A stretch of 64,000 nucleotides of DNA from Polytrichum commune. Lineage: Eukaryota > Streptophyta > Polytrichopsida > Polytrichales > Polytrichaceae. The translations under genes and the position numbers were made by a program. Of this stretch, positions 1 through 64,000 are shown one piece after another (position 1 is the stretch's first letter; the number at the start of each line of letters is the position of its first letter). The stretch covers positions 34,722,001-34,786,000 of the forward strand of contig OX485806.1 of the NCBI GenBank assembly GCA_950295325.1. The letters run 5' to 3'. A model generated the notes under the pieces. The model was not told the DNA's origin. It saw only the letters and a program-made list of their open reading frames with translations, and did not search any database.

Positions 1-13
1 CCACTGATGTGGC

Positions 14-40
14 CTAGGGTTTAGGGTTTAGGGTTTAGGG
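14..40 (+). repeat. Interstitial telomere-type repeat
   Basis: Three to four head-to-tail copies of TTTAGGG, the common plant telomere unit. The flanks are ordinary AT-rich DNA, so this is an interstitial tract rather than a chromosome end. Confidence 0.75.
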
Positions 41-2872
41 TGATTATTAAATAATAATAAAAATCTTTCTTGATAAAGCTTATGAACTATCTACTTATTT
101 ATGTAAAATTTATTGATCAAATAATAGTAAATCATGATAAAAACCAAGATCAAAGCGACAAAGTCCTTAAGTCCTTTGTCCCAAAAGTAGTACCCCAACC
201 ATGAATGGCCCCATATGCTTCAAAATATATTCATTTCCTATATATAATTACATTTTTGGATTCCTTGTTAGAAGGGCTACAAGGGTTTCCTACATTAAAA
301 CAAATTGTATCACTCAATATTGGACTAAAACGCATTATAAGTGATTATAATCAAGACCATATAATACGGGAGTTGCATACCCGGGATCATTTCAAGTTGT
401 TAGGATGCAAAACTTATAGGAGGTCAAAGTGAAAAAAATCTTTCTCCTTGAGATGATCACAGAAGTCCTCCCAAATGTTTTGCAAATCACTATTGAACGT
501 AGAATGGTTAATTATACACTTTGTGCACATACCCTCTAATGTCCTCATAATGCAACAATTTGTTTGGTGTTCATTCAGGTTAACAACACTAATTTCGAAC
601 TAGAGGTTTGATGTGAATTGAAAATGAATGTGGGCTCTAGAGAATTACTTTGACCCACACTAATAGATTTTTTAGTGTACCTTTAAAATCTCGATAATAA
701 GTTAGACAACCCTTATTCGGTTTCTTTTTATTTTTATTTTTATTAAAACACTTTTATTTGAGTGGTATGTGGTTTTGTGATACAACCTTTGGATGAGAGC
801 CAAGGTTCCTCACAATTCTATGACCATGGCCCTTGGCTCGTGTGTGAAGTGGCCCTAAGAAAGAACGCACTTCCCATTGAACACGGGCGGTTGTTGCAAC
901 ACAATCCCAATTACACACGTTGAGTCCAATCTACAATTTTCATAGATTCGACTCAACACATGTAAATAGGGTCATGTTCTAAGACCTCCCATGTCAAATA
1001 GGAAGTGTTGTCTAGGCCCACAATCCTAGTAGTGTATGTCTAGATAGGAGCTACACTACACTAAGTAATAGTCCTATTATTGTGGGGGCACAATATTTTT
1101 CCAGAGCGCGCACTAATTTTGATAATTAAAATTAATGCAGGCCACAATGATTTTTACTCCAAGCTAAATTTCTAGTTGGAAAACTAACGTGGGGCACATT
1201 GATTGTTTTCCTAGAAAATTAATGTGAGTAATTTTTATTTTTGTGTGCTACATTTGATGTAAGGTGACTAATTATTTAATCTAAGGTATCGGTTGTAAGT
1301 CTCAATGAAACATGAGGGGAAGACCCAGGGCTTGGAGTCACATTCTTTCCGCCATGACTAGAGAGTTAGAGTAGCCCACGTTAATTGTTTCCACCCACGT
1401 GATGTGACTCACACCAACCACATCACAAAGGTGTGAGTCATTACTGCCCATGTGGTTAGGCCCTTAGTATAGCTTTCATATTCATTTTGCCAACTAGTGG
1501 GTCCGAATCCCTTTCCACTTCAAGTTTGCGTACATGGTTGGTGAGATGGGCTTTTCACAAACAATTTTGATTTGCTGAATTTTCTTACTAGCTTGCGTAA
1601 ATTTTTAGAGGTAGCACATAGGGCCACTTCATCCTGAATTTCAAGCCGTACTTTGTTCAAGCAATGTGATTGGTGGAGAGCTAAGTCCCTGGGTTGTTTT
1701 TGGTTTTACACTAGGTTCTGATTCTAAGTCTTAATATTGTACATGGCAACAAATTATTGGGACTTACTCTTGGAGTTTAGTTGGCCATAAGGGATGCCCA
1801 ACTCCAAGGGCCAATCCCAATTCATGTCTCAATACACATTTTCATTGAAACACTTAGCTCTTAATGACAAAATGTCCCAAAATGAGGCTTTCAACTTGAA
1901 ATGGATAACTCTTTCTCAAAAAAAAAATGTAATGTCTATTAGGTAATTTTTTCACATGTAGCCATTGAACTTGATTATCATTTCAAAAGCTCGACTCACA
2001 AAAATAAAAATGAAAATCAATGATATCCTCATAAATGCCTCATGAAGTGTTCACATTTAGCAACATATTTTGACAAATCTATCACACGAAGAACATATTC
2101 AATGCAACATCCCACCACCCTATGATATTTACGATTCCAATCATTCATACCAAGTTTGTCATCAAAACAATGAGAACTGTGTTTATATTGACTTTTTGAA
2201 GTAATAACTTCTAAATACACTATGTGATGGTACAAAAACAATAGAAAAAGAAGAAGATTGAAACCATTTATGGATGTGATCTTTTGTGACAACTATCGTA
2301 AGAGCCTTGAAATATTATACTTTTATAACATATCTTAGAATGTGCAATACCCCTTAACCTTCACACGTTTTTGAAAAAATGCATCTAAACTACAAACCCA
2401 AAAGCAATTGGTTTACAAGTCCACTTATTCTCGAGAATTGTCTTGTTCTCCAATCTATGACAATCAAACCAACATATCAAATTGACACCTTTTCAATGAA
2501 TAACCAACTCCAACAAAGATAAAATGTTGATAATGATTTGTTTCATCCATGAAGAGGGCAAGGACAAAAAGAATGACCATGACTAAGAATCTTCGAAAGA
2601 AGTGAATTACAACAATTCAAGTGGTTAAATGAATACGGTGAGGCTTGGAACTTTACAAAATGCATGGGTCTTGGGACTTGCATTTGGCCCTTTGCCCTTT
2701 ACACTATCAGGACACCCCAAGTCCCATAAAAATGCAATTTTTATGTTTTCATGTTTTTGTTCACTTCTAGGGCCCATGAAGTTGGGAGTTTCACCTCAAA
2801 GTGAGACTTTGCAAAGTGAACTTGGGATGTGGTGTAAAGTGACCCTTAGAGCAAGGCCATTCAACATGGATC
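41..2872. other. Intergenic, no gene seen
   Basis: AT-rich DNA with only short chance reading frames. The block ending near 855 (GTGTGAAGTGGCCC followed by TAA) looks like the right end of a GGGCC-type MITE, because its inverted counterpart (TAA then GGGCCACTTTACACACGAGCC) occurs at 32158-32181. I found no left end here, so this copy is probably truncated. Confidence 0.5.
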
Positions 2873-2875
2873 TTA

Positions 2876-3438
2876 GGGCGGCTTTATATTAGGGGCCATT
2901 TGGAGTAGAGGCCACTTGGACTTGAAGTGGCCCTTACTTTACTCTAACTTTAGCTCTACTTTACAAAGTGGCCCGTTGAGTGGCCCTTGCAATATAAAGT
3001 CCATAGGACCACTTGTAGGGTCCAAATTGGAAATTCCGCTTTAAAGTGGGCCTTCCAAATGGCCCTAGGGACTTTATATTGTAAGGCCCAATCCATGGCC
3101 CACTTTGTCTTAAATGAATTATGCCCTTTCTTGAACTAAAGTCATAAAGTCATAAAGTCATAAATGACTATATGACGGAAGTTGGGTGAAGTGGCCCGTA
3201 GATGCGAAGTGGGTCTCCATAAACCCTCGACCCATTTTTTTGCCGGCGGGCCACTTTTTTCCCTCCAAAACGCCGCCATGTCACCCGCCACGCAAGCTTT
3301 AGGAGAAGTGGGCCGACTCTCAATATAAAGCCCTCAGGGCCATATTAGGGGCCATTTGGGCAATCTAAGCACTCTCATTGGTTGATGCCTAGGGTTTGGA
3401 AACGGCCCCTAGAAATGGCCCCTAATATAAAGCGGCCC
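2876..3438. mobile_element. PIF/Harbinger-like MITE, TTA target duplication
   Basis: The ends are inverted repeats of about 25 bp: GGGCGGCTTTATATTAGGGG at the left and its complement (one mismatch) at the right. They are flanked by TTA at 2873-2875 and 3439-3441, the 3-bp T(T/A)A duplication typical of PIF/Harbinger elements. The interior has no coding capacity. It contains further copies of the same terminal words (for example around 3340), which suggests nested or rearranged relatives. Confidence 0.65.
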
Positions 3439-3441
3439 TTA

Positions 3442-6400
3442 GGGACACTTTCTACACGGCTTAGGGGCGGCCTGAGCACCGGCCCAATTCATGTGCAATT
3501 AAGCCCTCAATCCGGTCCAAATATCAACTTTTGTGAACTCAATCTTCTCACATGTAAAGTGATGAGGCCCGATTTTAGGTCCCGATGTTCTTGAGGGGAA
3601 AGTGTAGTGAAGAAAATTAATCTTTTATGGACGGACAGTAGAGATGTTCATTATCCAATGGATGAGCCCAATCCAACCCATGTTGAGAGTTCGGGCTGAG
3701 GAAAAGCTTGTCTTGATTTCTTCAAGCCGGCCTGATGGTTTGGCGCCAGAATTGTGCCACCTAGGACACCACATGGGATGAGTGAGTGTTCGGGCCCTAG
3801 TATAAAGCCCTTGGACCGGATTTGATGAAACCAAGCGATCTTATTGACCCAAATTATGAGAGTTCGGACTAGCCCTCAATCTAGCCCCAAGTATAAAGTG
3901 GCCCTTAGCATCTACAAAATTAAATGCAGAAATGACAAATTATCGCACATACTAAGGCAGCTACACCTATGAGTGAATCCCCCCCCCCCCCACGTGGCAC
4001 GGGCGCAATGGGAATTGACCACAAAATGAGGAGGAAGAATGCGTCTTGATGAGGTTAGTATTCGAAGTTCTCGCATTCAACCACTAGAAGTGAACACTTA
4101 GAAGTAAGTTCACAACCTTGAATCTCTAAATCTTGCAAGAAATGGTGTGGGAACGTTAGAACATTTGACAACATCGCTTGACTAACTACCCTAAACAAGG
4201 AATTGAATTCTAGATTTGGCAAAAAAACCCTAGATTAGAATAGGGTGAGATGACATTTAGATTTCTAGATATGCAAAGGAACATGTGTCGTTTCTTTGCT
4301 TCGGCAGTTGATCACCATAAAAAACCGCACATTAGAACGGATCACAAATCTCTTGAATAAATGTCATAGCCAATAGAGTTAGCTGAAAATTTCCTCAAAG
4401 AGGGGCAAAACCGTACGTGGGCTTGATCCTTCTTTGAGAAAACTTTTATTAAGAGTTTGCTAGCTCATCATGTATCGGAGTCTATTTTGAAAGTTGGATG
4501 GATTTTTTTGGGACTTTTTGTTTTTCTCTCTCAAACTTTGAGATAATTTCAGGATAAAAAATAAGGTGTGTGTACAAAACATGTTATCCTAAATCCCAGA
4601 TCAAACCTATGCAAGGCTAGTTTGGTCCACCCATCCTCGTAGGACAAGCTAGAAAGCTAGTTTTAAATAACCCAACACCACTTTTTGTGTATGGTAATTT
4701 AAAAATTGAATAACATGGCACCACTTTTGTGTATGGTAATTTAAGTTTTAAGAAAACTTGAGTGATTTTATGTTGAATCTCATACACTCAGAGCTTGAGA
4801 CTATATCCATGGTTCCATCTGCTTTACTTTACGAATAACTCTAACGAATCTACAAACCTTCACATGTAACTTGTAAGGACATTTCCAAAGTGTCTACTTG
4901 TTCGATATCATGTTCCACGGCTCCACGCCATTCTCCCTACCAATCTGAAATCTATCAACATCTTTCTAAATAAATAAATAACCAATGTCGGGCTATCCAA
5001 CGTGAATTTGAGCCCATTGGCCCTACCTTGCTCTTGGTGCAGGGTGGGGCTTACAACCTACCTTGCAGTGGGTGGGCTTTTGGCTTCCTACTTACTTATC
5101 TAGTTTTTCCCATCAAGTAGAGAGAAGATTTCATAATGGGAATTGAACCACCAACCACTCCATTTGAAAATGTGCACCTCTCCACTATCACTCAATAGTT
5201 TAGGGTCATCTCGGACCAACATCTTTGTAAATAATATGGTGTCGGTTGCTTAAAACTAGAGGGAGAGCCAAAGAAGAAGAAGAAACAAACAATTGATAGC
5301 AAACACACTAGGTTGCAAAGGGGAAAGTTGCACATTCTTGCGTCAAGATGGATTGACACACTAACAACAAGGATAGGAAGCAAACCTAATAGTATTTGTC
5401 ATTCCTTGCCAAATAAATATGGGCATTATAGATTGAACACAATGTTGCAAACACTGTCACTTACCAAGTCATTATTCATCCAATATTTTAATCATCCATG
5501 ACAACATTTTAATTACATACGTATGAGGATACAGAATGTATCAAACTTTATTTCAATAATCGGGCAATGGATGAACTAAAAGTCAGTTGGGATGACAATT
5601 TTTGTAAACTTCTTCATAAGAATTGTCGTTAGAAAAGTTACCACAATGACATAAAATATCATATAACATTCAATAAAACATTTAGTGCGGTGAGCATCAT
5701 CCAACAACTTGGGATTCGGGCGTCTACGTAAACTCATCCATTGTGGATGAAGAGGCTCCAGTAAAAGAAAAATCTCCTACACGATTGAGGGCCGATTCAT
5801 TCCAATTCAACACCACTAGACTAGTGCAAGGTGTCTAAGTCTATTTCAAGAATTAAATTTGTCTTAAAATGATCATTTACATGTTATAATAGAATTCACT
5901 ATGTTTTCACCTTCACAATCGATTAGTACCATTAGTCGTTCTCATAGGTTCACGGGTTTGGCAAGGGGTCGTTGTTTTCCTTTTTTCCTTTTTGTCGTGC
6001 AATTTCATAGTCAAAGACCAAGGGACAAATCCCAAGTCTCAGTCCCAGCAGCTCCGTGCTGTGCCCGATATTTTAACTCTTGAAGCTCTTAGGGGCTCAA
6101 TTAACGACCTATGAAGTACGTGGGTGTTATTCGGTCATTCTTTCACGTTCTCCAACTTCTACCAATCGGATTTAACTTACGCGGCGAAACTTGTGATGCA
6201 TTGGCAAATTTGTGATGAAGCATCAACAAAAATTAGATTAAAATTTTGACTTTCTTTGATATAGTTATGATTATCAAAGTGTAAGTATGTTGGTTCTTTA
6301 TATGAATACTTGGTTCCCTCCGATTGTGTTAACTATCGAGTCTAGTATGGGAGATAAATTTTGAACATGTAGTTGAGTTTCTTTTCAACACATGTCTTGA

Positions 6401-7756
6401 TGGGTATGTTCTTTGAACTAACATGATCAAACACAGTCAAATATAGGTATCCGATTAAGATAAGTAACCAAATAATCTCTCTCTCTCTCTCTCTCTCTCT
6501 CGCCGTAAATGAATCGTACAAATAATAAATCGTACTAACTAATCGTACTAACTACTTTAGGGTTAGGTAAGTCTTACCTAACAAATATCCACCGAAGATC
6601 TAATACCATGAAATCTATGAACAAGGATAGTTACCTAATCGTATATTAAGTGAAAGGAAGCATGCGAACCTCCTTTCAAAGGTTAAGCCGCATGAGTAGT
6701 TTTCCCTGAGTAACTTATGGGATTAGTGTAATAGTGTGCAGGTGTAGGCTACTTGCCTTCTTCTTTACTCACGCAAAATGGCTAAGGAACATGTAGAATA
6801 CTCAATAGCATTTTGAGTATGTAAAGATACAAAATGTAAGCGTATGCCTTATTTGATTGTGTGACATAGATAATAATTGGGTTTTGTTGTTATTCACCTT
6901 GTGTACGTTACTAACCATCTCTTTGGATTTGGTTGGTGGCATGGGCACATGTGAGGCAGACCCTTCACAACTTTGACGGCAAGTTTAGGTTTTGTATTTC
7001 ATCTTCTTCAAAAATAATATGGGTATAATGCTTAGGTATTCTATAATGATGAAGAATACATAACATGAGTTCGCTTGAGCATGATATATTGGAGTATATT
7101 TTAGACATAGTCCTTATACTCTTTTTGAAATTTGATTGTGTAAGCCTCGGATATGACATGTCAATATTTAATACAACCTTAGGAATTTGAATGCTCAGGG
7201 TTTCTACATAATGCATTACAACCAACTATCAACATGTATTCTTACAATTTGTTTGGTCATAGTGGAATTCAAGGTGTCCTAGAGCAGGAGAAAAATAATA
7301 CATCATGATTTTAATGGTTGACATGGCAACTCCCTTTTTAAATGCAATTTTTTCTTTTTCTTTTTTGGAGGTCAATGGGTTGCTTGCAAAATCCCCATTT
7401 CAATGCCAAATTTCCTTTGCATCATATCAACCTGCCCACTTCAACATGTATCATTATCAACTCTTTGAAAAATTGATGTTGGAGTGTTTTTTTTAGGTGG
7501 TCTCCTTGTATTGCATTTTAGAATTAGACATGATGTTTCATCCATTTTTATCATATGGTAATAGTTCATGATGCCTTGTATATGTAATAAAGGCTTATTT
7601 ATTTCAACACAATATTCATTAAAATGAGAGTTTTCCAGTGAATTGAGAGTACATAAAGAAAACTATTAATCTAAGAATGAAATGAAAACCACTGGAAAGT
7701 TGTAGAGTACAAGTAAAAAAAATAACATTTGATTTTTTGCCGTAAATTCCGCCGTA
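3442..7756. other. Intergenic, no gene seen
   Basis: No reading frame here looks like a conserved protein. A C homopolymer lies near 3980 and another MITE-like end (ATAAAGTGGCCCTTA) near 3895. A (TC)n microsatellite spans about 6477-6500. The segment 6110-6480 is a diverged copy of a dispersed family also seen at 19677-20000, 24455-24800 and, inverted, 29570-29945. Confidence 0.5.
6110..6480 (+). repeat. Dispersed ~350-bp repeat, copy 1
   Basis: It shares word order with the copies at 19677-20000, 24455-24800 and inverted 29570-29945. These include GTTCTCCAACTTCTA, a block around ACTTGTG...GCAAATCTACGATGAA, and an end with CCGATTAAGA(A)AAGTAACCAA. No coding capacity is visible and I found no clean terminal repeats. 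It could be a SINE, a MITE or a solo terminal repeat of an unknown family. Confidence 0.5.
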
Positions 7757-8194
7757 GTTTCCGTTAAAATGAGAGTATGTTAAGCTGGAAAATAGACTCA
7801 TTTAGGTCGACTCAACCTAAATTGACAACATATTGTCCTCATTTAGGTCGACTCGACCTAAATTGACTAACATATTGTCCTCATTTAGGTCGACTCAACC
7901 TAAATTGACAACATAGTGTCCTCATTTAGGTCGACTCAACCTAAATTGACAACATAATGTCCTCATTTAGGTCGACTCAACCTAAATTGACAACATAATG
8001 TCCTCATTTAGGTCGACTCAACCTAAATTGACAACATAATGTCCTCATTTAGGTCGACTCAACCTAAATTGACAAAATATTGTCCTTGTTTAGGTCGACT
8101 CAACCTAAATTGACAACATAATGTCCTCATTTAGGTCGACTCAACCTAAATGAGTTGATTTCCCAGCTTAACATACTCTCATTTTAATGGAAAC
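7757..8194. mobile_element. Foldback MITE with internal 41-bp tandem repeats
   Basis: The inverted ends are about 32 bp with one mismatch, beginning GTTTCC(G/A)TTAAAATGAGAG at both termini. Flanking TA dinucleotides at 7755-7756 and 8195-8196 fit a Tc1/mariner or Stowaway-like duplication. The interior is nine head-to-tail copies of a 41-bp unit starting near 7801. Each contains the imperfect palindrome TTTAGGTCGACTCAACCTAA. There is no open frame of interest. Confidence 0.7.
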
Positions 8195-11100
8195 TACACG
8201 TCTGAAGTATAATCTAGTATTTATCAACCTAACATGACTTTTAGGTGTCCAAATGGCCAATATTATTTTGAGAGGATCCCACTCTCTCAAAATATTGAAT
8301 ATCGTGTTTTTCATGCTTTTATATTTTGTGTATGTAGTGAAAGCATTTATCACATAAATCGAAAAGCTTAGTATAAATACAAGAGTCAAATTTTTAGCCT
8401 ATTGTTAGTATATATACATGTGTTGTTCTCTATAAAATTATTGTATATAGGGGCCTTTATTTCATGATGGGGGGATTGCAATGGCATGAGGGATCCTCAG
8501 ACATGCGGAGTGATGGGCTTAGAATCTAGATCAATGACAAGGAAGAAAGCATTTAAGGACTAGACATGTCCAAAGACCCGGCTTGGGGACGGCGGGTGCC
8601 TTTGGAATTGAAACAAGGGCAGGAGAAGTGACAAATGAGTTGACATGAAAATTTATTTCCGGGGGGGAGGGGGGGGGGGGGTTGCACCACCAACACCAAT
8701 GGTCTTGTTTTCTTGGGATGCAAACTACATGTGAGAATCAAAGTTGCAGTCCATGGTGGAAGGGGGGGGGGGGGGATGCCCATCTAGCAATCGGGGCTAG
8801 GAATCTTGGGTTTCAAATTGAGGGGACGCCATGGCTTCAACTCGTATGTGGATGCCTAGGGATATGCCCACATAACAAATATTTTTCTTAGCATCCCCAT
8901 GAAAAGAAAACATGCATAATTGCTTCCGTTGCTAACACCAAAAAATTGCATAATTTCTTAGTAATTATGCAAAGCACTAGAATGGCATATACATTTTGAA
9001 TATTGCTACACATCACCTTAAAAACATGTGAGACAACAAAGACACATTTGAAACAAAGAAGAGTAGTACACACAATTCATGTGGAGTGTAGGTGTGTTAT
9101 GGAATGGGATAGAACAAATGGATTCAAAGTCAAAAAAAACATAATTGTATTTGAGTGGGCCATACGTGAGCCTAGGTGTGGATTGAACTATGCTAAGAAG
9201 ATTGGGGACTACGAGCTCTAAGACATGAGAGTGGGAAGGTTGGGAAAACAAACAATTGTATGGGATGGGCAAATGTACTTATGTAAATAAACATGGTGCA
9301 AGGTCAACTGTAGGAGTTAGCATGAATGTGTGCAAACACTATCTAAGAAAGAGTGTAGAATGTGTGTGCTTTGACCCACACCTATATGTTTGTGTGAGTG
9401 GAGGGGGGGGGGGTGGTTTTGGTCCATATGCCCATCTAGTGTATGTTATAACATGCGGCAATGAATAACATATATACAACCCTTAAGGCACATTACAATA
9501 TAAAAATAAAGATTAATATACCCATGAATGCAATGCGATTACTTTGCTTGTGGATGGCAACCACAAAGTAAAGAATGAGGCGTTGGCATGTGTACGTTGA
9601 ACTAAAATTTAGCCATTATGGCAATGGAGCATTGACAATTACTTTAGATCATGTGCATTCATGGAATTATAATGGTTAGTGCTTACATAGAGTTCTAAAG
9701 TTAACTATGTAGAGTACTTAGTAAACACACTTGGAGTTCATTGTTTCTCCAAATTTATGAGCAAATGTCATATCTAAGTGATGATGCACTTGGATTACAA
9801 CATTATTGAACAAAGAGCCCATAATGAAATGCCACACAACATGGTACAATACACCCAATACTATTAACACATAGTTGCAATTAAATGCCACCCATCATGA
9901 TATCCAAATGAAATAACTTTGCTTAATAACTACTTAGTCACTTTGGGAGCCAAGGCCACCCATTTTTATCCTATCAAGTCCATGCCATGATGCAATAATA
10001 GGGACCTTGTTAACCTGTGTGTCACTTAATCAGCAAAGGCAAACAATGTTGTTAGTGTTAATGGTGACTAGCTTAAGCAAATGATGGTGCTCAACCAAAG
10101 GTGAGGGTTGTTAGCTGGAGTGAAGCGAGGACATGAGCATGAGCAATCCCTATCACCAACTTTTTCACACCTGCCCATGATTTATTGGGATTATTTTGAG
10201 GGGCATACACACCCATATGACCAAGTTTGGGAGGCATCTATTCATAGTAAATTTTGTGATGCTCACACTACATTTATAGGTGCATGTTCAACACCCCAAG
10301 ACACATGACTTTTGAGGTTGGTGTTTTGTTGACCGTCAATATTCTAGAATAGGGTTTACTTTCTATTAAACAGTAAGAATTTTCAAAGGATGTACAAATT
10401 TGGATATGGTGTAATATTGTTTTGGTATGGGTGAGTCAATGTGCTCAAAACATTACATGTGAAAGCAACAAATAACATGCTCAAATTGTTAAATTATAGG
10501 GTTAGGGAAATTTTGATTCAGGGTTCACATGCTGCTCATCTTGAGGCCCTTCCCACACGAGAGGCACCGGAAGTTTCACAACTTCCTCCAACGTGGCACC
10601 TTGCCCAAGAAAAGTCTCCTTTTCCTCCTTTTTCTCCTTATATTGTGGGACTTCCGGGCACTAGTGCCCGGTAGTTGCGAACTACATTTATTGTGCCATG
10701 TCACTCTACTTTATTGCCAAGTAGATCCCGAAGCAAGATCCAAAGCAAAATCCGAAGCTAAAAAGTCATTGTTGCCACTCCCCATACTTCCTCTCATGTG
10801 GCAACCACTTGCTCATTTGAACCAATGCTATTCATCCAACTCATTGCCGTTCCTCCCGTGTGGTTTGGGCCTGAGGCCGATACCACATGAGTGGCAGCCT
10901 GGGAGGAGGTAAAGCCTAGGGTAAAGCCTAGGGTGGGGGGTGGCACGTCAGCCGCTGCCCCTGACCCCCACCACACTCTGCCGGGGAGTGAGGGAGCTCG
11001 GAGCAGGAGCGGGGAGTGAGGGTGCTGGAGGAGACGCCATATGGTGGTCCCGCCATCTAATGTGGCACGGCAAGTGAGCGCTGCCAGTGTATTTTCCCTG

Positions 11101-11735
11101 GTAGAGTCTCCCTGCCGCTCGGGGATGCCACCGGGGATAGCCTCTCACCTGCCTGCCCTTGGTGTGGTAAGTGGCAGGTGGGCTTGGCCAATGGGGGCAA
11201 GCAGTAAGGCCTGCCTACCCCCCATGTGGTACCCCCCTGAGTCAAAGCCCACCAAAGCCTAGGCATACCCCCAGTATAATTAGGAAGCAATCAATAAGAC
11301 AACGACACCTATTATTTGACATGGGGTAAAGTAGGATATTGGAGTATTTGATATTAAAGTAATCTCTTGGCGGGCCGGAGGAGGGCCGTTATATGAACCA
11401 TTTATGGCATGGCAAGGTCTTTACTATACCCGGGCCGGTTCTAAATTATGGGGGACCGGACATTGGTGGGGCTCAATTTATGCCGGTACCACCACCTAAG
11501 AACCCGGGATGCCTCATTTTTGGCATTGGCATGCCCCATGCCCGGTTTGGTGGGGACGCTCTTACACAATTATGGACTCAACACTTAAAACCTTCATTTT
11601 AAATTACAGAGTTATTAACACAAGGATCCAGGATGACAAGGTGAATATTTTAAGGTTGTAGGCTTTAAACTCCTAAGTGTTGCATATGAAACCCATGTAT
11701 TTACCACGAACTAGAAGTAGAAGATAGCTGCACAT
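8195..11735. other. Intergenic, repeat-derived, no gene seen
   Basis: No supported gene. Long G runs occur at about 8659-8681, 8761-8776 and 9402-9412. The part from 10.5 to 11.6 kb is more GC-rich than its surroundings and contains the perfect 18-bp palindrome CCGGGCACTAGTGCCCGG at 10654-10671, which suggests degenerate MITE debris. The open frames in it show no recognisable motifs. Confidence 0.45.
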
Positions 11736-11738
11736 TAA

Positions 11739-12274
11739 GGGCCGCTTTACACCTAGAGGCCGGGCCGCTTCGTTGTGTAAGAGGCTTGAAATCCTCACTT
11801 GTGATTGGCCAAAAGGCTGAAATCGGGCCCAACCCTTTTACACCTAGAGGCCGGGCCGAATTGGTGGTATGGATTTTTTAATCCAAAAATGCATCGTATG
11901 ACAAAGCCCGGGCCTGTTGAATTGGGTGCACCCAAAATGGAAGGCCAATTCTTGGCCTCGGGACCAATCTCACATTTCAATTAAAAAAAACTTTTAAAAC
12001 AAAAATATGATTTTTTAAAGCGACTATATCCATTGGATTATGTGGAAATATGAACGGCCCTATGCTAGATTATGCTAGATCCATTAGATTATGCTCAATT
12101 TATTGAATCGACCTAGCTTCTTGACCCTAAGGCCTTTACATATGGAAAAATTGACCCCCATTATAATCTTATTATAATGTATAGTTGAGACTGGCCTCCA
12201 ACCCAAAAAGGGTTGAAATTTCATGCAATCGGCCTCAAGGGGAATCGGCCCGGCCTCTAGGTGTGAAGCGGCCC
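11739..12274. mobile_element. PIF/Harbinger-like MITE, TAA target duplication
   Basis: The 29-bp inverted ends, GGGCCGCTTTACACCTAGAG... at the left and the complement with one mismatch at the right, are flanked by TAA at 11736-11738 and 12275-12277. A second copy of the terminal word (TTTTACACCTAGAGGCCGGG) lies just inside the left end near 11837, so the left end appears duplicated. There is no coding capacity. Confidence 0.7.
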
Positions 12275-14484
12275 TAAGAACACCAGTTCCCACATGATTA
12301 AGGGAGTACAAGAACGCTCGACTAGTCACTGATTACCAGGAAATTCTATTTCACATTTCAAAAATAACTAGAAGTGGACCATACTGTAATACTAAGGTTT
12401 CAGGGCATGGGCAACAACTGTGTAAACAGCAGATTGACTATACATGTCTTCTGGTTTGTCCTCCTTTGCACCTTATTTTCCTCCCACTTTGCTTTCCTAG
12501 TCCAAACTGCAGTTATCCACTTGGTGTTGAGGTCACTGATTTCTAGTGTTGAGGTTTGAGACTTCAGGAAGAATACTGGTTACAGATGAACCAAATGAGT
12601 TTGAGAAATAATCAGTTGGGGTTTAGGGTTTAGGGTTTAGGAACATTACTAGTTACATATGATCTGGATGAGTTTGAGAAATAAGCCGTCAAGGTTTGGG
12701 ACTTTAGAGAATTAACCATCACAAATGAACTAGACGAGTTTGAGAAACAGTTGGTTGAAGTCCATGACTTCAAAAAATCACCGATCATTTTAGAGGACCT
12801 CGACACTAGAAATCAGTGACCTCGACACTAGTATTGTGTAGTGTTAGAGTCGAGGCCACAATTTTTGCAATAATCTTTGTGTGTATTTGCCCCCCTTAAT
12901 GCTGTTGGGGGGGTTGTTTTCCTTTGCTTGCATGTGATCTTGTGTTTGCTTGCCTGTGGAAGGGTGCCTCTCAGTGGCACATTTCTCTTAATCAAGAGAT
13001 AAAGGGCATTCAAGTCATCAATATGGATGCCAGGGGTGGAGATGAGAGTGGAACCTCAACATTGGTACTACACAATACTAATGTCGAGGGTAATGTTTCA
13101 AGTGTACATTTCTTCGATTAAAATTGACATTCGTCCTTATTTCTTATCTTTCATCCAATAAAATGGATGTAAATAGTTGCTTCTCGAGCTTGGGTAGATC
13201 GCATATTGCACTTCCTGCTCTTAATTGGGGTTTTTGATTATCTTGCAATTGGGACCTCGACACTAGTACATGTTCAGTACTAGTGTCGAGGTGGCTGCAA
13301 ACCTTCCCTTCATTGTATTTTATGTTGCCATTGTTGGAGGGCATTTGTTGTTGGGCTACAAGTTCAAAAGTTGAATTAGATTGAAGAATGAAGAAAAAAT
13401 ATTTGTGGGGATAAAAGGGAAAATTGACTCCCTTTAATTTAGTTGTTGATTCATCCAAATGTATGCTCACTAGAATAATTTGGGATTAGCTAAAACTCGT
13501 TGACATACACTTGGAATACTGGTGAAGTGCCTTGATTTCTAGGATATAGTTGCTAGTCCAAGTAACTAGGGAGGCACCTTGAGACTGGTTTTGTGCAGTA
13601 TTGGTGTCGAGGTCGGTTGTTTGACTTCTTGCTCTCCGTTTGTGATGTCAATGAATGAGGGGTTTTTGTGTTTAGATGCGTGAAACCTCGGCTTCAAAAT
13701 CATGCACTTGGCTTCATGAAAGGTTGCCTCTCAAATTAACATAGAGCTTGCATTGTGGCTTGGGGAAGGTGACTATAGTAATTTTAGAAAACCATGTGAG
13801 ATAAAAAAATAGGGTGAATTTAATTTGTTTAGGATAAAATTTATAATTTTGCTAGATCTACCATAGCATCAGAAATATGTCCCATACATGTTTATATGTA
13901 AAATAGGGTGGTGGATAATTGATCCATTTTAGTAATTAGTAGAAAAAAATAAGGTCATAGATATAGGATCCCCTGAAAGTGTGTAGTAGGATCAATAGAA
14001 TAATTATGGGTTTGACTACTTGGATGAAGAAGTGTGTCGTTTTTGTCCAAATTTAAATCAAAAGCATTAATATCGAGGGAAATGTTGTGGGATTTTTTTG
14101 GGAAATGAATGTGTTGGCGCTCCTCGGCAACCGTTGGGTTTTACAACAACGCTAACCGTGTGGGACCTTGTTAGTTGCTTAGAACCTGACAGCCTTCATG
14201 GTCATCCTCAACTGCTTCCTGCGATTGGTTTTAGTTTTGTCACCACCTCAGCCCGCAATCGTCAAGCTCACGCATTTTTTTGAGCATTTTCTAGGGTTTC
14301 TTTCATGCAGATTGATGGTGTAGAGTGGCCGACTTCCTTTGTAATATTTTCCGCATGTATTTGGTTTAGGGTTTAGCTTTCATGGTTCGTCTCTTCTTTG
14401 TTGGTTTTGTGATTGCGAAATATTTTTGGGATTTTGGGTTTGGTCTTGCAAAGTTTGAATTTAGGGTTACAATTTGGCTTGAGA
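12275..14484. other. Intergenic with short inverted motifs
   Basis: A telomere-type tract (three TTTAGGG units) lies at about 12619-12640. The word CCTCGACACTAGT and its complement, or near matches, occur several times (about 12530, 12797-12835, 13060, 13254-13292, 13605). No gene is recognised. Confidence 0.5.
13254..13292. repeat. Perfect 16-bp hairpin around CTCGACACTAGTAC
   Basis: The arms ACCTCGACACTAGTAC (13254-13269) and its exact complement (13277-13292) are separated by a 7-base loop. Single arms or near matches recur nearby, so this is the most intact member of a small local family. Confidence 0.6.
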
Positions 14485-14667
14485 ATGAAGAAGATCAAGG
14501 TGTATACACTCACTAATGAAAGAGCATCTCCAAAGTGCATTGGAGCTATTAAGGGGGAGGATGGAGAATCCTTAGCTGACATAAGAGTGCGCCTAGAAGA
14601 AAAGAAGGCTTCAAAGTTTGAATTCCAATATCTTGATAATATTGGAGGGTGCATAGTTTTATCCTAA
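14485..14667 (+). CDS. Small open frame or gene fragment, unknown
   Basis: This is a 60-residue frame from an ATG at 14485. It begins MKKIKVYTLTNERASPKCIG, continues with an acidic/basic stretch (GEDGESLADIRVRLEEKKA), and ends at a stop after GGCIVLS. Its composition (charged, amphipathic) looks more protein-like than the neighbouring chance frames, and in-frame codons continue upstream to 14413. I do not recognise the family. It could be an exon of a larger gene, a pseudogene fragment or chance; it ends about 200 bp before a pogo-like element. Confidence 0.25.
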   Translation: MKKIKVYTLTNERASPKCIGAIKGEDGESLADIRVRLEEKKASKFEFQYLDNIGGCIVLS

Positions 14668-14876
14668 CCCTTCATATTGTAAATATTATTTGTTACAAGG
14701 TTTGAATGAGGCTACAGTTGAATGTGTTTGCGAACACAATAAAAATAAACGTTTTTAATTTTTTGTATTTAACTTTCTTGCACTTGAATGCAATCTTATT
14801 TTTTTTTGACGTAGGTACACAGTTGTACAAAATTTCATGTCTTGTCACAACTGATTGTAATTCTTATTTTGTCGTA

Positions 14877-15473
14877 CAGTAACCTCCCGCTTAAGTACGC
14901 AACTTGAACATGCGCAGTTTGTGCGTCCTTAGCTGGTAGGTGCGTACTTTAGGATTTAGGGTTTCCCAAATCGCTATCGCTTGTGTTTCGCTACAATGTC
15001 GAAGAAACCAAACGGAAAGCGTCTCAATGAGCATCAACGTTGTGAAATCATCTTGAAGCTTAGCGAAACGAATACTCCGAGTAAAAGGGCTCTAGCCCAA
15101 GAGTACATCGTTAGTGAAGGCGATGTTAACACTCAGGAACTGAATGTAGGTTTAGAAAATGGAGTTATATTCTAGGGTTTTGACTCTCTTTATAAGCATG
15201 TTCTTGACATCGAGGATTAGCTACTCTGCCTTGAAGTTCAAGCAGAAGCAAAGGAAACATTTGATGGCCTTAAGAAATCGTTTGAATCATTTCAGAGCAA
15301 GATCCGAGTGGTTGGCCTCAAAGCCAAACGCAAAAAACTTCAAAACTTATGCCAAATGATGATTCACGACATGTTCAACTAAGAAATCTTGAACCCTATA
15401 TTTTTTGCCAAAAAATACGTACTTACCCGGGATGCGTACTTAAACAGGTGCGTACTTAAGCGGGAGGTTATTG
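14877..15473 (+). mobile_element. pogo/Tigger-like element remnant
   Basis: The inverted ends are CAGTAACCTCCCGCTTAAGT... (14877-14901) and its complement with one mismatch (15449-15473). The CAGT start is typical of pogo-type elements. TA precedes the left end; at the right TA lies two bases away, so the duplication is not clean. The interior has a frame from ATG 14996 (SKKPNGKRLNEHQRCEIILK and onward), matching the psq/CENP-B-type helix-turn-helix at the N-terminus of pogo transposases. A frame-shifted basic remnant follows. No DDE core remains, so it is non-autonomous. Confidence 0.6.
14996..15172 (+). pseudogene. Truncated pogo-type transposase N-terminus
   Basis: The frame encodes MSKKPNGKRL, then NEHQRCEIILKLSETNTPSK and RALAQEYIVSE. 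This resembles the psq-type DNA-binding helices of pogo/Tigger/CENP-B proteins. The frame closes at 15172. A second frame between about 15230 and 15380 continues with charged helical sequence (ETFDGLKKSFESFQSKIRVV). The endonuclease domain is absent. It is a decayed transposase inside the inverted repeats at 14877-15473. Confidence 0.5.
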
Positions 15474-18400
15474 CATATGTGTTTACAACTTGTCTATTTT
15501 CTTATCTCCATGTTTATTGGTAACCCTTACACTAGTATCCAAGTGCTATTGGTTGTGTTTTGAGTCTGTACTTTGAATGATTTAGGATTGGTGTTGCTAA
15601 TCGAAACCAAATGAATGACGATTTGAATGCTATGGAATCATGTCTGTTGCTCACATAGTCGGTTTCGCAATGCTATAGTATTCCATCCACTATTTGCACA
15701 TAAGAAAGCGTCGTTAGAAAAATTACCACAGCGACAGAAAATACCATACGACACGACATACAATATTCAAACAGTGCAGTGTTGGTGCTCTTGAATCATG
15801 GTGTGCCGGAGGAGGAGAAGCCGGTCAGGCCAGGAATTTGGCACCTTGCATGCAGGGGCAGATTCTGGGGATGGCGCGAGGAGCGAAAAGTGTGCATGGG
15901 AATCATCAGCTCCCCGCCCCTGCTGGCAACGAAGGGTGTAAAGCCTCCGAAATAAGTGCCTCGATTAGCTTTCGGAATTCGCAGTAACTTCAGATGCATG
16001 TAGCCGCCGGCAAGTGGAGAGCGGAGCGCGAATGTTGAATTCTGGGGCTGTGGATCGCCACCACAGTACCGGCAGCCACGTGTGGGCCCTTACTTTTCCT
16101 CTTCTTCTTAGTACCGAGCCATTTACCCCCCGCCATCGGTGATACCGAGGGCGTCCTGGCCAATGTTCCTGCAGGCAGGCAGCCTGATTGATTGATTGTG
16201 GGGTGGACGTTCAAATGTGCTCCCCATTCGGGCCCCCCTCCTCCTTGTTTTCCTGATGCTGATGTCACAATGGCATATTCTGCTGCTACGTGGACTCCAC
16301 TTTATTCTTTGTTCTTGTTACATAACCATTTTTTGGTGTGCCAAGTGACTCGACTGCAGCAGCGGCAGCTCCTAGCCTTCGTCTTCTCTGGCCCACTCTT
16401 TTCAAGCCGAAGTGCTGGACAAACTCGGAAGTTCGCGGGGTGGGGAACTGGAACTCATGAGTGGACATTGAGAGAGAGAGAGAGAGAGATGCTGTTTTCG
16501 AAGTGTGCGGTTAGCAGCGTGGAGGAAGACGGGAGTTCAATGAGCCGGGTGCTTGAAGGCTTGTGAGCTTACAGGTATGGACTTACTTTGATCATGATGG
16601 TGTAAGGAGTTGGAATTGTGTGAGCAGCCCTGCAAACATGGTAGGGAGTTAATTCCACCAACTTAGTTGCTCATGTGTCGAATTCAGTGGCAGCGGCTTT
16701 GGTCGGTCACTTTTGGTTGAAATTAGAACCCCCTTTTGATCGGCACGGGGCTTGAGGTAGTGGCGAACTAGACCACAGTCTTGTATCTGGAAGCAAATTG
16801 TAACCTTTTCCAGTTGGTACGGAGATGCTTCCATCTTGAAAATTGCAAGTGGTTAGCGTTGAATGCTAACTTGCGTTAGTTTTTTTGCAAAGTCTTGGAG
16901 GGTTAACCCTATTGCGGATCAGCAATTGAGGCAAGTTGAACTGGCGCTAGATCACTTGTATCTTGAAGGAAGGTCTAACTTTCCCAGTTTGGTACGTCCA
17001 AGATACTGGCATTTTAAAAATGCAAGTGGCTAGCGTTTAGGAGTTGAGTCAGAGTTGTTGAATACTCTTGAGGGTATAATCTTTTATAGTGTTAATTCAA
17101 TCTTCAACTTTGATTCTGCAACTCGTATTCATCCTTATGGCTCTTGCAATGTAAAACATGGAAACATCAAATGTTTAGTACGTGGAACCCTACATTTGGT
17201 GGCTACTAGGCATTGATTTTAGGTTGTAGTTTGCTGTGACTGGATGTCAAATGACATAATGAAATCAGTTCCTTTGGCGTAAGAATAGACTACAGGTTTG
17301 TGATGGACTAAGCTATGTCGGTGAGGAATCTACATCATTTATTGAGCATTCTTTTTTATCATCACGATTAGGCAAACAGGGATGAGCGATTTTATTTTTT
17401 TGGGTAGAATCTATGACGGGGGTTCCTTTGTGAAATCTGGAGACTTAAATGGGGGCAAGTAGAAGTGAAGGAAAATAAAATAAAAAAAGGTCTTCTGCTG
17501 CTCTTGGCGGTCGGTTCATTTAACCATGTGAACCATAGCGAGAGGAAGCCCCATGTGTAGCAGGTGAATTTTTTTAACCGGCATGTCCCAGATAGGTGCC
17601 TGTAGTAAGTATGGAAAATGAGTTCCAAAGCAGGTTAGGCACTCCCACAACACTTAAAAATACTTAATACCAGATGCTTAAGAACCGGAAGACAATCGCC
17701 AAGTAGGTTAATCACCGGAACATTCAATAGATGCTCGAGAAATGGAAGGCGGTTTTGAGCACATCTGTTAGAAAGAGAGCATCAACCTCCGTAATACTAT
17801 GGCAATTATCACAAGTTTGCTGAATGTGACCAGGGAATACTTTACTGTTGTCATGACCTCAATCCCTTGGTTTTGTTCCCTTTCGCTGATGCTTTAGGCA
17901 TGGGAGGGAGGGGCGGTAGGGTACCAGTTAGTGCTGATGAGTGTCAAGTTTCGATAGGGGACCCAACATAGTAGGTTAGTCACCGTAACACTTAAGATGC
18001 TTGAGAAATGGATGGGTATATTTGCAGAGTCTAGTGTCAACCTTCTTTCACTTCAAAAGGACTTGGTCCTTCCTCTGCACTACTAATGCGATCATCATTA
18101 CCACCCGAATGAGCATAAGAATCTTCACTTTGAAAATGAACATGCTATTCATGCGAGCTCTGAAAGTTATGAGGAAAGTGGCTGTGGCCTTGGTTTGGAT
18201 CTGCTAATCATCTCGTACTAGTCATGCGTATCATATCCTACGAGGGTGGGCTAGTTGGGACAAGTAACCATTCAAGATCCATCTACCTTACGAATGCAAT
18301 CCTCCTCACAAGTCTGCACAAAATGAGCCATGTCAACTTGGAATATTTCATTCATTTTCATTCCATGGTTTTGTTTCCTTTTGCTATTTAACCCTTCTGG

Positions 18401-19240
18401 CATGGGAGGGAGCATAGGGTATTGATAGTTTTGCGTTTTAGTATGCAAGGGGAAGATATTTATATTGAGCATACCAATGGCAAGTGTCATGTGTCTACAT
18501 TTCAGTATGCAAGAGGAAAAAATTCTTAAGCATACTAATGCCAAGTGTCATTCATATACATTTTTTGTTAACTTGTAGACCATTATGTAACATAGGGATA
18601 CACCTCATAACACTATCGAACATACTCATGCCAAAATATTATCAGTTTGTCCACTTGAATGTTTGTGCCAAGTGTCATGAGGTGACACTAATGGTGATCA
18701 AATTGTTGATCATTAGTGTAACTTGCATACTCCCCAAAGTAGGGTAAGTAACACTATTACACATGTGACACTAAATACCATAAGCGGTGTAGTGGCAAGA
18801 ACATGTATTCGTAGTGGTTCTTTACTTAGAACTGAAGAGGAGGAGCAAAACCCTATGTTCTGTATAATACTTGTGTGCACTTGGCTGCTCAGAGATCACA
18901 ACAGGACGAATCAAGCCAAACAAATTGGAACCCAGGTTTTCCACTCAATGTTGCTAAATTACAAGATCTAGGTAGAAGAGGCTGCCAGAGAGTCACAAGA
19001 TCACATGTTTATTGATGAATTTGTAACAGATTACAGACACTTCGATTTATCTGATCAATATCTGACCACCCATGACTTGCTGACAGTGGGGAATATTGCA
19101 GCTGCAGTCAGTCTATTGTAACTTGTGACGACTCAGCTATGGTGACGGTGAATATAGGGAATCTGTGAGTTAAATTGGTGGGAAAATTGATTTGAATAGC
19201 ACTTTCAAGAGAGATTCAAGTTGTTTGGTCTAAGCTACCA
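15474..19240. other. Intergenic; GC-rich island near 15.8-16.6 kb
   Basis: From about 15.8 to 16.6 kb the base composition is clearly richer in G and C than the flanks. A (GA)n run lies at about 16470-16489, followed by TTACAG|GTATGG, a possible splice donor, near 16575. This could be a promoter and untranslated first exon of the glycosidase gene starting at 19241, but no acceptor can be paired with confidence. The segment 18480-18700 repeats, inverted, at about 32640-32800 (shared word TGACACTTGGCA). No other gene is seen. Confidence 0.35.
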
Positions 19241-22200
19241 ATGTCGAGGGTGGGGAACTTCTTGCGAAACCACCCGTGGTCCATACTGCTGGTGAACCTG
19301 GGGCTGGCACTGCTGCTGGCCTTCGTGACGCTGCGGACGCCCAGAGTGGTGGAAGAAAATCAAGTGGGCTATGGCTACCGCCTGGTTTGTGTCAACCAAA
19401 TCATGGACGGCAATTCGATCATCGCAGATCTCGACCTCATCCGCCCGACAGACAATTACGGCCCCGACATTCAGCGATTGCAGCTCACTGTCAGGCATGT
19501 AGACGGCTCACACTGTACACACATCCCCTTGTCTAATTGTCTTGAGGATTTGATTGGTGTCATTTTTTGGTTCTTTTTTTTGTTGGGTTTGTTTGCTATT
19601 GGGGTGTGTGTTGTGTAGATCAAAAATATATTTTTGTTGAGTCACTTGAGGAATTTAGCACTAAGGTATGTGAGGTTTTATTCGGTTGTTTGTTTTTCCA
19701 TGTTCTCCTGCTTCGACTGAGTAGATTTACACAACGAAACTTGTGTCGTATTTAGGAAATCTACGATGAAGCAATGGTTATTGGGAGTCGGAAGTGCATG
19801 TTAGTTGATTCCTTGATTGAATACAGAGGTCCTCCCAATTGTGCCACTATTGAGTGCGGATGAGTTGATAGAATTCGAAGATGGAGTCCAATCTCTTTTA
19901 AACATGTGTCTTATGGTGTTTATTCTTTGATCCTCACCTAACCACGTACCTGTAAAATATAAGTTTCCGATTAAAGAAAAGTAACCAAGTAACACCAGAG
20001 GTATACCTTAGTACCTCTTGTCCATCCCACGAGGACTTAGCATCTTGAAAAATAAATGTAGTTCATGAGATGATAAATGCGAGTATCCCTGTCCACTTTT
20101 CTCATGCACTATACTAAGTGCCCACTACCTACAGTGTAATTTTGAGGAAAACATTCGCGGTCATTTTCTGCGTGTCATCTAGATGAGCACCTAGTTTGCT
20201 AGGGAGAATCAACCTCTCTTCCACTCCCAAAGTATTTAGCAAAAGGAAACATTAAAGGGATCCACGGCATGGCACAAAAGGTGAAGTTTTTCCTTGACCA
20301 CATGGCCAGCCAGTCTGCATACATCCCTGTCTTGAGGAGTTAATGGGTGTCATTTTTTGTGCGTTTTTCCTAGATCAGCTGCCACCGGGGCCAATGCGAG
20401 ATGGATTTAAAACAAAAATGGGGGCAACTGGAAGCAGAGAAATGAACAATCGCCTAGTATTGGTGGTTGGTTCATTTGACCATGTGAACCACCTGCAGCA
20501 CGTGAACTTGAACTCACATGTGGATATTTGTCCGTAACGAATTGCGAAAGTAATGATGCCATGTAGGTTAATCGCTGCAAGCGACCGTTAAAATAGGTTA
20601 AATACTGCCACTCTTTAGAAGCTTGAGAAATGGAAGGCGGTTGTGTGCACGCATATTAGGGAGCCTCAATCTTCTTCAAGAGGACTTCCCCATTGCACTA
20701 CTTCCATCATAAGATTGCACTTGAGCCATGACGTGGATGTTGGGTATAGTTCGCTTTTGTGTCCATATTAATGAGGGGTCGACGTAGATCTACTACTACT
20801 CATGCTTATGAATGAAGTTTTGATAAGGGACCCAACACCCATAAATCGGAAAAAAAAAAAAGTATGCTCATGGTGGATCGGGATCGGAATGCACCCCTTG
20901 AGATTTGAAATTCTCCTCATTGTTGAAGTCTTGTGTATGTTCAGGTACGAGAACGAGGACCGCCTTCGAGTGCACTTGACGGACGGGAACCACCCGAGAT
21001 GGGAAGTTCCACCTTCTCTCATCCCAAGGGCGACCACCGCGGAGCTCGCCGCCCTCCGAAACACGACCCCCGATGATTTGTCTAAAACGATCAGATGCCG
21101 CAAGCTCGGATTCTCAACGACCAAAAATCAAGCAAAATCTGACAAAATCTCGACGCACCCACTCAAGTTTTCGTACACCACCGAGCCATTCGGGTTCGCC
21201 ATCACCCGGACATCCGACAACGAAGTTCTCTTCAACACCACCCCAGCAACCGGGGATACTGGTGCCAACCCTAATGATAGCCCGCACTTCAACACTTTGG
21301 TCTTCAAGGACCAGTACATTGAAATCTCGACTCAGCTACCCCCAAACCAGTCGGCCCTCTACGGTTTAGGAGAGGGGACTCACAAGGCCGGGTTGCGACT
21401 TGCGCCCGGAAACACTTACACCTTGTGGGCGACGGATATCGGGAGTTACTGGCAAGATGTGGATTTGTATGGGAGCTATCCGTTTTACATGGATGTGCGG
21501 AAAGGTGGAGTGGCCCATGGGGTGCAATTGGTGAATAGCAATGCCATGGACGTGACTTATGAGAAAGAGTTTCTGACGTTCCGGATCATCGGCGGGGTGT
21601 TAGATTTCTACTTCTTTGCGGGCCCCTCGCCCAGGGCGGTCATGGATCAGTATACGCAGTTTGTGGGGCGGCCCGTGCCCATTCCCTACTGGGTTCTCGG
21701 TCAGGCTGCTTCTCCCTCTCTCTCTCTCTTTCTCCTCCTGTTTGAAATTGTTTGTTCACCTCTACTTAGGGTGGGTTCAATACACTGGGGTCCAAGACCA
21801 AAAGAAACGCCACAATCGAGTGATCCTGCTGATCGAGAGCAAAATTTGGGAACCAAGAAGTTTACACTAGGATCTCAAGTATACTGGATCCTACTGTAAA
21901 CCGATCCTCATTCACCTTTGCTAAATCTATAGAGATGTCATAACATTGGTAAGAATACACTAAAAGTTTAGCCATACCAAGTGTTAGCCGTCCATAACGT
22001 TAAGCTCCTCACAGCAACTGAAAATGGCACATTAACATTATCATTGCTAGCACTTGCTTGAAAATTTTCATTCTTACCACTAGGTGTGGACATAGCACTA
22101 AGTGGTGTCTTCCCACTTTGCTTAGCATCCAGTGATGACACCTCATATTCCACATCATATTTGATGGTAACTCCAACTTTATATGTGAGCATGTTGTATG

Positions 22201-25200
22201 TTTGTTATCTTCTATCATTTTCAAGTAATCCATGACTTCGCAATTGGTGTGGTTAGACATAAAAAATAAGTAAAATCTACCTTCCCTCTTTCAGCTCTCC
22301 CTCTCATCCTCCCTTCCATCCAGTCGTCCTCCTTGGAATTCTCTCCTTTTTCTCTCCCTTCCGTCCCTACCTTATGCATTCCTTGGATCTTCCCTTACCT
22401 TCATGTACATTGTATTCACGTAAGCTCTAGTAAGCTCCAAGATGCAAGTAACGAGTTCATAAGGAAAACGAAGAGGCATGAAAAATCCGATAAATTAGCT
22501 GACAAAAAAAATTTAAAAGATGCCACTACAAATCAACACAAGAAATACTATAGTGACCTCCTTGATCGTCCAATCCATCCTCCAACGTTGTTTCAGTGGT
22601 CATGATTGTCCAAGGCCAGGCACACGAGTTCTGAGTGCTTCCTTCCTCTGTTTTCTAAGAACTTGAGCTAGTCTAAGATAATTGAAAATTCCACTGAAAT
22701 TTTTGTCAAATCTAACTAACTAGGAAATTGTGGATGGATTGTTGACATGCAGGGTTCCATCAGTCGAGGTATGGGTATAAGACCTTGAAGGAGATTGAAT
22801 CGGTGGTTGCCAAGTACAAGGAAGCAGAGCTCCCACTGGAAGCAATGTGGTCTGACATTGATTACATGGACCGCTACATGGATTTCACCATCGACAATGA
22901 AACTTATCCGACTCAGAAACTGCGCACGTTTGTCGACGATCTACATTCCAATGACCAAAAATTCATCATGATTCTTGACCCAGGTATGGATCTAAATTAA
23001 TTACAGTCTTTTTGAACCATCATCGCCTGCAGATACTACAGTCCACCCTCAATATCTGTTAACACTTTGGAGCAACAGTTACATGGTGTTAACACTTACT
23101 GGGGTAGCATAGACAATTTGTAACACTGGCATGAAAGAACGAATTTGAAGTAGTTTGATGAGATTTTTGTGCACACCACGATCTTATTTTCTTTTGAAGT
23201 GTTTCGATTGCTCCGGATGAGAGGTGTAACATGGTAGATTATTATGTGACTTTGGAATTAAAGACAATAGCACTTGTATAATTAAAGGATGAAAATACAC
23301 AAGATATGAATGTCATGATACATCTAAGTGTAATGGAAGAACGAATTTGAAGTAGTTTGATGGGATTTTTGTGCACACCAAGATCTTATTTCATTTTGAA
23401 GTGTTCAATTACTCTGGGTGAGAGGTGTATATCAATAGGTTTTTGTTCCAAAAATTGTCCCAAGGTCACTTATGTATTTCAGCATCCTTGAATCCTACTC
23501 TATCTACTACCACATCACCAATTTGCACATTGTTAGCTTTTTCAAGGGGTTCATTATAAGTTGTATCATCTCTTTCATCAAGCATACCTATTATTTCCTT
23601 CTCAATAGGTATGTAGGGATTGTTTAGATCAAATTCGTGTTCATGATTGATGAACTCATGTGCATTCATAGTGGGTCTAGTTTCACTCTTTGCCAAAGCT
23701 ATTTATATGATAGACCTAATTCAATTTCATCCAAGTTATAAGATTTCATAGCTTCACTTTCATACAAACTAATACTTATTAAAGTGACTTCATTGAAAAG
23801 GGGAGCATAATTTTCTCTTTACAGTCAACAATTAACGCTTACTAGTGTATTTTTTGGATTTTCTTGGGAAGTGCAATTTTCCTTAACGCATTGGCGAATT
23901 GAACACTTATTGGGGTAACACATAATGAGGGTGGACTGTAGCATCACGGGCTGTTGGTACTACTCTCTATCTTACAAATTAGTTTGTGGTCAAACTGTGC
24001 ACAAATGCGTCTTAATTTTCAATTCAGACTTGGTAGATAAAAAATTCAAGTGCATGAGTACTTATTTTTATTTTCAAGGTTGTTCCGGAAGATGCAGGAT
24101 CAAGAGTTGATGAGAGCAACCTTTCTTCTTCAAAAAATAAATCTTCATCTTCTTGAGACTTGTGTGGACTCTGAGTAAAAGTGGAATGTTTAATTCGGTT
24201 TCCATGAGTACCAGTTCTGTGCCTGTATTTGTCATTGTCAGTTTGAGGGTGGCTTAAACCCAAGGCCTTAACCGAGCTCTAAGTATGGGAACCATCAGGT
24301 TATGCCGCTTAATTAAGGCTGGATTAATGCTAGAATAGGTGACCAGACACCATTGTAGGAACTTGAACACAACATTGAGAGCACATAATGATTCTTAGTT
24401 TCAAGCTTCCAGGATAATGTAGGGGTTTGGCCTTGGGGAAAATAGATGTACAAGGTATGTGGGTGTTTGGTTTTTATTCATGTTCTCCAACTTCTAACGA
24501 TTAGATTCACACAACGACACTTGTGTTGCTTTAGCAAATCTATAATGAAACATCTACAAAACTCATATTGAAAATTGTATCTCCTCTAGTTATGGTTATT
24601 GGAAGTGCATGTTTGTTGATTCCTTTGAAAAGAGATTCATAGGTCCTCCTAATTGTGTTCACTAGCAATCGTGGAGTTGTTAATAAAATTTGAAAACGTA
24701 GTCCAGTTTTTTCTAAACATGTGCTTTTATGGTGTTTGTTCTTTGATCCGCACGTAACCACACATCAATCAAATACAAGGTTCCGACTAAGAAAATCGAC
24801 CAAAGAACACCTGCATAGCTTAGGCCAGCTCGTCCGTGCTCGTTGAAGGTGCTCACCTTTTAGAAGCCTTGAATAGTATTCTTCAAGGACCCTGTGATTC
24901 TTGCGATGGCCATGTCTCAGGCAGGATTAAGTGTAGAATTGAACTAACTCGTCAAACTGTATAGAATCATCGTCATGATTCTAATCACTTTTGACGTCGA
25001 GCTTCCGGGTTTATTTACTTATTTTGATTTTTTGCAGGGATCAAAGTGGACGAGAGCTACCCACCATACACCCGGGGAAAGGAACTGGACATCTTCGTGC
25101 GGGCGGCCAACGGCGACCATTACCTCGGCCAAGTGTGGCCGGGTGCGGTCCACTTCCCCGACTTCCTCCACCCGAAAGCCCAAGAATGGTGGGCAACGGA

Positions 25201-27751
25201 GATCGCCGAGTTCCAACAAGTCATGCCGTTTGACGGGCTGTGGCTGGACATGAACGAGCCGTCCAACTTCTGCTCGGGCCCCAACTGCTACTACCCGATC
25301 GATGTTGTGTGCCCCGAAGCGCTCGACTGGTGCTGCATGGTGTGCGACAACACCAACGTCTCCCGCTGGGACCGCCCGCCTTACCGGGTGAACTCGCTCG
25401 GCTACCACCGTGAGCTCTACGAGAAGACGATCGCGATGAACGCGCTGCACTACAATGGCGCCAAGCACTACGATGTGCACAACATCTATGGGTTCGCGCA
25501 AACCGCAGCCACGTATCGAGCCCTTAAGCAGGTGGGTTGAATCATCTCATCGCCTTAAACTAGTAAATGAAATGCCCGAATTCGTTTGATTCAACTTAAT
25601 TTCAAATGTCGTTTTTTAGATTAATTAAATTCAATTTTTGTCAAACATGGGTCACCATCCAGACCTCCTAGACCTCCTTAGAATTTCACTTCTAAGGAAA
25701 TTCATAAAATATCTCAGAATTTTTAGTCTTGAAAATGCTTGTAATATGAAAGTAGCTCCCAAATGATGCTTCTTAGAAAAGGTTTAGCAGCTCCAGACCA
25801 ATTTCTAAAGACGGTGAGCTCTGCGAGTGCTACAGATAGTTGCCACCCAAGGGTATGTAATTTTCTTTCCATGAGTATTATTATTCATGGGCTATTTGTT
25901 GTTTGGGGGGCAGAACACGAACAAAAGACCATTTGTGATGTCAAGGTCCCTGTTCCCCGGCGCGGGCGCCTTCTCGGCACATTGGACAGGAGACAATGGC
26001 GCGTCGTGGGACGACATGCGATTCTCCATCGCAAGCATCCTCAACTCGGGTCTCTTCGGGACACCCATGGTCGGCGCCGACATTTGTGGCTTCTACCCGA
26101 CGACATGGGAGGAGCTTTGCAACCGGTGGATCCAGCTAGGCGCATTCTACCCCTTCTCCCGGGACCACTCGGACGTCCACTTTGGGCCTCAAGAGCTTTA
26201 CCTGTGGAAGACGGTGACGGCGTCGGCCAAGAAGGCCTTGCCCCTCCGCTATCGTCTCTTGCCCTACATGTACACATTACTCCACGAGGCGCACGTCACG
26301 GGGACACCCGTGGCGCGCGCCCTCTTCTTTGTCTTCCCGGAGGACGAGGCCACGCTCAACATCAGTGACCAGTTCCTCCTTGGGGACGCCATCCTCGTGT
26401 CCCCCGTGCTCAAGGCAAAGCAAACCTCGGTGCGGGCCTACTTCCCGGCCGGGACGTGGTACAACCTGTTCGACTGGTCTCGTGTCCTGTCGAGTAACGG
26501 GTCGTTCGAGGTGCTCGACGCGCCTTGGGACACCATCAACGTGCACGTGCGGGCTGGTGCGGTCGTCCCCATGCAGGATTATGCCACCACCACTACATTG
26601 GCCCGCAAATCTCCGTTCACACTTCTTGTGGTGTTCGAAACCCCTAAATTGGGGGGCAACTCAGGTTTTATATGATATACACAACTCATTTCTTTTGATT
26701 CTCCTTTCGTAAAGCATCGTATTCTCTCAGCGAATCTGGTCTTGTTGCAAAGAGCTCACATAGTTGAATCCAATGATATCTTGTTTGACAGGATTGGTGA
26801 CCTCCACATCATTCACCGCAGGTATTAGAGTCAATATTCCTTCAATTCAGCCTCAGGAGTTGGTTAATTTGCATACAACACTTTCCAAGCTCGGTATGTT
26901 TTGGGTGCATGCTTGGATTCGGTGTGGAGGCTTGAAAGAAGAACATTCTATGTCCGGGCATTGAAGGCCAAACTCATTTTAGCACCTCTTGGCATGCCAG
27001 AGTGAGTTTCACCCGCAATGACCTGATACAGAGTGTTCTTGGGTTAAACCTCTCCACGCCAACTCCAAGCCCTCTCCAAGGATGCACCGAAATCTTACCA
27101 AACATGGAAAGTATTGTATGCAAAACAACCAACTCCCGATGAAAGCTCCGGTTCGATTGGATGATTAAGGAAGAATAAGAAGCTCTATTTCGCGAGTGCC
27201 ATAGGATATAATGAACCTTATTAGATAAAAATCATATGCCTTATCATACCTCATTCTTTCATCTGAAAACCTATTGTTAACAACCTCATGGTCTATTATG
27301 AGCTTATCATAAGTTGTGAGAGTCTTATTTTGCTGATGCCTGTGCTCCTGATACAAACGTTGCAGAGAGCTTGGCATCCGGGGAGCTTTTCGTTGACAAT
27401 GATGAGGAGATTGAGATGGGAATCCGGCCAAACACGTCAACCTACGTGAAATACGAGGCTTCCCTCTCCGCGACCGGCCGGGGTTTAGTTCGGGCTTCAG
27501 TCACTCACGGCGAGTGGGCGAAGGAGCAGCACATGTTTGTCCATGCAATCACGGCCCTGGGAGTGGAGTCGCTTCCAGATTCCGTTCTCGTGAACGGAAC
27601 TCCAGCAGCTCATGATGTCAAGGTAACCCTCAACACCACGACATTGGTGTTGGAGATTTCGGGGCTGAGGTTATCAGCCGGCAAAGACTTTGAAGTGGTG
27701 TGGTTGACCAACCACCCCGATAGCACCGCCGAGCACATTGCCTCGAGTTAA
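19241..27751 (+). CDS. GH31 alpha-glucosidase / alpha-xylosidase-like
   Basis: A glycoside hydrolase family 31 enzyme that releases terminal alpha-linked glucose or xylose, probably in the secretory pathway or wall. My model has six exons: 19241-19494, 20945-21699, 22753-22983, 25038-25531, 25914-26664 and 27366-27751. These sum to 2871 nt, or 956 aa. A hydrophobic segment at residues 14-31 after basic residues suggests a signal peptide or signal anchor. Family motifs run in order: GLGEGTHK, the YWVLGFHQSRYGY junction, then DGLWLDMNEPSNF with the nucleophile Asp near 484. HWTGDN follows, with the acid/base Asp near 605, and then a C-terminal beta domain. Intron 1 uses a GC donor. The exons are GC-richer than the introns, which carry dispersed repeats. 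Glucosidase and xylosidase cannot be told apart by eye. Confidence 0.9.
19495..20944 (+). other. GC-AG intron 1 of the GH31 gene
   Basis: The reading frame requires exon 1 to end ...CTCACTGTCAG, followed by GCATGT, and exon 2 to start after TATGTTCAG. The joined Arg-Tyr-Glu-Asn-Glu-Asp keeps phase 2 and the family sequence. No GT donor nearby gives a usable phase. The intron contains one copy of the dispersed repeat (19677-20000). Confidence 0.65.
19677..20000 (+). repeat. Dispersed ~350-bp repeat, copy 2
   Basis: It lies in intron 1 of the glycosidase gene, in the same orientation as the copy at 24455-24800. Recognisable blocks are CATGTTCTCC, ACTTGTGTCG, GGTTATTGG, AAACATGTG and CCGATTAAAG. 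Confidence 0.55.
24455..24800 (+). repeat. Dispersed ~350-bp repeat, copy 3
   Basis: It lies in intron 3 of the glycosidase gene and has the same block order as copy 2, ending GTTCCGACTAAGAAAATCGACCA. It is non-coding. Confidence 0.55.
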
Positions 27752-29569
27752 TCAATTATCAAGCAGGGATTTAGGGAAATTTAAAGTTGGAGATCAAAAA
27801 TTAAAGCAATCACCCATCAAGGAGTGAAGCATAATCTGAATGAATCATGGCTCAAACACGAGTCATTCATGCCCTCATGCAATCCGACATGGCAATTGAC
27901 TAATTTAGTGATTCCTGATGGGTAGGTACCATGCGTGATCATGCTGGTATTAGTGTAACATGAAATGTGTGCTTCACTGCAAACCGCACCATGCTCATGG
28001 GGGATGTAATTTTGGAGCAATCCAATTTATATTGATTTTTATACCGTCAATACTTGGGCATCTTCCTTCGCAGATAGTGGAAATTTGAGTACCCTATTAA
28101 ACCCAGTATTCATGTGCAGATTTTTGCAATCCACCTTGCAGAAAATTTCCTAGTCTATGTGCACACTTGAGTGATTCAAACCAATTATTGAGCCAAACAT
28201 ATTAATGTGAATAATCGTGCCTCAAACGCCAATTCTTTCATTTGCTCATGTATCTGTGGTAATGGACTCGTTGGAAATTCTGAAGGTTTATGATGTGTGA
28301 TGCCATTAATGATATAACATGGAAGTTTGGCAGTGATCATTCATTGCAAAACGCATCATAATGTAGACCTGTGTTATTTGGATGCTCTTCTTGCACCAAC
28401 TTCTTGTAGATTCATATGAAACACACAATTAGTGCGAGATAACTTGCAAATCCAAATCGTGCCATAGCCATTCACCTCATAACTATTGGAGCTCATATGA
28501 TTGATAGTCAATTCCATATCATAGTGAAGTCTCTCATGCTCATTAAATAGTCATATATGTTCCCTCCCCCCCCCCCCCCCAAATTGTGTTAATTATTATG
28601 CCTAGAATGGTCTAAGCATATTTTGAGCATGTATTATACTCTCTTTTAAAACGTGTCTTTTTGGTGTCCATTCCTATATTCACACCTAACCACATACCCT
28701 CAAATATAGATGTCCATGTAACTTTACACTAATTGTTGTGTTGGATTTAGGCACATAAACCTTACTCATCGTGGATGTATGTAATTTAGGAGCAATCCGA
28801 TTTCTTGACTTTAATACCTTCAAACTTGGGGCAGCTCACCTTAACAGACAGTGAAGAAAATTCTTAACCTCAACATGTAAATTTGCAATCCATCTTACAT
28901 AATTCGTCTGAGTTTACCGAGTGTACCAATTTTTTATCGAGTAATTTTCCTTGATGGACATATAGCTATTTATGCTATCTACGTAAAACATTGTACTCTC
29001 AATGAAAAGTCATAGCAATGCGGAACTCCAAAATTTGGTAAACGACACTAATAGATGGTTTTTCCTGCATACATAGCAAGTCCTGAAGGGTATGCATGAG
29101 GCTGGCATTAATGAGCGTAGCATGGAATGTGGTAGTGACTTCAACACAAACCACAGCTTGTGCATCGTGGAAGTATGTGTTATCAGAGCAATCTAATTTC
29201 AACTTCTAATTCTTTCTACTTCCAAAACTTGAACTTACCTTCACAGATAGTGGAATTCTCAACCCTCATGTGCAGATTTACAATCCACCTTGCATAATTG
29301 TTCCAAGTCTTTGTCGACGCTTATGAGTAGCAGATCTCAAAGAATCAATAGGTAATTTTTGTGTGACTGAGTTGGTGTGTGGATGGAAAAGCACAAATGT
29401 TGTGGGGTGCACCAGCACTAATGATCTGATTTCATTTTTATTTTTTAATTCAAAAACTGTGTCTTTGTTGTCATACCAAAGCAGGATGATGGGCACCCTA
29501 ATTGCCGGTTGGGTTCCTGTTCTCAGGTTGGGTCAGAACTCCTGGGTGAGAATACAGTAGCTTGGCATG

Positions 29570-29945
29570 TGGTTACTTTTCTTAATCAGACCCCTAGATT
29601 TGATTGGTATGTGGTTTGGTGAGGAGGCAAGCATCATAAAGACACATGTTTAAAAGAGATTGGACTGCATTTTCAAATATTACTAACTTTGCTATATTCA
29701 ATAGTGAATACAACTGGGAGGACCTATGTATCTAGTTAAGAAATCAACAAACATGCGCTTCCGATAACCATAAGTTCTAAAGCAAGGGAGGTCGGATTTT
29801 CAATCTGGTTTTTGCAGATATTTCATCGTAGATTTGCTAATGCAACACGAGTTTTGTTGTTTAAATCTAATCGGTAAGAGTTGGAGAACATGGAGAAGGA
29901 ACTAAATAACATCCACATACATTATGTCGGAGTGTTGCAGAGTGT
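29570..29945 (-). repeat. Dispersed ~350-bp repeat, inverted copy 4
   Basis: Read on the minus strand it shows the blocks of copies 1-3: GTTCTCCAACTCTTACCGAT, a TAGATTTGCTAATGCAACAC complement, AAACATGTG and the ATTAAGAAAAGTAACC end. It lies downstream of the glycosidase gene. Confidence 0.55.
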
Positions 29946-31798
29946 TGTGGGGATGGCCATCCAAATTGTGGGTTGCGTACTTGTTTCCAGGCAGAGTCAT
30001 TTCCCAAGGTGAGGATGCAGTATGTTGGGTGTTGTGGAGTATGTTAAAGCTTCTTTTGAAAACCCATTTGTGATGGGTCCAACCACAATAAGGTGTACCA
30101 AAATTGTGTCATGCTTAAACCATTTTCACAATCCTTTGACACTCATTTGAATAGTTATCATGCTTTTATTTTGAACTTTACTAAGGTATATAGTCAAGAC
30201 TTAGTTCACTTACAAATATTGTCATCACATTTTCCATCTTTTCTCTATTCTATTTAATGTACCTAATTCTCTAGGGCATCTAGACTAGTACTACATACCC
30301 GCAAATTCCGTGTTGACTCCGGCTCATATAATGCCAGAATGGTATTTCTTATGAGGTTATGCAGTTTGTGCTTTAATTAGTAATATTGCCTCAAACGTGA
30401 ATCCTAATGAAATGTAAAGACCCCTTTCTATTTAGTCCTTAGTGGCACACCTTATCATGGTTGGACCTTGATGAGAATTGTGAGAACAAGAGTGAGTTTA
30501 ATTAATCAATGAAAATCATAAGTAAAAGGAATGTTTGTATTCATTCAAGATGAAAAAGTTATGACATGATCTAAACCAAATGAATTGTTGGCCCACTTGT
30601 TGTAATAAGTATAAGACAATTTGATAAGTACTTGCTTTGGAAGATACATCTTCTTGGATCTTCATTAAATTCAAATAATAATCAATTTGCTTGAAAATGA
30701 ACCAATGAATTACACTTATAGTCATGGCCCACCTTTGTCACATTCGGGAATATTGACACATGGATATTAAGGGTGTGACCACCTCTAGTGTTTCATGTTT
30801 ATTTATCATAATAACATAGCACTTGGATATCTAATCTGGGGTTCATGTCTTGCACATAAATGATCTAGTCATGTAAAAAGATATCAAAAGTTAGGAACGT
30901 ACTTTTGTTCTGTTAGAACAAGTAAGTGGCGACCTAGATCCTCAACAAATTTTGTTTCCCCTCACCCACCATAAGCAGTGCGGTAAAAACTTGTCCCCTA
31001 GGTAATCTAAGATTAATCCCAATTTATTCTAATTGAACTTCACTAGCCTAATTTAGGATCTCTAACACCGATTTAGGTGTTAATTTTCCTTGAAATAAGA
31101 ATTCATGAACTTTGCATAGCAATTGGTGTTTTCACCCTCCCTCTTGGTAAGTTCTCCAAAACATCTCGGGGGGGGGGGGGTAGTCATTGGTTGGAGTAGC
31201 AATATATGTGCAAACAAATGATAGGGTATTTTAAAAACATGGGAGCAAAAAATTATAATTGGGCTTAAGAGTAATATAGGGTATCAAAAATGGCACTGGA
31301 CATCTTTAAAGTACTATAGGGTATGGAATAATAGGTAATTTGAAATTATAAGTAATGCAAGCCATTTTTCTATTGACCCAAAGCAGAAATTTACATAATG
31401 ATAGCATGTGAAAAAAAGAAGAGAATTGAAAGTAATACCCCCCTATAAAATAGTGGTTGTTCGCACCTATATCCTTAACTTTTTAACACACTGCCCCCCC
31501 CCCCCCCCGAGCAAAACATCACCCATCCCAACTTCTAGAGTATTGGGTAACCAAAATAAATTTCAAAAACAAATTGCAAGGCAACGAGCATAAATACACT
31601 CCATTGAAATTTTACATCATAATAAAATTGTGGTTCATTCCTTAGCATAAAGAAAAGATTCCAAATGATATGGTGGAGATCAATAACACGTGAGGTTCAA
31701 GAAATATCTGTTTATTGGAAACTGAAAGAATACTTGAGAGAAGACACTTGAGAGAATACCAGGGCAATCGCCTGGTACAAGATTAATTCTCAGAATGA

Positions 31799-31834
<36 letters not shown>
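31799..31834. repeat. (AT)n(AC)n microsatellite
   Basis: About twelve AT dinucleotides run directly into about seven AC dinucleotides. Confidence 0.8.
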
Positions 31835-31835
<1 letters not shown>

Positions 31836-32157
31836 ACTACTACTTGATTAAACATCTACTGGATAGCACTTTGCACGCAATAACTGAGAACTTAGAGGAG
31901 AACTTTTGTGTGTACGAATATTCCTTTGATGACGGACATCTTTGAGGTCAGGAAGACTTGATGCTGATGTAAGAATAACCCCACCTACTTGAATTCTCCA
32001 GGGATGATAATACTTTGGACCCAAGTGCAGAAATTTGACCAAGTTTCGAGGACCGGCCGCCATCAAAAATGTTGGTCAGCCAATGCCACCGTGTCACTTG
32101 GTACCTGATTCTGTCATGCAAGAAAACGTCAACCAACACCCACCTCGCACCTGATTG

Positions 32158-32600
32158 TAAGGGCCACTTTACACACGAGCCAAGAGCCGTGACCATGAAA
32201 TTGTGAGAGCCCAAAAGAAAGTGTCCAAAGGCCGTCCCAACACACCTCCAAAATCATGCAGTGTGGTCGCGGACCCTCAAGTGTAGTGTGAAGCCATATG
32301 TGACCGGGCCCTCACCCATATGCTATTTCAATGAATTTTTATTCAAGCGGGTCCTCATGCATGATAAAATAGAATAAATTAATGGTTGTGAGCGTTCGGA
32401 GTGTCATGGTCTCCCAGTTTTGTGTTAGGCCTACTTCCAAGAGGTGGTTTTTGAAAATAGTCCAAGTGACTATGAAACATGATCCATTCGATGCCATGTA
32501 GGAATCCATGTAGACTTTACATCCATCTTGCATTCACTTACTCCGTTGGTCCCTCCACCGTAGTGCAAAGCGAACTTGGACCGGCTCCGCCTTTTCCACC
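32158..32600. mobile_element. Partial GGGCC-type MITE
   Basis: TAA followed by GGGCCACTTTACACACGAGC marks a left end. It matches, inverted, the right end near 790-858. The block near 32553-32575 (CTCCACCGTAGTGCAAAGCG) resembles the right end of the family at 52295, but no matching inverted terminus with TAA was found, so the right boundary is unclear. Confidence 0.4.
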
Positions 32601-33592
32601 AATGAGAGTGCTTGAAGTCAATAATGGTCAACAACAACTTCACTATTAGTGTCGCCTAACATGACACTTGGCATTTAAGTGCACTTACTAATATCTTGGC
32701 ATGAGTATGTTCAATATAGTGTTATGAGGTGTATGCACGCCTATATTAGACAATGATCTACAAGTTGACTAAAGTGTGCACAAATGACACTTGGCAAACT
32801 AAAATATAACCACATTAGTATGGGAATTGAACATATGAGACACCTAAACCCTAAATCGGGCTAGACGTTTATATTTGAGTAATATGTGGTTAGGTGTGGA
32901 ACTAAGAACCTACACTAAAAAGATACTTGTTTGCAAGAGATTGGACTTTGTGATCAAAAGATGCTAACCAATCTAGGCTCAATTGTCAACACAATAGGGG
33001 GTTGATATATGACCATTTAATGAGCCCAAGAATCTTCACTTTCATGATGATTCAGATATTCATATGAGATCCGAAAACTATGAGACAAATGGGTACAGCC
33101 ACAGTTTAGATTCGCCAGTCACCTTGCACTCAAATTGTGCGTTTCATATCCGACGAAAATTAAATGCATCCCAAAAGCTATCATGAAAACTCTGAAATAT
33201 TGAATCTCATGCAGTACTACTTTGAATCTCATGGTGACAAGCAAAAACATCAGATTGCTTCGTCGTACCACATACAATTGCACTCAACTAGAGAGGCAAA
33301 TTTGTGTCCATGATCAGATCTCTAACTACTAGCTAGAGTTTTTATATCTAGTCTATCAGTTCTTATATCGCACAAAATTTCATCTTGATCAAACCTAAAG
33401 CTCGATGGTGCATCTGGGATTAAAATCCACCAGCTAGCCTAGTTAGCCTTCACACCTCTTTGCTTGCGGTTCCGACATATAATATAACCTCGGATACCAT
33501 TTTACAAAAAAATAAAAATTCCACATTCAAACCATCAATTGCATAGATCATGGATGACGAAGAATTAGAATGTGGTTGAATTTCATCGATGA

Positions 33593-36500
33593 TCAACATT
33601 CGACCGGGAACGGCCCCGGAGCGCCAGTCCACCCCTCCACGCATTCCAGCAAAGGCTTAACAAGCTTGCCTTCGCAGATGGCATCGAACACCTTCTCGAT
33701 CTCTTGGCCGGGGGATACGGTTTTCAACCCCGACAACAACGTGGTACCAAGCTCCGACCTCACAAACTTATACAAAGGATAGGTCCTGCACTCTTCGATC
33801 CGGTTAGCCACCTTCGATTTGCCCTCGTCATACTCCTTCCGCACTCGAGGCACCTCATTACCCAACCGAGTCTTCAATTTAGCCTCGAACTCATTGATCC
33901 TTTGAAACACGGAGGTTGACTCTTGTTTCTCATTTTTAGGGTTAGTGAGGGCATGGTTGGCCAAAACCTCCCGCAGTTTCTCCATGAGCGGGTAACTATG
34001 AGAAGCCGCATCATCGATGTATGTGAACACCGGCTGCCGGTCCACCACCATCATCAAATCCTTCTCACAAAACCGGGCGGGATGCAATGCCCCGGAGCTT
34101 CCATCCACGAACAAAGTCTCCTTGGCAACTTGTGCAACCACCGTCTTCACTTCGCATTGCATGGTTTCTTCCACATGGCGAAGGTCCACCGCTTGACATA
34201 ACCCTACCAAGAAGGTGGAACTCATAAGTTTCAGAATTTGGACGGACTCCTCGGTCTTTCGGGCGGACACTAACCCCAGGGAGTTCACATCCTGGTTGTG
34301 TTGCTCGGCGCTTTGCACGTGGGTGGTGACGGGGTTGGCCAGGTAGTTGATCTCAGAGAGGTAGGAGGCCATGGCGATCTCGGCTCCCTTCATCCCGTAG
34401 TCCAAACTTGGGTCGGGCCCTCCACTCAGGTTTGATGGTAACCCGTTGTTGTAGTAGTCGTTCACGAGCTCCGAGAACTGAGCAAACATGAGCTTCGCGA
34501 TCGCCGCGATCGCGAGGCGCATATTGTCCATCGACACGCCGATCGGTGTGCCCTGGAAATTGCCGCCGTGGAGCGCGCGGTCGCCCGCAGCGTCAATGAT
34601 GGGGTTGTCGTTCACGGAGTTGATCTCGCGTTGGATCGAGTGCGTCGCCTGCCGGATGACTTCCACTTGAGGTCCTAACCACTGCGGCGATGTACGCAAC
34701 GCATACCTGTAGTCCATCATGGTCAACAAACAAAAGGAAGGAGGTCAATCAATTGAATCCATAATCCCCCTTAAAAAATACACATTGACAGGATTCAGAG
34801 AATAAGTTGACAACATTTCACAACTGGTCGTTGATCTAGTGGACAACGCTTTCAACGAGTTACTCAGGTCAACTCTAGACTTAGGTGGACGTGCCTAATT
34901 CGGTTACTTCTCTTGATCGGACACCTAGTACACTTTGAGTGGTATGTGTTAAAAGTGCTCCAATAACGGACATCAAAATGTGTTCAAAAGAGACTGGACT
35001 GTGTTGACATGCTCAAATATGATCGCCATTCTATCTATGCTTAACAATCAACATAATTGGGGACCACACCAGTATATGACCATTTTATGAGCACGAGAAT
35101 CTTCACTTCGATAGTGAACAAGATATTCATACGAGCTTCGAAACTTGATATGAGGAAAAAGCTATGGCTCGATTTGGATAGCCAAACCATTTCATACTAA
35201 TCGCATGTGTCATATTCTAGAAGAGGGCTTCTTGTAACCATTTAAAACCCATCTATCTTAGAACATCATGATTTCAATATTCATAACCTTCAGTTCCCAC
35301 CCATGAGCAGTTGTCAAGCAGTTGTGTCCCATAAACTACAAGCTGACGACGTAGAAGCTATAGCAGCTCGTCATCCACTCCCCCATCGCCAGCTATCCTA
35401 TGGGGTCTGTAGCTTTCTTAATCGAACCAAGATAAACGATAGACTAAACAACAACAACCACCCCCCGTTCATTGCTTTGGAAAACTCCAATCAATCTTCT
35501 AACAAGGATGACCTTAGTGTCTTGGTTGTCCTCAACTCAATTCAACTCAAATCAAATCCTACCTGTCTTGCTTAGGCTTCTTGAGAGGATCGGTTTCGTT
35601 CAACTTGGCAGCAGCTTTCATGAAACCACTCCCATCCAGCACCCACTCCATGATGGCCGCCGCCTCCATCTGCCCAGGATGGTGCTTCAATCTGTGAGTG
35701 AGAGGATCAGCGAACTCCGGCTTTCCCTGCATAACCTCGCAGAACAAGGCCGACAAAACCTCGGCCAACAACACCAATACATTGGCGTCGAAGCAAACAA
35801 TGGAAGCTAGCCCTGACCCCACGGCAGTTCCATTCACAAGAGCCAACCCCTCTTTCGGCTGTAACACAAACGGCTCCTCTACGCCAGCCAATTTCAAAGC
35901 CTCCATAGCCGAAACCTCTTCACCGTCCTCCGTCACAGCTCTGGAATTAGGTCTGGCAGTGAGCAAACCCGCGACGTAAGACAACGGCACCAAGTCTCCG
36001 GAAGCAGTCACAGTCCCCCTCAAGGGCAACTTCGGCGTCACATGTGCATTGATGAGCTTCTCCATGGCTTCCAGAATCTTCCACCGAATCCCAGAGAATC
36101 CTTGCATAAGTGTGTTGGTGCGAACCAACATCGCAGCTCGCGTGGTTGTCGAGGACAACACATTACCACTTTTCCCAATCACCCCCGCATTCAGAAACCG
36201 GATGAGCTCCTTCTGAAGCTCAACCCCTTTTTGTGTTCTCCGGTAAGATGTGTCTCCGAACCCTGTGGTCACTCCGTAGATATCTCCACCGTTCATGATT
36301 TTGGTCAACACCCAATTTGAGCTTTCGTCGACTCGAGGTTTCGCATTTACGGCGTCCAGAACCACCTTAACCTCTGGCCTGCGGGCTATTGCGGTAACTT
36401 GGCCCACTGTTAGGTTAACCCCCTCGATTGCTACTTGAGTTGAGTTGTAGAATGTGGCCACCATCTCCTTCACCTCGTCTAAGTGGCTTCCTTGCATGCT

Positions 36501-36641
36501 GTCGGCTACCTTGGCCCAGTTGAGTGGATCTGCATTCAACATGATCCGGGGCTCGTCTGCGCACAGCGAGTACAGCACTGCGTCTGACTCCGTGGCCACA
36601 ACCGTGTCCACCTCGTGCCTGCTTTCCACGTTGATGCCCAT
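33593..36641 (-). CDS. PAL: Phenylalanine ammonia-lyase
   Basis: It deaminates L-phenylalanine to trans-cinnamate, the entry step of phenylpropanoid metabolism, as a cytosolic homotetramer. Two exons (36641-35563 and 34706-33593) encode 730 aa. The ATG at 36641 has strong context (ACCATGG). Visible hallmarks are Tyr near 122 in [10 protein letters not shown], the Ala-Ser-Gly triad at 213-215 that forms the MIO group ([13 protein letters not shown]), the Phe-Leu pair near 149-150 in IRFLNAG favouring phenylalanine over tyrosine, and [12 protein letters not shown]. The intron (35562-34707, GT-AG, 856 nt) splits the Arg codon of KQDR|YALRTS, a position conserved in many plant PAL genes. No frameshift or stop is seen, so the gene appears intact. 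Confidence 0.97.
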
Positions 36642-37202
36642 GGTCACTGCTGATAAATTGATACAGATTTAGGGTTAGAAGCCTCGATCGATCCGAAATC
36701 TGAAGTCTGGTCCTGAATGAGATGGCGAAGAAATTAACTACAGTGCCGGTACTCCACAAACCGGTGCTCCACAAAATTACTACAGAAAATTTGCAAACTT
36801 CAAAAATTGCTGCAATTCAGCTTAACCCAGCCCAGCACCACTCTTTCACACCCAGGCACCAGCTCCCATCCTGCTTGCGGTGATCACTACACGCCCCTCC
36901 GAAAGTAGAAGACGATCAAATGCACAATTCGGCGACTGTTACAGCTGCAGGACCGGCTGATTGCTTGCAGAGAAGCTAGCTTGGATTAGATGATGATCGA
37001 GTGAGGAGAAATGCTTGTCAAGAGAATCATTATAAGCATGTTGGCGATGGAATGTTGAGCTAGAAGATGAGGTGATTCTAAATCTGGCACATGCGAGGAC
37101 GAAATGGAACTTAGACTGCCACCGAAGGCGGCTAGTCGTCTCCGGAGTCTGGTCTGGACGTAACAAGCCACCTTACTTGAAGCCTTTTAATTTTGACATT
37201 GA

Positions 37203-37211
37203 CTTTATAAC
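37203..37211 (-). promoter_or_regulatory. Possible TATA box for PAL
   Basis: On the minus strand the sequence reads TTATAAAG about 560 bases before the PAL start codon. A second TATA-like run (TATATATA) lies near 37267-37274. Either would give a long leader, and an untranslated intron cannot be excluded. Confidence 0.25.
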
Positions 37212-38492
37212 CACCGTTGGATCTCAGATCAAGCTGTGACTTGTAGGAATGAGAGGGGACTATTGCATATATATACGTGGAGTGTACCTCTCATCCATCC
37301 AACATTAAAACTTGAGCCCCTAGGCACTAGGTTTATTTTCCGATTCATCTCAAATGACCCCGAGTGTGGCATTAATTCGGGGTCTTTAAAGTTACCTCCA
37401 ATGTTAAAATTTAATCAACCCAAAAACATAGTCTCCATACTTCATACTATTTCAGGGTTTTTATGTTTGATGAATGAGACTCAAGTGCGCTCGTACACGA
37501 TGATTCCCTCTCTTTCCTGCATCAGGGTTTGCCACAATAGGGTGATTGTCAAGTGAATTGTTAAGAATTATTATGTTCAGGGTTAGAACTTTAATTAATC
37601 AACCCTTGTTAGAGGACTAAGAGAATCAACCCAAAGGGGTTTGCTTGTGTGTTTGAAAGTGACTTTAGAGTTATTGATGCACATGTACATCCATGGTTGG
37701 GGTACCTAAAAGGAATGACCATGACCAAAATTGTCAATTTTTGAAGGCTTTGAAGTAGCTCATAAATACATCTTCTTGTAAAGAAAATAATTTGACTTGT
37801 CACAAAAGACATATTTTCTTAATGGAAAGCAAAGGAATGTCTTTAGTGTGAGAGCATACATCATAAGATGCAACATAGCTCAATCAATCTATAAACATCA
37901 ACACAAAGCTCATAAATATGTAAAATTTTATGCTTTTACAAATTTTTAGATCTTAAATACATGCAAAAGGACCTTTATTTTGAAGATATTTTGCTAGTTC
38001 AAAAGAAATTCAAACAAATTAGGATGTAAGGGAGTGATACACACCTAAAGTAATCTTAAACACACAAAGAACATGTACAGTTTATTCATCCCAAAACACC
38101 AAGTGCCTCAAAGTTATATAATTTATGAAAAATAACATTTGTGGTTATTGACAATATTTTGAGATAGGGGTGCAAGCACGGTGTAGTGGAGAGCTCCTAA
38201 TCCCTGCCTAGTATTTAGTAAAAGTGATTCAAAACTATACACTAACTTTGAATTTTGTGAAGAAAAATATCATAAACATTTTAAAAACACATTGATCTAC
38301 AAAGCCAAGCAATTTATGATGACAAAAAAGGTTCCAAGAAAAGTCTACATATTTTAGAAGACAGTGCAAGTGGTGTGCAAGTAGGTGATATTGACTCTCT
38401 AAAATTTGTTTAAAGTACGATAAGATTATATTAAATTGATGGTTTTCCACAAAACTTTGTGATGATGCCCTCAAGTAGATAATGAATTCAAG
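37212..38492. other. Intergenic, no gene seen
   Basis: AT-rich DNA between the PAL promoter and the giant element. Only short frames without protein-like composition are present. Confidence 0.5.
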
Positions 38493-38496
38493 GAAT
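38493..38496. repeat. Target-site duplication GAAT, left
   Basis: GAAT directly abuts the left terminal inverted repeat. The same four bases directly follow the right repeat at 63301-63304. Confidence 0.65.
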
Positions 38497-38527
38497 ATGG
38501 CCTTATTAACTAAAATGAGCCAATTGG
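38497..38527 (+). repeat. Left 31-bp terminal inverted repeat
   Basis: It begins ATGGCCTTATTAACTAAAAT and ends GAGCCAATTGG. It is the exact reverse complement of 63270-63300. Confidence 0.85.
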
Positions 38528-38552
38528 GCCATTATGAGACAATCCGTACCTT

Positions 38553-38573
38553 GGGAACGTCCATTGGGAACGT
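38553..38573 (+). repeat. Left subterminal GGGAACGT pair
   Basis: GGGAACGT occurs at 38553-38560 and 38566-38573, just inside the left terminal repeat. The mirrored pair ACGTTCCC lies inside the right repeat at 63233-63251. These are possible binding sites for the element's recombinase. Confidence 0.5.
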
Positions 38574-38738
38574 AGTTCACGAGCAAAATCCCGTGGAAAT
38601 TACCTCATTACGAATGTTGAGAACAACCAAAAGGTCATCAACAGAGGAAACCACTGTGTTGCAAAGATTAGAGGTGTTTCATATATGCTAGAAGGGCACG
38701 TATTGCGTATTAAAGTTGAACTTAGGTTTAACCCTAAC

Positions 38739-39283
38739 CACGGGTGAACGCCCGTGACGAACCAACGCCTGTGCAATACAAGGGGGAAAATCCTTTATAC
38801 AAGCTTGACTAAACATAGAAAGCTCATGACAACTAAAAAGCAACGATGCGCATGAAAACGAATGTGTTCTAAAATTATTGGTTTAATCAATGCAACCTCA
38901 ATAAACAGTGTTCAAATTACTTTGGACTCAAAGTGGATGCATGCACCTAACCACGGGTGAACGCCCGTGAGTAAATGAAGAAGGTCATCACAACTGAGAA
39001 GCAACAATGCGCATGACACCGTATGTGTGCTAAAAACAATTATTGCTCAAATCATACAAGCCATAACAGGGACGGTGTAGCATGCGGGAAGATTCCACAA
39101 CAAATACAGGATTCGAGCGATGACAAACATGACACCACAAATGATAGCTGACCACTTGGATGAGTACACCATGCAAATGACAGCAAAAATATTAAAAAAA
39201 AATGGTTGAACCATATATACCACAGTGGGCAAATGATATTACAGAAAGAAGATGGACAAATGTACCACGGGTGAACGCCCGTG
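38739..39283. repeat. Three subterminal palindromes and a direct repeat
   Basis: CACGGGTGAACGCCCGTG occurs at 38739-38756, 38952-38969 and 39266-39283. It is the element's palindrome with one stem mismatch. The first two are each followed by a related block of about 60 bp (38821-38880 and 38982-39044, sharing AAGCAAC(G/A)ATGCGCATGA), so part of this end was duplicated. Confidence 0.7.
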
Positions 39284-39334
39284 AAGTTCCAAAACTACGA
39301 TGACTACGTCAAATCTATAACTAGGAAGGTCCGC

Positions 39335-39893
39335 TCAAGCACAATAGGAGTACGAATCTTTAATCCTTTTCAATTTTAAGTCATGAGGTTCCCTTTGAGC
39401 TGCAGTCCTTTGCTTGCGTTTTAGCTCTTCTACACGAAGATTTTCATTCATTAAAATTGTAGCTTCTCGAAGTTGTCTCACTCTTGAAGCTATGTAATCA
39501 GACATTGATGATGTAGTATTGGCCGAACCGCACTTCCAACATCCAGAACTGTTTTCAGACCCCTTGGGTTCACTGGAATGACGCGCTTGGAGAGCAAGTT
39601 GTCTCTTCGCGCGAGGGGGTTGTTGTCTGACCGGAGCTTCATCCGCCACCGCAACAGCAACCGCAACATCAGATGATTGCAAGATCTGTGCCAATGACAA
39701 AAGCAGCAAATGTTCATATGAAAATCGCAAAAGTTGAAGAGAATACTGCAATAGGGGATTCAAATTGAAATTGAATTACCTTAGGACATGGTGACGAAAC
39801 TTCGGCGAAGTCCGCATTAGCATCTGGTATAGCATGTTGTCGACGAGGTGGAGTGGGCACATGATTCTTGGCACGTGTATGCAATGGAGAATG
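39335..39893 (-). CDS. Putative two-exon locus, unknown, 5' end not found
   Basis: Two exons can be joined in frame: 39893-39780 and 39685-39335. The GT-AG intron is 94 nt (donor CCTAAG|GTAATTC, acceptor TTGGCACAG). The product has a basic, proline-rich start, then an alternating Val-Ala stretch (VAVAVAVADEAPV). A Cys pair follows (CWKCG), then a charged, probably helical C-terminus (ASRVRQLREATILMNENLRV). A likely acceptor (TATCTTGACAG) precedes the first exon, but no upstream exon or start is clear. It may be a small third gene of the element, or 3' exons of the large gene that ends at 40390. Family not recognised. Confidence 0.35.
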
Positions 39894-39952
39894 CTGTCAA
39901 GATACATGGAGGTTATGGCATGCAAGATGGACACTGTGTGGAGCAAGACCTT

Positions 39953-40134
39953 ACGGGCGATGGCCCGTGAGGAAGTTGGAAAAGTGCAGCAAGCTTGGAA
40001 CAGAAACCACTGCGTATTCAAAATTGTACACCATGGAATCAAACAAAGCGATCCAAAACGCAGCCAACAAGGTCGAAGTGATGTAACACAATTGTGACAC
40101 TAGGTTACGGCTTGCCACGGGCGAAAGCCGGTGG
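39953..40134. repeat. Two degenerate palindromes
   Basis: ACGGGCGATGGCCCGT (39953-39968) and CCACGGGCGAAAGCCGGTGG (40115-40134) are diverged members of the element's palindrome family. They lie between the large left gene and the locus at 39335-39893. Confidence 0.55.
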
Positions 40135-40389
40135 GACATTGACAGAGTAGTACCTAGTGTTTGACATGCATACAGTATATACCCAGTGTATATATATATA
40201 AAGTTCACAACACCTATATACATGCTTACATGACAGTGCCGATAGACGAAAATTCAAAGGAGCATAAACAACATCGCCAAAACACATATAAAGTGAAGTG
40301 CTAAGCCAATACAGCTCCATATGAACATAAATCCCATGAATTGTACATCTTGATTTCCTCTACACTATATGAAGACGCCCTTCGGGTGT

Positions 40390-43300
40390 CTACATAGACA
40401 GCTGCGCCGCTGGAATTCTACGGTTGGAAGCCACTTGGCTATGTCTAGCAAATGCCTGCTTATAAATTTGTGCTTGTGGTGAATCTAGATTGAAGGGTCC
40501 CTGGCCTGATGGATAAGGGTTGCTCCCCACAAAATCTGGTACAAATTGTTGAGAATTCAAGAGGTTCTGGAGGTAATTATGTAGAGTATCCAAGCTCTGG
40601 TTCGCAAAAAATGTTGGGGGATTAATATAGCTCCCTGGAGGGTTCGCAATGCATTTGAAAGGGGAGTCATCAACAAGTAATGTTGTTCTATGAGTGGGCT
40701 GCTTCGAATGTGGCACTGGATGCAACCGGCTCCACTCAAAAAATGAGCACATGTCCTTCAAAAAGAAACTCGAATCAGCATTCACAGGACTAGGTAGATT
40801 TTGTCCCTTCTCATCGCCCAGAATGTGACACATCTCTTGCCCAAACACAAACTCAGGCTGCCTAAAACCTTTGAAGAAGTGTTGGACAAGTGGCTTGAGA
40901 TTCTTTAGAAGCTTCGACGACCACACGACAACATGGAAATTGGACAGCACAAACCGGAGAAAGCGTCCCAATCCTTTCCTAGGTATGATGGCACTATATG
41001 GGAGAAATAGTGGAGCCACCTCCCCAGTTATCAAGGGGCTATGTTGCGACTCAAGAACCTTCCTCGTGTTAACATTGTCGCACTTTGCTGACCTCACAAG
41101 AATCCCGTTCACATCCAGCACTAACCATATCTTCTCTCTCCGATGAACAACTGTACTTGGAGAGGTGAGGATCTGGCGATGACAAAATTGAGGGTCATTC
41201 TAAGGTTTATTCATCATTATGGTTACAATAGTATGGGAAGAAATGATTAATACAAATTGGTATAAGGAAACTTGCCGACACAATCAATTAGATTGGACAG
41301 AGTATCGTACCGTAGGAGGCAATTGCTCCTCTGTCAATTGACCTGTTAACACATCCACACAGTGTGTTCAGTTAACGTGACGAAGGAAACCTCTCCCACG
41401 GGCGTTCGCCCGTGGGACAGATGGGGGAGGAAATTATGCTAGTCATTTAAGAAATGGAAGAAATGACAAAAACATGTAAAGCATGACTAGTGCCCCACGG
41501 GCGTTCGCCCGTGGGAGAAACAACACCAGCACTACATAAACATATCTTACCTTGAGCTTGAGTGACGGGGATATTTGAGGCCTGCTCGACGCGGGGAGGA
41601 GAGCTCGGTGGAATCCCGTGAGGGCTGGAGGACTCAGCAGCTCCAACATGCACATCACGGCTCGGAGATTCCTGTACACCACTGACATCAATTATCTCCA
41701 CCGTGGAGTCCACAACACTCTGTGCTTGCGCAGCCGTCGATCCGGGATACTGATCTCGTCCACTACGTTCCCGTGGAGCTTCGAAGGCTTTCCATCTCTT
41801 GCGCATTTTCTGCAACGAAGCGGCATGAAGAATATGCTTCACCTTCACTGCTTCACAAAATGCTGGAGTAGATAGGTACGCAAACATCTTGTGGTAGTCA
41901 TATGACTTGTACAAGTGCGCCAAGTTCAACCGCACATTCTCCGGAACATCCGACAAGTATTTGTCCACGAATGGAGCAAAATGGACCTTGTCCTTCTCGT
42001 CGGGTTGTTTGCCCTCTTCCTTGTCTCCTAATGCCGGTGGAGGTCTTCCAGCAAAAACCGGGTGCGGATCATCGACGAAGTTTAGCTTCACCCTGTTGTA
42101 TTCAGGTTTGCCGTAGTCCTCGTCTTCCGAATCATCTGTCATGTAGTTGGCAAACGTTCCACGAACCCGATGTGGAACGCAGTCTTTCACCTTAACCCTG
42201 ACATCCAACTCCACGCGTCTCTCCGGAACATCGTCATCACTGTCTAGACAAATGACCTCTGTTCGAATGATGACCTCATCTTCCTTCGACGGTGACGCGG
42301 CTTCACGCTCTTCCTCCACCATAGGTGGCGTCGGTTCAATAGTTGGCCGCCCTTGTCCAAGGACCTCCATAACGGCAGCAGCAACCTCCTCCACAGGTGA
42401 GGAAACGTTCAACTCCACTCGCAAATCCGACCTCTGCACCCCTGCAGGAAGAGGCTCCACATTTTGCGATTGAGTATCGATAGGCGGGACGTCTCCTACA
42501 TTGTCATCCTCATGTCGAAGAACTTCGCCCACGTCACCGTCATTATCCTGACTAGTTGGCGCGCTATCCTCCAACGACCGAGAACCCTCTCCAACCTTAG
42601 GAGGGCGTAGGGATTTTCTTCCCTTTCGGGTAGCCTTCACTTTCTTTCGTGAAGTTGGTTTTGAGGAAAACCTTATTGAAGGCATACCCTCTTGCGGGAC
42701 ATCTTCCGCCGACTCCTGCCCCACCCCTGGCCGTTGTTCCTCTTCATGATATTCTTGCTCTGAACTTGTACGTGTGATATCATCGTGACGAAACCCGCGC
42801 CCCGGGGTAAGTGGGACACCAGAGGTAAATGATGCTACAGGAAGGGGGAGGCTCTCTCCCCCATGTCCGTCTCCAAGTCTCACGGGCGATCGCCCGTGGG
42901 GGGTTGGCTCCTCCCCCAAATCATGTACATGTCCCACGGGCGATCGCCCGTGGGGGGTTGCCTGTTCCCCCAAGTCATGTAGATGACTCACGGGAAATCG
43001 CCCGTGGGGGGGTGTCTCTTCCCCCAACGCTTGCACATCCCCCACGGGCGATCGCCCGTGAGGGGTATCATCAACTTCCTCCACCTCCTCAGATGACTCC
43101 CCTAGCTCATGTAGGCCGTCATGCTGTGGCGAATGGATGGCGTCAACATCCTCCTCGGCGTCCTCTTCTCCAAGATCCCCGACGTCCTCGTCATCGTCGT
43201 CGACTTCCTCCTCCTCTTCCTCATAGGTGCCTATTCCAGGAAGGTCCACTTCGTTGTCACCATCCCCCTCGTCGGTATTGTCATCCGATTCCCGCCCTTT

Positions 43301-46300
43301 TTCATTCCACCTCTGCAGGCTCCAGTCAACTGCTGCAAACATCTTTGCCCTCGCTTGACCGGCAACATCCACAGGCACAATGTTCACAACCTTCATACCC
43401 AGAGCCTGCAAGTAGAATACGAGCAATCTATGAATGAGGTGTCCACATGCATGTTGAAAAGGCATTAAAAAAAAGAAAAAAGAAGAATGGGGAAATTGTT
43501 GGATAGTACTTACATGTGCCACAATATGGGCCTTGTTTCCTCCACAAATATTTAAGAAAAATGTCCCCTCCAGACATGAAGGTTTGATGATGTCAATGTA
43601 CGTCTGCATCCTCAACTCACCATTGAAAATGCTCCTTGACCCCTCATTGACATACGCCCTCTTCACTGAATATCTCCTATATCGCTTCGGGTCATGCATA
43701 TTCAACATCTTCCGACCACCGCAAATCCGCACAGCAACCTCTGAGGTAGACTCACCTTTGTTGGGAAAAATGCAAGTCGTGACCCTGAGAACACTCTCCT
43801 CGAAGAAGTTGTCACGTGATGCAATCTTTTCCTCGTTGCAACCATGGTAGAAGGCTTCGCAAAATCTGACATTGGAGGGGAGGAATGTCTTCAAAAGAGT
43901 GTGGACGAAGTGTCGATCTGGACACTCAGAAACCACTGTCCACAATTGAGGGGCTTCTAAAATACCAGGCATATCCTGACGAATACCTCGGAGCGTGCCT
44001 TCAATCACTTCTTTGATGTGCACGGGACTATCGACTCCCGCCTGGCGTCTGGGAAGAAACCTTGTGTCCAAAAGAGCATGAGTAATTGGGCCCAAATTTT
44101 CACCACCTCCACTGCAATGGTAGTCGTTGTCTATGGTCAACAAAACATGCTCTTCAGATACGTCACTGATGGTAGTGACTAGGATATTGTTGACTCCCTC
44201 CTTGAACCGTGCAGGAACAGGCACTTTTTTCTTCGCTGGATTCAATGCGGCAGCAAGGTAATCGACTCCCAACAAATCCAGAAGCCGTTCTCTTTGTAAT
44301 CGGCCGAAATTGTTCCTCTCCTTCCACGCTTTCCATTCCTCCCGGTCAATGGTCCTCTTCTGGTCTTGTTGAACAAGAAAACGAGGGATAGGGTTGAGAC
44401 ACTCTGCCATTGCAATGTATGTCTCATTTTTCTTTTTCCTATTCAGCGCCCAATCCCCAATAGTTTTCAACGTGTGCCTAGGGTACTTGTCACCTTCTTG
44501 TATGACCAGGCACTGATCTGCCGCCATATCAAGCTCTTCCTCTGTCAAGCCGCGAGCGTGCTTCAAATCGTTCTTCACAACGCTCTTTGGCTTATACCCC
44601 TTCTTGTCCTTGACGAGTCCGAGGGTGGTCTTGTCTATATACTCACCCCTCTCGAACTCCAAAAATATCCGCTCCCACTTGGCCCATAGCGCATCATGCA
44701 GCGCTGGGAACACGTGCTTCATTATCAAATTGGACTCTTTTTCCACACGGAAGGTCCACAATAGGCAAGTCAAGAAGTCCTGCAAAGAGACATTATACAT
44801 TTGAATGAGAACAATCAGGTATCCACATATCCATAACATATGCATGTCAATAACATATCCACTTCGATTTGTAGAATTTAGACACATGAGAACGGCGACT
44901 CCCCCACGGGCGAACGCCCGTGGGGGAGCCACTCTCAAGCTTCCTGTTGCAAGCATAATATTGAATTTAAAATTAAAGTATGGGAAGATACCTTCCAATT
45001 CTTGAAGGCTTCAGAGTTGCTTGCAGTGGCTCGCACAGTTCGAGCTGGCCTTCCTCGTCTTATCCATGTCTTCCTAGCGTGCTGTATACACTCAACCCAT
45101 GATGGAAAGTGCTTTCTATATTCACTATCCAGGTTGAGAACGCCAGAGAGGTGGAACAACGGGTCATCATCGCCCTCGGGGGCCCACACGACATTGCATG
45201 GCCACTTGGAGAAGAATTCTTTCACTTCATCTGTGCTGCTCGGATCATTAACGTACTCTAAGCATGCAGCCAACGTGTGTTGTCCATTCACAACGTGAAA
45301 GGAACTGTCTCGAATTTCGTCAAAGCTGATGGGCTTGCGCCTTCTATCTGCAGGAACAATTGTGAGGAAGTTTGGGTAGTTCTTTGGTATGAATGCATAG
45401 TTAAACAACCATGTCTTCATTTCCTTCAAGTGCGCCTCCGATATCGGCCTACAATTATAACATGCATCTCCACGCTCTATGTTGAATATGCTCACGAATC
45501 CAGAGACTCCTTTTCCAAAAATCCACACCCTATTGTACTTATTCTTGAACAGCTCCATATCCATTAGCCTGTCCCCGACGGATTTGTCTGGGGGCCCACT
45601 CTTGGACTTCTTAGGAATCTTCTCCAACTCCAGAAATGGACTTTCTTCCTCCGATGTCTTCTTCCTCCCCTTCTTCGGAATGACATCCTCCTTGGGATCG
45701 TCTGGTACATTCATTTGCAAGTCTGGTTCCCTTCTTGCCTTCTTCCTGGATGGCTCCTCACGGGCACCTTCACCAGCCCTCCTCTTCCCCTCACGGATTT
45801 GCTTCTTCCTTGATAGTACTTCCTGTCGTGCTTCCTTTGCTTCATCCACTATGATCTTCACACGTTGAAGAGCAGCTTTGTAGTCTCCCTCCAACATGAC
45901 CACTCTCTCTTGCGGCGTCTTAGTGTGCCGATGTGTTTCCGTGTAGATGATGCAGTACGTCAAAAACTCGGTATTCAACAACCGTATATTCTCGCCCTCC
46001 GTGTTTAGCTCTTCGTTATACTCCTCATATCCAAAAGATTCTACGTATCCTGCTACTTTGAAATCCTTCTTCCTCTCTGCAGACTTGCACATAATAAGAA
46101 GACGGCTTCCATCCGCTTGAACATCGAGCACTTGCTTTACTTTCATCATCTTCCTCCATGTTGGGTTCGATGCGGACTTCGTGTATAGAGACAACACCGT
46201 TGTCTCACCGTAGCCACTGTACTGCATGAACCATTTGACATCCTCCTGCAGGACGTCGATGTCATAATTCACAGCTCTCGACAATCCTCCAGGCACTGTC

Positions 46301-47322
46301 CACAAGAAATACGCATGTTAGTATTCAGAGGACCATGTTTTCGAACATTAATAAAGTAATTACATGGTATTTCGTGGGATGCGTATTTCTACCTTTACGA
46401 GCTGTTTGCTTGGTTCTTGCCATTTCTCCCTATATACTTGATCTGTCTATGTACCTGAATGAAACACCCACTCTCTATTACAATTCATTGACTATGTGGA
46501 CTTACTTCAACGAGATAATAGCGAGATAGGTCGTATGTGGAGACATAGACAAATAGGTGGAACATACACATACAGTATGTGTTTGGAGCCCACGGGCGAA
46601 CGCCCGTGGGCTAACCACATTGTAGTGTTTGTAGTGTATTTTCCCACGGGTGTTCGCCCGTGGGCCAAAAGTCCAAAAACACTGCAATGTGTTTGGAGCC
46701 CACGGGCGAACGCCCGTGGGCTAACGCCATTGTAATGTTTGTAGTGTATTTTCCCACGGGCGTTCGCCCGTGGGCCAAAAGTCCAAAAACACTGCAATGT
46801 GTTTGGAGCCCACGGGCGAACGCCCGTGGGCTAACGCCATTGTAGTGTTTGTACTGTATTTTCCCACGGGCGTTCGCCCGTGGGCCAAAACTCCACAACC
46901 ACTAGAATGTGTTTGGATCCCACGGGCGAACGCCCGTGGGCTATTCGCCTTGTAGTGTTTGTAGTGTTTGTAGTGTTTTTTCCCACGGGCGTTCGCCCGT
47001 GGGCCATACATTCTCGAAACACAATATAATGTTTGGAGCCCACGGGCGAACGCCCGTGGGGCACCCCCTTAGAATACGTATCATCACTTTGGCCCACGGG
47101 CGTTCGCCCGTGGGCCAAAAGTTCACAAATCACTTCAATAAGTTTGGAGCCCACGGGTGTTCGCCCGTGAGCCCCTTGCATATTTGGCTACTTCCATGTC
47201 TCACGGGCGTTCGCCCGTGGGACATGAGATTCAAGGGTCTTCAAAAAAACCCTTTTCACACTATAATCTCTACATATGAAGATGAAGAATACAAACTCAC
47301 CAGTTTTCTTGGGTCGACTCAT
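40390..47322 (-). CDS. Element gene A: ParB/DGQHR-like plus FCP1-like HAD domain
   Basis: My model has six coding exons: 47322-47301, 46295-44992, 44779-43514, 43405-41551, 41342-41311 and 41172-40390. All introns are GT-AG and the total of 5262 nt stays in frame (1753 aa). A TACTAAC branch-point word precedes exon 2. Order of parts: start MSRPKKTV; basic nuclear-signal-like stretch near 173-200 (SRKKQ, KRR, SRKKARREP); a ParB/DGQHR-like segment with VVNGQHTLAACLEY near 344-348; an unrecognised middle. Next is a strongly acidic region (EEEEEEVDDDDEDV) with four 18-aa repeats near 980-1040. The C-terminus (IWLVLDVNGILV, VVVWSSKLLKNL, LLVDDSPFKC) matches FCP1/NIF phosphatases. The catalytic DxD reads D-V-N, so activity is uncertain. 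It diverges from gene B. Function unknown; probably nuclear. Confidence 0.75.
41173..41310 (-). other. Gene A intron 5
   Basis: A 138-nt GT-AG intron (donor CCTACG|GTACGA, acceptor CATCGCCAG) joins the 32-nt exon 5 to the FCP1-domain exon in phase 0. It contains no palindrome. Confidence 0.6.
41394..41515. repeat. Two palindromes in gene A intron 4
   Basis: CACGGGCGTTCGCCCGTG with extra paired flanks lies at 41394-41417 and 41494-41515. Both are inside the intron spanning 41550-41343. Confidence 0.85.
42881..43060. repeat. In-frame exonic palindrome array, 4 x 54 bp
   Basis: Palindrome cores start at 42881, 42935, 42989 and 43043, exactly 54 bp apart. Three are perfect CACGGGCGATCGCCCGTG and one (42989) is diverged. 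They lie in exon 4 of gene A and encode the 18-aa repeat PHGRSPVGHVHDLGEE-like on the minus strand. Confidence 0.9.
43406..43513 (-). other. Gene A intron 3, stop-free and a multiple of three
   Basis: The donor is CACAT|GTAAGTAC and the acceptor TTCTACTTGCAG. The intron is 108 nt, has no in-frame stop, and lies between codons. Retention would insert 36 mostly hydrophobic residues without a frameshift. Confidence 0.6.
44899..44928. repeat. Palindrome in gene A intron 2
   Basis: A 14-bp arm hairpin with a 2-base centre, core CACGGGCGAACGCCCGTG, inside the intron 44991-44780. Confidence 0.9.
46296..47300 (-). other. Gene A intron 1 filled with palindromes
   Basis: The donor follows the 22-nt first coding exon (AAAACTG|GTGAGT) and the acceptor is TTCTTGTGGACAG. 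The 1005-nt intron contains twelve palindromes between 46587 and 47219. Confidence 0.65.
46587..47219. repeat. Array of twelve palindromes, ~110-bp double units
   Basis: Cores begin near 46591, 46645, 46701, 46755, 46811, 46865, 46921, 46984, 47041, 47095, 47152 and 47202. In the left part the array repeats as a 110-bp unit with two palindromes. One has an AA centre and the next a TT centre, so the pair is itself inverted. Units decay towards 47.2 kb. All arms are at least 8-9 bp and several reach 12-13 bp. Confidence 0.9.
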
Positions 47323-48530
47323 TGCAATTGTGTTTCAATCTCAATTTCTGTGCCTACACAAAAAGAATATGCACCATTAGGTCAGACATTCATGCTCACA
47401 TATTGTGGGTATCAATCACCAACAAGATGTTCTACATTTCAGCAATTGTAACATTCAAACACTCAAGCAATGCAAATATTGTGGCAATTCTCTCTTTGAA
47501 GCAATTCTCTTTGAAGCAATTCAATCATTGAAACAATTCAATCATTGAAGCAAATTATATGTTCTTGAAGCAATTCTATCATTGAGGCGATTCAAACATT
47601 GAATAAATTTAAATGTTGAAGCAATTCATCATTGAGGCAATTCATACATTGATGTAGTCCACATCTTGCCACATTGTTGCAAATTATGCATTTCAGACAT
47701 TGATGCACTTGAATCATGTCCATTGCTTGCCACATTCAGGGTATTCTATCAATTCAGCCCTAAAATTTCAGCATCTAAGATTGTTTCATCAAGAAACATG
47801 CCATTCACAAGCAAGTAAGCAATTTCATTGCACAATCCTCTCAATCTTCATGCAATCAACCCAGAAAACAACCCAAAGAGCACAAACATCCCAAATAGCA
47901 CAAACAATCACAAGAGCATCACATGCAACACAAAAGCACCTCATTTAAATAAAAAATTGAATTCTGGACATTCAAGAGCATCACATGCAACCTAAAAGCA
48001 CCTCATTTAAATGAAAAATTGAATTCTGGACATTGAGTGGGGGACTTACCAATGCTTTAAGAGTGCAGAGTGTAGAGTGGAGAGTGGAGTATGTGGAGTG
48101 AGGGAGAGAGTGGAGTGAGGGAGGAAAGGAGTTGAGAAGTTGCGGAGGTGAGGAGGTGAGGAGGTGCGACTCCTTGGAGTGAAGAGGTGCGACTCCAAGG
48201 AGTCAGGAGGTGTGAGTGCGAAGAGTTCAATAGGTGCGGAGGAGGAGGCGGAGAATTCTGGGAGTAGTGACAAGGGAGTGAGTGAGGAGAGAGGGAATCA
48301 GCTATGGAGGAGGCGGCGATGGTGGAAAGCGCCAGGGAGAGAGAGGGGAGGGAGGAGGGAGCGCGAGCGAGGGAGAGAAAGAGAGGTTTCCTCCAACCCG
48401 TTCGAATCGGGAGCCGGGAGGGAGGGAGGAGGGAGGGAGGGAGGGAGGATGTGAGAATTCCATAGGGTGGAGAGAGAGAGGGTGGAGAGAGAGAGAGAGG
48501 GAGGGAAACGGTTGGAGGGGGAGAATGGAC
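47301..48530 (-). promoter_or_regulatory. Gene A 5' leader with CT-rich tract and probable leader intron
   Basis: Read on the minus strand, 48520-48060 is strongly pyrimidine-rich (CTCTCTCTC and CCTCCCTCC runs). AAAGCATTG|GTAAGTCC at 48049 is a good donor, and TTTTTGTGTAG|GC ending at 47354 is a good acceptor. This implies a 696-nt intron in the leader just before the first coding exon. The start of transcription is not located. Confidence 0.45.
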
Positions 48531-48599
48531 ATTATGTCCATTCACCTCGAAGGGACGGTTGGGAGTCGAAGGGACGCAACGGAGACGGCGATTGTACAT

Positions 48600-49920
48600 T
48601 CACACGTGAAGCCTACACGTTATAAATTATGATGGCCTATAATCTCACTTCATTAATAATCATTGCAACTTCCTTCCCAATGTTCGAGCTTAGGTTTAGT
48701 TTTAGTGTTCAAGACATTACATTCAATATCGATTGTATTGTAACATGGCATGCGATGTGACACTTGTGCGATGTTGAGATTATTAGCCATGTGACATTTT
48801 TTAAAAGAGGTTGGATTGTGTGCTTAAGATATACTAATCTATCCACACTCATAATGAGCACAACAATGATATTAATTGAAGTATCTCAATTTAAGTGTCT
48901 AGGGGTCTACGTAAGGAAAAATCACGAGAGGAAAGGGTTGTGGAAAGGGATGGGATTGGACCTCGTGTTCAGAATATAGATAACATTCTAAGTTCAAAAC
49001 ATACTGCAATGGAATGATATGAAATTCGGAACGTTTATGTACACACTTACAAATAAAGATACTTGGTCAACATCCAAGTTGTTCACCCTTACATATCAAA
49101 AAGCTATGGATAGGTGCTCCGTTGACTCCAAATTGCAAGAGTGGTGCCAAGGTAGAGTGCATTGACACTATTAAAGCTATGGGTTGGAATCTCCAAGGTG
49201 AGGTTGACATGTAAGCTATAGCCGTTTCCTTTTAAGCCTTAAGCTTGTCAAGTGAACTATAGCATAACTTCTTCGCACCTCATGAATGACTTCACCATAA
49301 TGTGGAAAGATGTGATAATGATTATTCTAACTACCTCTTACTATTGCAATAGTGGGGAGTTAGGTTAGTGGGTTTCACCCCATTCCATCTCCCCTACAAA
49401 AAACCCATCTCACACGCAACTCATGGGGTTTAAATTTAGCATGATTGGTGTATACTCAATTAAGGTTTATTTGGACTAGACACGGACTCGTGGTTTTTAA
49501 TCAACATATGCGAACCATACTAAAGTGAACAAACATTGGACCTTGTCAATTTAGAGGGGCAAGTAGCCACAGGTATCCTACTTGAATACTTTACAACAAT
49601 AACAATGAATCATATTACGGCTACTTATAAGGTTGGTCATGTTATTATATTAATAATTGTGTAAACTACATGAATTACATCCATAAAAGCATAATCTAAA
49701 GTTTGTAGAATCTAATTCCATAATTGTTGAATTTTCTCCAAAATAGGACTCAACTAGAGCTTTAAAATATGTATATTACTCCAAAAATTTTGGTGCACTA
49801 ACATCAATGATCCTTTCAAATAATTCAATTATAAATATAGATAGTGTTTTATTGCAGAAAAGTAACATAGGTGTTGGCTTAATTCAACTACTTAGTTTAG
49901 GATCTATTTCACAAATATCT
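48600..49920. other. Between the divergent genes, nothing recognised
   Basis: AT-rich DNA inside the giant element, without palindromes, protein-like frames or copies of the 415-bp unit. Confidence 0.45.
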
Positions 49921-51588
49921 TCATAACACACAATTATCGAACCTAGGTAACGCGACGATTCTTGTGCACATTCCTAAGGTCATATGGGCAAATTCGAGCG
50001 ATGGACGTGCTTACGTGGGTTGCTTGTTTTAATCATTACACCTCTAAGGTATTCTAAGTGTGTGAATTCCATACAGGAGTCCTCCATACATATATATATA
50101 TGAACAGTAGCTTGGTCTTGATAGGGGGCATGTCCTATATACACCCCACATGAACATGCCACGTGGGTTATTTATGAAATGAATCATACATCCAATATAT
50201 TATGAAGGTGAGCATCTTGGGCACCAACCACCAAACATACCCAATGTTATAGTGGATAGTATTAAGCTTTGGCATGGGTTCATTTTTGCCCACTATATCT
50301 AACATTTGGGCATGGCATTTTCCAACACACACATTATGACACACAATTATCGAACCTAGGTAACGCGACAATTCTTATGCACATTCCTAAGGTCATATGG
50401 GCAAATTCGAGCGATGGACGTGTCATGCTCTTTGACCTAAATCCCAACTAATAAGGAAGGTTTAGTCAAAATTTGTTTCTTAGAGGTTTCTAGTGAATCC
50501 CTAACTTCGCAATCAATCCATTTCTGGTTGATGGATGTTTTTTTCCCTACACTAACTCCACCTAATTCATTCATCCATAATCAAACTAACTGTAAACATC
50601 AAGCCAACATGGATATCTACACATCGACACATGAGCTATGCAATTTGTAGATGATTAGAAAACGTAAAATTATGTCAAACTGTGGAAGTGGTCATGTTTT
50701 TGTTGTGTTGGGAGCTCGTGTGAAGGGGTTGACTCCAATCGATACTTGTTACTTCGTATACCTGTCATTACCACTCAATACCAGTCAAGTTGATTTGTAT
50801 TGATACTCTATTAAGCTTAGAAACCCACTAAGGCACGTCTCCTATGGCAAAACAAATACATGTTTAATTCCAACGTATCATTGATCTTATGGACGCCTTC
50901 ATTTGATGTTCAACTTCACATCTATATTTACACATGATGATATAGGTGACAAAAATGAAAGTCAATTGACCAAGTGTACCTTTATTTTTATATCTAACAT
51001 TTGGGCATGGCATTTTGCAACACACACATTATGACACACAATTATCGGACCTAGGTAACACGACGATTCTTGTGCACATTCCTAAGGTCATATGAGCAAA
51101 TTTGAGCAATGGACATGCTTACGTGGGTTGCTTGTTTTAATCATTACACCTCTAAGGTATTCTCAGTGTGTGAAATCCATAGAGGAGTCCTCCATACATA
51201 CATATATATATATATATATATGATTAGTAGCTTGGTCTTGATAGGGGGCATGTCCTATATACAACCCACTTGAACATGCCACGTGGGTTATTTATGAAAT
51301 GAATCATACATCCAATATATTATGAATGTGAGCATCTTGGGCACCAACCAACAAACATACCGAATCTTATAGTGGATAGTATTAAGCTTTGGCATCTCTT
51401 CATTTTTGCCCCCTATATCTAACAATTGGGCATGGCATTTTGCAACACACACATTATGACACACAATTATCGAACCTAGGTAACGCGACGATTCTTGTGC
51501 ACATTCCTAAGGTCATATGGGCAAATTCGATCGATGGACGTGCTTCCGTGGGTTGCTTGTTTTAATCTTTACACCTCTAAGGTATTCA

Positions 51589-52295
51589 AATTTCCACACC
51601 ACCCTCTACTTGCTCCCAAACAAAAAGTATGCCATCATCATAATTGGAGCATTATGGTGATACATGATGGTTTTTTTTATCGCCATAGTTGAAACGATAA
51701 AATACTTCAAAACCATAAAGATCATAAGAGAGCACAAAATCTCTCTTCTTCGATTATCCATGATTGAAGATCAAATATAAGAAGAGAGATATTGATGAGG
51801 ATGATTAAGAGGAGAGCATGTCTTAAATAATACCAAAGAGTAGTGTTTTGTCCAATGTGTATGGGTTTTCCCCTCTTCATTCTTGAGCATTCAAGGAGAC
51901 ATTTATTTCCTACATGGGCCAAACTTGACAATTGGCAATTTGGCAATTTTCATTATCTTTTGAATAAAATTGAACATTATATTACACAATTCTTATGAAC
52001 ACAATTATTCTTCAAATCTTTTGATACAATGTGAATGTAGAGAATTATGGTTTTTTATCACAAAAAATCTTCACCATTAGGTGAACTTCTCTTCACCGGT
52101 GACCTTCTCTAGTGGACTTCTCCGCTAAACTTCTCCTCTAGGTGTTTAGACTTCAACCGGTCAAGACTCCTTAAGAAATATTTTATTGTCTTTAATTCTT
52201 CTCCGGCACATCCACCATTTCCCTCATATAACCATGTCTTGGCCAAGCATTCTTGACCGACCGGAGGCCTTCTCCACCGTAGTGTAAACCGGCCC
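51589..52295. mobile_element. PIF/Harbinger-like MITE, right part only
   Basis: The right end (complement of GGGCCGGTTTACACTACGGT) is followed by TAA at 52296-52298. The left end is missing: array sequence runs straight into MITE interior at about 51589. It matches 54336-54687 over the shared interior. Confidence 0.65.
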
Positions 52296-52506
52296 TAAGT
52301 GTCTGAATCCCATAGAGGAGTCCTCCATACATATATATATATATATATATATGAACAGTAGCTTGGTCTTGATACGGGGCATGTCCTATATATACCCCAC
52401 ATGAACATGACACGTGGGCATATCAAACATCAAACATCAAACATACCCAATCTTATTGATGGACCTACAATGGACGAACTACAAACTTTGTGTCTAGGGA
52501 GGTTAT

Positions 52507-52541
52507 CCGTAAACCCAAACCCTAAACCCTAAACCCTAAAT
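52507..52541 (-). repeat. Interstitial telomere-type repeat
   Basis: About three CCCTAAA units within the array spacer. The equivalent spacer at 56055-56085 carries four. Confidence 0.7.
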
Positions 52542-53316
52542 CGTTTTGAAACGGGCACTTCCTAGTGTAGAAGGTTGGGATGTCAATACTAATGTAGTAT
52601 TTTATTTGCACCAATATATGTGTCCATATGATCAAAGGTATAGAATAGGCATTCCCTCCAATTCCTTACACCATAAGATCATCACATACTAACTCTCTAC
52701 AATATATAGGAACCATGAGCGATGCTAGTGGAGTTCTATGTCCTATGTCCATGAAGTACGAATAGATTACTAGGGTAAGAAGATTCATTCTTGGTACAAA
52801 TTTGGCTCAAGCTTTTCACCACCACTACTAATGATTGCTCATTGTGGAAGTAAACTAATATGATCTTTATAATTTTCCCGTTCATGGCCTATAGTCAAAT
52901 TAGTTCGTATTGATACTCTATTAAGCTTAGAAACCCACTTAGGCACGTCTCCTATGGCAAAACAAAGACATGTTTAATTCCAACGTATCATTGATCTTAT
53001 GGCCGCCTTCATTTGATGTTAAACCTCACATCTATAATTACACGTGATGTTATAGGTGACAAAAATGAAAGTCAATGGACCAAGTGTACCTTTATTTAAA
53101 AAAAAACATTTGGACATGGCCTTTTGCAAGACACACATTATGACACACACATTATCACATACAATTCTCGAACCTAGGTAATGCGATGATTCCTATGCAT
53201 ATTCCTAAGGTCATATGAGCAAATTTGAGCGATGGACATGCTTACGTGGGTTGCTTGTTTTAATTTTTACACCCCTAAGGTATTCTCAGTGTGTGAAATC
53301 CATAGAGGAGTCCTTC

Positions 53317-53438
53317 ATACATACATACATATACATATACACATACATATATATACATACATACATATATATACATACATATACATACATACATATATAT
53401 ATATACATATATATATATACATACATATATATATATAT
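53317..53438. repeat. TA/CA-rich microsatellite
   Basis: Mixed CATA, TATA and TACA units over about 120 bp. It is an expanded version of the short (TA)n found in the other array units. Confidence 0.8.
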
Positions 53439-53814
53439 GATCAGTAGCTTGGTCTTCATAGGGGCCATGTCCTATATACACCCCACATAAACATGCCACG
53501 TGGGTTATTTATTAAATGAATCATACATCCAATATATTATGAAGGACGGTGAGCATCTTGGGCACCAAACACCAAACATACCCAATGTTATAGTGGATAG
53601 TATTAAGCTTTGGCATCTCTTCATTTTTGCCCCCTATATCTAACATTTGGGCATGGCATTTTGCAACACACACATTATGACACACAATTATCGAACCTAG
53701 TAGGTAACGCGACGATTCTTGTGCACATTCCTAAGGTCATATGGGCAAATTCGATCGATGGACGTGCTTCCGTGGGTTGCTTGTTTTAATCTTTACACCT
53801 CTAAGGTATTCTAA

Positions 53815-54687
53815 GGGCCGGTTTACACTACGGTGGAGAAGTCCACCGGTCATGAAAAAAAGGGCGTTTCTGAATTGTGATTGGTCGAAATTGCAACTCT
53901 TCACCGGTGAGTGTTTACACTAGGTGAAGAAAACAATGGTGGTGAACTTTTCTCATGGATGATAAAATGACATGGCCGCCTACATGGCGGCACTTTTTGG
54001 AGTTGGGCTTCTCTGGAGGAAGAGTTTCTTGTCCGGCCTCAAGAGTCCGGACAAGAAACTCCTCCTCCGGAGAAGCCCAATTCAATAAAAAATACCATAC
54101 AAATCGGCAAGTGTATGCAAAGTATCACCGGTTGCCAATCGATGCAATGTCAAAGAAATTCTACACACTATTGGAATACAAAGTCTTAATTTTGTATCTT
54201 TCTTGCTCAACATGGGTCCAAGCAAACAACATAAATAAATAAAAGTAGGCTTACTCACCCCCTACACGATCTTTGAACATTTTTGCATTATATGATCCAA
54301 GAAGAAATTGTGACACATATCCACTTGGCCGGTCAAATTACCACACCACCCTCTACTTGCTCCCAAACAAAAAGTATGCCATCATCATAACTGGAGCATT
54401 ATGGTGATACATGATGGTTTTTTTTATCGCCATAGTTGAAACGATAAAATACTTCAAAACCATAAAGATCATAAGAGAGCACAAAATCTCTCTTCTTCGA
54501 TTATCCATGATTGAAGATCAAATATAAGAAGTCTGAGAGATATTGATGAGGATGATTAAGAGGAGAGCATGTCTTAAATAATACCAAAGAGTAGTGTTTT
54601 GTCCAATGTGTATGGGTTTTCCCCTCTTCATTCTTGAGCATCCAAGGAGACATTTATTTCCTACGTGGGCCAAACTTGACAATTGGC
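53815..54687. mobile_element. PIF/Harbinger-like MITE, left part only
   Basis: TAA at 53812-53814 precedes GGGCCGGTTTACACTACGGT. The interior includes a palindromic pair around GAGGAAGAGTTTCTTGTCCGG and its complement near 54010-54070. The right end is missing: after GACAATTGG the sequence jumps back into array DNA at about 54688. Confidence 0.65.
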
Positions 54688-56054
54688 CTTGATAGGGGCC
54701 ATGTCCTATATACACCCCACATAAACATGCCACGTGGGTTATTTATAAAATGAATCATACATCCAATATATTATGATGGTGAGCATCTTGGGCACCAAAC
54801 ACCAAACATACCCAATCTTATAGTGGATAGTATTAAGCTTTGGCATCTATTCATTTTTGCCCCCTATATCTAACATTTGGGCATGGCATCTCTTCATTTT
54901 TGCCGACTATATCTAACATTTGGGCATGTCATTCTGCAACACACACATTATTGTGCGCATTCCTAAGGTCATATGGGCAAATTCGAGTGATGGACATGGT
55001 TACGTGGGTTGCTTGTTTTAATCATTACTCCCCGGAGGTAATCTAAGTGTGTGAATTCCATAGAACAATCTTGCATATATATATATATATGAACAGTAGC
55101 TTGGTCTTGATAGGGGCCATGTCCTATATACACCCCACATAAACATGACACGTGGGTTATTTATGAAATGAATCATACATCCAATATATTATGAATGTGA
55201 GCATCTTGGGCACCAAACACCAAACATACCCAATCTTATAGTGGATAGTATTAAGCTTTGGCATCTATTCATTTTTGCCCCCTATATCTAACATTTGGGC
55301 ATTTGCATTTTGCAACACACACACTATGACACACAATTATCGAACCTAGGTAATGCGACGATTCTTGTGCACATTCCTAAGGTCATATGGGCAAATTCGA
55401 TCGATGGACGTGCTTACGTGGGTTGCTTGTTTCAATTTTTACACCTCTAAGGTATTCTAAGTGTGTGAATTCCATAGAAGAGTCCTCCATACATACATAT
55501 ATATATATATATATGTAAACAGTAGCTTGGTCTTGATAAGGGGCATGTCCTATGTACACCCCACATGAACATGCCACGTGGGTTATTTATGAAATTAATC
55601 ATACATCCAATATATTATGAAGGTGAGCATCTTGGGCACCAACCAACAAACATACCGAATCTTATAGTGGATAGTATTAAGCTTTGGCATCTCTTCATTT
55701 GTGCCTACTATATCTAACATTTGGGCATGTCATTCTGCAACACACACATTATTGTGCGCATTGCTAAGGTCATATGGGCAAATTCGAGTGATGGACATGG
55801 TTACGTGGGTTGCTTGTTTTAATCATTACTCCCCGGAGGTAATCTAAGTGTGTGAATTCCATAGAACAGTCCTATATATATATATATATATATATGAACA
55901 GTAGTTTGGTCATGATAGGGGGCATGTCCTATATATACCCCACATGAATATGGCACGCGGGCATATCAAACATCAAACACCAAACATGCCCATTCTTATT
56001 GATGGACTTGCAACGGACGAACTACAAACTTTGTGTCTGGGGAGGGTATCCGTA

Positions 56055-56085
56055 AACCCTAAACCCTAAACCCTAAACCCTAAAT
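56055..56085 (-). repeat. Interstitial telomere-type repeat
   Basis: Four CCCTAAA units in the spacer equivalent to that at 52507. Confidence 0.75.
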
Positions 56086-56429
56086 CGTTTTGAGACGGAC
56101 ACTTCCTAGTGTAGAAGGTAGGGATGTCAATACTAATGGCGTATATTATTTGCACCAATATATGTGTCCATATATGATCAAAGGTATATAATAGGCATTC
56201 CCTTCAATTCCTAGCACCATAAGGTCATCACGTACTAACTCTCTACAATACATAGTAACCATGAGCGATGGTAGTAGAGTTCTATGTCATATGTCCACGA
56301 AGTACGAATAGATTACTAGGGCAAGAAGATTCATTCTTGGTACAATTTTGGCTCAAGCTTTTCACCACCACGACTAATGATTGCTCATCGTGGAAGTAAA
56401 ATAATATGATCTTTATAACTATCCCTTTA

Positions 56430-57766
56430 TAGGGACTACTTTTGCAATCAAGTTGACCGTCAAGCTTAGAGTGGTTGTTGTTTTTTGACTGGCAAGAACA
56501 ATAAATTTTAATTTCATGTCATATATGATAAAGTGGCCACCTTATTAGCCGCCCACATCTAACAGTGTAGCATTAATAGTTGTTTATATATGTATATATA
56601 TATAAACATTAGTATCTTATTGATAGGAGGCATGTCCTATATACACCCATTCATGGACATGCCAGCGTGAGTTATTTATCAAATGAATCATACATCCAAT
56701 ATATTTTGAAAGTGAGCATATCAAACATCACACACCAAACATACCCAATCTATACCATGATAAATGTTTGGTTTCCACATCCATTTGCAGTCGTGATTTT
56801 CCCTTTAAAGTTCAGGAGGCTTACTAGCTCACCCCGAGGTTGCGTTCCCAATTGGGGGGGGGGGGGGTCAGACCTCGGCCTCCGTATCTCTCCCACTCGA
56901 ATGCTCCCTCATCACTCTGCTTGCCTCTTTTGACTCTCAAATCGCTCCCGGGTCGCTCCATTGTCCAGTTTCTTGAGCTCTACATAGTTCACAGAGTTTA
57001 GCACCCTAGATTTGTTAGAAAAATGATTTTTTTTGCTTAACTAAAACACACATTCTTCAATCCTACACTAACCCACACATTATGTATACCTCATCTATGA
57101 ATGTGAGTCCAATAAATGTGTCACTTGCTAGTACCAACACAACATCATCACTTGGATGTGGGCATGCAAACAAATGCCCCATAACATAAATTCTCTCACA
57201 ACATGCATAGAAATGCCCTTCTCCAAACGAATAGAAGAAATGAGCATGAAAGTAGACCTTCCAGCCCAAGAGAAACAATGATGGTTAATTCACTATTGCT
57301 CTACCAAGTTTCTCTCACTATCTTCCAAATGATAGACCCTAGTGAAAAAAGATGTTTTTTTTAAGAAACATCCAGCACGTGCTCCTCTTCCATTTGTTCA
57401 TACGATTTGGCCCCAATTTGGCATAGTGCTCGATGATCTAAATTCAGTAACATGATGTCAAGGTTTATGCTTCCACTGTCAAATTCTTTGGTTTTCCCAT
57501 TTAACCAAGACATTCATTAATGCCACCTCATGATCAATCAGATTCAAAATTCATGTGGCCTTATTAAGGATTATTTGAGGGCATGCCAATGTGTTTAGAA
57601 AGCAAGACAACATTATTGGCATAAAGAAGAATGGCAACTATTGTGTTTGGCTTAGTCATAACAAGTGAACAAGAAAAGTATTATGCATTCAACTATGATT
57701 GGTTTTTCATATATGGTAAGGTTAGTTGGCTCATACTATATATATGGTAAGGTTAGTAGGCTCAGA
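56430..57766. other. Spacer inside the element, no gene seen
   Basis: AT-rich. It has a G homopolymer at about 56857-56869 and a fragment of the array unit near 56640-56750. No protein-like frame is present. Confidence 0.45.
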
Positions 57767-58720
57767 CCATGTGTCATAATGTGTGTGTTGCAAAATGCCA
57801 TGCCCAAATGTTAGATATAGGGGGCAAAAATGAAGAGATGCCAAAGCTTAATACTATCCACTATAACATTGGGTTTGTTTGGTGGTTGGTGCCCAAGATG
57901 CTCACCTTCATAATATATTGGATGTATGATTCATTTCATAAATAACCCACGTGGCATGTTCATGTGGGGTGTATATAGGACATGCCCCTTATCAAGACCA
58001 AACTACTGTTCATATATATATAGATATATGTATGGAGGCCTCTTGTATGGAATTCACACACTTAGAATACCTTAGAGGTGTAAAGATTAAAACAAGCAAC
58101 CCACGTAAGCACGTCCATCGCTCGAATTTGCCCATATGACCTTAGGAATGTGCACAAGAATCGTCGCATTACCTAGGTTCGATAATTGTGTGTCATAGTG
58201 TGTGTGTTGCAAAATGCAAATGCCCAAATGTTTAAAATAAAAATAAAGGTACACTTGGTCAATTGACTTTCATTTTTGTCACCTATAACATCATGTGTCA
58301 CTATAGATGTGAAGTTGAACATCAAATGAAGGCGGCCATAAGATCAATGATATGTTGGAATTAAACATGTCTTTGTTTTGCCATAGGAGACGTGCCTTAG
58401 TGGGTTTCTAAGCTTAATAGAGTATCAATACGATTTAACTTGACTATACGCTATGAACGGGAAAATTATAAAGATCATATTAGTTTACATGCACGAGGAT
58501 CCATCATTTGTGGTGGTGGTGAAAACCTTTAGCCAATTAGTACCAACGAAGAATCATCTTGCCCTCCTAATCTAATCGTACTTCATGGACATATGACATA
58601 GACCTCCACTACCATCGCTCATGATTACTATATATGGTAGAGGGTTAGTACGTGATGGCCTTGTGGTGTTAGGAATTGGAGGGAATGCCTATTATGTACC
58701 TTTGAAATTGGAGGGAATGC
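57767..58720 (-). repeat. Inverted copy of the array unit plus its spacer
   Basis: Read on the minus strand it matches, in order, the spacer blocks at 52540-53100 and the ~415-bp unit. It is the only copy in this orientation and it runs up to the promoter of gene B. Confidence 0.7.
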
Positions 58721-58728
58721 TCACCTTG

Positions 58729-58735
58729 TATATAA
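58729..58735 (+). promoter_or_regulatory. TATA box of gene B
   Basis: TATATAA followed by GGC, 70 bases before the start codon at 58805, fits a transcription start near 58760 and a short leader. Confidence 0.5.
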
Positions 58736-58804
58736 GGCAACCATGTGGAAGCTCATTTGTTTCTTCTCATATAGCCCATTGCCTTTACTTTTGAGGAACT
58801 CACC

Positions 58805-61800
58805 ATGGAGAGCGTGGATGCAGAGGTTAGTGTCAATAATTCACTTTAGCACGCTAGTGAGCTCATGGGGACCCCCACGGGTGCACCCGTGGATCCGTGA
58901 GAATGCACTGGATACAATAGTAGTTGCATCTCACGGGTGCGCCCGTGGGGGCCACAAAATTACAACCGAAGTAGATGCATCTCACGCGTGCGCCCGTGGG
59001 TGGTGCCACCCACCACTTGGGAGAACCCACGGGCGTTCGCCCGTGGGTGGAGACTCCCACCACTTGGGAGCTCCCACGGGCGTTCGCCCGTGGGTGGCGC
59101 CGCCCACCACTTGGGAGATCCCACGGGCGTTCGCCCGTGGGTGGCGCCGCCTACCACTTGGGAGATCCCACGGGCGTTCGCCCGTGGGTGGCGCCGCCTA
59201 CCACTTGGGAGATCCCACGGGCGTTCGCCCGTGGGTGGAGACGCCCACCACTTGGGAGATCCCACGGGCGTTCGCCCGTGGGTGGCGCCGCCTACCACTT
59301 GGGAGATCCCACGGGCGTTCGCCCGTGGGTGGAGACGCCCACCACTTCGGAGATCCCACGGGCGTTCGCCCGTGGGTGGAGACGCCCACCACTTGGGAGC
59401 TCCCACGGGCGTTCGCCCGTGGATGGCTCCGGGGTTGTCTTTTTATTATGCTTAATGCTAGGTGCTTATCTGTACAAATAAGTTATTCCATATGCATGGC
59501 TTGTTTCTTCACGGGAATTATAATTATGCTTACATGCCTATTTCTGTAGGACTAAGAACTAGTTGTTGGGATGTTGTCCATTTCAATCTTGGACATATGA
59601 CTATGCAGTGGGAGTTGACACATGTATTACAATGTTGGTTGCGATGATATCATTGACATTGGAATTTAGTGCGCATAGTGAATGTGACCTTGCAATTCGA
59701 AGTCAATGTGGCGTTCATTAATGTTTGAGCTATGAGTATGGGAGGTCTGACTATTAAAGGACTACATGATGATATGTGTTCTGACTAGAGTGACATTCTG
59801 GACTGATATACTTTAATGTTTACATTCAGATTCCGCATTGTGTTGGATTGTCGAGGAAGGATTTGAAGGGTAAGGCGGTTGTCCTCTTCGATGATCAGGA
59901 TCGTGCCTTGTGTGATGGGTTAATATGCAACACCAATCCGCTAGATTGTGTTGACAATAGCATCCTTGGCGATGAATATGTTGGAGTAATTATCTTGAAC
60001 CCAACTGGACATGTGATTTCGATGGATTGGGAGAATACTCTGCACCGCTGGCCGCTCTCACTTACAAAATTTGAAGGACACACATTGGCGGAGATATTGT
60101 TGGTCCATCATAACGCGACCCGTGAAGATGAGAGTCGGCGGCGTTTTCTTGGAAAACGCCGATACAACACTTTGAGGATATGTGCACCTCGGGCACCTGG
60201 AAAGAAAACTTTGGGGGCCACTGAGGAGGGAGCACGGATGTTATCCACGGTAGATTGCTGCAAGGAGCATTGTTGCCAGGTATTTCCAAGGCCTTTGTTG
60301 GTTAGTATTCGGGAACACTACTTTGCCTTGCCTTTCAATGCTCGGAAGCTCATTGCCCTTGCAGTGTTCCAAACGATCCAGAAGGAAGAGCACACGGGTA
60401 GGGAAACGGTTGTAGTGGAAGGAAGAACAATTTGCACTCGTGCATGGAGGAACATCTACATGATATCAAGGGCACAATTTAATAGGAATAAGGCCGACAG
60501 CCAGATGGGGGTTAGATCTCGAGATCATGGTAATACAGGAACCAGAAAGCCGAGGGCGAATACAGTGCAGGCACAAGCGACTCTTGGCGTGTTGATTGAG
60601 GGTAGAGCGGATTCCATGCCCCATATGACTCGGACTCTTCCAAATGGTGAAAAGATAGGTACGGAGATGCTCCCTGTGGGAACAACTTGGTCCAACCTAC
60701 TGGACGAAGTGAACAACTTGGACAAAGACCTCGGGTACGAGCCTGTCTCAATGTCAAGTTTTAGCCGCTTACATCGACAACATTTCAAGCAATATGTTGT
60801 TAAGAGCCCTGGGGACAACTTCTCGCGTTGTGGAACTTGCGTTTCTTTCAAGGATTTGTTGCGAATACACACAAAGAACACTACCGGGTACTTGGCCATC
60901 TCGAAGGCTAGCCATCGGCATTTGGCATTGCAAGAGGCTCATAGAAACAGTTACTACAAAGATAGGATCTTGTCAAAGTACTCTCCGAAAGAGGTCCTTT
61001 GTATCATACATGACAAAATGGATTATGGGAAAACGGCGCTTCCTGTTTTTGCGCACAAAAACAAACGTGTTGACAAATATGAGCGTTTCCCGATCTCCAT
61101 TGCGGGAATGATTGCGCATGGTCACTCTAATGTGAATTATGCGCATTATGTTCTTGATATGTACCCATCGGATGCGAACTTCACTATCACATCCATTATG
61201 AAGTTGCTTTGTCAACTTGAGGTCCCGCCGGTCTGCTCCAGTCGCCACATTCCGATTTCCACCATAGGCGACCCTTTGCACGACGCACTGGTGGTTGGCG
61301 TAGAGAAGTGTTCAGGAGCACTTCCTTTGCCATCGCTCGAAATTATTCCACCTACGGGGTTGCCACCCCTCTTGCTTATTCAGATGGACAATTGTGCGAA
61401 GGATAACAAATCAAAATACAACATGTTGTTTTGGTCTGCATTGACCGCAAAGGGAATCTTTCGTGAAGTCCGGGTGTCTTTCCTTATTGTTGGACATACG
61501 CATGAGGATGTGGATGCAATGTTCGGCCGGTTTGGACAAAGGTTGAAGATTGAGGATTGCCATACACTCCCAGACCTCATGGCATCGTTCATGAAAGCTG
61601 GGGATCCCACTATTGTCCCATACTTGATTCATGAGGTTGCTGATTTCAAGGAATGGGTGAAGGGATACTACCATGAGTTTGGTCAAGACCGACTTATAGG
61701 GCACTCCAAGGCACACCAATTCTGTTTTTATGTAGACCCTGAAGGAGTGCCATTGATGCAATACAAAGTGTTTTGTACAGATGCAAGTTGGGCGCCAAAA

Positions 61801-62780
61801 GGTGGAATTGCTCTATGGAATGTGGACCCTGTCACAAAGAAAACCATGTTCCCACCAGGTTAGTGGGCTTCATTAACAATGTTTTCTTGGAAGTACACTA
61901 CAAAATACAAGGTGTGATGCATGTGGCCCACGGGTGATCGCCCGTGGGCCGTTAGTTCATGGTTTCGCTCTAAGCTCTATGTATGTATGTTTTTGTAGGT
62001 TGTCCCCGTCCTGTTCCAAAAAGGGAAATGAAAGATTCTGTGAACATAAAGCTTGGACTGAAAGGTTTTATTAAGTATTGGAAGGATACGGCAGATCAAG
62101 ATACTTCCGGTCAATATATGCAGTCCATTGCACCAACAATTTTATATTGGGAGAATGTGCTTGCGGTTATGGATCATCCTTTATCTCCATCTCCATCTGA
62201 ACTTAGCGAGCCCTTTTGGCCTTCTACACGGTTCTCCATTGCAGCTGCCCTACATGTGGACAATGAGCATCTATTTGAGGAAAACATCACGGACTATGCT
62301 TATGTCGGACCAGCTAGTGCTCGACCCGCAGAGACCTTTCGACCTGGTGCACATATCAGGGTCGGCCATTATGTCTTACTACGTCCTAGTGAGGATTGTG
62401 CTAATCCAGTCTGGATGGGACGAGTGATTTCCGAGCCTAATTTGGCACATGTCGGTCCTCATGCTCGTTCCATTGAGATTGTGTACTATGTGCCGGTCCT
62501 TGGGACCAGGAACAAGAAGACCTTGGATGAACGTTATGAGGAATGGGACACGGCAAAACATTTCAGATGGACGAGGCTCAAGGAATATGCTCCAACACGT
62601 CAATCTCTAGATTGTGTTGTGGCATCATGGGCAAGACAAAAGAATGCGTCCGATGACAATGTGGTCATCCCAGCGAGGCAAATTCTTTTTGCCAAGGATA
62701 ATTTAGATCGATGCACAAGAGGTGAGCATATGACTAGTGGAGATCAATTTGAGGATGTGGTATCAACAGAATTCATGTAG
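58805..62780 (+). CDS. Element gene B: DUF7869-like protein, candidate transposase
   Basis: Three exons, 58805-58825, 59830-61858 and 61999-62780, give 943 aa with both introns GT-AG and in frame. The start ATG has ideal context (CACCATGGAG). Parts in order: a cysteine cluster (DCCKEHCC) followed by a helical segment (FNARKLIALAVFQTIQ); a second Cys pair (RCGTCVSF); a core with IIHDKMDYGKT (Asp402), LLIQMDNCAKDNKSKY (Asp527) and VGHTHEDVDAMFGRF (Glu566/Asp569). The C-terminus has a small beta-rich, WMGRV-containing segment like a chromatin-binding fold. From memory the core matches the family called DUF7869. The spaced Asp-Asp-Glu pattern resembles an RNase H-like recombinase, which is inference. 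Intron 1 carries twelve palindromes and intron 2 one. Confidence 0.75.
58826..59829 (+). other. Gene B intron 1 filled with palindromes
   Basis: The donor GATGCAGAG|GTTAGTG follows the 21-nt first exon and the acceptor is TTTACATTCAG. The 1004-nt intron contains twelve palindromes between 58875 and 59423. Its length is almost that of gene A intron 1 (1005 nt). Confidence 0.7.
58875..59423. repeat. Palindrome array, nine exact 47-bp units plus three variants
   Basis: Nine 22-bp palindromes with core CACGGGCGTTCGCCCGTG start at 59026, 59073, 59120, 59167, 59214, 59261, 59308, 59355 and 59402, exactly 47 bp apart. The linker reads like TGGCGCCGCCTACCACTTGG with few changes. Three shorter variants precede them (58875-58892, 58932-58947, 58983-58998). 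Near identity suggests recent expansion. Confidence 0.95.
61925..61950. repeat. Palindrome in gene B intron 2
   Basis: Core CACGGGTGATCGCCCGTG with GGC/GCC extension, inside the 140-nt intron 61859-61998. Confidence 0.9.
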
Positions 62781-63269
62781 ATTGGATATGCATTCATCAA
62801 TTCTTGTATCCGCGGGTGAACTCCCGTGGTGGGCGCCCTCGGTGGACATTGATCATCATGTTTGATGCTCATTTTTGATAAATGTGTGGATGAATTAGGG
62901 AGCCCTAGACATTGACATTTGCCTAGGGATGTTTACATGACCACTTTTTTTTGGCATCACAGATGTGAACTTTCATGTGCATTGTAATATTTTGGAAATA
63001 TGTTCTCTATGTATGGGAGTCATCCAATGTGCATGGTGGTCCCAAACAACCCACGAGGATTCACCCGTGGAGTGTAAGCACAATCCTTCGTGACTCACAA
63101 TTGATGAGATCTTCCATATTATACTTCATTATTTGCATGGCTTTATAAACATGTGTGGGGCTCATTTGGGATCGTTGAGTTGTATTTTAAGAACCCTCAA
63201 CGGGTATTCTCTCGTACTAGCATGTAATCATTACGTTCCCAACACGTTCCCTACATTAAATTGAGCGGA
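62781..63269. other. Right subterminal region of the element
   Basis: Non-coding. It holds two degenerate palindromes: CCGCGGGTGAACTCCCGTGG at 62810-62829 and CCACGAGGATTCACCCGTGG at 63051-63070. Two ACGTTCCC words at 63233-63240 and 63244-63251 mirror those at the left end. Confidence 0.55.
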
Positions 63270-63300
63270 CCAATTGGCTCATTTTAGTTAATAAGGCCAT
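63270..63300 (-). repeat. Right 31-bp terminal inverted repeat
   Basis: Exact reverse complement of 38497-38527. It is followed by GAAT at 63301-63304. Confidence 0.85.
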
Positions 63301-63304
63301 GAAT
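63301..63304. repeat. Target-site duplication GAAT, right
   Basis: It matches 38493-38496 and directly abuts the terminal repeat. Confidence 0.65.
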
Positions 63305-64000
63305 ATGAAAGAAAGTTCCAACTTCAAAATAATTAAGGTCATGAAATCTACGTCCAAAACCAAACTCAACCATTTGCTTTTGAGCATCATTTTTAATGGT
63401 GAGTATTGAGGATCTCAACTTGATTTTCTACGTTTGAGTAGTCAACATAACAACAAAGGCCATCGTGAAAATAAATTCAATTTAAACAACACTTTGCTAC
63501 TACTTTTAGGCCTTTGACCAAAACAATTATGGTTTTAGTATACCAGAGCATTTTTTTTGGTCCACTTTACCATGCTTTCACCTTTAGAAGATTTCATCTA
63601 TATTCATAATAAATTTCTATGTTATTCTTTTACTTTTGAATGGAATTATGAATTCCTTACATCAATTACAAAACAATGTTCATGCTTCTTGAAGGGGTTC
63701 CCCAACCACGCATGTACCTGAACAACTTTTATTAGAGTATTAAGTAATTGAGTATTTTTCCCACTCCCTCTGTGAATTGGTCTGTAAAGAGTTCATAGGT
63801 CCAGCATTTCTTTATAAATTTTGAAGTGCTTGACAAATATCAAATGTTCTTCGTTGTCACAAATTTTACTATAAAAGGAAAGAAATAATTAAGGCTATTT
63901 ACTCGGTATATTACTGGCCATCCTCCACAATATAATACATGAACCTATGGTTTCAACCCAATCAAAACACAACGTTTCATATGACTTTGATGATATGTAG
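63305..64000. other. Flanking DNA, no gene seen
   Basis: AT-rich, with no protein-like frame and no palindromes of the element's family. Confidence 0.5.

Follow-up and report, generated by a model that had tools for sequence, protein, structure and literature searches.

The 64,000-nucleotide stretch of Polytrichum commune DNA analysed here (from contig OX485806.1; hereafter the window) harbours a real, recently active plant DNA transposon of about 25 kb. The best explanation of its contents, to which we give a probability of roughly 0.6, is a giant autonomous cut-and-paste transposon that employs VANC-like, site-guided anti-silencing by a mimic of the histone H3 tail. This tail is the most surprising part of the element and is absent from the first-pass annotation of the same DNA. 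Taken jointly, the insertion, its ends, its movement and the H3-like start of its larger gene can, as matters of sequence, be regarded as nearly certain. If the reading is correct, this would be the first transposon-encoded H3-tail mimic known to us, with a tail kept exact through near-saturating divergence, and histone mimicry by mobile DNA would become testable in a plant.

Ends, copies and movement

The element proper spans 38497–63304 (24,808 bp) and lies between two GAAT duplications that abut the outer sides of its terminal inverted repeats (TIRs).

38493–38496, no strand: left target-site duplication, GAAT
38497–38527, + strand: left 31-bp TIR, ATGGCCTTATTAACTAAAATGAGCCAATTGG; boundary shared by 8/8 aligned left ends
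49881–58705, no strand: non-coding region separating the two divergent genes, with direct and inverted repeats interspersed
63274–63304, − strand: right 31-bp TIR
63305–63308, no strand: right target-site duplication, GAAT

As the first-pass annotation had stated, the two TIRs are exact reverse complements of each other with flanking GAAT. The extent given there, 38493 to 63304, is right at its end; its start falls on the left duplication's first base, and the element begins at 38497. A 29-mer from the terminus, allowing up to three mismatches, matches only the two element ends within the window, and 100 shuffles yielded no match. Chance or misread ends are ruled out by these shuffles, the aligned boundaries and the paired copies with duplications described below.

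Fourteen copies were examined. Both ends were seen in eight; in the other six (c2, c7, r9, r11, r14 and r15) the right end lies outside the fetched stretch. Seven of the eight two-ended copies have an exact 4-bp duplication, different in each case (GAAT, TTTG, TCTG, GTGT, CTTC, TAAG and CACT), and the eighth agrees at three of four bases. The TIRs are perfect over 31 bp in c1, c3, c4 and c6, with one mismatch in c5 and one to three per end in older copies. Three further full-length copies are 97.0–99.6% identical to the element (blocks >3 kb), and there are deletion derivatives, for example c6 with 4.2 kb. The joined flanks of c3, the only copy so tested, match intact empty sites across the junction (91–99% identity; 40 matches, scored from 415 candidates). 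Both checks proposed in the first-pass annotation, a search for other paired copies with 4-bp duplications and one for an empty site, have thus given positive results, the latter for a copy other than that in the window.

Copies with differing 4-bp duplications, the existence of deletion derivatives and the empty sites together show that the element is mobile. The element has 31-bp inverted ends, makes a 4-bp duplication of varied sequence, has moved recently and has left deletion derivatives. TIRs, a fixed-length but varied duplication and an unoccupied site (for c3) are what is expected of a cut-and-paste transposon, and the earlier reading as a very large element of this kind, including its subterminal repeats, is supported.

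The likely transposase and the place of the element

Two large spliced genes, also part of that reading, could be modelled (as predictions) with GT-AG introns throughout. The plus-strand gene probably encodes the transposase responsible for cutting the ends.

58805–58825, + strand: likely transposase exon 1, MESVDAE
59830–61858, + strand: exon 2, DUF7869 domain (PF25273)
61999–62780, + strand: exon 3 and stop codon

Its sole Pfam match is PF25273 (DUF7869, E 2.6e-44); acidic motifs were recognised by eye only, and its single-sequence structure model has a pLDDT of 31. Between near copies the protein differs by 9–10 changes per pair (dN/dS 0.57–2.28), with no clear constraint. The superfamily is left unnamed here because this only match is a domain of unknown function, which bears out the earlier remark that no known superfamily could be named. 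DUF7869 is now tied to a defined element with ends and 4-bp duplications. A literature search found no paper naming DUF7869, and searches for novel or giant transposons of plants or mosses returned no earlier report of the element. Rfam and PHROGs gave no match, NCBIfam nothing significant (best E 0.23), a sequence search of solved structures nothing relevant (one match at E 0.79 is an unrelated protein), and a search of viral contigs for the likely transposase was negative. Two single-sequence structure models (pLDDT 41 and 31) were too poor to use.

PiggyBac elements duplicate TTAA and are rejected, since none of the seven duplications listed above has this sequence. CACTA/EnSpm elements have CACTA/G ends; they are rejected as the present termini start with ATGGCC. 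It is also rather unlikely that the element belongs to a described superfamily with 3–4-bp duplications, such as AcademX, and only seems new here. According to the accessible part of the source, AcademX duplications are 3 or 4 bp long (PMC10045372), a length shared by the element (4 bp), whereas Pfam scans of the two element proteins to E 10 revealed neither a nuclease nor a helicase domain; these scans skipped the acidic middle of the big protein, but the exon containing it was scanned to E 1. The element is set apart from Academ by domain content only.

The big gene, the palindromes and the proposed anti-silencing

The minus-strand gene is predicted to encode a protein of 1,757 residues, whose first coding exon, MARTKQTARK, reads as the exact first ten residues of histone H3.

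47301–47322, − strand: possible alternative first coding exon, MSRPKKT, with the splice phase of the H3 exon
46393–46423, − strand: first coding exon, MARTKQTARK (H3 N-terminal tail)
44992–46295, − strand: exon beginning VPGGLSRAV
43514–44779, − strand: exon
41551–43405, − strand: exon with acidic stretch
42880–43061: four palindromes inside the preceding exon, read as PHGRSPVG-type peptide repeats
41311–41342, − strand: exon
40390–41172, − strand: last exon, NIF-phosphatase-like domain (PF03031) and stop codon
39338–39683, − strand: ORF3, a further coding piece downstream of the stop

Against copy c7, ORF3 has a dN/dS of 0.32 in its own frame, compared with 0.94 and 2.32 in the alternative frames. 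Exon 44992–46295 contains a ParB/DGQHR-like motif, HVVNGQHTLAA, seen by eye only and without a Pfam match even to E 10.

Both genes contain arrays of a 22-bp palindrome, which also recurs towards both ends of the element.

38577–40134, no strand: six left-side sites (38577, 38738, 38951, 39265, 39951, 40115)
46590–47220, no strand: intron array of 12 sites, centres mostly alternating AA/TT
59027–59422, no strand: array of nine palindromes with 47-bp period, likely transposase's first intron
61928–61947, no strand: palindrome in second intron of likely transposase
62810–63070, no strand: two right-side sites (62810, 63051)

Within the window the family comprises 42 sites (up to five mismatches), none of them outside the element, the flanks being 38.5 kb on the left and only about 0.7 kb on the right. 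Omitting 51532 and 53756 (five mismatches, within the internal repeat block), 28 of 40 sites lie in introns, eight towards the ends or in UTRs, and four in coding sequence. The genome (408 Mb) contains 177 sites and the control none, and the palindrome is effectively private to this family of elements, as previously claimed. Among 50 sites listed of the 177, 39 fall within or next to copies identified in this analysis, and the other 11 could be linked to none.

It has to be considered that the palindromes are transposase sites that pair the ends, with the big protein as an accessory transposition factor. Sites do occur near both ends (38577–39284 and 62810–63070), and the 4.2-kb derivative c6 retains seven (up to three mismatches); however, most palindromes, large arrays included, are internal and intronic, and the sites elsewhere in the genome cluster next to H3 exons belonging to other copies (C1:33.08 Mb), which leaves this explanation with a minor share of the probability.

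The preferred reading is anti-silencing. Imitation of a host silencing target is suggested because the big protein starts with the exact H3 residues. Removal of the first methionine would expose a free H3-like N-terminus, and binding of the big protein, or a partner, to the palindromes would place H3-tail decoys on the element. Such decoys may tie up H3 readers or writers, such as H3K9 methyltransferases, or alternatively recruit H3K4-type activators or demethylases; by either route the element's genes would be expressed despite silencing. Valine in place of S10 would also abolish the phosphorylation switch beside K9. The combination of a free H3-like N-terminus, palindrome binding and decoy action that keeps the genes expressed is proposed tentatively, at somewhat under even odds. 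The same reserve applies to the wider idea that a transposon-encoded, DNA-guided histone decoy on its own family's intronic palindromes lets the element escape silencing.

To our knowledge, escape of plant transposons from silencing is understood in molecular detail for few systems, the VANC system being the best known. The logic proposed here would match that known from Arabidopsis, where VANC proteins bind arrays of motifs in the non-coding DNA of their own elements. VANC21 motif arrays are found in introns and upstream regions and, within the accessible part of the source, VANDAL/VANC and the present element are alike as plant DNA elements that have a large accessory gene and carry a short motif whose tandem arrays vary and occupy introns as well as other non-coding sequence; in both, the accessory protein has tandem peptide repeats of its own (PMC5735166). 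The near-private, largely intronic palindromes described above conform to this pattern of arrays. In contrast to the Mutator-like VANDAL elements, the motif here is a 22-bp palindrome, the duplication is 4 bp and the likely transposase is a DUF7869 protein; the accessory protein, with its H3 tail and NIF-like domain, resembles VANC in description only.

Histone-tail mimics are known among viral proteins, SNAG-domain factors and G9a. Like the big protein, these are non-histone proteins with a short copy of the H3 tail; in the big protein the copy stands at a predicted free N-terminus and is encoded by a transposon. Fungal DNA transposons carry TET/JBP dioxygenases (PMC12730594) and, as far as the accessible part of that source goes, likewise place a chromatin-related gene beside the transposase; they carry an enzyme, whereas the moss element has a histone-tail peptide, a plant host and a different transposase. 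The one paper found to join histone mimicry and transposable elements was, judging by its title and abstract, unrelated, and literature searches on histone mimics and transposons returned no earlier report of a transposon-encoded H3 tail.

Conservation and origin of the H3 exon

All five full-length or near-full-length copies (c1–c5) have the H3 exon. Genome-wide there are 54 transposon-type H3 exons, 37 exact (14 of these sorted by DNA type only) and 17 differing at one or two residues; controls gave none. The DNA searches reached exact synonyms or up to three mismatches from one 31-mer, so that more altered exons would be missed. An H3 exon lies within 11 kb and in the right orientation at 19 of 40 listed left ends (13 exact, six with one change). 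The exon is spliced in phase to a common following exon (V[SP]GG) in 18/18 exact-match loci fetched outside the window's group, and to VSGG in 5/5 variant loci found by position. In one of 20 stretches chosen by position (L067), big-gene residues 205–245 are present, yet neither the H3 exon nor the start of the following exon (exon C) was detected. Between lineages, exon C has a dS from 0.68 to beyond computation and a dN of 0.06–0.20.

In the model, the big gene opens with MARTKQTARK, identical to the H3 tail; an in-phase splice leads on to V-[S/P]-GG, and the remainder is a non-histone protein. This start has been kept through deep divergence of the family. The tail is very probably translated and under selection.

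Conservation along the tail is uneven: A1, T3, K4, Q5 and K9 occur in all 54 exons, R2, T6 and R8 in 53, and A7 in 39. The K9 side is looser than the K4 side, since 15 of the 17 altered exons are changed at A7. H3K4 readers and writers bind residues A1–T6, the part kept in 53–54 exons, which favours a tail that targets or activates, either by recruiting H3K4 writers and readers or by tethering the transposition complex to chosen chromatin. The palindromes are mostly in introns and not at the ends, and gene regulation therefore fits better than integration; we consider this alternative unlikely, at about one chance in four.

It is improbable that the H3 exon is the fossil of a captured histone gene inside an intron, with MSRPKKT as the true start. 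In favour of this, the MSRPKKT exon shares the splice phase, has a donor nearer the usual consensus (by reading) and is present in c1–c5, the copies examined (one residue change in c2); but a fossil would not retain donor, phase and nine residues across lineages in which the adjoining exon is at or near synonymous saturation. In the window copy, splicing in both first exons leads to a stop after MSRPKKTGT.

There is likewise no support for the idea that the exon was captured recently from a host H3 gene. The two host genes fetched run without an intron into STGGKAPRK and use different codons (the other 15 host-type sites were sorted by codons only), while the transposon exon is found in five lineages.

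The H3-tail peptide forms of interest for reader and writer binding are ARTKQTARKVSGG versus ARTKQTARKSTGG, together with the A7T form.

Ends and copies of the element

The first-pass annotation described perfect 31-bp inverted ends with flush 4-bp duplications. The two 31-bp termini of the window copy (c1) are indeed exact reverse complements of each other, and GAAT adjoins each externally. A 29-base piece of the terminus, allowing three mismatches, occurs at only two places in the window and nowhere in 100 shuffles. In the genome searched (407.8 Mb in 64 contigs, seven of them, C1–C7, of 42–78 Mb each), a 100-base probe taken from the left end had 40 scored matches among 224 candidates, at 89–100% identity and on all seven large contigs. 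Fourteen copies (c1–c7 and r9–r15) were examined; both ends are visible in eight, and the right end lies outside the fetched stretch in six. Further paired copies with 4-bp duplications, which the annotation had proposed looking for, do exist: seven of the eight two-ended copies have exact duplications (c1 GAAT, c3 TTTG, c4 TCTG, c5 GTGT, c6 CTTC, r10 TAAG, r12 CACT), and that of r13 is inexact (CAAT/AAAT). Full-length copies measure 24,263–24,959 bp; shorter relatives are c6 (4,164 bp), r10 (3,372 bp) and r12 (1,948 bp). In blocks >3 kb, c3, c4 and c5 are 97.0–99.6% identical to c1.

The annotation's other proposed check was an unoccupied site; for the c3 insertion, matches to such sites, with one copy of the duplication, were found. 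Queried with a 200-base flank (415 candidates genome-wide), the joined flanks plus a single TTTG match 40 scored places across the junction at 91–99% identity. The target (G000:C6, near 43.06 Mb) is an abundant dispersed repeat; since the match is uninterrupted across the junction, c3 inserted into this repeat, whose intact form survives.

AcademX elements share the target-duplication length, but a Pfam scan of the moss element's proteins found no nuclease or helicase domain. A literature search covering a minority of subscription papers listed no earlier description of the moss element, nor of an H3 tail encoded by a transposon.

Genes and coding constraint

The two large spliced genes first noticed inside the element could be modelled, with GT-AG introns throughout.

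Modelled genes and associated features (window positions)
58805–58825, 59830–61858, 61999–62780, plus strand: exons of the likely transposase, 943 residues
46423–46393, 46295–44992, 44779–43514, 43405–41551, 41342–41311, 41172–40390, minus strand: exons of the big gene, 1,757 residues
47301–47322: possible alternative first exon, MSRPKKT, in the same splice phase as the first coding exon; seen in c1–c5
39338–39683, minus strand: further coding piece, past the stop codon of the big gene
49881–58705: repeat block between the divergent genes

The likely transposase matches DUF7869 (E 2.6e-44) and no other family in a Pfam scan. The C-terminal end of the big-gene protein is a NIF-phosphatase-like domain (E 2.9e-8). 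Active phosphatases of this type have a DxDGT motif; the domain here (40390–41172, minus strand) carries DVNG in its place and may therefore be catalytically dead. In exon 44992–46295 (minus strand), the string HVVNGQHTLAA looks ParB/DGQHR-like by eye, without Pfam support.

Copies c1 and c4 have both frames open, whereas c3, which also contains 200 N, has both broken; c5 has an open transposase frame and a broken big gene, and c2 has stops in the big gene, with transposase exons 2–3 missing from the fetched stretch. Judged from substitution patterns, coding constraint is visible in the big gene: dN/dS is 0.32 for c1–c2 and ranges from 0.27 to 0.77 over the six pairs of c1–c4. Against the more distant c7, it is 0.23 and 0.44 in true frames, and identity is 92–93% in coding pieces versus 83–85% in introns and the 3′ region. 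Also against c7, the piece at 39338–39683 gives 0.32 in one frame; it may belong to a small third gene or supply a different C-terminus. For the likely transposase, near copies (9–10 changes per pair, dN/dS 0.57–2.28) reveal no clear constraint. A 38%-identical relative of the likely transposase (residues 5–355), at G000:C1:57281672-57283271 and 7–9 kb from a listed left end, represents a more distant family. In the repeat block, ~9 kb long, direct and inverted repeats with units of ~0.1–0.4 kb are interspersed, and there is no stop-to-stop frame of at least 120 aa.

The histone H3 tail exon

The big gene's first coding exon (the H3 exon) reads MARTKQTARK, identical to the N-terminus of histone H3, continuing in phase to V-P-G-G in c1 versus S-T-G-G in H3. 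A pattern covering all synonymous spellings found 54 genomic sites (control 0), which by codon type are 37 transposon-type exons and 17 host H3 genes; in two host genes fetched, the tail runs directly into STGGKAPRK. Allowing three mismatches, 50 transposon-type sites were found (control 0); the all-synonym search contributes four more, exact and in a fifth spelling, for a total of 54 transposon-type exons, 28 of them viewed in context. These comprise 37 exact, 13 A7T, and one each of T6I, R8H, A7S and R2K+A7T. Residues A1, T3, K4, Q5 and K9 are retained in all 54, R2, T6 and R8 in 53, and A7 in 39. A7 is altered in 15 of the 17 variants, mostly to T and in three spellings (ACC, ACT, ACA), so A7T may have become established in a sublineage.

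The splicing context is also retained. All 18 exact-match loci join in phase to V-S-G-G via a 98–105-nt intron (97 nt in c1, then V-P-G-G), with a single stop among them, in L052, within the first ~105 codons. Five variant loci located by position, not by H3 sequence, all join likewise and stay open for at least 230 codons. A correctly oriented H3 exon lies 4.9–10.3 kb inward of 19 of the 40 listed left ends (13 exact, six with one change). Among 20 stretches fetched by position (7–9 kb in), six contain big-gene sequence and five of those the H3 exon; the sixth, L067, holds the later part only.

Between lineage representatives, the next exon (exon C) has a synonymous divergence of 0.68, 1.03 or >2 (for five of the ten pairs the formula yields no value), with a dN of 0.06–0.20. 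The H3 exon has 1–5 synonymous changes and no replacements, a zero that is built in, since representatives were picked by exact match; the other H3-exon counts are the unbiased ones.

Translation might instead begin at MSRPKKT. Splicing in both first exons would lead, in the window copy, to a stop soon past MSRPKKTGT. The H3 start appears the more likely, because its exon sequence, donor and phase are retained across old lineages.

Palindromic sites and a possible mode of action

The palindrome has the form CCCACGGGCG-WW-CGCCCGTGGG. At up to five mismatches to its 20-base core there are 42 sites in the window, none outside the element, in line with the earlier view of a private family. Of the 40 left once two weak sites inside the internal repeat block are excluded, 28 are intronic (15 in the big gene, 13 in the likely transposase), eight fall in UTR or terminal sequence and four in coding sequence. 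Full-length copies have 29–35 sites each at up to three mismatches, the number differing among copies. The perfect 22-mer occurs 177 times genome-wide (control 0). Of 50 such sites listed, 39 are inside or beside known copies (c4 13, c5 13, c7 1, the H3 exons at C1:33.085 Mb 7 and C1:57.309 Mb 4, a listed left end 1), and 11 are single sites on C1, C2 and C3 for which no link to copies was found.

Arabidopsis VANC proteins bind a short motif and remove DNA methylation there; introns and upstream regions of the VANCs' own elements carry this motif in variable tandem arrays (PMC5735166). The moss element has the same anatomy, with motif arrays in its own non-coding DNA, and its predicted accessory protein additionally bears an H3 tail. 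By analogy, this combination suggests that the big protein may act as a site-guided decoy or recruiter on the element. The retention pattern, best over A1–T6, would favour the H3K4 side over the K9 side. In H3, phosphorylation of S10 is a switch beside K9, which the V at this position would abolish.

In the flanking DNA (window 20775–36668), pointing to a land-plant host, frames as read resemble alpha-glucosidase and phenylalanine ammonia-lyase.
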